Shown one piece after another: positions 1 to 64,000 of a DNA stretch of 64,000 bases. Source of the stretch: Xestospongia bergquistia. Its lineage: Eukaryota; Porifera; Demospongiae; Haplosclerida; Petrosiidae. Position 1 is the first letter of the stretch; each line of letters begins with the position of its first letter. A model generated the notes under the pieces. The model was given only the letters and a program-made list of their open reading frames with translations. It had not been told where the DNA came from and did no database searches. Where the stretch lies: NCBI GenBank assembly GCA_963965975.1, contig OZ014418.1, positions 2,492,775-2,556,774 of the forward strand, read 5' to 3'. The translations under genes were made by a program, and so were the position numbers.

Positions 1-700
1 AGTAAAAACAAAACGAAACAAATGCATTCCTTCAACTTAATCATAAAGCGTAATTTTTATGTGATTTTATAAACATCTATACATACAATTACACTGCACT
101 CACTTCTTCTAGTGTATATATTGTAATTGCACATATATAAATTATGAAAATGCACATATTAGTATCTTACTTGATTAAATTTGATGTGTAAAATATGCAA
201 AGTGATTACATATGTCAAACCTCCTTTAATATATCATATTGAAATTGAAACAAAATTCTTAATTAATTACTTTTCCAGATTAAAAATTAAATATAATAGC
301 GACATTTGTTTCGGAGCAGTTGTAGACATGATGAAGAGATGGGTACTTTGATTGTTTTGTTCCAAGATTTTGCAGTAATTTTCTTGTGAAATTGTCAATC
401 TGCTATAACTTTGAGGTTAGAAATCACTTCAACATTAAGGTCTATAGATCCAGGATCCTAATCCCTAAGCCCTATATTTTCAGGATGATCAAGACCCCAA
501 TGATATCCTTCTGTGTGAGTGTGACAGAGATAATATTGTAACCAAATAAATTAAATGATTGATCTTAAAGTTCTAGTGTCTAAGTATGTCAGAATAAAAG
601 GACAAAAATATGTCTAACCAACTATAGTTGTCCGTTTGTATCGAGGCTAGTCACGTGACAGCACGTACATCTAAGTTATTGGCTACACCCATGTTTTAAA
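1..700. other. AT-rich flank, no gene seen
   Basis: No open frame or splice-supported exon could be recognised. The stretch ends at the start codon of the CINP-like gene and presumably holds its promoter, but no specific element can be named. Confidence 0.5.
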
Positions 701-1474
701 ATGGCTCAGAAGGACAATGTTAGTCTGTCAAGAGATACTACAATTATACTGAGCGAATCATCTCAGTATCAGCAAACATATAGAAGAGTCAAAGACTGTT
801 GTGCTCATCTCTATAACTTGACACAAAGCTGGTCCTCATTGAATAGTATAGCCTTTGATACAGCTAGTAAGTTAATGAACAGTCTTATTGAAGAACAATA
901 TGTGGTGGAGTCTGATAGTCATGTATTGAGTGATATGTCAGAATTAAAGAAAAGATTGGAAGGGAAAATTGTGGAACAACATGAAACGTTACACACTGAT
1001 TTATGTAACATTCTATTGCAAATGGTAGGGCTATAATTTTTGATGTATTGTTACTTTAGTGATTTGTTAGGATATGATAGTCACAAACCTTGGCTTGGTA
1101 TCAAAGAATTTACAAAGTTCATCAGAATTACTAGCACTTCAGGGAGTGGAAGATATACCTTTATTAAATACCTTATCAATCACATATTTTGGTAAGTTCA
1201 TGTTAAATTGTTTATGAAGTCAATAAATGTTTTATGACGAAATAAAACTATGATTATATATCTTTACCTACTAGCTGAATGTGCCAGTCATCTTTATCAA
1301 TCATACAGTGAAGAACAACATCTTCGCAAAGTTATTTGTGATGATATTTTTAGTATCAAAGACAAGGACACAATGATTGTATATCTTTCTTGTTGGTTAC
1401 ATAAACCTTGTATTAGTGATGAAGTAGAAATGAAACTTGAGAGCTTACTAATTGACATTGGATTACAAGAATGA
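701..1474 (+). CDS. CDK2-interacting protein (CINP) homologue, three exons
   Basis: Exons 701-1024, 1107-1191 and 1275-1474 join in phase (0, then 1) to a 202-residue protein; human CINP has about 212. CINP is a small nuclear coiled-coil protein that links CDK2/CDC7 and replication-checkpoint factors, so a nuclear role is inferred from the family. The match is clearest near residues 28-60 (RRVKDCCAHLYNLTQSW, then a helix with LNSIAFDTASKL) and near the C-terminus (YLSCWLHKP followed by LESLLIDIG), which mirrors the family's YLSxWLHxP...LESMLLETG. The middle is predicted helical. The start has A at -3 and G at +4. It is the only copy in the window with both ends intact; broken copies lie at 7338, 42719 and 49617. 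The alternative is an unrelated coiled-coil protein, but the C-terminal match makes that unlikely. Confidence 0.8.
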
Positions 1475-1558
1475 ATTTATTTGCTTATTATTTAAAAATT
1501 AAATTACTTTTCACTTAAGAAATAGTTTAACAATATTTTCCAACTTGTTATATATATG

Positions 1559-1578
1559 TGTGTGTGTGTGTATGATAT

Positions 1579-1626
<48 letters not shown>
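1559..1626. repeat. TG/TA microsatellite
   Basis: A short (TG)n run is followed by about 50 nt of (TA)n just downstream of the CINP-like gene. Related TA/TG tracts lie next to the CINP fragments at 7525-7627 and 43525-43620, so the tract travelled with the duplicated unit. Confidence 0.9.
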
Positions 1627-1629
<3 letters not shown>

Positions 1630-1639
1630 GTGGCCATAC

Positions 1640-2478
1640 CCGCACAATGTTTTAATGACAATAATGTATACATTTGTGTTACCTGGTTGGGAAAATATGT
1701 AATTTGTGCATAAAAATGAATAACAAAAATCACAAATGTACTAATCTGCTAATATTATGTTCTTCTGTAAATTTCAAAGAATAAAAGTAGCCTTTTCAGT
1801 ATTTCCAGATAATACTGTTAACAAAAGTCTTATGTGGACAAACAATTATACATGCCATTAAGAGATAAACAGTCTATACAGAAGATTAGTAGTATAACAT
1901 TAATGGTAACATTTAGATAATATAACAGCATTTTCACTATCAATAACATTTAACAATGTACATAAGAGTAACACAAACATCAATGTCAAATCATCTGATG
2001 TCAATGGTTTGTAGAGTAGCCATATTTACAATATTTTGATAAGTGAAGTTTACTGGTCATCTCTGATGAGACATATACATATATAAATAATGTGATCAAC
2101 TAGTCCTTGTCAATCATAATCTGATAGTTATAATAAATACATATCAATTCAACATCGACAAAACAGTGTATGTCAAGAACTTATTAAGGAGTCACTTTAC
2201 CAATCATTTGCTACACAACAATTGTTTTACAAAAAATTATCAAAAGTAAAAACACTGACTAATTGTCTCTTAATTAGTTTATTGTAAGAAATTATATTTT
2301 ACTTTTTTGAAAATCAATTATATATAAATTGACATTGTTATATAGCCAACTATATATAGTTTATAAAGAACTAATTTTACAGGTTATGAGAGGACATCAT
2401 GTTTGTGGTTTAATTTATGTACAGTGGAATGATCAGTTAAGTACATTGTAAGTTACCTGTTTAGTTGTATGTAGTCAT
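1640..2478. other. Conserved SMAD 5' flank, no coding exon
   Basis: No exon could be supported. The block is repeated with scattered substitutions and indels upstream of the other SMAD copies (for example 7860-8790, 17700-18660 and 43860-44550), so it is part of the duplicated unit and probably contains promoter and 5'-UTR sequence. Confidence 0.6.
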
Positions 2479-2498
2479 GTCTGATGAGGCCACGCCTG
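2479..2498 (+). promoter_or_regulatory. Invariant 20-bp element upstream of every SMAD copy
   Basis: The 20-mer gtctgatgaggccacgcctg occurs without a mismatch upstream of all seven SMAD genes: 2479, 8795, 18665, 27133, 44553, 50019 and 54324. It lies roughly 75-125 nt before the first coding ATG, while the flanks carry substitutions and indels. It combines a GTCTG half-site of the Smad-box type with a GC-rich CCACGCC core of the KLF/Sp type. It is followed about 70 nt later by a conserved tttag/GG, a plausible 5'-UTR 3' splice site. The regulatory role is inferred. Confidence 0.45.
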
Positions 2499-2585
2499 CC
2501 TTACATAGACCAGCACTTACTTAAATAAAATTATAATCTGTTTGTTCATTTAGGGACGTATCCAGCCACGACGACCTTTTAAGCA

Positions 2586-5500
2586 ATGGCGTCTGTGAGT
2601 ATGCGGAAGCCAATAGCTAAACGACTTTTGTCTTATATTAAAAGTACTTCTGAAGACGACAAAGCTAATAAAGTCATCAAGACTATCATTAAAAAATTAA
2701 TCATCAGAGATCAACTAGAACTGGAAAAGGCTCTTGTATGTCAGGGTAAAGAAGCCACTTCGTGTGTTGTTCTTTATCAATCCTCTGAAAATCAAAAGTA
2801 AGAAAAACTATGGTCAATTTTCGTCTCTTTTAATATCTGATTATTTTGACACAATCAAGCAAACTATGTGACCACACTTACACAGCTCACGTCAAGCTAG
2901 TCTTGTGTCTCCAGCCCCTCCTATTAATTTAAGGGATGGACTGGCTATAGAAAACTAATGTCAACCATAGACTATCATGAGATTAGTGTAACTGATCTCT
3001 TTATTCAATTTGGATATCTGCGTCTATTAGTGTTTAGTGTAACTGACACATTAGTACAATATATGTTGTAGTATATAGTATACCACTAGTTTTGTGAACC
3101 AGAGCCAGTTCCTATGACCAAAGATGGATGGGGAAGGGTCTAGGGATTTGTAGTAGAACAACATTGTTTCATGTTTTGTTTTGATCAAATTACAATGCAT
3201 TACAACAAATTAGGCATTTCTATATAAATGTGATGTTTATCATCATAATAATATATTATGTAAGAGGTACAACATATTGTTTTGTTACTCTATGAAGTTT
3301 CATGCTCCTCCCTCCTTGTGATGCTAGTATATAGCAGCATTAATATGAATACGAGAAGACAATATATTCTACAGCATAGCAAATGATCAAAGTGTTGATC
3401 ATTATGTCACATAACTACAGTACATGTTATCTATAAAATAAGAACTACTTTACAAGTACTGCATAGGTCATCAAACATGAACTAGAGAAGCTGTCAAAAT
3501 GGTAAACAGAAATTGGACACATTAGCCTGTAGTACAATCATTTGTTGATTCATGACTTCACTAACAAAAACAATAGTCACAGTTAAAATTAAATGCCACT
3601 TTTAAAAAGTACTAATATTATTTTGATGACAAACTGTTCAGTAATTTCACTGTTGTTATATTATTTGTATACATATTTACAGTTTGAATTAAGGAACATG
3701 TTTGATATACTTTATACAATGTCCATATCTATAGACAGAGTATTTTCTGTTGTTTACTGTTTCTAACTGTTTATATGCTTGTTGTGTTGTTATGATATTT
3801 TTTATAGGATTGGTGTACCTCTCTTTACCTCTTGCCGTGTATGGAGATGGCCTGATTTACAGCACCACTCTCATCTAACTGCAATAAGCAGTTGTAAGTT
3901 ACCTTATGGAAGCAAGAAGAACTATGTTTGCATTAATCCTTACCATTATGAGCTATCAGGTAATGTGTGATTATCTGATTCTCTATGTTTCTTGTCTCAG
4001 TACCATGGTGTGATGACAGTGTTGAAGTGATAGAATGCATTAAAACATGAGATTTTGTTACTATAAGTTAGAAGATAAACATGTGTGTAGAAATGAAGAT
4101 TGACACTGCCATTATATCATTTAGTCTTGTAAATAATAGTGAATACAAAACACAATTAAAATACATTCAGATAAGTAATGCTGTAGCTAAAGAGAACAAC
4201 AGTTTAGAAATACTTGAATGGTGACAGTAATGACTATAAGTTAGGCAGAAAGATATATCAGAATTATGAAAGCTTATAATTAGAAACTAGATGAGTATCA
4301 CTATTGAGGAGGTGACTAAAATAGCAGAAAAGACAATGTCAACTGTACTTAGGGAAATTCATATGCTACAAATTTTGCCTTGTCTAGCAAACAAGCACAA
4401 AGTGTTCTGATATTGGATGATTGAGATTAAATTTTTGAAAAATGGTCTTTCAGAATTCCATTCAAATCAAAAGATTCTTTTCAAATAATAATTATTGTCA
4501 TGATGTTATAAGCTAGTTACTGAATATTACAAACATGATAGTAAAACTTTTATCATCAAGCAAACTCCCTTATACACAAGAACCTAGCCATAGAATATTA
4601 TGTAAAGTGACTTCAAATTAATTATATCATTACTGTTGATATATTTTAAATAGTGAAAGTACCTAATTCTACTTATATTTGTAAATCATAGTAGTAGCCA
4701 TTGCTACACATGTAGTACCCAGCATTCTGAATTATGTTGAGTATATAATTATGTATAACATTGGTATGATTATGGAATAAATAAACTAGATGAAAAACAA
4801 ATTAAATATTTTTTATTTTATATAGATGTCCCTCATCAATATCCAACTGCTGTCCCTCCTTCTCTCCATGAAGGTAAGTTGTCATGACGATAATATCAAG
4901 CATATTAAATATTATTATTTATTTTATATAGATGTCTCTCCATTTTGTTCACCAACTAAATTAACACCCATTGACCATGATAATCAACAATATCCAACTG
5001 CTGTCCCTCCTTCTCTCTATCAAGGTAAGTTGTCATGACGATAATATCAAGCATATTAAATATTATTTTTATTTTATATAGATCTCCCTCCATTTTGTTC
5101 ACCACCTAAATTAACACCCATTGACCATGATAATCATCAATATCCAACTGCTGTCCCTCCTACTCTCTATCAAGGTAAGTTGTCATGACGATAACATCAA
5201 GCATATGAGTACTCTAATAGTCTAAGTGGTGACTAAGTGTTATCACTAGTACTGTTAGTTTGTAAAGGATTATTTTCACTGTTTCTTTTCACAAGGCTCT
5301 CCTGCACCCTATGCTTCATCTGCATTATGTGGGTCGTCAGTGACAACATCAGAAGTACCATTACCTTGTAAGTCCTTGTTGTTACTATATTTTAATTTCT
5401 AATTTTCTTTTAGTAAGCTGTTCACAAATTTTCACGTCTGAGCCTGAAGTTTGGTGTTTTGTCAATTATTATGAACTAAATACTCAAATTGGTGACACTT

Positions 5501-6039
5501 TTAAAACTAGTAACTCTACATTCACTATTGATGGATATACTTCTCCAATTTCTAAAGATCAATATTGTCTTGGCGGTATTTCCAATATCAAACGTGATGA
5601 AGTAACTATAAAGACTAGACGCTACATTGGAAATGGGCTTCATATATTTAAAACTGACAGTAATGTCTACGTTGAGTGCTTGAGTAATTATAGCATTTTT
5701 GTTCAGTCACCTAGTAGTAATATTCGTAATGGTTTAGTTCCTATGGCAGTGACTAAAGTTATTCCTGGAACCTGCTTAGATTTATTTGATTATAAAGACT
5801 TTGCTAATCGTCTAGAAGAAGCTGTTCATTTACAAAATAATGAAGATATTGATCGACTTTATCATTACTGTATTATTAGGATTAGTTTTGTGAAGGGTTG
5901 GGGAGCTGAGTATCGTCGGCCTTTCATCACTAGCGCTCCATGCTGGGTTGAAGTCCATTTAAAAGGTCCTTCTCTTTGGATAGATAACGTAGTCCGATGT
6001 ATGGGTGTGCCTCAAGGTATTGCCCACTCAGACAGTTAA
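2586..6039 (+). CDS. SMAD A, R-Smad (SMAD2/3-like), seven exons
   Basis: Coding exons are 2586-2797, 3808-3959, 4826-4873, 4932-5024, 5082-5174, 5296-5367 and 5414-6039. All introns are GT-AG and the phases agree, giving 431 residues (human SMAD3 has 425). R-Smads are phosphorylated by TGF-beta-family receptors, pair with a co-Smad and act on nuclear DNA. MH1 (about 8-121) shows WRWPDL and CINPYHYEL and keeps the Cys-Cys-Cys-His zinc ligands. The linker (122-223) is Pro/Ser-rich. MH2 (about 235-431) shows WCFVNYYELNTQIGDTF, SNYSIFVQSPSSN and the L3 loop KGWGAEYRR. The C-terminus HSDS keeps the last two serines of SSxS. The DNA-contacting beta-hairpin of MH1 is about five residues shorter than in SMAD3. 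An AATAAA lies at 6059, twenty bases after the stop. Confidence 0.9.
4826..5174 (+). repeat. Duplicated linker-exon cassettes of SMAD A
   Basis: One 48-nt exon and two 93-nt exons, all phase 1-1, are separated by near-identical 57-58-nt introns, so one cassette repeats every 150-151 bp. The 48-nt exon is a 93-nt exon with 45 internal nt deleted, which removes the SPxxxSPTK part and keeps the QYPTAVPP part. Because each cassette is symmetrical, gains and losses never disturb the frame. Confidence 0.9.
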
Positions 6040-7337
6040 CTTATTATTTCCAATCTTTAATAAACATTGATATAACCTGAACTGTTACTTTTATTGCACT
6101 ATTTATCATATTATGGCTCTCCTCTTTTATTTCATTTATCTCATTAAAACAGATTTATTAGAGTTGCAGTGGTTCCTGTCATTTATAATGTTATAAACGT
6201 TGAATGATATTGCTGTTCACAACAGATGAAACCTCTTTACATAGACTAATGTCAGGGGTTGTCACTGTAGCCAGAGCTTGGATTATATTTTGAATATAAT
6301 TAATTCTTCAGTTGTAAATATTCACAACTCAATTAAATTTATCACCAGTATGTACTTAGCATGTATCAAATATGCCTCTACATAATATGCAGCATATTAT
6401 GTACAATGTTTTTAATGTTAGTTTTTCCAAAAACTAGATTACATATGATGTTTGATAGGCAATTCGATTTTTATTGTAAACTGTTTGGATAGTTCATACT
6501 ATTAGTCACAGGACTGGCTAATACTTTTTGTAACAGTTATAAACAAACATCCTTCAAACATTCAAACAAATTCTAAATGTCATAATTTTGTATTTTAAAA
6601 TATACAAATCAGTTTATTAATGTTTATTTATATAAAAGAGTTGATGTGTACTATTGTATTAATTATTATATAGTTGAAAGTAAAACTGCAATTTTTATTG
6701 ACTACATAAAAAAGTGAATATATAAATTGATACATCACTAAACAAGTAATTCTAAGATATGATGACAATCCACCAACATCTTCTGAGGAGTGTTCAGTTG
6801 TATTTGTAATTTCATCATTGCCTGTACTAATAGATCAATACAAAGCACTATATGGATATGTTATTGCTTCTGTATTTTTGGGAACAAAGTCTGATATTTC
6901 CCCTAATATTGCTGAAAAAGTGTTGCTATTATCCTTGATGAATGAACTTTATTTTTTGTAATGATAATAAGTGATAATATATCATTTATGTGATAATATT
7001 AATTTATGGTTACTTAGTGGAAGGTGGAGTAGTATGGTCAACTAAAAGAAACACAAAGACTATAACAGAGTTATAGATTCTAAGAAACATAATACTTTTA
7101 AATGTGTGTGCGTTCATTTGTATATTCTATTATTCTATTCATCCATTGTATTTGTAATAAGAGTTTGAGTGTTATACCTTCATTTTCTACAATTTTAAAA
7201 AATAACAAAGAAATGTTAGTTGTGCTCCTCTTGTATTCAATCATATCATATTAATAACTCCCTATAGACCTACAATAATATCAGATATATAATTTGTAAG
7301 TAGTCTGGGACAGAGGTAATAATGAAAGGAAGTCAAT
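6040..7337. other. SMAD A 3' flank with an unassigned exon-like fragment
   Basis: About 6600-6750 matches the 3' end of the receptor pseudogenes found elsewhere in the window. Positions 6761-6960 hold an open + frame ending in a stop (it contains LPVLIDQYKALYGYVIAS), and the same fragment recurs at 53175-53373. I do not recognise the protein; it is probably a remnant of another gene carried with the duplications. The remainder is AT-rich with nothing recognisable. Confidence 0.45.
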
Positions 7338-7524
7338 TAGCCTTTGATACAGCTAGTAAGTTAATGAACAGTCTTATTGAAGAACAATATGTGGTGGAGT
7401 CTGATAGTCATGTATTGAGTGATATGTCAGAATTAAAGAAAAGATTGGAAGGGAAAATTGTGGAACAACATGAAACGTTACACACTGATTTATGTAACAT
7501 TCTATTGCAAATGGTAGGGCTATA
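7338..7524 (+). pseudogene. CINP exon 1 fragment
   Basis: This is nearly identical to part of CINP exon 1 (from the FDTASKL region to the exon's donor). It lacks the first 50 or so codons and exons 2-3, and it runs into a TA/CA microsatellite. It marks the CINP position in the duplicated unit ahead of SMAD B. Confidence 0.85.
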
Positions 7525-7630
7525 TATACATATATATATATATATATCTATACATATTTATACATATACATATATACATATATATGCATATACATATACA
7601 CACACACACATATATATATATATATAAGTG
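7525..7630. repeat. TA/CA/TACA microsatellite
   Basis: A mixed (TA)n, (CATA)n and (CA)n tract follows the CINP fragment directly. Confidence 0.9.
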
Positions 7631-7639
7631 AAGTTTGGT

Positions 7640-8794
7640 TCTAACAATAAATAGGGGTGAATATTTGAGAATTGTGGCCATACCCACACAATGTTTTAAT
7701 GACAATAATGTATTCATTTGTGTTACCTGGTTGGGAAAATATGTAATTTGTGTGTATAAAAGTACAGATTATAAATAGTTTGATTGATTGATTAAGTAAA
7801 ACAATAAACTCACTGCATAAAAATGAATAACAAAAATCACAAATGTACTAATCTGCTAATATTATGATCTTCTGTAAATTTCAAAGAAGCCTTTACAATA
7901 TTTCCAGATAATACTGTTAACAATATTGGAACATGACTGTTTACATAAGACATTAATTAATCTATTACATAATGTTATTTAGAGGTGATAATTGTTTTTT
8001 TTGAAATTCTTCCAGAAATTTATGGTTGCTAGAAACTGTCTTTTATAATCTGACTGATTTTTGTACCTATTATGTGTGTCTCTCTCTGATCATTACTAAA
8101 AGAAACAATTGTCTTATGCAGACAAAAACAATAGTACATACCATTAAGAGATAAACAGTCTATACAGAAGATTAGTAGTATAACATTAATGGTAACATTT
8201 AGATAATATAACAGCATTTTCACTATCAATAACATTTAACAATGTACATAAGAGTAACACAAACATCAATGTCAAATCATCTGGTGTCAATGGTTTGTAG
8301 AGTAGCCATATTTATAATATTTTGATAAGTGAAAATTACTGGTCATCTCTGATGAGACATATACATATATAAATAATGTGATCAACTAGTCCTTGTCGAT
8401 CATAATATGATAGTTATAATAAATATATATCAATTCAACATTGACAAAGCAGTGTATGTCAAGTACTTATTAAGGAGTCACTTTACGAATCATTTGCTAC
8501 ACAACAATTGTTTTACAAAAAATTATCAAAAGTAAAAACACTGACTAATTGTCTCTTAATTAGTTTATTGTAAGAAATTATGTTTTACTTTTTTGAAAAT
8601 AAATTATATATGAATTAACATTGTTATATAGCCAACTATACATAGTTTCTAAAGAACTAATTTTACAGGTTATGAGAGGACATTATATTTGATCATAAAT
8701 ATTATATGACTGTGGTTTAATTCATGTACAGTGGAATGATCAGCTAAGTACATTGTAAGTTACCTGTTTAGTTGTATGTAGTCAGGTGACTCAG
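7640..8794. other. SMAD B 5' flank, no gene seen
   Basis: This is paralogous to 1640-2478 with several indels. It contains no supported exon. Confidence 0.55.
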
Positions 8795-8916
8795 GTCTGA
8801 TGAGGCCACGCCTGTATTATGTAGAGCAGCACTTACTTAAATGAAATTATAATCTGTTTGTTAATTTAGGGACGTATCTAGCCACGTCGACCTTTTAAGC
8901 AATTCCGTCTGTGAGT

Positions 8917-11900
8917 ATGTCGATGCCAATAACTAAACGACTTTTGTCTCATATTAAAGTCACTTCTGAACATGACCAAGTTAATAAACTTGTCAAGATT
9001 ATCTTATATCGTTTAACTGAAGAAGATCAACTAGAACTGGAAAAAGCTCTTGTATGTCAGGGTAAAGAAGCCACTTCGTGTGTTGTTCTTTATCAATCCT
9101 CTGACAATCAAAAGTAAGAAAAACTATGGTCAATTTTTGTCTCTTTTAATATCTGATTATTTTGACACAATCAAGCAAACTATGTGACCACACTTACACA
9201 GCTCATGTCAAGCTAATCTTGTGTCTCCAGCCCCTCCTATTAGTTTAAGAGATGGACTGGCAATAGAAAACTAATGTCAACCATAGACTATCATGAGATT
9301 AGTGTAACTGAACTGTTTATTCAATTTGGATATCTTGGTCTATTAGTGTTTAGTGTAACTGACACATTAGTACAATATATGTTGTAGTATATAGTATACC
9401 ACTAGTTTTGTGAACCAGAGCCAGTTCCTATGACCAAAGATGGATGGGGAAGGGTCTAGGGATTTGTAAGAGAATAACATATTTGTTTTGATCAAATTAC
9501 AATTCATCACAACAAATTAGGTATTTCTATGTAAATATGATGTGTATCATCATAATGATATATTATGTAAGAGGTACAACATATTGTTTTGTTACTCTAT
9601 GAAGTTTCATTCTCCTCCCTCCTTGTGATGCTAGTATATAGCAGCATTAATATGAGAAGACAATATAGTCTACAGCAAATGATCAAAGTGTTGATCATTA
9701 TGTCACATAACTACAGTACATGTGATCTATAAAATTGAGTTCCAAAACATAAGAACTACTTTACAAGTACTGCCAGAAAAAAATAAGCATAGGCCATCAA
9801 ACATGAACTAGAGAAACTGTCAAAATGATAATAACAGAAATTGGACACATAGCCTGTAGTACAATCATTTGTTGATTCATGACTTCACTAACAAAAACAA
9901 TAGTCACAGTTAAAATTAAAATGCCACTTTTAAAAAGTACTAATATTATTTTGATGACAAACTGTTCAGTAATTTCACTGTTGTTATATTATTTGTATAC
10001 ATATTTACAGTTTGAATTTAGGAACATGTTTGATATACTTTATACAATGTCCATATCTATTGACAGAGTATTTCCTGTTGTTTACTGTTTGCAATTGTTT
10101 ATATGCTTGTAGTGTTGTTATGATATTTTTATAGGATTGGTGTACCTCTCTGTACCTCTTGCCGCGTATGGAGATGGCCTGATTTACAGCACCACTCTCA
10201 TCTAACTGCAATAAGCAGTTGTAAGTTTCCTTATGGACGCAAGGGGAACTATGTTTGCATTAATCCTTACCATTATGAGCTATCAGGTAATGTGTGATTA
10301 TTCTGATTCTCTATGTTTCTTGTCTCAGTACCATGGTGTGATGACAGTGTTGAAGTGATAGAATGCATTAAAACATAGGATTTTGTACTATAAGTTAGAA
10401 GATAAACATGTGTGTAGAAATGAAGATTGACACTGCCATTATATCACTTAGTCCTGTAAATAATAGTGAATACAAAACACAATTAAAATACATTCAGATA
10501 AGTAATGCTGTTAGTTAAAGACAACAACAATTTAGAAATGCTTGAATAGTGACAGTAATGACTATAAGTTAGGCAGAAAGATATATCAGGTTAAAGTGAA
10601 TTATGAGAGCTTATAATTACAAACTAGATGAGTATCACTATTGAGGAGGTGACTAAAATAGCAAAAAAAGACAATGTCAACTGCATTTAGGGAAATTCAT
10701 ATGCTACAAAGTTTGCCATGTCTAGCAAACAAGCACAAAATGTTCTGATATTGGATGATTGAGATTAAATTTTTGAAAAAATGTTAAAAAACAAAAGTCT
10801 TTCTGCCTAACTTATACAAATGATGACACATATAATAACAGTTAGTAATGAAGCAGAATTCCATTCAAATCAAAAGATTCTTTTCAAATAATAATTGTTG
10901 TCATGATGTTATAAGCTAGTTACTGAATATTACAAACATGATAGTAAAACTTTTATCATCAAGCAAACTCCTTTATACACAAGAACCTAGCCATAGAATA
11001 TTATGTAAAGTGACTTCAAATTAATTATATCATTACTGTTGATATATTTTAAATAGTGAAAGTAGGTAATTCTGCTTATATTTGTAAATCATAGTCAAAG
11101 CCATTGCTACACATGTAGTACCAAGCATTATGAATTATGTTGAGTATATAATTATGTATAACATTGGTATAAATAAACTAGATGATAAACAAATTAAATA
11201 TTATTTTTTATTTTATATAGATGTCCCTCAACAATATCCAACTGCTGTCCCTTCTACTCTCCATCAAGGTAAGTTGTCATGACAATAATATCAAGCATAT
11301 TAAATATTATTTTTTATTTTATATAGATGTCTCTCCATTTTGTTCACCAACTAAATTAACACACATTGACCATGATAATCATCAATATCCAACTGCTGTC
11401 CCTCCTTCTCTCCATCAAGGTAAGTTGTCATGACGATAATATCAAGCATATTAAATATTATTTTTTATTTTATATAGATGTCTCTCCATTTTATTCACCA
11501 ACTAAATTAACACACATTGACAATGATAATCATCAATATCCAACTGCTGTCCCTCCTTCTCTCTATCAAGGTAAGTTGTCATGACGATAATATCAAGCAT
11601 ATTAAATATTATTTTTTATTTTATATAGATGTCTCTCCATTTTGTTCACCACCTAAATTAATACGCATTGACCATGATAATCATCAATATCCAACTGCTG
11701 TCCCTCCTACTCTCTATCAAGGTAAGTTGTCATGACGATAACATCAAGTATATGAGTACTCTAATTGTCTGAGTGGTGATTAAGTGTTATCACTAGTACT
11801 GTTAGGTTATAAAGGATTATTTACACTGTTTCTTTTCACAAGGCTCTCCTGCACCCTATGCTTCATCTGCATTATGTGGGTCGTCAGTGACATCATCAGA

Positions 11901-12586
11901 AGTACCATTACCTTGTAAGTCCTTGTTGTTACTAAATTTTAATTTCTAATTTTCTTATAGTAAGCTGTTCATCAATTTTCACGTCTGAGCCTGAAGTTTG
12001 GTGTTTTGTCAATTATTATGAACTAAATACTCAAATTGGTGACACATTTAAAACTAGTAACTCTACATTCACTATTGATGGATATACTTCTCCAATTTCT
12101 AAAGATCAATATTGTCTTGGCGGTATTTCCAATATCAAACGTGACGAAGTAACTATAAAGACTAGACGTCACATTGGAAATGGCCTTCGTATATTTAAAA
12201 CTGACAGTAATGTCTACGTTGAGTGCTTGAGTAATTATAGCATTTTTGTTCAGTCACCTAGTAGTAATATTCGTAATGGTTTAGTTCCTATGACAGTGAC
12301 TAAAGTTATTCCTGGAACCTGCTTAGATTTATTTGATTATAAAGACTTTGCTAATCGTCTAGAAAAAGCTGTTCGTTTACAAAATAATGAAGATATTGAT
12401 CGACTTTATCATTACTGTATTATTAGGATTAGTTTTGTGAAGGGTTGGGGAGCTGAGTATCGTCGGCCTTTCATCACTAGCGCTCCATGCTGGGTTGAAG
12501 TCCATTTAAAAGGTCCTTCTCTTTGGATAGATAATATAGTCCGATGTATGTGTGTGCCTCAAGGTATTGCACACTCAGACAGTTAA
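8917..12586 (+). CDS. SMAD B, R-Smad, eight exons
   Basis: Exons are 8917-9113, 10135-10286, 11221-11268, 11327-11419, 11478-11570, 11629-11721, 11843-11914 and 11961-12586, encoding 457 residues. The ATG used by copies A, E, F and G is destroyed here (ATGG became ATTC at the matching place), so the first usable in-frame ATG is 8917, which shortens the N-terminus by about five residues. MH1 spans about 3-116, the linker 117-249 (one 48-nt and three 93-nt cassettes) and MH2 about 261-457. The helix-2 segment reads ILYRLTEED where classical Smads have the basic KKLKK, so the MH1 nuclear-import and DNA-facing basic patch is weakened. L3 loop KGWGAEYRR and C-terminal HSDS are kept. AATAAA follows the stop. 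Confidence 0.88.
11221..11721 (+). repeat. Linker-exon cassette array of SMAD B (48 + 3 x 93 nt)
   Basis: Four symmetrical phase 1-1 exons lie at a 151-bp period with nearly identical introns. Compared with SMAD A there is one extra 93-nt cassette, the simplest outcome of unequal crossover between cassettes. Confidence 0.9.
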
Positions 12587-13039
12587 CTTATTATTTCCAA
12601 TCTTTAATAAACATTGATATAACCTGAACTGTTACTTTTATTGCACTATTTATCATATTATGGCTCTCCTCTTTTATTTTATTTATCTCATTAAAACAGA
12701 TTTATTAGAGTTGCAGTTGTTCCTGTCATTATGTTATTAACATTGAATGATATTACTGTTCACTACTTTGTCAAAAGAATACATAGACTAATGTCAGTGG
12801 TTGTCACTTTAGCCAAAGCTTTGATAATATTTTGAATATAATTAATTCTTTAGTTGTAAATATTCACAACTCATTAATTTTATCACCAGTATGTACTTGG
12901 CAAATAAGCCCCTATATAGTATGCAGCATATTATGCATAATGTTTTTGTGTTTCAAAAAACTAGATTACATATGATGTTTGATAGTCAATATAATTTGTA
13001 AGTAGTCTGGGACTGTGGTAATACTGAAAGGAAGTCAAT

Positions 13040-13620
13040 TAAATGAAATCTTCGAAATGGAGAAATAAAGTGGTCTATAATGATGATTCTTTAGCTAGCT
13101 TAATTTAACAGAGTTTTCATTAACTTGGATATTAGTTTGGTGTCTCCTAACTGAGCTAACAGCTGTTCAATTGAGGGAATAATATGTCTCTTTTTAACTA
13201 TTTCCTCATTAAAATTAGAGAGATCAACACAAATGCATTACGTGTTTTTTTTTTGTTGGGGAACAACAATCATTCACACACACCACTATATAATAGTATG
13301 TTGGTTCATTAATTTTACAAATAGTTCCTATTATCTTCATTCAAGTAATTTCTTCCTTTACCTTATCCAACAAGGGAAGTAGTAATCTGTGAGGTGTTGT
13401 CAAATGGATTCGGACTTTCCATTTACTTAATATAATTCTTTAATTGTGCCAAACCATTTGAAATTTAATGAAGAAGATTTATGATTTGTTTATTACAACT
13501 GTTAGTCATAGAGTCTTCAATGTCACTAACTACAGATTGTGATTTGGATGTCCATGTAAGGGACTGACCAAATTGTGGATAGCATAGATCTTTTGTTTGA
13601 TTCTCCAATCTTTGTATCTT
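13040..13620 (-). mobile_element. Decayed Ty3/gypsy-like pol fragment
   Basis: Read on the minus strand with several stops and frame breaks, the stretch resembles the start of a gypsy reverse transcriptase: a LLPLLDKVKEEI-like opening, an INEPT segment, then DLSNFNEEIVKK and IIPSIEQLLAQLGDT. These follow the order of conserved blocks before RT motif A. Related copies lie at 22760-23340 and 31228-31808, and the upstream part alone at 53715-53880. It is non-functional. Confidence 0.6.
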
Positions 13621-14040
13621 AGGTACCAGTAAATTTACATTTTATATTCTACTTGTGTGAACTAGGACCTCTCAGTATTCAATCTGAGGGATGCAAAATG
13701 AATCCTTCTAAAATATTAATAATATCTTTAAATTTTGCGATTAGTCAAAGTGTATATAATTGTCTCTCATATATGGAATTCTTTTACATTTCTACTACTA
13801 TAAGTAAATTATACAAATTGGATCACCATTGGCCATCAACAAAACTGTATCATTAAAATAAGAATCCATAAATTATATACATAATTAATAGAAAGACAAG
13901 GATATGTAATGACACATGTGCGTGTAGATAATGATGTCAGATAAGTTAATGATTTTGTAGAGTTTATGTAAGGTTTGCATTGTTTATAAATATTATATGA
14001 CTGTTGTTTAATTCACATACAATATGGATCAGTTAACGTA
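13621..14040. other. AT-rich spacer, no gene seen
   Basis: The spacer matches 53880-54240 between SMAD F and G. Only short chance frames are present. Confidence 0.5.
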
Positions 14041-14680
14041 GAAATATCCAAAACTTTTTTCAGCTTTTTTTTGATGCAATCATGTGAAGATACTTGGTCT
14101 AATAATTGATCATGCTTTAAAATTTTTTTTAAATCCTAGTACTTTGCAGAAATGTAATTTGATTCTATAATATCTGCAATGTTTGGAGACGTCAAATAAT
14201 AATATTAAAAAAACTAGAGGGCTGAAACTTTTGAAAATTAAAGATGAAGTCAATTACTACAATGATATGGATGGATTTATTTCTACAATAATATTTGACA
14301 TTTTTACAAAGCTATAAACCTTGCTTACTTTAATCACTATTATTATTATATGTTATACAAATCGTACAAAGAAATGCATCCGTAAAAGTACTAAAAATTT
14401 ATCATTTTCATCTTCTTGAACTTGTCAGGAGGTTGTTACATTATCCATAGAATCAAAAATCATAACAACAGTATCTAAAAGTGCAAAAGTCGCCATCTTG
14501 ATAATGAATAATCGATATTCATTAATTAAAGGCAATGAATACACTTAGTGTCAGGTTATTGATAAGTGACTTTCGGGGGGTTAAAATAGTTAAATATATT
14601 ATTACTACTTTTATTATTATTGTTATTATTGTTATTAAAGCCTGGTCTGCTTTGAGTTGAAGGCACATAAGACTACGAAC

Positions 14681-14717
<37 letters not shown>

Positions 14718-14720
14718 TTG
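14041..14720. repeat. Dispersed repeat ending in (AAT)n, copy 1
   Basis: About 680 bp is closely similar to 41042-41690. The repeat carries a short decayed minus-strand frame beginning MATFALLDTVV at about 14497, and it ends in ATT/AAT microsatellite. No terminal inverted repeats were seen. The class is not recognised; it may be the tail of a retroelement. Confidence 0.6.
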
Positions 14721-14734
14721 ATCGTCATTGTATG

Positions 14735-16510
14735 TTTGAAGACATATTCCTTCTATGGCTGCATGGACAGAGTGCTGTTATGGCTCTCAGCCCATTCTTC
14801 ACCTTGGTAAGCGTACCATAAAGAGTTGTTGTGGTGTACAGCAAGGTGACCCTTTGGGTCCCCTCTGCTTTGCTCTGGCCCTTCACCCCATTGTTGAGAG
14901 AATAGCGGAGGAGGTGCCTGGCCTACAGATGAATGCCTGGTATCTAGATGATGGAACTCTTTGTGGCTCTAGTGAGGATCTGTTAAAGGCCTTACGCATC
15001 ATTGAAGAAGATGGTCCTGCGAGAGGTCTCCAACTCAACCGAGTTAAATCTTTGATGTTTGTTCCTGCAGATGCTGATTTGTCTGAGAACCTTCTCCCCT
15101 CTGATATTCCAATTGCTAGAGATGGTTTTGTGCTTTTGGGTGCCCCAGTTGGTTCAACTACATTCTGTTCCTCACAGGCCTGCAAGAGAGTAGAAAAGAT
15201 TCAAAGTGCACTAGACCTACTGCCTGAGTTGGATGATTCACAGATAGAATATGTCTTGTTACGCTCCTGTTTGTCTCTCCCCAAGCTTGTTTTTATCTTG
15301 CGCACATGTCCCCCCTCCTTCATTGAGGATGCTATTCAGAAACTTGACAGAGATTTGTATGATTCTGTCTCTGAGATTGTTGGTGCTCCGCTGCCAGATT
15401 GGGCTTGGAAAAAAGCAACTCTTCCAGTCTCATTTGGCGGACTGGGTTTTTGTTTGGCAACCTCTCATGCCTCAGCCGCATTCATCAGTTCTGTTTCGAA
15501 ATCTGCCCATCTTGTTGCTGAGATCTTGGATCGAAGTCCACCCCCTCCTCCTCATACCAATGATGCACTGCTCTATCTGACATCAGCTGTAGATCGTTCT
15601 GATTGGTCTTCCATTGAGGATATAGATGTTCCAGTTCGTCAGCGCCTTCTCAGTAGAATAATTGACCAAGGCAGATTTGAATCTTTCCTTCAGGAGGCCC
15701 CAGATATTCACTCCAGGGCTCTTGCTTTGTCTTTCTCTATCCGCCATGCAGGTGACTGGTTGAATGTTGTGCCTTGTTCTGCTCTTGGCCTACACCTGGT
15801 AGATTGGGAGTTTCGTTCCTGCCTAAGGTATTGGCTTGGCTTGCAGATGGTCGAGGAAGGTTCCTCTTGTCCAGTTTGTGACACAGAGGCTGACAGTATG
15901 GATAACCACCTTGTTACCTGTAGAGGTAATGGGGACATGATTCGTCGGCATGACAGCCTGCGTGATGTCATTTTTTCTGCTGCACAGTCTGCTGCCTTGG
16001 CCCCTAAGAAAGAAGTCCCCTCCCTTGTTCCTGGTTCCAGTAGTCGCCCTGCTGATGTTTTTCTCCCTTGTTGGAAACGTGGTTGTTCTGCTGCTCTTGA
16101 TGTTACTGTAGTCTCGCCTGTCCAGCAACTTACCATCAATAATGCTGCTGTCACTCAAGGTTATGCTATTTCTGTGGCAGAGGAGCGTAAACGTCGCTTG
16201 CATGATAACGATTGCCATCAAGCTGGAATCTCCTTCATCCCATTGGTGGTTGAGTCATTTGGGGGCTGGAGCAGGGAAGCTGCTAATGTAATTAAAGAAG
16301 TTGGAAAGCTTCGAGCCCATCGTCTCGGTTTGCCCCCTCTCTCACTCCATCTCCCATTTGTTCCAACGGCTGTCCATCACTTTATGGCGAGGCAATTCCG
16401 GTATGTGGGCCTCAAGAGTACCCATTCAGTTACCATCGGAGGATGGTATCATATGAGAACCAATGAACTTATAAAAACTATAATATTACTTTATGATAAT
16501 AATTAATTAA
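14735..16510 (+). mobile_element. 5'-truncated non-LTR retrotransposon inserted in an (AAT)n tract
   Basis: The coding body is GC-richer than its surroundings. An in-frame stop (14737) lies just upstream, and (AAT)n flanks both sides (14683-14715 and 16515-16546). The second copy of the surrounding repeat at 41042-41760 has an uninterrupted (AAT)n at the matching place, so it acts as an empty site. A 5' truncation is typical of target-primed reverse transcription. Confidence 0.7.
14755..16506 (+). CDS. LINE ORF: partial reverse transcriptase, CCHC and RLE endonuclease
   Basis: The frame has 583 codons without a stop. RT motif B (QQGDPLGPLCFALALHP) starts near residue 29 and motif C (YLDDG) near residue 63. 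The earlier RT motifs and the N-terminus are missing, so the first ATG is not a real start. A zinc knuckle, C-x2-C-x9-H-x3-C, begins near residue 372 and is followed by a restriction-like endonuclease signature (RPADV near 431, then ALDVTVVSP). RT followed by CCHC and RLE is the arrangement of R2/NeSL/CRE-type elements, which nick a target and prime reverse transcription from it. The long open frame suggests a fairly recent insertion, although this copy cannot be autonomous. The exact clade is uncertain. Confidence 0.75.
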   Translation: MAAWTECCYGSQPILHLGKRTIKSCCGVQQGDPLGPLCFALALHPIVERIAEEVPGLQMNAWYLDDGTLCGSSEDLLKALRIIEEDGPARGLQLNRVKSLMFVPADADLSENLLPSDIPIARDGFVLLGAPVGSTTFCSSQACKRVEKIQSALDLLPELDDSQIEYVLLRSCLSLPKLVFILRTCPPSFIEDAIQKLDRDLYDSVSEIVGAPLPDWAWKKATLPVSFGGLGFCLATSHASAAFISSVSKSAHLVAEILDRSPPPPPHTNDALLYLTSAVDRSDWSSIEDIDVPVRQRLLSRIIDQGRFESFLQEAPDIHSRALALSFSIRHAGDWLNVVPCSALGLHLVDWEFRSCLRYWLGLQMVEEGSSCPVCDTEADSMDNHLVTCRGNGDMIRRHDSLRDVIFSAAQSAALAPKKEVPSLVPGSSSRPADVFLPCWKRGCSAALDVTVVSPVQQLTINNAAVTQGYAISVAEERKRRLHDNDCHQAGISFIPLVVESFGGWSREAANVIKEVGKLRAHRLGLPPLSLHLPFVPTAVHHFMARQFRYVGLKSTHSVTIGGWYHMRTNELIKTIILLYDNN

Positions 16511-16511
16511 C

Positions 16512-16514
<3 letters not shown>

Positions 16515-16550
<36 letters not shown>

Positions 16551-16620
16551 TTACAAAATTAAAAAAGACCGTATAATTTATAATTCATTTAATAATAATA
16601 ATAATAGTAATAATAATTAA
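16515..16620. repeat. (AAT)n microsatellite after the LINE
   Basis: Two AAT-rich runs separated by about 20 bp follow the LINE frame directly. Confidence 0.85.
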
Positions 16621-16819
16621 TACATTTTATTTAACTATTCTAACTAAACAAGTAATTCTAAAGGTATGTAAAACATGAAACAGAATATATATTTATGTTC
16701 TTAATATCATTACACACATATATAATTTAATTAATAGTATGCAAACAAATATATCAAGAGTTATCAATATTACATTATGTAGTGGTATTGCACATGAATA
16801 GTTGTTTAAATTGTTGTAG

Positions 16820-17560
16820 TGACACATTTATGTTGATTGATACTGCTCATCTTATTTGAACTTTAGATGTAGTTATTTTAGTAGATAGTAGATGAAGTGA
16901 TTTAACTGTTACCTCTTTGATTGACCTCCATTTCAAAACATAGTTTAAAAAACTAAGTGGAATAAGTCCCATAAGAGTGTATGCAATTGCACTCATTAAA
17001 GGAGTGTGATACTGTTCAAACTTGGATCTACTACATTTTCCTGGAACATGTCCTAATACTTCACACTTGAAATAATCAGTTAGTGCAGCAATAAATCTTT
17101 AGTACATACCCAGTATGTACTAAAGTAAATGTAGCAAAGACAATAAATGAACACATTGAAATGAGTATTTTCTTCTCAGCTGTACTCAGCCATATTTTCT
17201 TATTATTGTTAGACTTCAAAAGAAAAAGTGGTTTCTACATATTATATAAAATATAAAATTCATCAATAATTGTACACTACATAATGAATAATCCAAAGAT
17301 GACAAAGAGTAGGTAAGTTCCAATAGCAACAAGCTAAGTATATCAACAATGACTGTAACAGAATAGAGCCACATGGCTCCATTACTGATACAGAGAGTTG
17401 GTGGGAATCTATGTTGTTTATAATGATAGTCTTTTGCAGACAAATACACTATGACAGCTAGTAATGGTATAAACAGAGCTGTAGTATAAAAAGATGATCA
17501 TAATTGTATTAGTACAGTCATACATACCCAGGTATAGTACAACATCAAAATATATTTATG
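16820..17560 (-). pseudogene. Receptor-like 3' end, copy r1 (broken)
   Basis: The last two exons of a polytopic membrane protein can be read on the minus strand: one with RFPPTLCISNGAMW followed by a helix, and one with EYFKCE-like and KWRSIKE segments. An insertion in the helix after SVTVIVDIL shifts the frame, and a deletion removes the segment between the helix and the YF..C loop. See the entry at 59849 for the best copy and the family assignment. Confidence 0.7.
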
Positions 17561-17689
17561 TCTTCCCATTTTTTTCTGTTTATTGCCATGAAAAGGAAAT
17601 ACAACTTTATGTGTATATAAGTACAGATTATAAATAGTTTGATTGATTGATTGATTAAGTAAAACAATAAACTCACTGCGCAAAAATGA

Positions 17690-18664
17690 ATAACAAAAAT
17701 CACAAATGTACTAATCTGCTAATATTATGTCTTTCTGTAAATTTCAAAGAAGCCTTTACAATATTTCCAGATAATACTGTTAACAATATTGGAACATGAC
17801 TGTTTACATAAGACATTAGTTAATTTATTACATAATGTTATTTAGAGGTTATAATTGTTTTTTTTGAAACTCTTCCAGAAATTTGCGGTTGCTAGAAACT
17901 CTCTTTAGTTGATATATAATCTGACTGATTTTTGTACCTATTATGTGTGTCTCACTCTGATCATTACTAAAAGACTTTAACAAACAATAGTCTTATGCAG
18001 ACAAAAACAATAGTACATACCATTATGTGATAAACAGTCTATACAGAAGATTAGTAGTATAACATTAGTGGTAACATTTAGATAATATAACAACATTTTC
18101 ACTATCAATAATATTTAATAATGTACAGAAGAGTAACACAAACATCAATGTCAAATCATCTGGTGTCAATGGTTTGTAGAGTAGCCATATTTACAATATT
18201 TTGATAAGTGAAGTTTTCTGGTCATCTCTGATGAGACATATACATATGTAAATAATGTGATCAACTAGTCCTTGTCAATCATAATATGATAGTTATAATA
18301 AATGCATATCAATTCAACATTGAGAAAACAGTGTATGTCAAGTACTTATTAAGGAGTCACTTTACGAATCATTTGCTACACAACAATTGTTTTACAAGAT
18401 ATTATCAAAAGTAAAAACACTGACTAATTGTCTCTTAATTAGTTTATTGTAAGAAATTATATTTTACTTTTTTGAAAATCAATTATATATAAATTGACAT
18501 TGTTATATAGCCAACTATATATAGTTTATAAAGAACTAATTTTACAGGTTATGAGAGGACATCATGTTTGATCATAAATATTATATGACTGTGGTTTAAT
18601 TCATGTACAGTGGAATGATCAGTTAAGTACATTGTAAGTTACCTGTTTAGTTGTATGTAGTCAA
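17690..18664. other. SMAD C 5' flank, no gene seen
   Basis: This is paralogous to the other SMAD 5' flanks. The 8,468-bp tandem duplication starts inside it at 18325. Confidence 0.6.
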
Positions 18665-18793
18665 GTCTGATGAGGCCACGCCTGCATTACGTAGGCACAC
18701 TTATATCCAATACTTAAATAAAATTATAATCTGTTTGTTAATTTAGGGACGTATCCAGCCACGTCGACCTTTTAAGCAATTCCGTCTGTGAGT

Positions 18794-21700
18794 ATGTCGA
18801 TGTCAATAACTAAACGACTTTTGTCTCATATAAAAGTCACTTCTGAACATGACCAAGTTAATAAACTGGTCAAGACTATCTTAAATAGTTTAGCCAACAT
18901 TGATCTACTAGAACTGGAAAAGGCTCTTGTATGTCAGGGTAAAGAAGCCACTTTGTGTGTTCTTCTTTATCAATCCCCTGACAATCAAAAGTAAGAAAAA
19001 CTATGATCAATTTTCGTCTCTTTTAATATCTGATTATTTTGACACAATCAAGCAAACTATGTGACCACATTTACACAGCTCATGTCAAGCTAATCTTGTG
19101 TTTCCAGCCCCTCCTATTAATTTAAGGGATGGACTGGCTATATAAAACTAATGTCAACTTTACACTATCATGAGATTAGTGTAACTGACTTCTTTATTCA
19201 ATTTGGATATCTTGGTCTATTAGTGTTTAGTTTAACTGACACATTAGTACAATATATGTTGTAGTATATAGTAGACCACTAGTTTTGTGAACCAGAGCCA
19301 GTTCCTATGACCAAAGTAGATGGGGAAGGGTCTAGGGATTTGTAAAGGAACAACATATTGTTTTATGTTTTGTTTTGATCAAATTACAATGCATCTCAAC
19401 AAATTAGGTATTTCTATATAAATATGATGTGTATCATCATAATGATATATTATGTAAGAGTTACAACATATTGTTTTGTTACTCTATGAAGTTTCATTCT
19501 CCTCCCTCCTTGTTATGCTAGTATATAACATTAATATGAGAAGACAATATAGTCTACAGCAAATGATCAAAGTGTTGATCATTATGTCACATAACTCACT
19601 ACATGTGATTTATAAAATTGAGTTCCAAAACATAAGAACTACTTTACAAGTACTGCCAGAAAAAAATAAGCATAGGCCATCAAACATGAACTAGAGAAAC
19701 TGTCAAAATGATAATAACAGAAATTGGACACATAGCCTGTAGTACAATCATTTGTTGTTTCATGACTTCACTAGCAAAAACAATAGTCACAGTTAAAATT
19801 AAAATGCTACTTATAAAAAAATTCTAATATTATTTTGATGACAAACTGTTCAGTAATTTCACTGTTGTTATATTATTTGTATACATATTTACAGTTAGAA
19901 TTAAGGAACATGTTTGATAGTTTATATAATGTCCATATCTATAGACAAAGTATTTTCTGTTGTTTACTGTTTCTAATTGTTTATATGCTTGTAGTGTTGT
20001 TATGATATTTTTATAGGATTGGTACACCTCTCTTTACCTCTTGCCGTGCATGGAGATGGCCTGATTTAGAGCACCCGTATCATTTAACTGCAATAAGCAG
20101 TTGTAATTTTCCTCGTGGAGGCAAGAAGAACTATGTTTGCATTAATCCTTACCATTATGAACTATCAGGTAATGTGTGATTATTCTGATTCTCTATGTCT
20201 CTTGTCTCAGTACCATGGTGTGATGACAGTGTTGAAGTGATAGAATGCATTAAAACATAAGATTTTGTTACTATAAGTTAGAAGATAAACATGTGTGTAG
20301 AAATGAAGATTGACACTGCCATTATATCACTTAGTCTTGTAAATAATAGTGAATACAAAACACAATTAAAATACATTCAGATAAGTAATGCTGTTAGTTA
20401 AAGAGAACAACAGTTTAGAAATACTTGAATGATGACAGTAATGACTTAAGTTAGGCAGAAAGATATATCAGAATTATGAGAGCTTATAATTAGAAACTAG
20501 ATGAGTATCACTATTGAGGAGGTGACTAAAATAGCAGAAAAGACAATGTCAACTGTATTTAGGGAAATTCATATGCTACAAATTTTGCCTTGTCTAGCAA
20601 ACAAGCACAAAGTGTTCTGATATTGGATGATTGAGATTAAATTTTTGAAAAATAGTTAAAAACAAAAGTCTTTCTGCCTAACTTATACAAATGATGACAC
20701 ATATAATAACAGTTAGTAATGAAGCAGAATTCTGTTCAAATCAGAAGATTCTTTTCAGATAGTAATTATTGTCATGATGTTATAAGCTAGTTACTGAATA
20801 TTACAAACATGATAGTAAAACCTTTATCATCAAGCTAACTCCTTTATACACAAGAACCTAGCCATAGAATATTATGTAAAGTGACTTCAAATTAATTATA
20901 TCATTACTGTTGATATATTTTAAATAGTGAAAGTAGGTAATTCTGCTTATATTTGTAAATCATAGTCAAAGACATTGCTACACATGTAGTACCTAGCATT
21001 CTGAATTATGATGAGTATATAGTTATGTATATATGTGGAATAAATAAACAAGATGATAAACTAATTAAATATTATTTTTTATTTTATATAGATGTCCCTC
21101 ATCAATATCCAACTGCTGTCCCTCCTTCTCACTATCAAGGTAAGTTGTCATGATGATAATATCAAGCATATTAAATATTATTTTTTATTTTATATAGATG
21201 TCTCTCCATTTTGTTCACCAACTAAATTAACACACATTGACCATGATAATCATCAATATCCAACTGCTGTCCCTCCTTCTCTCTATCAAGGTAAGTTGTC
21301 ATGACGATAATATCAAGCATATTAAATATTATTTTTTATTTTATATAGATGTCTCTCCATTTTGTTCACCTCCTAAATTAATACGCATTGACCATGATAA
21401 TCATCAATATCCAACTGCTGTCCCTCCTTCTCTCTATCAAGGTAAGTTGTCATGACGATAACATCAAGCATATGAGTACTCTAATAGTCTGAGTGGTGAT
21501 TAAGTGTTATCACTAGTACTGTTAGGTTATAAATGATTATTTACACTGTTTCTTTTCACAAGGCTCTCCTGCACCCTATGCTTCATCTGCATTATGTGGG
21601 TCGTCAGTGACAACATCAGAAGTACCATCACCTTGTAAGTCCTTGTAGTTACTATATTTTAATTTCTAATTTTCTTTTAGTAAGCTGTTCATCAATTTTC

Positions 21701-22306
21701 ACGTCTGAGCCTGAATTTTGGTGTTTTGTCAATTATTATGAACTAAATACTCAAATTGGTGACACATTTAAAACTAGTAACTCTACATTCACTATTGATG
21801 GATATACTTCTCCAATTTCTAAAGATCAATGTTGTCTTGGCGGTATTTCCAATATCAAACGTGACGAAGTAACCATAAAGGCTCGACGCTACATTGGAAA
21901 GGGCCTTCATATATTTAAAACTGACAGTAATGTCTATGTTGAATGCCTGAGTAATTATAGCATTTTTGTTCAGTCACCTAGTAGTAATATTCGTAATGGT
22001 TTAGTTCCTATGACAGTGACTAAAGTTATTCCTGGAACCTGCTTAGATTTATTTGATTATAAAGACTTTGCTAATCGTTTAGAAGAAGCTGTTCGTTTAC
22101 AAAATAATGAAGATATTGATCGACTTTATCATTACTGTATTGTTAGGATTAGTTTTGTGAAGGGTTGGGGAGCTGAGTATCGTCGGCCTTTCATCACTAG
22201 CACTCCTTGCTGGGTTGAAGTCCATTTAAAAGGTCCTTCTCTTTGGATAGATAATATAGTCCGATGTATGTGTGTGCCTCAAGGTATTGCACACTCAGAC
22301 AGTTAA
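18794..22306 (+). CDS. SMAD C, R-Smad, seven exons
   Basis: Exons are 18794-18990, 20017-20168, 21092-21139, 21198-21290, 21349-21441, 21563-21634 and 21681-22306, encoding 426 residues. As in copy B the upstream ATG is lost and the start is the downstream ATG. MH1 (about 3-116) keeps the zinc ligands, but the helix-2 region reads ILNSLANID, with none of the KKLKK basic cluster. The linker has one 48-nt and two 93-nt cassettes. MH2 shows GWGAEYRR and ends HSDS. In MH2 this copy has Cys where D and the other copies have Tyr (DQCCLGG versus DQYCLGG) because of the base at 21831. The frame is intact throughout. Confidence 0.88.
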
Positions 22307-22759
22307 CTTATTATTTGCAATCTTTAATAAACATTGATATAACCTGAACTGTTACTTTTATTGCACTATTTATCATATTATGGCTCTCCTCTTTTCTTTT
22401 ATTTATCTCATTAAAACAGATTTATTAGAGTTGCAGTTGTTCCTGTCATTATGTTATTAACATTGAATGATATTACTGTTCACTACCTTGTCAAAAGAAT
22501 ACATAGACTAATGTCAGTGGTTGTCACTGTAGCCAGAGCTTGGATTATATTTTGAATATAATTAATTCTTCAGTTGTAAATATTCACAACTCATTAATTT
22601 TATCACCAGTATGTACTTGGCAAATAAGCCCCTATATAATATGCAGCATATTATGCATAATGTTTTTGTGTTTCAAAAAACTAGATTACATATGATGTTT
22701 GATAGTCAATATAATTTGTAAGTTGTCTGGGACTGAGGTAATACTGAAAGGAAGTCAAT

Positions 22760-23340
22760 TAAATGAAATCTTCGAAATGGAGAAAAAAAGTGGTCTATAA
22801 TGATGATTCTTTAGCTAGCTTAATTTGACAAAAGTTTTCATTAACTTGGATATTAGTTTGGTGTCTCCTAACTGAGCTAACAACTGTTCAAATGAGGGAA
22901 TAATATGTCTCTTTTTAACTATTTCCTCATTAAAATTAGAGAGATCACCACAAATGCATTGCGTGTTTTATTGTTGTTGGGGAACAACAATCATTCACAC
23001 ACACCACTATATAATATTATGTTGGTTCATTAATTTTACAAATAGCTCCTGTTATCTCCATTCAAGTAATTTCTTCCTTTACCTTATCCAACAAGGGAAG
23101 TAGTAATCTGTGAGGTGTTGTCAAATGGATTCGGACTTTCCATTTACTTAATATAATTCTTTAATTGTGCCAAACCATTTGAAATTTAATGAAGAAGATT
23201 TATGATTTGTTTATTACAACTGTTAGTCATAGAGTCTTCAGTGTCACTAACTACAGATTGTGATTTGGATGTCCATGTAAGGGACTGACCAAATTGTGGA
23301 TAACATAGATCTTTTGTTTGATTCTCCAATCTTTGTATCT
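22760..23340 (-). mobile_element. Decayed gypsy-like pol fragment, second copy
   Basis: This is the same remnant as at 13040, downstream of SMAD C, so it predates the B/C split. It is duplicated again at 31228-31808. Confidence 0.6.
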
Positions 23341-23559
23341 TCTAATTTGTTGTTAATAAATTTATACATTAGCCATTTAGACATGTTGCTGTATTACATG
23401 TAAATTTACTGCAACTGATAAATAAACTTTAATTTCAACAATTAAAAACCTAAATAAAATAAAAATTTGAAAATAAGTTGATTGAAATAACTGATTGGGG
23501 AACTATAGTCAAATGTTAAGTTTCTAACATACTACCTCCAATCATTGTTTTGTTCATCC

Positions 23560-24328
23560 ATTGATCAATCATAGCTACATAACATTCATAAATACGAAGA
23601 GTTCTTTTGGCACTCCCTCTCAGTACTCTTGTTCTTGGCAATTCTATGATAAAGTAAGTGAGTATAGTGGAACACTAAAACGGAAAGAGTCAGTCAAAAG
23701 AGGGAGAGAGTCCAGTCAAAGGTCTCCAGCCAATCAGCATTCACACGTTGGCTAGGCGGGAAAATATCACGAGCACACACCTAGGAAAGAACAGCAAACG
23801 CGTGACCACCAGTATTTTGGCGGGAAATACTTACTCGTAAAGAGAACAGCAAGACATTAATTAATAATTATTATTATTAAAAAAGATTAACTGATATAGT
23901 TTTTTGCTAAAAACATTAATGATTATTATTAAAAAAAGATTATTAATAATTATTAACTGGTATAGTTTTTAGCTAAAAACATTAATGATAATATGATACA
24001 AATTATTATTTATTAATAAAGTTCTTTTAGTTTAAGAAACAATTAACAGTAATAAAAAATGATCCATATTGGTATAATACATTATATTCAGTGTCTATTG
24101 TTGTTGTAAAAAATTCAATTCTCAACTAACTCAATTTTCTTATAACAAATTCAAAGAATGTTTAATTTGAAGATTAATAAATAATTTAAACTGAAGATTG
24201 ACTTTTGACAAACTTAAGATTAAAAAATGTTTTTGAGAACTTCAAAACAATATACAAACAAACTATTAAAAAAATATTGAAAACTACAAAAATAAAAAAA
24301 AATTAAAAGAAGACAGTCTCCATAGTTG
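23560..24328. other. Spacer, AT-rich with one GC-richer patch
   Basis: Positions 23690-23850 are GC-richer with short direct repeats (ggcggga twice). Positions 23850-24320 are AT-rich, with a roughly 65-bp duplicated block ending in gctaaaaacattaatga. No gene is seen. Confidence 0.45.
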
Positions 24329-24429
24329 AAGAGTCACCAAGAGTCTTCCAGTCAGTCCATAAGAGTCTTCCAGTCAGTCCATAAGAGTCCTCCAGTCAGT
24401 CCACAAGAGTCTTCCAGTCAGTCCACAAG
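24329..24429 (+). repeat. 22-bp minisatellite, about four units
   Basis: Four head-to-tail copies of a unit starting agagtcttccagtcagtcca, with few substitutions. It is duplicated at 32797-32897. Confidence 0.9.
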
Positions 24430-24675
24430 TAGAGAACATAGAGGAAGAAAAAGAAAGCTATCTGGAACAACTGGATTACTAAAGAATGGAAGGATGGAGA
24501 GGTAGCTCACCTTTCAACAGTGCTGCTCCTGTAGGGAAAGAAAGAAAAAGTAGTGATAACTGAACTAATGGTGACAATGAATGGATAGAGAGTGAAGAGA
24601 GACAGAGGAAGTGAAAAAGGACTACCAACCTACACACACACACACACAGCACACACACGCACCCTAGAAGATCAG

Positions 24676-24746
24676 AGGTTCCCCCCGCCACCTGGCGGCC
24701 TTGGATATTAAAAAAAAATTTTTGGGCCGCCAGGCGGCAGGGGGAA
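24676..24746. repeat. GC-rich inverted repeat (hairpin)
   Basis: Arms of about 22 bp (a C-run, then gccacctggcggcc, against ggccgccaggcggcaggggg) flank an A/T-rich loop of about 25 nt. They stand out as G+C-rich in AT-rich DNA. It could be a small foldback element or a structured RNA. It is duplicated at 33144-33214. Confidence 0.75.
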
Positions 24747-24899
24747 TATGATTTTTAGAGATTGTATGAGTGTGTGTATGGTGTAGATAGGCTAGATAGC
24801 CCAAAATAAAATAAAATAAAAAAGTAAAAGAAAGGAAAGAAGGCTTGAAGGAAGACAGGAAAGAGTGAGCAGGAGAGCGACTCATCTTTTGCGTCCAGA

Positions 24900-25115
24900 G
24901 ATCATCAGAGAAGAACAGTCAAGAACATCAGAGAAGAACAGTCAAGAACATCAGAGTAGAACAGTCAAGAACATCAGAGAACAGTCAAAAACATCAAAGA
25001 AGAACAGTCAAGAACATCAGAGAAGAACAGTCAAGAACATCAGAGAAGAACAGTCAAGAACATCAGAGAAGAACAGTCAAGAACATCAGAGAAGAACAGT
25101 CAAGAACATCAGGCC
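24900..25115 (+). repeat. 23-bp purine-rich minisatellite, about nine units
   Basis: Tandem copies of a unit containing catcagagaagaacagtcaa. The 119-codon open frame across it (24865-25224) arises because 23 bp is read in three alternating frames, giving repeats such as REEQSRTSEKNSQEHQ. I do not treat it as a gene. It is duplicated at 33368-33583. Confidence 0.85.
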
Positions 25116-25252
25116 AATCACAGTAAGAACTTCCAAGTTGAGTCCTGTAGAAACGAAGGGCGAAAATAAAAATCTTTACACAAACAAAGAATTAAAAAAT
25201 AAAATAAAAAAAGAAAAGAAATAAATAAAGATGACATAACTAAAAGAAAAAG

Positions 25253-25370
25253 ATGATCCAGCGACGAGGCGAGTCGATCCAACGAAGTGAAGAGATGATC
25301 CAACGATGAGACGTGTCGATCCAACGAAGTAACGAGATGATCCAGCGACGAGGCGAGTCGTAGAGAAGAT
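25253..25370 (+). repeat. Degenerate tandem repeat of about 45 bp
   Basis: Two and a half units built around gatgatccagcgacgaggcg and gtcgatccaacgaagt. Together with the two minisatellites upstream it forms a purine-rich, strand-asymmetric block of 24.3-25.4 kb. It is duplicated 8,468 bp downstream. Confidence 0.75.
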
Positions 25371-25776
25371 AGATAGAGACATGAAGAATGGAGTATCTTT
25401 TATATCATCAAGAGGTCTTTCTCACGCTTCAATTTGACAACTAGTCAAGAAAACTCGTGAAAATTTTGTCACCTCCACCACTACCCGCGTGACCAACATT
25501 AATTGATTTTTAATTGATCTAATTAACAATTAATTAAAAGTCTTCAACAGTACTTTAACTATTCTACAACTTGTTATTAGAAAGAAATATATTTGTAATA
25601 CAATGTCTATATGTGATATAGGGTACAATATTTCTGTCAAAAAATTCCAAACTAGTCCGTTTAAAGGTCTCAAAATCATTTTCTGTTAAAATATGACTAT
25701 ATCAATATAATATTATGAATTAGTGAAACTAGTAGACAGCTATCATAGTGTGTCAGACTAGTTGTATGTACTCAGA

Positions 25777-26160
25777 TCAGCCAGTGCTATATAGTAGCTT
25801 GGAGGGAAGCCCTCTATTTGTAAAGGGTGTGGGGAACAGTTTTGCATAGTCTACCATTTTTACAGTAAAATAATGTGTTGAGAATTTGAGGTGTGGTTTA
25901 TCTGATGATAAACTAAGTGTTGAATTCATGTGACTGATGCTTGGCAAAATGGGATCACCAGACAATGGTAACACTTCACTATTATCTTGAGCAGTCGAAA
26001 TTTTGACTATCATTGTAGGTAAAGAATGCATCAATCCCATGGAAAAATGGCTAAATGGGTTAGGTTTTGTACAAGTGAGTGAGTCAGATAATACATATAT
26101 ATGGCACATGTAGCTCCACTTCTCTGTCATCGGAGCCACTCCCATGTTTATCATCGTCAT
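25777..26160 (-). CDS. Hypothetical 127-codon frame, possibly an exon of a lost gene
   Basis: The open frame shows no recognisable domain, signal peptide or clear membrane helix. It contains a Ser/Thr- and Pro-rich stretch (HSLPTMIVKISTAQ, then LSGDPILPSISH). It lies downstream (in minus-strand sense) of the coiled-coil fragment at 26260-26720 and may be the same gene's 3' portion. An identical copy is at 34245-34628. Function unknown. Confidence 0.3.
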   Translation of the reverse strand: MTMINMGVAPMTEKWSYMCHIYVLSDSLTCTKPNPFSHFSMGLMHSLPTMIVKISTAQDNSEVLPLSGDPILPSISHMNSTLSLSSDKPHLKFSTHYFTVKMVDYAKLFPTPFTNRGLPSKLLYSTG

Positions 26161-26259
26161 TCAAATGATCTTATTAAGAATAACCACCAATATATCCCTC
26201 ATTGTGGGCATGGTCTTTGTTGCCTTTTAAATACTGGACTCACCGGTCTAGACTATCAA

Positions 26260-26720
26260 TAATGTCATCGTTATGATGGAGTTCCAAAGCTAAGTCATCT
26301 CTCTCTTGTTCTAAACTTTCGATTCAATTCATGATATTTTTGTCTTTTAGACTTGTATTATTCAGCTTTTGTCATCAATGCTACAAACTTTTCTTCCTTC
26401 TGCATCAAACTAGTTTGGAGTTTGGTCATAGCTGCATCATGTTCTATTTGTAAATGCTTCATAACTTATTTTGAGTTGTTTCAAGTTCTCTTTTGCAGTG
26501 TCTCTTTCCTTTAGAATTTATAAATTCTTCATTCAATTTGTTGAAGAATTTTCTCATTTAATACTGTATCAAGATGTTGTTGGAGTTTTCTGCTACCCTC
26601 AGTATGGAATTGTAGGAATTCTTGAAGTTTTGAGATCTCTATGTCCGTCTCCTCAAGTTTGTTGCTAAGAGTACCCACTTGGTTGAATGGACGGGTGTAT
26701 TGATAAATGGATAGATACAT
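26260..26720 (-). pseudogene. Coiled-coil protein fragment, frame-broken
   Basis: On the minus strand, heptad-like pieces are seen (LSNKLEETDIEISKLQEF, LQQHLDTVLNEKILQQIE, and further on KLQTSLMQKEEKFVALM), separated by stops and frame changes at about 26529 and 26460. It is likely the decayed end of the coiled-coil gene whose upstream pieces remain at 35380-37120. It is duplicated at 34728-35188. Confidence 0.55.
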
Positions 26721-27261
26721 AGATTAATGGACAGATAGGTGAATAAGTCAATTAGCGAATAGAATGATGAGTAGCTGATTGGTATGTAAATGAAAACAGT
26801 GTATGTCAAGTACTTATTAAGGAGTCACTTTACGAATCATTTGCTACACAACAATTGTTTTACAAGATATTATCAAAAGTAAAAACACTGACTAATTGTC
26901 TCTTAATTAGTTTATTGTAAGAAATTATATTTTACTTTTTTGAAAATCAATTATATATAAATTGACATTGTTATATAGCCAACTATATATAGTTTATAAA
27001 GAACTAATTTTACAGGTTATGAGAGGACATCATGTTTGATCATAAATATTATATGACTGTGGTTTAATTCATGTACAGTGGAATGATCAGTTAAGTACAT
27101 TGTAAGTTACCTGTTTAGTTGTATGTAGTCAAGTCTGATGAGGCCACGCCTGCATTACGTAGGCACACTTATATCCAATACTTAAATAAAATTATAATCT
27201 GTTTGTTAATTTAGGGACGTATCCAGCCACGTCGACCTTTTAAGCAATTCCGTCTGTGAGT

Positions 27262-30200
27262 ATGTCGATGTCAATAACTAAACGACTTTTGTCTCATATA
27301 AAAGTCACTTCTGAACATGACCAAGTTAATAAACTGGTCAAGACTATCTTAAATAGTTTAGCCAACATTGATCTACTAGAACTGGAAAAGGCTCTTGTAT
27401 GTCAGGGTAAAGAAGCCACTTTGTGTGTTCTTCTTTATCAATCCCCTGACAATCAAAAGTAAGAAAAACTATGATCAATTTTCGTCTCTTTTAATATCTG
27501 ATTATTTTGACACAATCAAGCAAACTATGTGACCACATTTACACAGCTCATGTCAAGCTAATCTTGTGTTTCCAGCCCCTCCTATTAATTTAAGGGATGG
27601 ACTGGCTATATAAAACTAATGTCAACTTTACACTATCATGAGATTAGTGTAACTGACTTCTTTATTCAATTTGGATATCTTGGTCTATTAGTGTTTAGTT
27701 TAACTGACACATTAGTACAATATATGTTGTAGTATATAGTAGACCACTAGTTTTGTGAACCAGAGCCAGTTCCTATGACCAAAGTAGATGGGGAAGGGTC
27801 TAGGGATTTGTAAAGGAACAACATATTGTTTTATGTTTTGTTTTGATCAAATTACAATGCATCTCAACAAATTAGGTATTTCTATATAAATATGATGTGT
27901 ATCATCATAATGATATATTATGTAAGAGTTACAACATATTGTTTTGTTACTCTATGAAGTTTCATTCTCCTCCCTCCTTGTTATGCTAGTATATAACATT
28001 AATATGAGAAGACAATATAGTCTACAGCAAATGATCAAAGTGTTGATCATTATGTCACATAACTCACTACATGTGATTTATAAAATTGAGTTCCAAAACA
28101 TAAGAACTACTTTACAAGTACTGCCAGAAAAAAATAAGCATAGGCCATCAAACATGAACTAGAGAAACTGTCAAAATGATAATAACAGAAATTGGACACA
28201 TAGCCTGTAGTACAATCATTTGTTGTTTCATGACTTCACTAGCAAAAACAATAGTCACAGTTAAAATTAAAATGCTACTTATAAAAAAATTCTAATATTA
28301 TTTTGATGACAAACTGTTCAGTAATTTCACTGTTGTTATATTATTTGTATACATATTTACAGTTAGAATTAAGGAACATGTTTGATAGTTTATATAATGT
28401 CCATATCTATAGACAAAGTATTTTCTGTTGTTTACTGTTTCTAATTGTTTATATGCTTGTAGTGTTGTTATGATATTTTTATAGGATTGGTACACCTCTC
28501 TTTACCTCTTGCCGTGCATGGAGATGGCCTGATTTAGAGCACCCGTATCATTTAACTGCAATAAGCAGTTGTAATTTTCCTCGTGGAGGCAAGAAGAACT
28601 ATGTTTGCATTAATCCTTACCATTATGAACTATCAGGTAATGTGTGATTATTCTGATTCTCTATGTCTCTTGTCTCAGTACCATGGTGTGATGACAGTGT
28701 TGAAGTGATAGAATGCATTAAAACATAAGATTTTGTTACTATAAGTTAGAAGATAAACATGTGTGTAGAAATGAAGATTGACACTGCCATTATATCACTT
28801 AGTCTTGTAAATAATAGTGAATACAAAACACAATTAAAATACATTCAGATAAGTAATGCTGTTAGTTAAAGAGAACAACAGTTTAGAAATACTTGAATGA
28901 TGACAGTAATGACTTAAGTTAGGCAGAAAGATATATCAGAATTATGAGAGCTTATAATTAGAAACTAGATGAGTATCACTATTGAGGAGGTGACTAAAAT
29001 AGCAGAAAAGACAATGTCAACTGTATTTAGGGAAATTCATATGCTACAAATTTTGCCTTGTCTAGCAAACAAGCACAAAGTGTTCTGATATTGGATGATT
29101 GAGATTAAATTTTTGAAAAATAGTTAAAAACAAAAGTCTTTCTGCCTAACTTATACAAATGATGACACATATAATAACAGTTAGTAATGAAGCAGAATTC
29201 TGTTCAAATCAGAAGATTCTTTTCAGATAGTAATTATTGTCATGATGTTATAAGCTAGTTACTGAATATTACAAACATGATAGTAAAACCTTTATCATCA
29301 AGCTAACTCCTTTATACACAAGAACCTAGCCATAGAATATTATGTAAAGTGACTTCAAATTAATTATATCATTACTGTTGATATATTTTAAATAGTGAAA
29401 GTAGGTAATTCTGCTTATATTTGTAAATCATAGTCAAAGACATTGCTACACATGTAGTACCTAGCATTCAGAATTATGATGAGTATATAGTTATGTATAT
29501 ATGTGGAATAAATAAACAAGATGATAAACTAATTAAATATTATTTTTTATTTTATATAGATGTCCCTCATCAATATCCAACTGCTGTCCCTCCTTCTCAC
29601 TATCAAGGTAAGTTGTCATGATGATAATATCAAGCATATTAAATATTATTTTTTATTTTATATAGATGTCTCTCCATTTTGTTCACCAACTAAATTAACA
29701 CACATTGACCATGATAATCATCAATATCCAACTGCTGTCCCTCCTTCTCTCTATCAAGGTAAGTTGTCATGACGATAATATCAAGCATATTAAATATTAT
29801 TTTTTATTTTATATAGATGTCTCTCCATTTTGTTCACCTCCTAAATTAATACGCATTGACCATGATAATCATCAATATCCAACTGCTGTCCCTCCTTCTC
29901 TCTATCAAGGTAAGTTGTCATGACGATAACATCAAGCATATGAGTACTCTAATAGTCTGAGTGGTGATTAAGTGTTATCACTAGTACTGTTAGGTTATAA
30001 ATGATTATTTACACTGTTTCTTTTCACAAGGCTCTCCTGCACCCTATGCTTCATCTGCATTATGTGGGTCGTCAGTGACAACATCAGAAGTACCATCACC
30101 TTGTAAGTCCTTGTAGTTACTATATTTTAATTTCTAATTTTCTTTTAGTAAGCTGTTCATCAATTTTCACGTCTGAGCCTGAATTTTGGTGTTTTGTCAA

Positions 30201-30774
30201 TTATTATGAACTAAATACTCAAATTGGTGACACATTTAAAACTAGTAACTCTACATTCACTATTGATGGATATACTTCTCCAATTTCTAAAGATCAATAT
30301 TGTCTTGGCGGTATTTCCAATATCAAACGTGACGAAGTAACCATAAAGGCTCGACGCTACATTGGAAAGGGCCTTCATATATTTAAAACTGACAGTAATG
30401 TCTATGTTGAATGCCTGAGTAATTATAGCATTTTTGTTCAGTCACCTAGTAGTAATATTCGTAATGGTTTAGTTCCTATGACAGTGACTAAAGTTATTCC
30501 TGGAACCTGCTTAGATTTATTTGATTATAAAGACTTTGCTAATCGTTTAGAAGAAGCTGTTCGTTTACAAAATAATGAAGATATTGATCGACTTTATCAT
30601 TACTGTATTGTTAGGATTAGTTTTGTGAAGGGTTGGGGAGCTGAGTATCGTCGGCCTTTCATCACTAGCACTCCTTGCTGGGTTGAAGTCCATTTAACAG
30701 GTCCTTCTCTTTGGATAGATAATATAGTCCGATGTATGTGTGTGCCTCAAGGTATTGCACACTCAGACAGTTAA
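27262..30774 (+). CDS. SMAD D, near-identical twin of SMAD C
   Basis: Exons are 27262-27458, 28485-28636, 29560-29607, 29666-29758, 29817-29909, 30031-30102 and 30149-30774, encoding 426 residues. The coding sequence differs from SMAD C at two noticed sites, both amino-acid changing and both in MH2: Tyr for Cys at 30299 (the ancestral Tyr, shared with A and B), and Thr for Lys at 30698, giving HLTGP as in copy F. MH1, linker cassettes, L3 loop and HSDS tail are as in SMAD C. Confidence 0.88.
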
Positions 30775-31227
30775 CTTATTATTTGCAATCTTTAATAAAC
30801 ATTGATATAACCTGAACTGTTACTTTTATTGCACTATTTATCATATTATGGCTCTCCTCTTTTCTTTTATTTATCTCATTAAAACAGATTTATTAGAGTT
30901 GCAGTTGTTCCTGTCATTATGTTATTAACATTGAATGATATTACTGTTCACTACCTTGTCAAAAGAATACATAGACTAATGTCAGTGGTTGTCACTGTAG
31001 CCAGAGCTTGGATTATATTTTGAATATAATTAATTCTTCAGTTGTAAATATTCACAACTCATTAATTTTATCACCAGTATGTACTTGGCAAATAAGCCCC
31101 TATATAATATGCAGCATATTATGCATAATGTTTTTGTGTTTCAAAAAACTAGATTACATATGATGTTTGATAGTCAATATAATTTGTAAGTTGTCTGGGA
31201 CTGAGGTAATACTGAAAGGAAGTCAAT

Positions 31228-31808
31228 TAAATGAAATCTTCGAAATGGAGAAAAAAAGTGGTCTATAATGATGATTCTTTAGCTAGCTTAATTTGACAAA
31301 AGTTTTCATTAACTTGGATATTAGTTTGGTGTCTCCTAACTGAGCTAACAACTGTTCAAATGAGGGAATAATATGTCTCTTTTTAACTATTTCCTCATTA
31401 AAATTAGAGAGATCACCACAAATGCATTGCGTGTTTTATTGTTGTTGGGGAACAACAATCATTCACACACACCACTATATAATATTATGTTGGTTCATTA
31501 ATTTTACAAATAGCTCCTGTTATCTCCATTCAAGTAATTTCTTCCTTTACCTTATCCAACAAGGGAAGTAGTAATCTGTGAGGTGTTGTCAAATGGATTC
31601 GGACTTTCCATTTACTTAATATAATTCTTTAATTGTGCCAAACCATTTGAAATTTAATGAAGAAGATTTATGATTTGTTTATTACAACTGTTAGTCATAG
31701 AGTCTTCAGTGTCACTAACTACAGATTGTGATTTGGATGTCCATGTAAGGGACTGACCAAATTGTGGATAACATAGATCTTTTGTTTGATTCTCCAATCT
31801 TTGTATCT
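31228..31808 (-). mobile_element. Decayed gypsy-like pol fragment, third copy
   Basis: This is the duplicate of 22760-23340 and was carried by the 8,468-bp duplication. Confidence 0.6.
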
Positions 31809-32796
31809 TCTAATTTGTTGTTAATAAATTTATACATTAGCCATTTAGACATGTTGCTGTATTACATGTAAATTTACTGCAACTGATAAATAAACTTTAA
31901 TTTCAACAATTAAAAACCTAAATAAAATAAAAATTTGAAAATAAGTTGATTGAAATAACTGATTGGGGAACTATAGTCAAATGTTAAGTTTCTAACATAC
32001 TACCTCCAATCATTGTTTTGTTCATCCATTGATCAATCATAGCTACATAACATTCATAAATACGAAGAGTTCTTTTGGCACTCCCTCTCAGTACTCTTGT
32101 TCTTGGCAATTCTATGATAAAGTAAGTGAGTATAGTGGAACACTAAAACGGAAAGAGTCAGTCAAAAGAGGGAGAGAGTCCAGTCAAAGGTCTCCAGCCA
32201 ATCAGCATTCACACGTTGGCTAGGCGGGAAAATATCACGAGCACACACCTAGGAAAGAACAGCAAACGCGTGACCACCAGTATTTTGGCGGGAAATACTT
32301 ACTCGTAAAGAGAACAGCAAGACATTAATTAATAATTATTATTATTAAAAAAGATTAACTGATATAGTTTTTTGCTAAAAACATTAATGATTATTATTAA
32401 AAAAAGATTATTAATAATTATTAACTGGTATAGTTTTTAGCTAAAAACATTAATGATAATATGATACAAATTATTATTTATTAATAAAGTTCTTTTAGTT
32501 TAAGAAACAATTAACAGTAATAAAAAATGATCCATATTGGTATAATACATTATATTCAGTGTCTATTGTTGTTGTAAAAAATTCAATTCTCAACTAACTC
32601 AATTTTCTTATAACAAATTCAAAGAATGTTTAATTTGAAGATTAATAAATAATTTAAACTGAAGATTGACTTTTGACAAACTTAAGATTAAAAAATGTTT
32701 TTGAGAACTTCAAAACAATATACAAACAAACTATTAAAAAAATATTGAAAACTACAAAAATAAAAAAAAATTAAAAGAAGACAGTCTCCATAGTTG

Positions 32797-33838
32797 AAGA
32801 GTCACCAAGAGTCTTCCAGTCAGTCCATAAGAGTCTTCCAGTCAGTCCATAAGAGTCCTCCAGTCAGTCCACAAGAGTCTTCCAGTCAGTCCACAAGTAG
32901 AGAACATAGAGGAAGAAAAAGAAAGCTATCTGGAACAACTGGATTACTAAAGAATGGAAGGATGGAGAGGTAGCTCACCTTTCAACAGTGCTGCTCCTGT
33001 AGGGAAAGAAAGAAAAAGTAGTGATAACTGAACTAATGGTGACAATGAATGGATAGAGAGTGAAGAGAGACAGAGGAAGTGAAAAAGGACTACCAACCTA
33101 CACACACACACACACAGCACACACACGCACCCTAGAAGATCAGAGGTTCCCCCCGCCACCTGGCGGCCTTGGATATTAAAAAAAAATTTTTGGGCCGCCA
33201 GGCGGCAGGGGGAATATGATTTTTAGAGATTGTATGAGTGTGTGTATGGTGTAGATAGGCTAGATAGCCCAAAATAAAATAAAATAAAAAAGTAAAAGAA
33301 AGGAAAGAAGGCTTGAAGGAAGACAGGAAAGAGTGAGCAGGAGAGCGACTCATCTTTTGCGTCCAGAGATCATCAGAGAAGAACAGTCAAGAACATCAGA
33401 GAAGAACAGTCAAGAACATCAGAGTAGAACAGTCAAGAACATCAGAGAACAGTCAAAAACATCAAAGAAGAACAGTCAAGAACATCAGAGAAGAACAGTC
33501 AAGAACATCAGAGAAGAACAGTCAAGAACATCAGAGAAGAACAGTCAAGAACATCAGAGAAGAACAGTCAAGAACATCAGGCCAATCACAGTAAGAACTT
33601 CCAAGTTGAGTCCTGTAGAAACGAAGGGCGAAAATAAAAATCTTTACACAAACAAAGAATTAAAAAATAAAATAAAAAAAGAAAAGAAATAAATAAAGAT
33701 GACATAACTAAAAGAAAAAGATGATCCAGCGACGAGGCGAGTCGATCCAACGAAGTGAAGAGATGATCCAACGATGAGACGTGTCGATCCAACGAAGTAA
33801 CGAGATGATCCAGCGACGAGGCGAGTCGTAGAGAAGAT
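32797..33838. repeat. Minisatellite and hairpin block, second copy
   Basis: Second copies of the 22-bp minisatellite (32797-32897), GC-rich hairpin (33144-33214), 23-bp minisatellite (33368-33583) and ~45-bp repeat (33721-33838). No unit-number difference from the first copy was noticed, which argues for very recent duplication because such arrays normally change length quickly. Confidence 0.85.
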
Positions 33839-34244
33839 AGATAGAGACATGAAGAATGGAGTATCTTTTATATCATCAAGAGGTCTTTCTCACGCTTCAA
33901 TTTGACAACTAGTCAAGAAAACTCGTGAAAATTTTGTCACCTCCACCACTACCCGCGTGACCAACATTAATTGATTTTTAATTGATCTAATTAACAATTA
34001 ATTAAAAGTCTTCAACAGTACTTTAACTATTCTACAACTTGTTATTAGAAAGAAATATATTTGTAATACAATGTCTATATGTGATATAGGGTACAATATT
34101 TCTGTCAAAAAATTCCAAACTAGTCCGTTTAAAGGTCTCAAAATCATTTTCTGTTAAAATATGACTATATCAATATAATATTATGAATTAGTGAAACTAG
34201 TAGACAGCTATCATAGTGTGTCAGACTAGTTGTATGTACTCAGA

Positions 34245-34628
34245 TCAGCCAGTGCTATATAGTAGCTTGGAGGGAAGCCCTCTATTTGTAAAGGGTGTGG
34301 GGAACAGTTTTGCATAGTCTACCATTTTTACAGTAAAATAATGTGTTGAGAATTTGAGGTGTGGTTTATCTGATGATAAACTAAGTGTTGAATTCATGTG
34401 ACTGATGCTTGGCAAAATGGGATCACCAGACAATGGTAACACTTCACTATTATCTTGAGCAGTCGAAATTTTGACTATCATTGTAGGTAAAGAATGCATC
34501 AATCCCATGGAAAAATGGCTAAATGGGTTAGGTTTTGTACAAGTGAGTGAGTCAGATAATACATATATATGGCACATGTAGCTCCACTTCTCTGTCATCG
34601 GAGCCACTCCCATGTTTATCATCGTCAT
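34245..34628 (-). CDS. Hypothetical 127-codon frame, second copy
   Basis: Identical to 25777-26160. No function is recognised. Confidence 0.3.
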   Translation of the reverse strand: MTMINMGVAPMTEKWSYMCHIYVLSDSLTCTKPNPFSHFSMGLMHSLPTMIVKISTAQDNSEVLPLSGDPILPSISHMNSTLSLSSDKPHLKFSTHYFTVKMVDYAKLFPTPFTNRGLPSKLLYSTG

Positions 34629-34727
34629 TCAAATGATCTTATTAAGAATAACCACCAATATATCCCTCATTGTGGGCATGGTCTTTGTTGCCTTTTAAAT
34701 ACTGGACTCACCGGTCTAGACTATCAA

Positions 34728-35188
34728 TAATGTCATCGTTATGATGGAGTTCCAAAGCTAAGTCATCTCTCTCTTGTTCTAAACTTTCGATTCAATTCAC
34801 GATATTTTTGTCTTTTAGACTTGTATTATTCAGCTTTTGTCATCAATGCTACAAACTTTTCTTCCTTCTGCATCAAACTAGTTTGGAGTTTGGTCATAGC
34901 TGCATCATGTTCTATTTGTAAATGCTTCATAACTTATTTTGAGTTGTTTCAAGTTCTCTTTTGCAGTGTCTCTTTCCTTTAGAATTTATAAATTCTTCAT
35001 TCAATTTGTTGAAGAATTTTCTCATTTAATACTGTATCAAGATGTTGTTGGAGTTTTCTGCTACCCTCAGTATGGAATTGTAGGAATTCTTGAAGTTTTG
35101 AGATCTCTATGTCCGTCTCCTCAAGTTTGTTGCTAAGAGTACCCACTTGGTTGAATGGACGGGTGTATTGATAAATGGATAGATACAT
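34728..35188 (-). pseudogene. Coiled-coil protein fragment, second copy
   Basis: Duplicate of 26260-26720 with one substitution at 34800. In this copy the upstream (right-hand) neighbours of the same putative gene are still next to it, so this is the original location. Confidence 0.55.
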
Positions 35189-35379
35189 AGATTAATGGAC
35201 AGATAGGTGAATAAGTCAATTAGCGAATAGAATGATGAGTAGCTGATTGGTATGTAAATGGATGCATAGATAAATGGATGGATAGATAGAAGGATGAATG
35301 GATGGAAGAGTGCATGTAGTGTGCATTAAAAAGAGAAACTAATAATTACCACTTTATATAATTTTGTATATTTTTCAGA

Positions 35380-35540
35380 TCACAAGCTTCCAATAATTGA
35401 GAATTACGTTCCAATGTCTGTGTTCTCTCTTATCTCAGACCAGACAGATCAGTTTCCATTTTAACTCTCAAATTTTGTAGATCTTTTAACTGCTTCTGAC
35501 CTTCCTCTATTTTAAGTTGTTGAACATTAATTTCCATAGT
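35380..35540 (-). pseudogene. Coiled-coil exon with an in-frame stop
   Basis: Minus-strand reading starts METIN-like (MEINVQQLKIEEGQKQLKDL), continues with a heptad pattern, meets a TGA/TAA-type stop after SGLR, and then resumes in the same frame with ERTQTLERNSQLLEA. It is probably part of the same coiled-coil gene as 34728 and 36653. Confidence 0.45.
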
Positions 35541-36125
35541 AACCAACTAAAAAAATATTAAATTCTCTTGTAAATATTATTAAATTAAATATATAAATTA
35601 AATGAATAAATCAAAAGATGGTCATGATACCAGTTCTTATAGTATGTACTTGATGGTACATCCTACTATATTGACAGCAACATAATAATAACTGAATGGA
35701 TGGATAGATAGACAAATAGATGATTAACGGATGAATGGTTGGATAGATGGACAAACCTCATTAACTAACATGTTGTAATAATGATGATCGAAGATCATAA
35801 GGTAAGTGATCATTAGATAACTTGATTAAAGGGGTACTGGGTAATAGCATGATAACCAGTGAAAGTAGTAATCTTCAGTGCCATATATACCACTAGAGAA
35901 AATTGAAATGTAGAACAGTTAAATAGAAGATAAGATGAACAAAGTATATAGACATACAATCTAGATAAATAGATAACTAAATAAAAGGAACAAATTTACA
36001 TTTATAATTATTATAGTACAAGTATAGATAATGTTATGATATTGGAAGTATATGTACATGTCTAAATACAATACTACAATATATTAAGTATATATCACTG
36101 TCTATAGGACCTCAATCAAACTTAC
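35541..36125. other. Spacer or intron, nothing recognised
   Basis: AT-rich sequence with ATGGATGGATAGATAG-type simple-repeat patches near 35690-35750. No exon is supported. Confidence 0.5.
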
Positions 36126-36294
36126 CATGTCATAGGTATAGTGTAGTATGGTAACATATCATTATATAGTGATGGAGGGAGATAGTCAGGATCAGTGTGA
36201 GGATCTTGTAAGAAAATATGGAAAGCCCCTTCATTAAAAGTACTTAATGGATGTTTACACTTTGTTCTTGATAACCAACAACAACTGTCACTAT
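36126..36294 (-). CDS. Unassigned exon of the coiled-coil gene
   Basis: A minus-strand open stretch between a good acceptor (ttcag before 36294) and donor (gtaagt after 36126) codes for about 56 residues including CCWLSRTKCKHPLSTF, DPHTDPDYLPPSL and MLPYYTIPM. I do not recognise the family. Its position between the coiled-coil pieces suggests one minus-strand gene from about 37120 to 34245. Confidence 0.4.
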
Positions 36295-36652
36295 CTGAAC
36301 ATACTATTATAATCAGAGAAACAATGAAACAAAAAACAAATGATTTTCAATTTTAAGAACTTACAATTACTAGTTTTGTGAGACTTGTCTCACTCTTAGC
36401 AGCCATTTCTTTAAGTGGGTGTGTCTAAATACTTTCAGTAGTTATGAATAAGTTAATTAATTTTAGCTAATAATTTAATTAAAACAAGTACACAAAATGA
36501 CAAAATTATGAAAATGAACAACAAAAGCTGTATGACAAAACTGCCTTGAGTCAGAGAGAATGGATAGATGTGTGTATAAATGGATATATTAATGGATGAA
36601 TTGTAAAAAAATAATGTATAACAATTTTAAAATTAGCAAGTAAGGAAATAGT

Positions 36653-37120
36653 TTAAGCAGAAGATGATTCTAATTCTTCTAAATTCTCTTTCATCTTTTG
36701 TTCATGCTCTTCAAGATCAGATATTAATTTATCAATTTCATTAGCAACATCAGAATTGGACCCCTGTCCATTTCTGTACTTGTGAACATAATAGCAGACT
36801 TCATCATTACAGCAAGATCTATTGGAATGTAATATAACATCATCAAGTATTATGTTTTTTTGCATGTGATTCTATATGACAAACATTACCACCAATATAC
36901 GAGTCTTCCTCGATTTGTCATAACTATCCTCGACCTGTTTCCTGAGATTAGCTATTGTAGTTTTTCAACTTAATAATAAGACTTTGTTTGAGATCAGTAA
37001 CAACTTTAAAGACGTCATCAAGTTCAGAGTCCCTTACCAATTTTGAGAAGATTTTTGCCCTAAGGTCAGCGCTGTCCCACTGGACATATTTGTCATTGTT
37101 ATCTGTGATATTGTTTAGTA
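36653..37120 (-). pseudogene. Coiled-coil gene, upstream exons with a frameshift
   Basis: Two pieces are read on the minus strand. The first (about 37120-36890) contains DKYVQWDSADLRAKIFSKL and DDVFKVVTDLKQSLI, then loses frame near 36950 and resumes as ANLRKQVEDSYDKSRK. The second (36865-36653) contains CCNDEVCYYVHKYRNG and an acidic helix (EIDKLISDLEEHEQKMKENL) and ends at a stop. No family is recognised. The frame loss suggests a pseudogene, or a gene with a base error. Confidence 0.45.
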
Positions 37121-37223
37121 TGCGACATAATTACAAATAACATAAAAAATTAATGATTTATTTAGGATAATCGAACTATTCTGTATCATTACCATCTCTC
37201 AATATTATTATAACATTTCTTAG

Positions 37224-37486
37224 GGTTTAGGTGACACTGCTTGGGACTTGTATCAAGCAGTGCTACTGATCATGAAGAGTATAGTGTAACAGGAGCTGTG
37301 GGTGGAGTCCTGCGTCATTTACCAGGTAACATAGTGTGTCCTATCATCTTTGCTTCAGAAGCAACTCAACATGTGTTGAATGGATTAAAGAATCAATTTG
37401 TTCCAGAAGCAAAGAAAGAAGCTTCTGAGAATGGAAGACTAATCAATAATGTTGATATTGTTGTGTTAATATATGCAAAAATCTGA
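37224..37486 (+). pseudogene. ATG2 C-terminal fragment, frame-shifted
   Basis: After an acceptor (ttcttag) the exon opens GLGDTAWDLYQA, then changes frame near 37262 and continues with VTGAVGGVLRHLPGN, PIIFASEATQHVLNGLKNQ and FVPEAKK. This is the order seen in the C-terminal region of ATG2, the phagophore lipid-transfer protein (GAVGGVxRxLPP, ATEATSxxLGGMRNQxVPDA). One indel breaks the frame. The fragment lies upstream of the ATG2 central exons at 40568-41004, the reverse of gene order, so the locus has been rearranged. Confidence 0.7.
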
Positions 37487-37927
37487 GAAGATAGTATAAT
37501 ATAATATAATAAAATAAAAATATTGTATATATTGTCTTAACATCTTGTGCTTTTAACTTTGTAATCCACAATAATAAGTAAAAAAATAATTTGAATTCTA
37601 ACATTATTAATAGGTAAATTAGTTAATTGGTTGTATCTTGATAGGAGGTGAACTGTAGTTTGGCTAATAGAAAAGTTGATCAAAGCTGTAGTGGCTGTGA
37701 TTGGCTGTGATGTGAAACACTTCAATGGGATGTATGGAGGTTCAGATAATTGTTTAGTGGTAGTGTAAATAAAACTGAGATTTTCTTTACCAGAACTGCT
37801 GGTATTCGAGCCAGAAACAAGAGGTACATGTGGACCATGTGTGGCAGCAATTTTCCTTTTCTTGGCACGTCTATTTTGGAACCAATACTGTGTGAAAACA
37901 AAAGTAAATATATTTGCCATACTTTAG

Positions 37928-37928
<1 letters not shown>

Positions 37929-37963
<35 letters not shown>
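37929..37963. repeat. (TA)n microsatellite in the homeobox intron
   Basis: About 17 TA units lie between homeobox exons 2 and 3. Confidence 0.9.
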
Positions 37964-37966
<3 letters not shown>

Positions 37967-38174
37967 AACTAGACTTACATGTACATTCTTTTCTTTGATA
38001 TTTAACTTAACAGCAAGGTCTTCTTTTGAAATATATCAGGGTAGTTATTTTGATCAAATTGTGACTCTAAATGGAGTAATTGTTCTTTCGTATAGTGTAT
38101 CCTGGTCCTTTTTTTCTGTTCAATTTTGTTATCGCTATCTGGTTCTTTGTTCTCCTCCTCGGCTTTTCTTTTCA

Positions 38175-38370
38175 GTCCTAATAAAGCAACATCAAAATTA
38201 TTAAGTGCCTAGCTCGGCCCTTGGCCTAAGCGTTAAACCCAGAAACTAACTAGCTCATACCTCTCCTAATAAAGCAACATCAAAAATTATTAAAATAATG
38301 GACGAGCCCAGCCCCACCCTTGGCATAAGACTACACCCAGAAACTATATAACTAGGTCATACCTCTCTTC
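38175..38370. repeat. Imperfect direct repeat in homeobox intron 1
   Basis: Two copies of about 90 bp (each beginning taataaagcaacatcaaaa and ending near cccagaaacta...catacctctc) lie head to tail. The second copy ends at the exon-1 donor and the first at a donor-like cctctc, so the duplication also copied exon-boundary sequence. Confidence 0.75.
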
Positions 38371-38420
38371 ATAGACAATTGGGCAGTGCTTTCTTCTTGG
38401 AGGCTGACTTTGGTTTCCAT

Positions 38421-38861
38421 GATTTTTAAATCTAAATGAAATGGAAGTTAGAACTCTTCTTTTTCAGTGTCGCGATTGCGCTTTCCTTTCTTCTCTAAGC
38501 GAAGCAGAGTAATATGACAACACTTCTGCTCTATTTTATATTCATACGTCAGTTCTTAAACGTCTGTACTGTGAAAAGTAACATTCTGTTAGATTACTCT
38601 TTAAAATATGACTGGTATTACTTTGTTGAGTTTGCTGAGCTCGTTGACACTTCTATATAATGAAAACTGATAAACCGTCAAAGAACAAAAAACCTATAAT
38701 AATAGTATGATTAATAATTAATAAAGATTAATTAAGATAATTAAGATTGTAAGTCTTGTAGATTAATTCGCCCTGGCTTGGATTGGCACTAAAATAGTGA
38801 TGTTGCTACTAGTAATAATGTCTTTAATGAGATCAGTTAATAATGACTGATATTGTCATAG
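38421..38861. other. Spacer, nothing recognised
   Basis: This is the 5' flank of the homeobox gene and upstream flank of the DOMON fragment. No motif was identified. Confidence 0.4.
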
Positions 38862-39282
38862 GAAGAGTTATGAGAGGCACAGCATTTATTGAGGATCGGT
38901 AAATAGTCTGAATGCTCATGAATCATAGCTGCATGGTCTTTAAAATTACATAATTTTATTACCATTTTTTTAGCCATACTACAATTCAATCTACACCAAG
39001 ACTTGACACTACTCAAAATATTAATAACACAACAGATGTTTCTGCCAATAGCATTCTTGTGTTAAAGTTTTCAAGAGAACTAATAACAGCTGATACAACA
39101 GGAGAAGATGTACCATTAAATACAAATTGAATTTGGATTTGGGCAATGGATTCAATCTCAATTCAAGGAAATCCTGTAATGTTACAACATTCTACGGACT
39201 CCAGAGGAACATTAAATTCTGGTGAACCTGTGTTTGAGAAAAGTAGAAATGATGGGTGGATAATGATGCAGGCAGATAGATA
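38862..39282 (+). pseudogene. DOMON-domain fragment with an in-frame stop
   Basis: A mini-exon (38862-38898, RVMRGTAFIED) joins in phase 2 to an exon from 38974. The joined frame reads ANSILVLKFSRELITADTTG, then VPLNTN, a stop at about 39128, and onward in the same frame IWIWAMDS, QHSTDSRGTLNSGEPVF. The pattern of FSRxLxTxD, WxWA and HxxxRG is that of DOMON domains (extracellular haem- or sugar-binding modules). The stop, and the lack of neighbouring exons, mark it as a relic. Confidence 0.55.
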
Positions 39283-39503
39283 ATCTAACCTATTATAAAT
39301 GTACTAATTATCAAATTTGAAGTACTTTCAAGTGATCATATCTCATTCCCAGTTTACTAAGGGATGTTTGACTGGTTCATATGTCCTGTAATGATATAAC
39401 ACCTTATTGTATTACATAAATGACAATATTGTAATTACCAAGACTACCTTTCATTGTACTACTTAAACATAAATGTTAAATCATAAAATACTAAACTGTT
39501 TAG

Positions 39504-39970
39504 GAAATATGCCATGTGGAAGATTTATAACACCATTATGGTTACTGTCAACCTTTGTATTCTATTAGTTCAACAGCCACTCTATTCAGTGGGAGATGTC
39601 CGACTAGTGAATGGTCCTAACAATAATACTGGAGCAGTTGAAATATGTAATGGTAGTCATTATGTGGGTGTATGCAGACAAGGATGGGACAGCAATGATG
39701 CTGCTGTTATATGTCGACAATTAAAACTAACCAATCAATGTAAGTTATGATTATAACAATGAAATAATTCATAGTCATTGATATCACTATTGTAGTATGT
39801 TAAAGACACTATGTATAAAATTGTAAACTATAGCTGTCTTGTTTACCAGTAGTAAGAGTAAGTACCAAGAGTAATAAGTGGCCCTTCAAATTGTAGAAGT
39901 CCAATGTGTCAAGATAATGGGAGATGTTTTGCTTTTACAAGTACTTGTGATTGCTATTCAACTAGATGAG
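39504..39970 (+). pseudogene. SRCR/EGF receptor fragment
   Basis: The exon 39504-39739 begins at ATG 39514 with a hydrophobic signal peptide (MVTVNLCILLV) followed by the N-terminal half of an SRCR domain (GDVRLVNGPNNNTGAVEIC, GVCRQGWDSNDAAVICRQL). The second half of the SRCR domain is absent. From 39897 an EGF-like piece is readable (SPMCQDNGRCFAFTS, TCDCYS) that ends at a stop and whose phase does not match the SRCR exon. SRCR proteins are secreted or membrane scavenger-type receptors, abundant in sponges. Confidence 0.7.
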
Positions 39971-40567
39971 CCTAGCTCCTAGTCTGTGTGATGGTAAGTC
40001 AACTAGATCTCTGTAGCTATAAAGTATTTTTTATTCTTTGATTAAACATTTAATATAGACTAAGGTAGTAATAACATATGCTAGGTCAGTTAGTACTAAA
40101 GCAATTTCATTTTTGATTTAGTTTAACTTTTTAATAGTACTAACTTGATGTTAGCATGGGATTAAACTTGACTGTATGCATAGTTTTATTGATTCAGAGT
40201 ATCCCTTTTAGAGAGATTCATTTGGTCAGCATAGTCCTTAGCCACTAGCAATAGAAATTAACTATGTATGTACTTATATAAATCAAATGTTATATGTTAT
40301 AAATGGTGTAACTTCACTCTGATGACATCATCATTAAATGACAGGAAGTGATGTCATCATATATGATGACATTATCTAAATCCATCACCTACACCCTAAA
40401 CCAAACCTTATGACACATAGTGATGTCATCATCATAGTACAAGTTACATCATCATAAAAGTTAAGGACCCTATAAATCAATGACTATAATATCATTATAA
40501 ATTAACTATGTTATGTGCTATAATCATTATCTGTAATCATTCTCTCTAATCTCTCTTTCTCTCATAG
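39971..40567. other. Spacer with short palindromic TGACATCA-type blocks
   Basis: Positions 40318-40450 hold several copies of gatgtcatcat and its complement, which can pair as short hairpins. No gene is seen. Confidence 0.5.
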
Positions 40568-41004
40568 GACACTTTTTTCTTTCTCTATGAATTCTTTCAA
40601 CAACTAATACCATCCTCTCAATCCTCTTCCAAACAAGAAGGTAAGTAAATTATACATCATATTATTTTAATATTAATTTCTAACAACAGGAGCAACAAAT
40701 TCATCAACAGAGAACATCAATCAATTACATCATGTCACTCTTACAAACCAAAGCTCACAAAAAGATCAAGTTAATACTCCAGCAGTTATTTTCATCAAAT
40801 CATTTGTCTTCTATCCTGATGTACCAATACACATAGACTATGAAGCTAAGAGATTATACTCTGAACAAGTGGTTAGTTTTATACATCAATTTAACATATG
40901 TCATGTGATCTTCACATGATAGGGCACTCTAGCAGGGATACTCCTAGGATTGAGTCACTTGGATAACTCTGAGATTACATTGAAGGCTATTACAAATAAA
41001 CAAG
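40568..41004 (+). pseudogene. ATG2 central fragment, three exons
   Basis: Exons 40568-40640, 40690-40871 and 40923-41004 join in phase. They encode a leader (DTFFFLYEFFQQLIP), a Ser/Asn-rich segment, then VFYPDVPIHIDYEAKR and GTLAGILLGLSHLDNSEI. This matches the ATG2 stretch that reads PDVPxxLDYxGK...GTxAGLLIGLxxLxCSEL in animals. The frame is clean here, but the next exon is missing: the intron runs into a dispersed repeat at about 41042. ATG2 is a lipid-transfer protein of about 2,000 residues, so this is a small remnant unless the rest lies elsewhere. Confidence 0.75.
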
Positions 41005-41041
41005 GTTCAGTTAGTAGCCATTATTGGATGTACTATATTAA

Positions 41042-41672
41042 CATAAAAATATCCGAAATTTTTTTCAGCTTTTCTTTGATGCAATCATGTGAAGATACTT
41101 GTTCTAATAATTGATCATACTTTTAAAAATTTTTTAAATCCTAGTACTTTGCAGAAATATAATTTGATTCTATAATATCTGCAATGTTTTGGAGACAACA
41201 AATAATAATATTAAAGAACCTAGAGGGCTGAAACTTTTGAAATTTAAAGATAAAGTCATATACTACAATGATATGGATGGATTTATTTCTACAACAATAT
41301 TTGACATTTTTACAAAGCTATAAACCTTGCTTACTTTAATCACTATTATTATTATATGTTATACAAATCGTACAAAGAAATGCATCCGTAAAAGTACTAA
41401 AAATTTATCATTTTCATCTTCTTGAACTTGTCAGGAGGTTGTTACATTATCCATAGAATCAAAAATCATAACAACAGTATCTAAAAGTGCAAAAGTCGCC
41501 ATCTTGATAATGAATAATCGATATTCATTAATTAAAGGCAATGAATACACTTAGTGTCAGGTTATTGATAAGTGACTTTCGCGGGGTAAATATATTATTA
41601 CTATTATTATTATTATTGTTATTATTGTTATTAAAGCCTGGTCTGCTTTGAGAGGAAGGCACATAAGACTAC

Positions 41673-41743
<71 letters not shown>

Positions 41744-41760
41744 GTAATAATAATTATACA
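41042..41760. repeat. Dispersed repeat ending in (AAT)n, copy 2
   Basis: Closely similar to 14041-14720, but with an uninterrupted (AAT)n of about 60 nt (41683-41745) where copy 1 carries the LINE. Confidence 0.75.
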
Positions 41761-41762
41761 TT

Positions 41763-42600
41763 TTATTTAACTATTCTAACTAAACAAGTAATTCTAAAGT
41801 TATGTAAAGCATGAAATAGAATATATATTATGTTCTTAATATAATTACACAACTTAATTAATAGTATGCAAACACATATATCAAGAGTTATCAATACTAC
41901 ATTATGTAGTGGTATTGCACATGAGTTAAATTGTTGTAGTGACACATTTATGTTGATTGATACTGCTCATCTTATTTGATGATGAAACTTTAGATGTAGT
42001 TATTTTAGTAGATAGTAGATGAAGTGATTTAACTGTTACCTCTTTGATTGACCTCCATTTCAAAACGTAGTTTAAAAAACTAAGTGGAATAAGTCCCAAA
42101 AGAGTGTATGCAATTGCACTCATTAATGGAGTGTGATACTGTTCAAACTTGGATCTACTACATTTTTCTTGAAATAATCAGTTAGTGCAGCAATAAATTT
42201 GTCAGCTGTAGCTGTGACATACCCAGTATGTACTAAAGTAAATATAGCAAAGACAATGAATGAACACATTGAAATGAGTACTTTCTTCTCAGGTGTATTT
42301 TCTTATTATTGTTAGACCTCAAAAGAAAAAATGGTTTCTGCGTATTATATAAAATATATAAAATTCATCAATAATTGTACATTACATGATGAATAATCCA
42401 AAAGATGACAAAGAGTAGGTAAGTTCCAATAGCAAGAAGTATATCAACAATGACTGTAACAGAATAGAACCACATGGCACCATTACTGATACACAGAGTT
42501 GGTGGGAATTCTATGTTGCTTATAATGATAGTCTTTTACAGACAAAGACTATGACAGCTAGTAATGGTATAAGCAGAGCTGTACTATAAAAAGATGATCA
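41763..42600 (-). pseudogene. Receptor-like 3' end, copy r2 (broken)
   Basis: The last exon retains the longest final helix of all copies (AYTLLGLIPLSFLNYVLKW, then RSIKEVTVKSLHLL). A deletion of about 25 nt near 42164 removes the KCEVLGHVPGKC loop and shifts the frame, and the acceptor before the last exon is altered. The preceding helix exon is near 42380-42545. Confidence 0.7.
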
Positions 42601-42718
42601 TAATTGTATTAATACAGTCATACATACCCAGACATAGTACAACAGCAAAAATATATTTATGTTTTCCCATTTTTTCTGTTTATTGCCATGAAAAGGAAAG
42701 ACAACTTTGTAAAACAAC

Positions 42719-43441
42719 ATACTGAGTGAATCATCTCAGTATCAGCAAACATATAGAAGAGTCAAAGACTGTTGTGCTCATCTCTATAACTTGACACAGA
42801 GCTGGTCCTCATTGAATAGTATAGCCTTTGATACAGCTAGTAAGTTAATGAAAAGTCTTATTGAAGAACAATATGTGGTGGAGTCTGATAGTCATGTACT
42901 GAGTAATATGTCAGAATTAAAGAAAAGATTGGAAGGGAAAATTGTGGAACAACATGAAACGTTACACACTGATTTATGTAACATTCTATTGCAAATGGTA
43001 GGGCTATTTTTGATGTATTGTTACTTTAGTGATTTGTTAGGATATGATAGTCACAAACCTTGGCTTGGTATCAAAGAATTTACAAAGTTCATCAGAATTA
43101 CTAGCACTTCAGGGAGTAGAAGATATACCTTTATTAAATACCTTGTCAATCACATATTTTGGTAAGTTCATGTTAAATTGTTTATGAAGTCAATAAATGT
43201 TTTATGACTAAATAAAACTATGATTATATATCTTTACCTACTAGCTGAATGTGCCAGTCATCTTTATCAATCATACAGTGAAGAACAACATCTTCGCAAA
43301 GTTATTTGTGATGATATTTTTAGTATCAAAGACAAGGACACAATGATTGTATATCTTTCTTGTTGGTTACATAAACCTTGGATTAGTGATGAAGCAGAAA
43401 TGAAACTTTAGAGCTTACTAATTGACATTGGATTACAAGAA
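42719..43441 (+). pseudogene. CINP copy lacking its start, with an early stop
   Basis: All three CINP exons are present and highly similar to 701-1474, but the first 16 or so codons and the promoter are replaced by receptor-flank sequence. A G-to-T change makes TAG at 43409, removing the last eleven residues (the conserved LESLLIDIG motif). Confidence 0.85.
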
Positions 43442-43524
43442 TGAATTTATTTGCTTATTATTTAAAAATTAAATTACTTTTCACTTATGAAATAGTTTAA
43501 CAATATTTTCCAACTTGTTATATG

Positions 43525-43551
43525 TGTGTGTGTGTGTGTGTGTATGGTATA

Positions 43552-43600
<49 letters not shown>

Positions 43601-43621
43601 ATATTATATATATATATATAT
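43525..43621. repeat. TG/TA microsatellite
   Basis: (TG)n followed by two (TA)n runs, the counterpart of 1559-1626. Confidence 0.9.
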
Positions 43622-43699
43622 TGAAGTTTGATTCTAACAATAAATAGGGGTGAATTTTTGAAAATTGTGGCCATACACACACAGAATGTCTTAATGACA

Positions 43700-44552
43700 A
43701 TAATGTATTCATTTGTGTTACCTGGTTGGAAAATATGTAATTTGTGTGTATAAAAGTACAGATTATAAATAGTTTGATTGATTGATTAAGTAAAACAATA
43801 AAGTCACTGCATAAAAATGAATAACAAAAATCACAAATGTACTAATCTGCTAATATTATGTTCTTCTGTAAATTTAAAAGAATAAAAATAGCCTTTCCAG
43901 CGTTTCCAGATAATACTGTTATCAACAGTCTTATGTGGACAAACAATTATACATGGCATTAAGAGATAAACAATCTATGTAAAGAGTAGTATTATGACAT
44001 TAATAGTAATATTTAGATAATATAACAGCATTTTCACTATCAATAACATTTAACAATGTACAGAAGAGTAACACAAACATCAATGTCAAATCATCTGGTG
44101 TCAATGGTTTGTAGAGTAGCCATATTTACAATATTTTGATAAGTGAAGTTTACTGGTCATCTCTGATGAGACATATACATATATAAATAATGTGATCAAC
44201 TAGTCCTTGTCAATCATAATCTGATAGTTATAATAAATACATATCAATTCAATATTGACAAAACAGAATCATTTGCTACACAACAATTGTTTTACAAAAA
44301 ATTATCAAAAGTAAAAACACTGACTAATTGTCTATTAATTAGTTTATTGTAAGAAATTATGTTTTTTTTGCAAATCAAGTCTGAATTGACATTGCTTTAT
44401 AGCCAACTCTAGTTTAGAAAACACTAATTTTACAGGTTATGAGAGGACATGATGTTTGATCATAAATATTATATGACTGTAGTTTAATTCATGTACAGTG
44501 GAATGATCAGTTAAGTACAATGTAAGTTACCTGTTTAGTTGTATGTAGTCAT
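43700..44552. other. SMAD E 5' flank, no gene seen
   Basis: Paralogous to 1640-2478, with a deletion of about 30 nt near 44265. The invariant 20-mer is at 44553. Confidence 0.55.
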
Positions 44553-44647
44553 GTCTGATGAGGCCACGCCTGTATTACACTTATAATTAAATAAAATTAT
44601 AATCTGTTTATTTAGGGGGGTATCCAGCCACGTGGACCTTTCAAGCA

Positions 44648-47600
44648 ATGGCTTCTCCGAGTATTTTATCTTTGTCAAAGCCAGTAACTAAACGACTTTT
44701 GTCTCATATTAAAGTCACTTCTGAAGATTACCAATTTGATAAAGTCATCAAGACTATTTTAAAGAAGTTAAGCAACAAAAATCTACTAGAACTTGAAAAG
44801 TCTCTTATATGTCAGGATAAAGAAGCCACTTTGTGTGTTGTTCTTAGTCAATCCTCTGATAGTCAAAGGTAAGAAAAACTATGGTCAATTTTCTTTTCTT
44901 AAAATCTGATTGTTTTGATACAATCAAGTAAACTATGTGACCACACTTACACAGCTCATATCAAGCTAGTCTCATCCCAGACCTATTTGCAAAGTCTGGT
45001 CACACGTTTGTATTCCCAGTAAGGAATGTGGCGCCGGTGTTGGTATGCAATTAGAGGTAGTGAGAAATATGAATATCGTTAAATTGAAGTGTGGAAGCGT
45101 ATGCATGGCTACTCTTCAAGAAATCTGCTACTCCTGCTGCTCTGACCTAAGCAGTGAGCCCAAATATCATGTTATTATAAGAAACAAGAACGATGAATAT
45201 TCCTGTCTATACTCCATAGTTGTAGATGTGCTAAGCAATGAGAAGCTTGAAATACAACCAGAGAATATTCGCTAAAAAACTATTTTGTAAGTTTTTCTCT
45301 CTTTGAGAGTAAATCCAACTTCTTTGGCAACTTCGTTGATTTTAAAGACAATGTTTGCAGCTTTCAACACTTCAAATTTAATAATATTCATATTTCACAC
45401 TACCATTAATTGCATACTAACACCCGCATAATGATATATAATGTAACATATTGTTTTGTTACTCTAAAGTTTCATGCTTCTCCCTCCTTGTGATACTAGT
45501 ATATAGCATTAATACGAGAAGACAATATAGTCTACAGCAAATGATCAAAGTGTTCATCATTATGTCACATAACTACAGTACATGTGATCTATAGTACATG
45601 TAAAATTGAGTTACAAAATATAAGAACTTTTTAGGACTACTACCAGATAAAATAAGCATAGGCCATCAAACATGAACTAGAAAAGCTGTCAAAATGATGC
45701 TAACAGAAATTGGACACATTAGATTAGCCTGTAGTACAATCATTTGTTGCTTCACGACTTCACATACCAATAACAATAATCACAGTTCAAATTTAAATGT
45801 CACTTTTAATAAGTACTAGTTTTATTTTTAATGACAAACTGTTCAGTAATTTCACTGTTGCTATATTATTTGCATACATATATACAGTTTGAATTTAAGA
45901 ACGTTTTTAATACTTTATACAATCTCCATATCTATAGACAGAGTATTTTCTGTTGTTTACTGTTTCTAATTGTTTATATGCTTGTAGTGTTGTTATGATA
46001 TTTTTTATAGGATTGCTGTACCTCACCTTATCTCTTGTCGTGCATGGAGATGGCCTGATTTACAGAACCCCCTTGAATTAACTCCCACAAGCAGTTGTCA
46101 TTTTCTTTATAAAAGCAAGAAGAAGGATGTTTGCATTAATCCTTACCATTATCAGCTTGTCAAGATACCAGGTAATGTGTGATTATTCTGAAATATTAGT
46201 GTTTCTTGTCTCAGTACCAGGGTGTGACAGTGTTGAAGTGATAGAATGCATTAAAACAAAGGATTTTGTTGCTATAAGTTAGAAGATAAACGTGTGTAGA
46301 AATGAAGATTGACACTGCCATTATATCATTTAGTCTTGTAAATAATAGTGAATACAAAACACAATTAAAATACGTTCAGAGAAGTAATGCTGTAGCTAGA
46401 AAGAACAACAGTTTAGAAATACTTGAATGGTGACAGTAATGATTTATAAGAATTATGAGAGCTTATAATTAGAAACTAGATGAGTATCACTATTGAGGAG
46501 GTGACTAAAATAGCAGAAAAGACAATGTCAACTGTATTTAGGGAAATTCATATGCTACAAAGTTTGCCATGTCTAGCAAACAAACACAAACTGTTCTGAT
46601 ATTGGATGATTGAGATTAAATTTTGAAAAATGGTCTTTCTGCCTAAATTATACAAATGATGACACATATAATAACAGTTAGTAATGAAGCAGAATTTCGT
46701 TCAAATCAAAAGATTCTTTTCAAATAATAATTGTTGTCATGATGTTATAAGCTAGTTACTGAATATTACAAACATGATAGTAAAACTTTTATCATCAAGC
46801 AAACTCCCTTATATACAAGTACCTAGCAATAGAATTTATGTAAAGTGACTTCAAATTAATTATATCATTACTGTTGATATATTTTAAATAGTGAAAGTAG
46901 GTAATTCTGCTTATATTTGTAAATCATAGTCAAAGACATTGCTACACATGTAGTACCTAGCATTCAGAATTATGATAAGTATATAGTTATGTACAGCATT
47001 GGTATAATTATGGAATAAATAAACTAGACCTTAAGCAAATTATATATTATTTTTTATTTTATATAGATATTCCTCCATGTTTGTCACCACCTAAATTAAC
47101 ACATATTGACCATGTTAGTCATCAATATCCTACTGCTGTCCCTCCTACTCTCTATCAAAGTAAGTTGTCATGACGATAACATCAAGCATATGAGTACTCT
47201 ATTGGTCTGAGTGGTGATTAAGTTTTATCACTAGTACTGTTAGGTTGTAAAGGATTATTTTCATTGTTTCTTTTCACAAGGCTCTCCTGCACCCTATGCT
47301 TCATCTGCATCATGTGGATCATCAGTGACATCATTAGAAGTACCATCACCTTGTAAGTCCTTGTTGTTACTATATTTTAATTTATAATTTTCTTTTAGTA
47401 AGCTGTTCACTAAATCACATGTCTGAGCCTGAATTTTGGTGTTTTGTCAATTATTATGAACTAAACACTCAAATTGGTGACACTTTTAATGCTAGTAACT
47501 GTATATTCATAGTTGATGGATATACTTCTCCAATTTCTAAAAATCAATACTGTCTTGGCTGTTTTTCCAATACCAAACGTGATGAAGTGACCATAAAGAC

Positions 47601-48021
47601 TCGACGCTACATTGGAAATGGCCTTCGTATATTTAAAACTGGCAGTAATGTCTATGTTGAATGCTTGAGTAATTATAGCATTTTTGTTCAGTCACCCAAT
47701 AGTAATGTTCGTAATGGTTTAGTTCCCATGACAGTGACTAAAGTTTTTCCTGGAACCTACTTAGATTTATTTGATTATAAAGACTTTGCTAATCGTTTAG
47801 AAGAAGGTGTTCATTTACGTGATGAAGATATTGATCGACTTTATCGTCACTGTATTATTAGGATTAGTTTTGTGAAGGGTTGGGGAGCTGATTATCGTCG
47901 GCCTTTCATCACTAGAACTCCATGCTGGGTTGAAGTTCGCTTAAATGGTCCTTCTCTTTGGTTAGATAATGTAATCCGATGTTTGGGTGTGCCTCAAGTT
48001 ATTGCCCACTCTGACAGTTAA
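44648..48021 (+). CDS. SMAD E, R-Smad with a single linker cassette
   Basis: Exons are 44648-44868, 46011-46171, 47067-47159, 47281-47352 and 47399-48021, encoding 389 residues. The N-terminus is slightly longer (MASPSILSLSKPVTK). Helix 2 has KKLSNKN, closer to the classical basic patch than in B-D. Exon 2 carries three extra codons at its end (YHYQLVKIPG), shared with copy G. Only one 93-nt linker exon is present, and its last base is A, so the junction codes Ser, not Gly. MH2 has GWGADYRR and ends HSDS. One codon fewer in the loop before DEDID distinguishes E-G from A-D. Intron 1 contains a foldback insertion at 45035. Confidence 0.88.
45035..45425. mobile_element. Foldback element in SMAD E intron 1
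   Basis: Arms of about 40 bp (from ggtgttggtatgcaatta on the left, complementary to the right end at about 45385-45425) flank a 300-bp core. The similarity extends inward with more mismatches: both arms, read outward-in, can encode MNIVKL/MNIIKF-like starts. The left half contains a 76-codon frame (45045-45275) with no recognised domain. It is absent from intron 1 of the other SMAD copies. Confidence 0.65.
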
Positions 48022-48863
48022 CTAATTATTTCCAATTAATAAACATTGATATAACCTGAATTTCTGTTACATTTATTGCTCTATTTTATTACATTTATGG
48101 CTCTCCTCTTTTATTTCATTTATCTCATTAAAACAGATTTATTAGAGTTGCAGTGGTTCTTGTCATTTATAATATTATAAACATTGAATGATATTACTGT
48201 TCACTACCTTGATAAAAGAAACCTCTTCACATATCAGTACTTGTCACTAATATAATTTGAATATAATATAATTTATTTGAATGTAATTAATTTAGTTTTA
48301 AATATTCACAACTCGTTAATTTTATCATCAGTATAAACATGGCATGTATCAAGTAATCCCCTTCATAATATGCAGTCATATTTGCATAATGTTTTTAATG
48401 TTAGTGTTTCAAAAAACTAGATTACATATAATGTTTGATAATCTGATTTTTATTGTAAACTGTTTGAATAGTTCATACTATTAGTCACAGGACTGGCTAA
48501 TAGTTTTTGTAACAGTTAAAAACAAACATCCTTCAAACATTCAAACAAATTCTATAATTTTGTATTTTAAAAATATACAAATCAGTTTATTAATGTTTAT
48601 TTATATAAAACTGTTGATGTGTACTATTGTATTAATTATTATATAGTTGAAAGTAAGACTGTAATTTTTATTGACTACATAAAAAAGTGAATATATAAAT
48701 TGATACATCACTAAACAAGTAATTCTAAAGGTATGTAAAACATGAAACAGAATATATATTATGTTCTTAATATAATTACACAACTTAATTAATAGTTTGC
48801 AAACATATATATCAAGAGTTATCAATACTACATTATGTAGTGGTATTGCACATTAATAGTTGT
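48022..48863. other. SMAD E 3' flank, no gene seen
   Basis: Contains an early AATAAA at 48038 and AT-rich sequence shared with the 3' flanks of SMAD A and G. The receptor pseudogene's 3' flank begins at about 48600. Confidence 0.5.
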
Positions 48864-49500
48864 TTAAATTGTTGTAGTGACACATTTATGTTGATTGATA
48901 CTGCTCATCTTATTTGATGATGAAACTTTAGATTGTGGAATAAATCCCATAAGAGTGTATGCAATTGCACTCATTAATGGAGTGTGATACTGTTCAAACT
49001 TGGATCTACTACATTTTCCAGGAATGTGTCCTAAATCTTCACACTTGAAATATTCAGTTAGTGCAGCAATAAATTTGTCAGCTGTATTTTGTGACATACC
49101 CAGTATGTACTAAAGTAAATATAGCAAAGACAACGAATGAATACATTGAAATGAGTATTTTCTTCTCAGCTCTACTCAGCCGTATTTTCTTATTATTGTT
49201 AGACCTCAAAAGAAAAAGTGGTTTCTAGTATATTATATAATATATATATATATATAATTCATCAATAATTGTACATTACCTGATGAATAATCCAAAAGAT
49301 GACAAAGAGTAGGTAAGTTCCAATAGCAACAAGTATATCAACAATGACTGTAACAGAATAGAACCACATGGCTCCATTACTGATACAGAGAGTTGGTGGG
49401 AATCTATGTTGTTTATAATGATAGTCTTTTGCAGACAAAGACACTATGACAGCTGGTAATGGTATAAACAGAGCTGTAGTATAAAAATATGATCATAATT
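48864..49500 (-). pseudogene. Receptor-like 3' end, copy r3 (broken)
   Basis: The helix exon (about 49475-49281; RFPPTLCISNGAMWFYSV) is open, but the last exon's acceptor is altered so that splicing in frame would meet TAA. A deletion removes most of the final helix and the KWRSIKE segment (the frame jumps from GFIPQS to KVSSSNK). Confidence 0.7.
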
Positions 49501-49616
49501 GTATTAGTACAGTCATACATACCCAGGTATAGTACAACATCAAAATATATTTATGTCTTCCCATTTTTCTGTTTGATTGGCATGAAAAGGAAAGACAACT
49601 TTGTAAAAAAATATAC

Positions 49617-49840
49617 TGAGTGAATCATCTCAGTATCAGCAAACATATAGAAGAGTCAAAGACTGTTGTGCTCGTCTCTATAACTTGACACAAAGCTGGT
49701 CCTCATTGAATAGTATAGCCTTTGATACAGCTAGTAAGTTAATGAACAGTCTTATTGAAGAACAATATGTGGTGGAGTCTGATAGTCATGTATTGAGTGA
49801 TATGTCAGAATTAAAGAAAAGATTGGAAGGGAAAATTGTG
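49617..49840 (+). pseudogene. CINP exon 1 fragment, truncated at both ends
   Basis: It matches CINP exon 1 from the SESSQYQQ region to KRLEGKIV, then joins SMAD F upstream sequence at a gtaagt. The rest of CINP and about 600 bp of flank are deleted. Confidence 0.85.
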
Positions 49841-50126
49841 GTAAGTCTGAATTGACATTGCTTTATATCCAACTCTACTTTAGAAAACACTAATTTTACA
49901 GGTTATGAGAGGACATCATCTTTGATCATAAATATTATATGACTGTGGTTTAATTCATGTACAGTGGAATGATCAGTTAAGTACATTGTAAGTTACCTGT
50001 TTAGTTGTATGTAGTCATGTCTGATGAGGCCACGCCTGCCTTACATAGACAAGCACTTACTTAAATAAAATTATAATCTGTTTGTTTCATTTAGGGAAGT
50101 ATCCAGCCACGTGGACCTTTCAAGCA

Positions 50127-52806
50127 ATGGCGTCTGCGAGTATGTCGATGCCAATAACTAAACGACTTTTGTCAGATACAAAAATCACTTCTGAAGATAA
50201 CCAAATTAATAAAATTGCCAAGACTTTCTTAAAAAAGTTAAGCGACAAAGATCTACAAGAACTGGAAAAGTCTCTTACATGTCAGGGTAAAGAAGCCACT
50301 TTGTGTGTTGTTCTTTATCAATCTGACAATCAAAGGTAAGAAAAACTATGGTCAATTTTCTTCTCTTTTAATATCAGATTATTTTGACACAATCAAGCAA
50401 ACTATGTGACCACACTTACACAGCTCACTAATCTTGTGTCTCCAGCCCCTCCTATTAATTTAAGGGATGGACTGGCTATATAGAACTAATGTCAACCATA
50501 GACTATCATGAGATTAGTGTAACTGATATCTTTATTTAATTTGCTTATCTTGGTCTATTAGTGTTTAGTTTAACTGACACATTAGTACAATATATGTTGT
50601 AGTATATAGTATACCACTAGTTTTGTGAACCAGAGCCAGTTCCTATGACCAAAGTAGATGGGGAAGGGTCTAGGGATTTGTAAAGGAACAACATATTTGT
50701 TTTGATCAAATTACAATTCATCACAACAAATTAGGTATTTCTATGTAAATATCATGCGTATCATCATAATGATATATTATGTAAGAGGTACAACATATTG
50801 TTTTGTTACTCTATGAAGTCTCATGCTCCTTCCTTCTTGTGATGCTAGTATATAACATTAATATGAGAAGACAATATAGTCTACAGCATACCAAATGATC
50901 AAAGTGTTGATCATTATGTCACATAACTACAGTACATGTGATCTATAAAATTGAGTTCCAATATATAAGAACTACTTTACCAGTACTGCCAGATAAAATA
51001 AGAATAGGCCATCAAATTTGAACTAAAGAAGCTGTCAAAATGATAATAACAGAAATTGGACACATTAGCCTGTAGTACAGTCATTTGTTGATTCTCGTAA
51101 CAAAAACAATAGCCACTTTTAAAAAGTACTAATTTTATTTTGATGGCAAACTGTTTAGTAATTTCAATGTTGCTATATTTGTATATATGTGACCATAAAT
51201 ACGAAAATGGTACCTAACGCGCAAACAAATTTCGAGTGAACGCTTGCGTATAAATTGTTGCTATGCAGCCATCTTAAACAGGAAGCTATTAAAATTCATA
51301 ATGTATCAAGATCAATGATTGACCTTCATGAATACCAAATAACATTGACTTCCTGTTCAAGATGGATGCGTAGCAATCGTTTCTACACAAACATTTGTTC
51401 AAAATTCACTTGCGCGTTAGGTACCATTTTCGTATTTATGGTCACATATATTTACAGTTTGAATTAAGGAACATGTTTGATACTTTATACAATGTCCATA
51501 TCTATAGACAAAGTATTTTCTGTTGTTTACCGTTTCTAATTGTTTGTATGCTTGTAGCGTTGTTATGATATTTTTTTTTAATAGGATTGCTGTACCTCAT
51601 TTTATCTCTTGCCATGCATGGAGATGGCCTGATTTAAAGCACCCCTATCATCTAACTGCAATAAGAAGTTGTCAGTTTCCTTATAAAAGCCAGAGGAACT
51701 ATGTTTGCATTAATCCTTACCATTATGAGCTACCGGGTAATGTGTGATTATTCTGATTCTTTGTTTCTAGTCTCAGTACCAGTAACATTGGTATAATTAT
51801 GGAATAAATAAACTAGATGATAAGTAAATTAAATATTATTATTTTGTATATAGATGTCCCTCCAATTTTGTCATCACCTAAATTAAAACTCGTTGACCGT
51901 AATAATCATCAAAATCCAACTGCTGTCCCTCCTACTCTCTATCAAGGTAAGTTGTCATGACGATAACATCAAGCATATGAGTACTCTAATAGTCTGAGTG
52001 GTGATTTTTATCACTAGTATTGTTAGTTTATAAAGGATTATTTACACTGTTTCTTTTCATAAGGCACTTCTGCACCCAATGCTTCATCTGCATTAAGTGG
52101 GTCGTCAATGACATCATCAAAAGTACCATCACCTTGTAAGTCCTTGTTGTTACTATATTTTAATTTATAATTTTCTTTTTTAGTAAACTGTTCACTAATT
52201 TTCACGTCTGAGCCTGAAGTTTGGTGTTTTGTCAATTATTATGAACTAAATACTCAAATTGGTGACACTTTTAAAACTAGTAACTCTACATTCACTATTG
52301 ATGGATATACTTCTCCAATTTCTAAAGATCAATATTGTCTTGGCTGTTTTACCAATACTAAACGTCGTGAAGTAACCATTAAGACTAGACGCTACATTGG
52401 AAATGGGCTTCGTATATTTAAAAATGGGAGTAATGTCTATGTTGAATGCTTGAGTAATTATAGCATTTTTGTTCAGTCACCTAGTAGTAATCTTCGTAAT
52501 GGTTTAGTTCCTATGACAGTTACTAAAGTTATTCCTGGAAACTTCTTAGATTTATTTGATTATAAAGACTTTGCTAATCGTTTAGAAGAAGCTGTTCGTT
52601 TACATAATGAAGATATTGATCGACTTTATCGTTACTGTATTATTAGGATTAGTTTTGTGAAGGGTTGGGGAGCTGACTATTGTCGGCCTTTCATCACTAG
52701 CGCTCCATGCTGGGTTGAAGTCCATTTAACAGGTCCTTCTCTTTGGATAGATAATGTAGTCAGATGTTTTGGTGTGCTTCAAGGTGTTGCCCACTCAGAC
52801 AGTTAA
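50127..52806 (+). CDS. SMAD F, R-Smad with an altered L3 loop
   Basis: Exons are 50127-50335, 51585-51736, 51854-51946, 52064-52135 and 52184-52806, encoding 382 residues, the shortest of the array. Intron 2 has shrunk to 117 nt (about 870-900 nt elsewhere), and one 93-nt linker cassette remains, with diverged residues (ILSSPKLKLVDRNN). The zinc ligands and WRWPDL are kept. In the MH2 L3 loop the usual GWGAEYRR reads GWGADYCR: the Arg that helps set SMAD2/3-type receptor specificity is Cys because CGT became TGT at 52681. The tail is HSDS. An upstream in-frame ATG at 50082 lies before the conserved tttag and is probably intronic. Intron 1 carries a MITE at 51184. Confidence 0.87.
51184..51450. 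mobile_element. 267-bp MITE in SMAD F intron 1
   Basis: Near-perfect terminal inverted repeats of about 40 bp (left end tatatgtgaccataaatacg, right end its complement) flank a core that is itself partly palindromic. The insertion splits a TATA-rich site that is intact in the other SMAD copies (for example 9990-10005), so the duplicated target is probably TATA or TA. There is no coding capacity. Confidence 0.85.
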
Positions 52807-54323
52807 CTTATTATTTCCAATCTTTAATAAACATTGATATAATCTGAACTGTTACTTTTATTGTACTACTTATCATATTATGGCTCTTCTTTTTTATTTT
52901 ATTGATCTTATTAAAACAGATTTATTATAGTTGCAGTGGTTCCTGTCATTTATAATATTATAAACATTGAATGGTATTACTGTTCACTACCTTGATAAAA
53001 GAAACCTCTTCACATAGACTAATGTCAATGGTTGTCACTGTCACTTGATATAAAAGAGTTGATGTGTACTATTGTATTAATTATTATATAGTTGAAAGTA
53101 AAACTGCAATTTTTATTGGCTACATAAAAATGTGAATATATAAATTCATACATCACTAAACAAGTAATTCTAAGATATGATGACAATCCACCAACATCTG
53201 ATGAGTGTTCATCAATTGTATTTGTAATTTCACCATTGCCTGTACTAATAGATCAAAGCACTATATGGAAATGTTATTGCTTCTGTATTTTTGGGAACAA
53301 AGTCTGATATTTTCCCTAATATTGCTGAAAAAGTGTTGCTATTATCCTTAATGAATGAACTTTATTTTTTGTAATGATAATAAGTGATAATATATCATTT
53401 ATGTGATAATATTAAATTATGGTTACTTAGTGGAAGGTGGAGTAGTATGGTCAACTAAAAGAAACACAAAGACTATAACAGAGTTATAGATTCTAAGAAA
53501 CATAATACTTTGAAATGTGTGTGTGTTCATTTGTATATTCTGTTATTCTATTCATCCATTGTATTTGTAATAAGAGTTTGAGTGTTATACCTTCATTTTC
53601 TACAATTTTAAAAAATAACAAAGAAATGTTAGTTGTGCTCCTCTTGTGTTCAATCATATCATATTAATAACTCCCTATAGACCTACAATAATATCAGATA
53701 TGTAATTTGTAAGTAGTAATGAAGAAGATTTATGATTTTCTCATTACAACTGTTAGTCATAGAGTCTACAATGTCACTAACTGCAGATTGTGATTTGGAT
53801 GTCCATGTAAGGGACTGACCAAATTGTGGATAACATAGATTTTTTGTTTCATTGCCCAATCTTTGTATCTTAGGTACCACATTTTATATTCTACTGGTGT
53901 GAACTAGGACCTCTCAGTATTCAATCTGAGGGAGGCAAAATGAATCCTTCTAAGATATTAATAGTTTTTTTTTAAATTTGTGATTATATATAATTGTCTC
54001 TCATATATGGAATTCCTTTAAATTTCTACTACTATAAGTAAATTATACAAATTGGATCACCATTGGCCATCAACAAACTGTATCATTAAAATAAGAATCC
54101 ATAAATTATATACATAATTAATAGAAAGACAAGGATATGTAATGACACATGTGTGTGTAGATAATGATGTCAGATAAGTTAAAGTAATGATTTTGTAGCT
54201 TGTCATTGAGTTTATGTAAGGTTTACATTGTTTATAAATATTATATGACTGTTGTTTAGTTCACATACAGTGTGGAAAGATCAGTTAAGTAGATAGTACG
54301 TAACGTTACCTGTATGTAGTCAG
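52807..54323. other. SMAD F-G intergenic mosaic
   Basis: AATAAA follows the stop at about 52826. Positions 53175-53373 repeat the unassigned fragment seen at 6761-6960. Positions 53715-53880 match the upstream part of the gypsy-like remnant, and 53880-54240 match 13660-13990. No receptor or CINP piece is left in this interval. Confidence 0.6.
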
Positions 54324-54439
54324 GTCTGATGAGGCCACGCCTGCCTTACATATTAGCAACACTTATATCTAATTTTAATAATTAAATAAAATTATCTGTT
54401 TCTTTAGGGGCATATTCAGCAACGTGGACCTTTCAAGCA

Positions 54440-57400
54440 ATGGCTTCTCTATCTTTATCGAAGCCAGTAACTACACGACTTTTGTCTCATATTAAAGTCT
54501 CTTCTGAAGATTACCAATTTGATAAAGTCATCAAGAATATTTTAAAGAAGTTAAGCAACAAAGATCTACTAGAACTAGAAAAGTCTCTTGTATGTCAGGA
54601 TAAAGATGCCACTTTGTGTGTTGTTTTTATTCAATCCTCTAACAGTCAAAGGTAAGAAAAGAGTATGATCTATTTTCTTCTGTATTAATATCTGATTATT
54701 TTGACATGATTAAGCAAACTATGTGACCACACTTACACAGCTCATGTTAAGCTAATCTTGTGTCTCCAACCCCTCCTATTAATTTAAGGGATGGACTGGC
54801 TATAGAAAACTAATGTCAACCATAGACTATCATGAGATTAGTATAACTGAACTGTTTATTCAATTTGGATATCTTGGTCTATTAGTGTTTAGTGTAACTG
54901 ACACATTAGTACAATATATGTTGTAGTATATAGTATACCACTAGTTTTGTGAACCAGAACCAGTTCCTATGACCAAAGATGGATGGGGAAGGGTCTAGGG
55001 ATTTGTAAGAGAATAACATATTTATTTTGATCAAATTACAATTCATCACAACAAATTAGGCATTTCTACGTAAACATCATGTGAATCATTGTAATGATAT
55101 ATTATATAAGAGCTATAACATATTGTTTTATGTTTTGTTTTGATCAAATTACAATGTATCACAACAAATTAGGCATTTCTATATAAATGTGATGTGTATC
55201 ATCATAATGATATATTATGTAAGAGGTACAACATATTGTTTTGTTACTCTATGAAGTTTCATTCTCCTCCCTCCTTGTGATGCTAGTATATAACATTAAT
55301 ATGAGAAGACAATATAGTCTACAGCAAATGATCAAAGTGTTGATCATTATGTCACATAACTACAGTACATGTGATCTATAAAATTGAGTTCCAAAATATA
55401 AGAACTACTTTACGAGTACTGCCAGATAAAATAAGAATAGGCCATCAAATATGAACTAGAGAAGCTGTCAAAATGATAATAACAGAAATTGGACACATTA
55501 GCCTGTAGTACAATCATTTGTTGTTTCATGACTTCACTAACAAAAACAATAGTCACAGTTAAAATTAAAATGCCACTTTTAAAAAGTACAGTCAACCCTC
55601 CCTTATCCGGGCAGAATGGGACCCAGGGGTGCCCGTAAATAAGAAATATCCGTAACTTAAAAAAGCAACATATACACATACTAGCATGATTTTTATGAAG
55701 TATGAGGCTTGAAATATGATGTTATTTCAGTCTGAGTTAGTGAGTTATCCCGTTTTTGTCCAGCAGTGGTCATCCAGTTCTTAACCAGCATCAAGTGAGC
55801 TGGATCAGTTCCTTGACATTCTAACCATTGTAGAGCAATGCCAAATGCCTTGTATGTGCTAGCATTGGATACAGTGGGACAATTGTCAGGCTTGTCTTCT
55901 GACTCCTTTCCTGATAAGTCAGGTTCTCCACTTACTTGGGCGACAATTTCATCATCAGTCATTAACTGTGGGATTAGCGCTTGCTGTCACATGCATCTCG
56001 ATTTTGTCTTTATTCTTCCAAATATCGCCCAGCCAACTATCGTCGACTTAGCCACTCCAAAACGGTCTGAAACAGCCCTCTGCGACTTTCCCTGTCGTAA
56101 CTCTGCAAGTTTCTTTTCGAGAGACACGATGTTACGCTTCCTTTTTGAAGCCATGGTGTTCTGTGCAGCTAATAATTTTGCGAATGCGCGCGCATAAACT
56201 ACTGCCCGGTAGAGGGAGGTGCCCGTATATTGGAGGTCTGGATAAGGGAGGTTTGACTGTACTAATATTATTTTGATGACAAACTGTTCACTTTTGCTAT
56301 GTTATTTGTATACATATTTACAGTTTGAATTAAGGAACATGTTCGATACTTTATACAATGTCCATATCTATATAGACAAAGTATTTTCTGTTGTTTAGTG
56401 TTTCTAATTGTTGTTGTGATATTTTTATAGGATTGCAATACCTCACCTTATCACTTTCCGTGCATGGAGATGGCCTGATTTACAGAACCCCTATGATCTA
56501 ACTCCAATAAGCAGTTGTCATTTTCCTTATAGAAGCAAGAGGAACTATGTTTGCATTAATCCTTACCATTACCAACTTGTCAAGATACCAGGTAATGTGT
56601 GATTATTCTGAAATATTAGTGTTGAAGACAAACGTGTGTAGAAATGAAAATTAACACTGCCATTATATCATTTAAATAATAGTGAATACAAAACACAATT
56701 AAAATACATTCAGATAAGTAATGCTGTTAATTAAAGACAACAACAATTTAGAAATGCTTGAATGGTGACAGTAATGACTATAAGTTAGGCAGAAAGATAT
56801 ATCAGATTAAAGTGAATTATGAGAGCTTATAATTAGAAACTAGATGAGTATCACTATTGAGGAGGTGACTAAAACAGCAGAAAAGACAATGTCAACTGTA
56901 TTTAGGGAAATTCATATGCTACAAATTTTGCTTTATCTAGCAAAAAACACAAAATGTTCTGATATTGGATGATTGAGATTAAACTTTTGAAAAATTATTA
57001 AAAAGAAAAATTCTTTCTGCCTAACTTATACAGATGATGACACATATAATAACAGTTAGTAATGAAGCAGAATTCTGTTCAAATCAAAGGATTCTTTTCA
57101 AATAATAATTGTTGTCATGATGTTATAAGCTAGTTACTGAATATTACAAACATGATAGTAAAACTTTCATCATCAAGCAAACTCCCTTATACACAATAAC
57201 CTAGCCATAGAATATTATGTAAAGTGACTTCAAATTAATTATATCATTACTGTTGATATATTTTAAATAGTGAAAGTAGGTAATTCTGCTTATATTTGTA
57301 AATCATAGTCAAAGCCATTGCTACACATGTAGTACCTAGCATTCTGAATTATGTTGAGTATATAGTTATATATAATTATGGAATAAATGAACTAGATGAT

Positions 57401-58992
57401 AAACAAATTAAATATTATTTTTTATTTTATATAGATGTCTCTCCATTTTGTTCACCAACTAAATTAACACCCATTGACCATGTTAGTCATCAATATCCAA
57501 CTGCTATCCCTCCTTCTCTCTATCAAAGTAAGTTGTCATGGCGATAATATCAAGCATATTAAATATTATTTTTTATTTTATATAGATCTCCCTCCATTTT
57601 GTTCACCACCTAAATTAACACACATTGACCATGATAATCATCAATATCCAACTGCTGTCCCTCCTTCTCTCTATCAAGGTAAGTTGTCATGACGATAATA
57701 TCAAGCATATTAAATATTATTTTTATTTTATATAGATCTCCCTCCATTTTGTTCACCACCTAAATTAACACCCATTGACCATGTTAGTCATCAATATCCA
57801 ACTGCTGTCCCTCCTACTCTCTATCAAGGTAAGTTGTCATGACGATAATATCAAGCATATTAAATATTATTTTTATTTTATATAGATCTCCCTCCATTTT
57901 GTTCACCACCTAAATTAACACCCATTGACCATGTTAGTCATCAATATCCAACTGCTGTCCCTCCTTCTCTCTATCAAGGTAAGTTGTCATGACGATAATA
58001 TCAAGCATATTAAATATTTTTTTTGATTTTATATAGATCTCAATCCATTTTGTTCACCACCTAAATTAACACACATTGACCATGATAATCATCAATATCC
58101 AACTGCTGTCCCTCCTACTCTCTATCAAGGTAAGTTGTCATGACGATAACATCAAGCATATGAGTACTCTAATAGTCTAAGTGGTGATTAAGTGTTATCA
58201 CTAGTACTGTTAGTTTGTGAAGGATTATTTTCACTGTTTCTTTTCACAAGGCACTTCTGCACCCAATGCTTCATCTGCATCATGTGGGTCGTCAGTGACA
58301 TCATCAGAAGTACCATCAACTTGTAAGTTCTTGTTGTTACTATATTTTAATTTATAATTTTCTTTTTAGTAAGCAGTTCACTAATTTATACGTCTGAGCC
58401 TGAAGTTTGGTGTTTTGTCAATTATTATGAACTAAATACTCAAATTGGTGACACTTTTAAAACTAGTAATTCTTCATTCACTATTGATGGATATAGTTCT
58501 CCAATTTCTAAAGATCAATATTGTCTTGGCTGTTTTTCCAATATCAAACGTGATGAAGTAACCATAAAGACTCGATACTTCATTGGAAATGGCCTTCGTA
58601 TATTTAAAACTGACAGTAATGTCTACGTTGAGTGCTTGAGTAATTATAGCATTTTTGTTCAGTCACCTAGTAGTAATGTTCGTAATGGTTTAGTTCCTAT
58701 GAAAGTGACTAAAGTTATTCCTGGAGCCTGCTTAGATTTGTTTGATTATAAAGACTTTGCTAATCGTCTAGAAGAAGCTGTTCGTTTACATAAAGAAGAT
58801 ATTGATCGACTTTATCATCTCTGTATTATTAGGATTAGTTTTGTGAAGGGTTGGGGAGCTGAGTATCGTCGGCCTTACATCACTAGCACTCCATGCTGGG
58901 TTGAAGTCCATTTAAATGGTCCTTCTCTTTGGATAGATAATGTAGTCCGATGTTTGGGTGTGCATCAAGATATTGTCCACTCAGACAGTTAA
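54440..58992 (+). CDS. SMAD G, R-Smad with five linker cassettes
   Basis: Exons are 54440-54651, 56431-56591, 57435-57527, 57586-57678, 57736-57828, 57886-57978, 58037-58129, 58251-58322 and 58370-58992, encoding 510 residues, the longest of the array. MH1 spans about 7-124 (KKLSNKD, WRWPDL, YVCINPYHYQL with the three-codon extension shared with E). The linker spans 125-303, of which 155 residues come from five 93-nt cassettes rich in SP/TP sites. MH2 spans about 315-510, with GWGAEYRR, and the tail reads IVHSDS. The first cassette ends in A, so the first junction codes Asn. Intron 1 holds a pogo/Tigger-like element (55589-56259). No frame break was seen. Confidence 0.87.
55589..56259 (-). 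mobile_element. 671-bp pogo/Tigger-like DNA transposon, internally deleted
   Basis: Terminal inverted repeats (cagtcaaccctcccttatcc, with one mismatch at the other end) are flanked by TA at 55587 and 56260. Paralogous introns show the single-TA empty site (for example 9928-9940). On the minus strand the element still has the transposase N-terminus, a CENP-B-type HTH near 56152 (KRKRNIVSLE, LRQG, SQRAVSDRFGVAKSTIVGW), and the C-terminal tail (55962-55693; ALQWLECQGTD, ITSYFKPH). The DDE catalytic core between them is gone, so it can only move with help from another copy. Confidence 0.9.
57435..58129 (+). repeat. Linker-exon cassette array of SMAD G (5 x 93 nt)
   Basis: Five phase 1-1 exons at 150-151-bp spacing. 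Units 2-5 share the LPPFCSPPK-type opening, apart from the last (LNPFCSPPK), and units 1, 3 and 4 share HVSHQY, a pattern expected from repeated local duplication. No 48-nt cassette is present. Confidence 0.92.
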
Positions 58993-59848
58993 CTTATTAT
59001 TTCGAGTCCCTAGTAAACATTGATATAATCTGAATTTCTGTTACTTTTATTGCACTATTTTATTACATTTATGCCTCTCCTGTTTTATTTCATTTATCTC
59101 ATTAAAACAGATTTATTAGAGTTGCAGTTGTTCCTGTCATTTATAATATTATAAACATTGAATGGTATTACTGTTCACTACTTTGATAAATGAAACCTCT
59201 TCACATAGACTAATGTCAATGGTTGTCACTGTAGCCAGAGTTTGGATTATATTTTGAATATAGTTAATCCTTTAGTTGTAAATATTCACAACTCATTAAT
59301 TTTATCACCAGTATGTACTTGGTATGTATCAAATAAGCCCCTACATAATATGCAGCATGTTATGCATAATGTTTTAATGTTAGTGTTTCAAAAAACTAGA
59401 TTACATATATTGTTTGATAATCTGATTTTTATTGTAAACTGTTTGGATAGTTCATTCTATTAGTCATAGGATTGGCCAATAGTTTTTGTAACAGTTAAAA
59501 ACAAACATCCTTCAAACATTCAAACAAATTTTATATGTCATAATTTTGTATTTTAAAATATACAAATCAGTTTATTAATGTTTATTTATATAAAACTGTT
59601 GATGTGTACTATTGTATTAATTATTATATAGTTGAAAGTAAGACTGTAATTTTTATTGACTACATAAAAATGTGAATATATAAATTGATATATCACTAAA
59701 CAAGTAATTCTAAAGTTATGTAAAACATGAAACAGAATATATATTATGTTCTTAATATAATTACACAACTTAATTAATAGTATGCAAACATATATATCAA
59801 GAGTTATCAATACTACATTATGTAGTGGTATTGCACATTAATAGTTGT
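58993..59848. other. SMAD G 3' flank, no gene seen
   Basis: The polyadenylation signal of the other copies is altered here (tagtaaa at about 59011). The remainder matches the SMAD E 3' flank. Confidence 0.5.
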
Positions 59849-61794
59849 TTAAATTGTTGTAGTGACACATTTATGTTGATTGATACTGCTCATCTTATTT
59901 GATGATGAAACTTTAGATGTAGTTATTTTAGTAGATAGTAGATGAAGTGATTTAACTGTTACTTCTTTGATTGACCTCCATTTCAAAGCATAGTTAAGTT
60001 CCATAAGAGTGTATGCAATTGCACTCATTAATGGAGTGTGATACTGTTCAAACTTGGATCTACTACATTTTCCTGGAACATGTCCTAATACTTCACACTT
60101 GAAATATTCAGTTAGTGCAGCAATAAATTTGTCAGCTGTAGCTGTGACATACCCAGTATGTACTAAAGTAAATATAGCAAAGACAACGAATGAACACATT
60201 GAAATGAGTATTTTCTTCTCAGCTGTACTCAGCCGTATTTTCTTATTTTTGTTGGACTTCGAAAGAAAATGCAGTTTCTACATATTATATAAAATATATA
60301 AAATTTATCAATAATTGTACATTACCTGATGATTAATCCAAAAGATGACAAAGAGCAGGTAAGTCCCAATAGCAACAAGTATATCAACAATGACTGTAAC
60401 AGAATAGAACCACATGGCTCCATTACTGATACAGAGAGTTGGTGGGAATCTATGTAGCTTATAGTGATAGTCTTTTACAGACAAAGACACTATGACAGCT
60501 GGTAATGGTATAAACAGAGCTGTAGTATAAAAATATGATCATAATTGTATTAGTACAGTCATACATACCCAGACATAGTACAACAGCAAAAATATATTTA
60601 TATCTTTATTATAGTGGAATATATTATGCAAGTTTTGCTGCATTTAAAGAATTAAGTATTGTTTATGTGCTCACGAGATGGTAGTCCTTGACAGTCAGGC
60701 AATCTGTCTCCGTAATCTGTCCCCATAACCATAATTAATAGCCAGATTCCATAATGAAGCACATATACCAGTACTAATGTCAATACAGTCTTTTCTTGAT
60801 GATGTATATATGTCTCCATTAGGACAGTCATAAAGTGGAAAGTAGTATTGACAGAGAAATGGAATAGCAACATTTTGAGAGTTTTTGTGATGAGCTAAAA
60901 GTAGCAACATATTAAAAGATGTTTATTTTTTTACTCACCATACAACTGAATTATGTCTTTTTCTTTTTGGCTTTGAATTTGCTCAGTCTGATTAACATAT
61001 AAAATATCTCCATCTCCCAACAGTGTGCACAAACTCCATATATTAAGAATGTTCCTACATGCTGTACCCCTATAGGGATAATCACTACAATATGTTCCAT
61101 TGTTTGTGAGCTTAATTGAGTTCTTGTACAGAGTACAATTGTTTATTAAATAATTAAATCCATTAGTAATATTGATGTTGGGTGAACCCTATTTGATATA
61201 AATTAGCTTGAATAACAAATTCACTGTAAAATATATAGCTAGAGAAAACATTTAACAATTCATAGTCTTCAGGCTTGTATAATAACAAAATTAATATTAT
61301 TAGACGCCCTAATTTAAGTATATTTAACTATTAAATCGAAGTTATTCATGTTTAGGCCTGTTTAGACTCAAAGTAACTGAAAATTGTCATGGATAATGAA
61401 TTAAATTTGAGCTTTCAATCTGGAACTTAATAACAGAATAGACTGTCTCCATTAGAATGTATTTTTCACTAATTATAAAAGTACACAAAATGTCAATTTT
61501 ACAGTAAATCAATCAAGATTCAATAATAATTACACCCATTGTTTAATACTTTTGATGTTTAAATATTAAAATGACTATGAATTAGTAAAACAATTAATAT
61601 ATCATACACTTACAGAGTCAGCCAAAAAATCAGTATATTCCTACAAAATTGAAATACTATTATTGGTTGTAGCTATAATGAATAACTGATAGACATACAT
61701 ATTTTTAGTTTTGCATTCATTGATGCTTACATAATTAAAATAATAATATATTATATTTTTTACCACCCAGTTTACAATAATAGAAAGGCGAGTC

Positions 61795-61801
61795 ATTTCT
61801 A

Positions 61802-61897
<96 letters not shown>

Positions 61898-61938
61898 CAT
61901 CCATCCATCCATCCATCCATCCATCCATCCATCCATCC

Positions 61939-61990
<52 letters not shown>
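61795..61990. repeat. Compound (TATC)n(CATC)n(TATC)n microsatellite
   Basis: About 195 bp of tetranucleotide repeats lie inside an intron of the receptor-like gene. Confidence 0.95.
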
Positions 61991-61993
<3 letters not shown>

Positions 61994-62230
61994 ACCTGAT
62001 TTGCAAAAAGGGACCACTTCTGTCAAAACATTTGTGACCTTTTTTGTAAACAAAACACTGTTAAAACATATCAAAAAACAGTTTTGCATACATATGGAAT
62101 AGTTATGCATATATAGCAACTGTATGTATACAAAACTGAGATATTTGAGCTGTTTTAACAATGGTTTGTTAGCAAATCAGGTCACAAATATTTTGACAGA
62201 AGTGGTTCCTATTTGCAAATCAGATCACAA
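61990..62230. mobile_element. Foldback MITE of about 240 bp
   Basis: The left end (gacctgatttgcaaa, then ggaccacttctgtcaaaa) is complementary to the right end at about 62165-62230. The arms of about 50 bp flank a short core containing a second internal copy of gcaaatcaggtcac. It sits between the microsatellite and the anchor exon of the receptor-like gene. There is no coding capacity. Confidence 0.8.
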
Positions 62231-62399
62231 TTATATATTATAATACTTACAGAAATGTAGTAAAACACAATTGATAAAAAGAAGAAAGCCACTATAATAC
62301 ATAGAGCAATAACCAGAACAATGATCTCAATATAGTTCACTGATAACTTTTGTCGACCTTGACAGCAACACATCATGTTTAGAGGTAGCTGTGTCAACA

Positions 62400-63040
62400 A
62401 AATGTTTTCCCTCTAGCTATTTCTTAATAATGTACGGTCGTAATCTTAATATAAGCCATTTGTTTAAACCATATATTAATATTAATGAGTATATTCTACT
62501 TTTCAAAACATAACATGCAGATATGTTACTAAAATCTTAAATACATGTCAACCTTAACGTGACTGATTTGAACAAGAAAGTCATACTATAATATATATTT
62601 ACAGAACAGAGATGCATCACTCACTCAGTAATGACAATAATTAATTTAAATTAACATTACTTAATATTATTCAATGTTGCAGGAAATTATTAAAATGATA
62701 ATCAAATAGTTAAAGCAATCAACCTGTTATAGACTTACAGCCAAACATTTGTAAAATTAATCCTATTGCTGTGTATAGAGGCCGATAATTTAATATATAA
62801 TTAATTAAAGTAGGGTAGTTTGGTTGTTTAAGTCCATTATCTGTATCATGATCTATTATTAAATACTGTTGAACCATTATGAAATGTGTTTATGTAAGAA
62901 AATGCATCAACCACTACAATGTAATAAGTAATATAGAGTCCAAATATGGCCTTTTGAATAATTACAATTCTTCAAAAAGATTTCATAGAGTCAACAGCCT
63001 TCTTAGGAAAAGGTCTACCTTATAATAGTTTTGGTATAGT
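62400..63040. other. Spacer around the receptor first exon
   Basis: Apart from the exon at 62739-62877 nothing is recognised. From about 63030 the sequence matches the intron that precedes linker exons in the other SMAD genes, so a breakpoint between receptor flank and SMAD sequence lies near 63020. Confidence 0.5.
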
Positions 63041-63098
63041 TATGTAATAAATAAACTAGATAATAAGCAAATTAAATATTATTTTTTATTTTGTATAG

Positions 63099-63191
63099 AT
63101 GTCTCTCCATTTTGTTCACCACCTAAATTAACACACATTGACCATGATAATCATCAATATCCAACTGCTGTCCCTCCTACTCTCTATCAAG
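63099..63191 (+). CDS. SMAD H, isolated linker exon (partial gene)
   Basis: A 93-nt phase 1-1 linker exon with intact acceptor (tgtatag) and donor (gtaagt), coding SPFCSPPKLTHIDHDNHQY and the usual PTAVPPTLYQ. No MH1 exons lie upstream in the window: the preceding sequence belongs to the receptor flank. The intron after it resumes the usual SMAD sequence at about 63967, so a 72-nt exon and MH2 are expected beyond the window. It may be a truncated gene or a relic. Confidence 0.7.
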
Positions 63192-63203
63192 GTAAGTTGT
63201 CAT

Positions 63204-63262
63204 GACGATCATATCAAGCATATGAGTACTCTAAGAGTACTCATATGCTTGATATGATCGTC
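63204..63262. repeat. Perfect 29-bp palindrome with a one-base spacer
   Basis: Arms 63204-63232 and 63234-63262 are exact reverse complements. The left arm is ordinary SMAD intron sequence (normally present once after the last linker exon), so the right arm is a newly made inverted copy at the junction of the following insertion. Confidence 0.95.
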
Positions 63263-63263
63263 A

Positions 63264-63950
63264 ATGATCTTGTAATAACTGATGACCCACCTTCCAATTA
63301 TTACAACTATTTAGATTGTAAGCACGTGTAATGTATATTTGTGACTAAGTCATAACAATTGATATGATAATATAAAATATAGTGTATTTTATATAGTTTC
63401 ACTAGTTTGTTTTTAATTTTTAATGATTATTTTTGTTATTATTTTTAATTTTTCTCTTTTATTTCATCAATGATCCTGTAATAACTGATGACCCACCTTC
63501 CAATTACTACAACCTTTTTAGACTGTAAGTATCTGCAATGTATATTTGTCACTAAATCATAACAATTGATGTAATAATGTATAACATAGTGTATTTTATA
63601 TAGTTTGACTAGTTTATTTTAACCTTTAATGATCATTCTTGTTATTAATTTAAATTTTCTTTCTCCTCATCAATAATTCTGTAATAACTGATGACCCACC
63701 TTCCAATTACTACAACTATTTAGGGAGTAAGTATGTACAATGTATATTTGTGACTAAATTATAACAATTGATGTGATAATGTATAACATAGTGTATATTA
63801 TATAGTTTGACTAGTTTATTTTTAATTCTTAATTTTCGTTGTTGTTATAAATTTTCAATTTTTTCTTTCTCCTCATCAATGATTCTGTAATAACTGATGA
63901 CCCACCTTCCAATTACTACAACTATTTAGAGAGTAAGTATTTGCAATGTA
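63264..63950 (+). repeat. Four tandem repeats of about 205 bp
   Basis: Units are anchored by an almost invariant block beginning tgtaataactgatgaccc at 63271, 63478, 63680 and 63896 (spacings 207, 202 and 216). Each block reads openly as ITDDPPSNYYN and is followed by a donor-like gtaag(t/c), but no AG acceptor precedes it. The repeats sit in the SMAD H linker intron. Origin and function are unknown. Confidence 0.85.
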
Positions 63951-64000
63951 TATTTGATATGATTAGAGTCTAATAGTCTGAGTGGGGATTAAGTGTTATC

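What the first reader, a model, noticed from the sequence alone, without database searches (positions are those of the whole stretch)
2586..63191. Tandem array of at least seven intact R-Smad genes
Seven + strand genes with the same exon plan each code for MH1, linker and MH2, and all end in HSDS; an eighth begins at the right edge. Animals usually have only a handful of dispersed SMAD genes, with one or two SMAD2/3-type members. A tandem SMAD2/3-type family of this size, with differing linkers, suggests a lineage-specific expansion of the TGF-beta signal-transducing layer itself, not of ligands or receptors.
Basis: partly seen in the sequence, partly recalled or inferred. Interest (0 to 1): 0.95.

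Follow-up and report, generated by a model that had tools for sequence, protein, structure and literature searches.

The report
Tandem Smad genes without DNA-binding hairpin
An animal genome, probably a sponge's, carries a tandem family of nine intact genes derived from a TGF-beta signal carrier (a receptor-regulated Smad) that all lost the piece which reads DNA, kept the signalling half, and vary fast in the other half, which suggests a new class of modulators rather than simply more of the same signal carriers.

Summary
The seven genes are real. Splice-site models give full MH1-linker-MH2 proteins ending HSDS for 7 of 7 window copies. The array runs on: two more intact copies lie outside (9 in all), and the 'eighth' at the right edge is a 5'-truncated pseudogene. 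The nine are monophyletic and closest to one dispersed R-Smad (C12a); the genome also holds one Smad1/5, one Smad2/3 and one Smad4 gene, and no I-Smad was recognised.

[quoted passage not shown] none of the three base-reading residues (Arg74, Gln76, Lys81) remains. The PPxY linker motif is gone, and a frame-neutral linker exon occurs 0-5 times. MH2 is under purifying selection (omega 0.38); MH1 shows site-wise diversifying selection (2dlnL 28.8; 0 of 165 null simulations reach it), with gene conversion as a caveat.

Best reading: R-Smad-derived, DNA-hairpin-less modulators acting through MH2, not extra transcription factors. No transcripts, biochemistry or named relatives were available. Smad duplication in a demosponge (Amphimedon, 10 Smads) is already in print.

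The parts
2586..6039 (+). Smad gene A; exons 2586-2797, 3808-3959 (MH1), 4826-4873, 4932-5024, 5082-5174 (linker modules), 5296-5367, 5414-6039 (MH2, ends HSDS); 431 aa
8917..12586 (+). Smad gene B; exons 8917-9113, 10135-10286, 11221-11268, 11327-11419, 11478-11570, 11629-11721, 11843-11914, 11961-12586; 457 aa; first ATG lost, starts at the next in-frame ATG
18794..22306 (+). Smad gene C; exons 18794-18990, 20017-20168, 21092-21139, 21198-21290, 21349-21441, 21563-21634, 21681-22306; 426 aa
27262..30774 (+). Smad gene D, near-identical tandem copy of C; exons 27262-27458, 28485-28636, 29560-29607, 29666-29758, 29817-29909, 30031-30102, 30149-30774; 426 aa
44648..48021 (+). Smad gene E; exons 44648-44868, 46011-46171, 47067-47159, 47281-47352, 47399-48021; 389 aa
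50127..52806 (+). Smad gene F; exons 50127-50335, 51585-51736, 51854-51946, 52064-52135, 52184-52806; 382 aa
54440..58992 (+). Smad gene G; exons 54440-54651, 56431-56591, five linker modules 57435-57527, 57586-57678, 57736-57828, 57886-57978, 58037-58129, then 58251-58322, 58370-58992; 510 aa
63099..63191 (+). linker-module exon of copy H, a 5'-truncated pseudogene whose MH2 remnant lies beyond the right edge (genome C8:2556976-2557467)
   Evidence: exon ends inferred from the module's fixed length
18324..35260 (+). 8,468-bp direct tandem duplication carrying genes C and D (genome C8:2511098-2519566 and 2519566-2528034)

Best explanation
The array is a lineage-specific subfamily of Smad proteins derived from an R-Smad like the dispersed gene C12a. 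[quoted passage not shown] MH2 is under purifying selection and MH1 shows site-wise diversifying selection. Inferred: after phosphorylation of the tail by a type I receptor they join Smad trimers through MH2 but bring no DNA-reading hairpin, so they tune or dampen the output of the canonical Smads (a damper, decoy or cofactor-adaptor role), in a genome where no inhibitory Smad was recognised. The diversifying MH1 surface and the variable linkers would set which partners each copy binds.
For: Hairpin: between zinc ligand Cys64 and Pro84 the canonical MH1 and C12a have 19 residues, the array 14 in 8 of 9 copies and 13 in F. phmmer of copy C against PDB MH1 chains places the gap over LQVSH; MAFFT places it over GRLQV in all copies. 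Under either placing Gln76 is deleted, Arg74 is deleted or Q, and Lys81 is I in 9 of 9, while C12a, C3, C1a and the Smad4-like C12b keep all three. In print these three residues are called strictly conserved in R-Smads and Smad4 and read the DNA bases (PMC5727232, passages). The intron inside the hairpin is shared with C12a and C1a in place and phase. No micro-exon shared among copies that could supply the residues. Zinc ligands and HSDS tail in 9 of 9. PPxY in 0 of 9, but in the linker region of 3 of 3 dispersed R-Smads. Selection: MH1 omega 1.13, M1a to M2a 2dlnL 27.4, exon 1 alone 16.5, exon 2 alone 9.5; MH2 omega 0.38; ends trimmed 28.8, 0 of 165 null simulations reach it, maximum 9.26. 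MH1 stops: 11.8 expected under neutrality, 0 seen. MH1 dN 0.175 exceeds divergence of the neighbouring introns, 0.126 and 0.088. No I-Smad recognised by eye among the 17 MH2 hits; no separate I-Smad search was run.
Against: No transcripts, proteins or assays. Gene models rest on splice-site conservation alone. The codon tests assume no gene conversion, yet the MH1 and MH2 trees differ, so conversion or recombination is likely; separate exon trees reduce but do not remove this. The 500 bases upstream and downstream diverge more (0.282 and 0.207) than MH1 dN, perhaps because parts are not homologous. MH2 also has a small class with omega above 1 (2% of sites, 2dlnL 14.7). The L3 loop differs from both Smad2/3 and Smad1/5 (F or Y where those have T or D), so receptor docking could be lost or changed. 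AlphaFold gave no usable MH2 model (pLDDT 29.6).
Confidence: 0.5

Rival explanations
1. Decaying duplicates: unequal crossing-over makes copies in passing; MH1 is only a relaxed spacer that must stay open for MH2 to be made, and the array has no new function.
For: MH1 mean omega near 1; copy H is already a pseudogene; copies B-D lost the first start codon and I lost a linker acceptor; C and D are very recent.
Against: A model with only conserved and neutral sites is rejected for MH1 (0 of 165 simulations reach the observed value); zinc ligands and WRWPDL kept in 9 of 9; MH2 omega 0.38.
Confidence: 0.22
2. Ordinary R-Smads amplified for dosage or division of labour; DNA binding continues through other MH1 surfaces or through partner Smads.
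For: Full MH1-linker-MH2 plan, S-x-S tail, residues recalled as trimer-interface and phospho-tail pocket kept.
Against: The base-reading hairpin residues are gone in 9 of 9; the basic KKLKK stretch of helix 2 (nuclear import role recalled) is reduced in A, E, F, G, I and absent in B, C, D, J.
Confidence: 0.15
3. A recognition or conflict system: an intracellular Smad repertoire diversifying against parasite or symbiont proteins that target Smad signalling, or in self-recognition.
For: Tandem array, site-wise diversifying selection mostly in MH1, variable linker modules, recent duplication.
Against: No link to immunity or recognition was tested; the neighbouring tandem family with a Frizzled-domain-like part may only mean a locus prone to duplication.
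Confidence: 0.1
4. Assembly artefact that multiplies one or two genes.
For: C and D differ at 4 of 8,468 bases.
Against: Other copies differ widely: MH1 dN up to 0.233 among the 9 of 36 pairs listed, different intron lengths and linker counts.
Confidence: 0.03

Closest known systems
R-Smads (Smad1/5/8 and Smad2/3)
   Same: MH1-linker-MH2 plan, zinc site, MH2 by profile, S-x-S carboxy tail
   Different: DNA-binding hairpin shortened by five or six residues with all three base-reading residues gone, PPxY motif absent, second L3 subtype residue F or Y, HSDS instead of SSxS
Amphimedon queenslandica Smad set (10 Smads; PMC3169577 and PMC5684314, passages)
   Same: Smad duplication in a sponge; no Smad6/7
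   Different: Reported as 3 Smad4, 3 Smad1/5, 2 Smad2/3, 2 unclassified; the passages seen do not mention a tandem array, hairpin loss or selection. Whether its unclassified Smads belong here could not be tested
Halisarca dujardinii HduSMAD1a-d (PMC8235796, passages)
   Same: Several demosponge R-Smads of one clade; no Smad6
   Different: Four genes, placed as sister to Smad1/5/8; no array described in the passages
Glass-sponge Smad2/3 (PMC5684314, passages)
   Same: DNA-binding residues reported as not predicted in Smad2/3
   Different: Single gene; Smad1/5 and Smad4 there keep them
I-Smads (Smad6/7)
   Same: Possible damping role (inferred)
   Different: Array keeps an S-x-S tail and a zinc-site MH1
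Pea aphid Medea/Mad paralogues (5 and 2; PMC2826372, passages)
   Same: Lineage-specific Smad duplication in an animal
   Different: Mostly Co-Smad; no array or hairpin loss mentioned in the passages

Membership tests
Smad superfamily | MH1 and MH2 domains in one protein | tested here: met
   Pfam on spliced copy A: MH1 1.4e-23, MH2 9.3e-53; MH1 and MH2 of all 9 intact models align
R-Smad | Carboxy-terminal S-x-S phosphorylation tail | tested here: met
   HSDS in 9 of 9 intact copies; phosphorylation itself not testable; first S of SSxS is H
R-Smad | Conserved DNA-binding beta-hairpin (Arg74, Gln76, Lys81) | tested here: not met
   Five residues missing in 8 of 9, six in F; Gln76 deleted, Arg74 deleted or Q by gap placing, Lys81 to I in 9 of 9; conservation stated in PMC5727232
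R-Smad | Zinc ligands C64, C109, C121, H126 | tested here: met
   9 of 9; ligands named in PMC5727232
R-Smad | PPxY motif in linker (recalled as typical) | tested here: not met
   0 of 9; present in 3 of 3 dispersed R-Smad linker regions
Smad2/3 subtype | L3-loop residues R and T (Smad1/5: H and D; recalled) | tested here: inconclusive
   R in 8 of 9 (C in F); second residue F or Y in 9 of 9
Smad2/3 subtype | Groups with Smad2/3 in a tree | tested here: inconclusive
   MH2 tree 81 and 65; MH1 tree instead beside Smad1/5, 74; few references
I-Smad (Smad6/7) | No S-x-S tail | tested here: not met
   HSDS in 9 of 9
Co-Smad (Smad4) | Groups with Smad4 | tested here: not met
   MH2 identity of the three copies compared (A, G, J): 38-41% to human Smad4, 58-60% to C12a; Smad4 was used as outgroup in the MH2 tree
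R-Smad | Phosphorylation by type I receptor and trimer with Smad4 | not testable with these tools
   -

The most novel reading that the evidence does not exclude
An animal lineage has turned an R-Smad into a tandem, diversifying family of DNA-hairpin-less Smads whose MH1 domain has been re-purposed from reading DNA to binding rapidly changing protein partners (a decoy or recognition repertoire), with a linker whose length is set by exon copy number.
Probability: 0.25. Interest if true: 0.82.

Novelty: new variant of a known kind. Interest (0 to 1): 0.62.

Why it matters
Smads are the narrow, conserved waist of TGF-beta signalling, and the DNA-binding hairpin is described as almost unchanged across animals (PMC5727232, passages). 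A tandem family that drops the hairpin, keeps the signalling half and diversifies the rest would show that the transducing layer itself can be re-purposed. It also gives a direct test of how a lineage in which no inhibitory Smad is recognised restrains the pathway.

Tried and rejected
Eighth gene: rejected as a gene. Micro-exon restoring the hairpin: the scan of intron 1 gave motif-like candidates in 5 of 9 copies (A 1, F 1, G 3, I 2, J 1; none in B, C, D, E), all different, and no candidate peptide was found identically in six or more copies. The one that most resembles the hairpin (A, 24 nt) exists only through a deletion private to copy A; a highly conserved intron block is not coding because copy E has a 2-base gap in it. 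Frizzled identity of the minus-strand neighbours: the 7TM part has no Frizzled match and PF01534 finds none of them; only a sub-threshold Fz-domain match. Naming the organism: three of the nine paper searches used looked for a matching assembly and none was found. Silicatein test: three active-site exons, of a 76-hit cathepsin set, carry Cys, so no support for a siliceous sponge. Piwi test: Piwi-A 7kx7 (recalled as a sponge protein) ranked second, after a Piwi-like protein 1 whose organism the table does not show; inconclusive. 'Sponge' therefore rests on the unrecognised I-Smad, the genome size and resemblance to published sponge Smad sets, and is inference. AlphaFold model of MH2: pLDDT 29.6, not used.

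Literature: searches (open-licence PubMed Central only) showed no tandem array of Smad genes or hairpin-less Smad family in the listings; this is not proof of absence. PMC2657120 (passages) reports only two Amphimedon R-Smads; ten Smads are given in PMC3169577. PMC5979292 and PMC9733428 were read in passages and gave background only.
Full report
OBSERVATION. The window is C8:2492775-2556774 of an unnamed 146.5-Mb animal genome in 21 contigs. A whole-genome search for MH2 gave 17 hits: 10 in a C8 array, one each at C3, C1 (27.3 Mb, here C1a) and C12 (6.745 Mb, here C12a), two exons of one Smad4-like gene on C12 (C12b), and two broken fragments on C1. MH1 gave 17 hits, 9 of them the second MH1 exon of array genes; one (C5) has no MH2 hit beside it. 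Splice-site models give nine intact genes: A-G in the window, I and J outside, 354-510 aa, each with one stop, at the end. Start-to-start spacing is 4.3-18.4 kb among the intact copies A to I, then 110 kb between I and J. C and D are an 8,468-bp tandem duplication with 4 mismatches.

GENE PLAN. Exon 1 and exon 2 (MH1; exon 1 ends in phase 2, exon 2 in phase 1), a linker exon of 93 nt (sometimes 48 or 84) in phase 1-1, a 72-nt linker exon, and the MH2 exon. The 93-nt exon sits in a repeat of 150-151 bp, so it can be added or dropped without breaking the frame. Copies per gene: A 3, B 4, C 3, D 3, E 1, F 1, G 5, I 0 (its only module has AA in place of the AG acceptor), J 1. S/T-P sites in the linker run from 2 to 9.

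WHAT WAS LOST. Between zinc ligand Cys64 and Pro84 the canonical MH1 has 19 residues and so has C12a; the array has 14 in 8 of 9 copies and 13 in F. phmmer of copy C against solved MH1 domains puts the five-residue gap over LQVSH; MAFFT puts it over GRLQV. The intron inside the hairpin has the same position and phase in C12a and C1a, whose exons end ...RLQVSQ(K) and ...RLQVSH(R) and go on with K, so the missing residues were lost from the end part of exon 1. A published structure paper names Arg74, Gln76 and Lys81 as base-reading and strictly conserved in R-Smads and Smad4 (PMC5727232, passages). In the array Gln76 is deleted under either gap placing, Arg74 is deleted or Q, and Lys81 is I, in 9 of 9. 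C12a keeps all three, though its hairpin has other changes. The zinc ligands C64, C109, C121 and H126 stand in 9 of 9. The basic KKLKK run of helix 2 (nuclear import role recalled) is cut to KKL in A, E, F, G and I and gone in B, C, D and J. PPxY is absent in 9 of 9 and present in the linker region of C3, C1a and C12a.

WHAT WAS KEPT. MH2 with HSDS in 9 of 9; the lysines and aspartates that I recall as phospho-tail pocket and trimer contacts in Smad2 (K375, K420, D300, D450) stand in 9 of 9. The L3 loop has R at the first subtype position in 8 of 9, but F or Y at the second, where Smad2/3 has T and Smad1/5 has D (subtype code recalled).

SELECTION. Pairwise means over 36 pairs: MH1 dN 0.175, dS 0.148 (ratio 1.18); 72-nt linker exon ratio 1.60 on few changes; MH2 dN 0.060, dS 0.106 (ratio 0.57). 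Intron 1 and intron 2 diverge by 0.126 and 0.088 in columns held by at least 7 of 9 copies; the 500 bases upstream and downstream by 0.282 and 0.207, which speaks against a simple comparison with flanks. My codon likelihood code reproduces the iqtree2 log-likelihoods (-1534.06 and -1684.77). MH1: omega 1.13, not different from 1 as an average, but M2a beats M1a by 2dlnL 27.4 with 28% of sites at omega 3.6; exon 1 alone 16.5, exon 2 alone 9.5, each on its own tree. With ragged ends and row D removed, 28.8; of 200 planned M1a simulations 165 finished in the time, 0 reached it and the largest gave 9.26. MH2: omega 0.38, against omega = 1 2dlnL 25.7; M2a beats M1a by 14.7 with 2% of sites. Neutral evolution of MH1 on this tree would give about 11.8 stops; none is seen. 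Counting from the zinc ligands, the selected MH1 sites fall largely in helix 2 and the loop after it, near His101 and near 114-117 (inference). The trees of MH1 and MH2 disagree in detail, so gene conversion is likely and the tests carry that caveat.

RELATIONSHIP. Array monophyly 100 (MH2, MH1); sister C12a 96 (MH2) and 100 (MH1); then Smad2/3 with 81 and 65 in MH2, but Smad1/5 with 74 in MH1. I call the group R-Smad-derived and leave the subtype open. No I-Smad was recognised by eye among the 17 MH2 hits; the two C1 fragments look Smad4-like by eye and were not tested. Published sponges also lack it: Amphimedon and glass sponges (PMC5684314) and Halisarca (PMC8235796).

MECHANISM. Shown: coding capacity, domain content, hairpin loss, selection pattern. 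Inferred: tail phosphorylation, trimer entry, and damping or re-tuning of canonical Smads. I give the modulator reading 0.5, decay 0.22, ordinary R-Smads 0.15, a conflict or recognition repertoire 0.10, artefact 0.03.

KNOWN OR NEW. Smad duplication in demosponges is in print: ten Smads in Amphimedon (PMC3169577; PMC5684314) and several R-Smads in Halisarca. Glass-sponge Smad2/3 was reported without predicted DNA-binding residues, and Drosophila Smad2 is named as an exception in the hairpin. An array of nine intact hairpin-less Smads with a repeatable linker exon and a diversifying MH1 was not in the listings of searches. I rate it a new variant of a known kind.

LIMITS. 

Noticed in passing
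window 16847-17497, 41926-42177, 48864-49492, 59849-61188 (- strand); genome C8 2485037-2682853: A divergent 7TM-like gene family with a Frizzled-domain-like part (PF01392 E 6.5e-5, below its cut-off) is tandemly repeated on both sides of and inside the Smad array; a block of about 0.6-1.4 kb recurs in at least a dozen places.
   Followed up: partly
window 659-1474; fragments 7304-7627, 42713-43165, 49607-49855 (+): A gene resembling CINP (name recalled, no Pfam support above cut-off) lies upstream of copy A, and pieces of it recur in later units, so the duplication unit carried part of it.
   Followed up: no
window 14740-16506 (+): A 588-codon open frame with a reverse-transcriptase match (RVT_1 2.4e-7, from a query with a mistyped start outside the match), probably a non-LTR retrotransposon, between copies B and C.
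   Followed up: no
window 39487-39750 (+): An SRCR-domain exon (PF00530, 1e-8) in the gap between D and E.
   Followed up: no
genome C8:312780-344346 (-): Four TGF-beta ligand genes in tandem at about 10.4-kb steps, three with the same score and frame length, on the same chromosome as the Smad array.
   Followed up: no
genome C1:20166856-20167041 and C1:6674508-6674705: Two broken MH2 fragments that resemble each other and seem, by eye, to share flanking sequence, as if spread by a repeat.
   Followed up: partly
genome C9:1502757-1523415 (+): A tandem cluster of cathepsin-like exons; the three active-site exons read carry Cys, so those three are not silicateins.
   Followed up: partly
window 11221-11721 and equivalent places in the other copies: A unit of 150-151 bp holding a whole frame-neutral linker exon is itself tandemly repeated inside the Smad genes, a case of exon-level minisatellite evolution.
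   Followed up: yes
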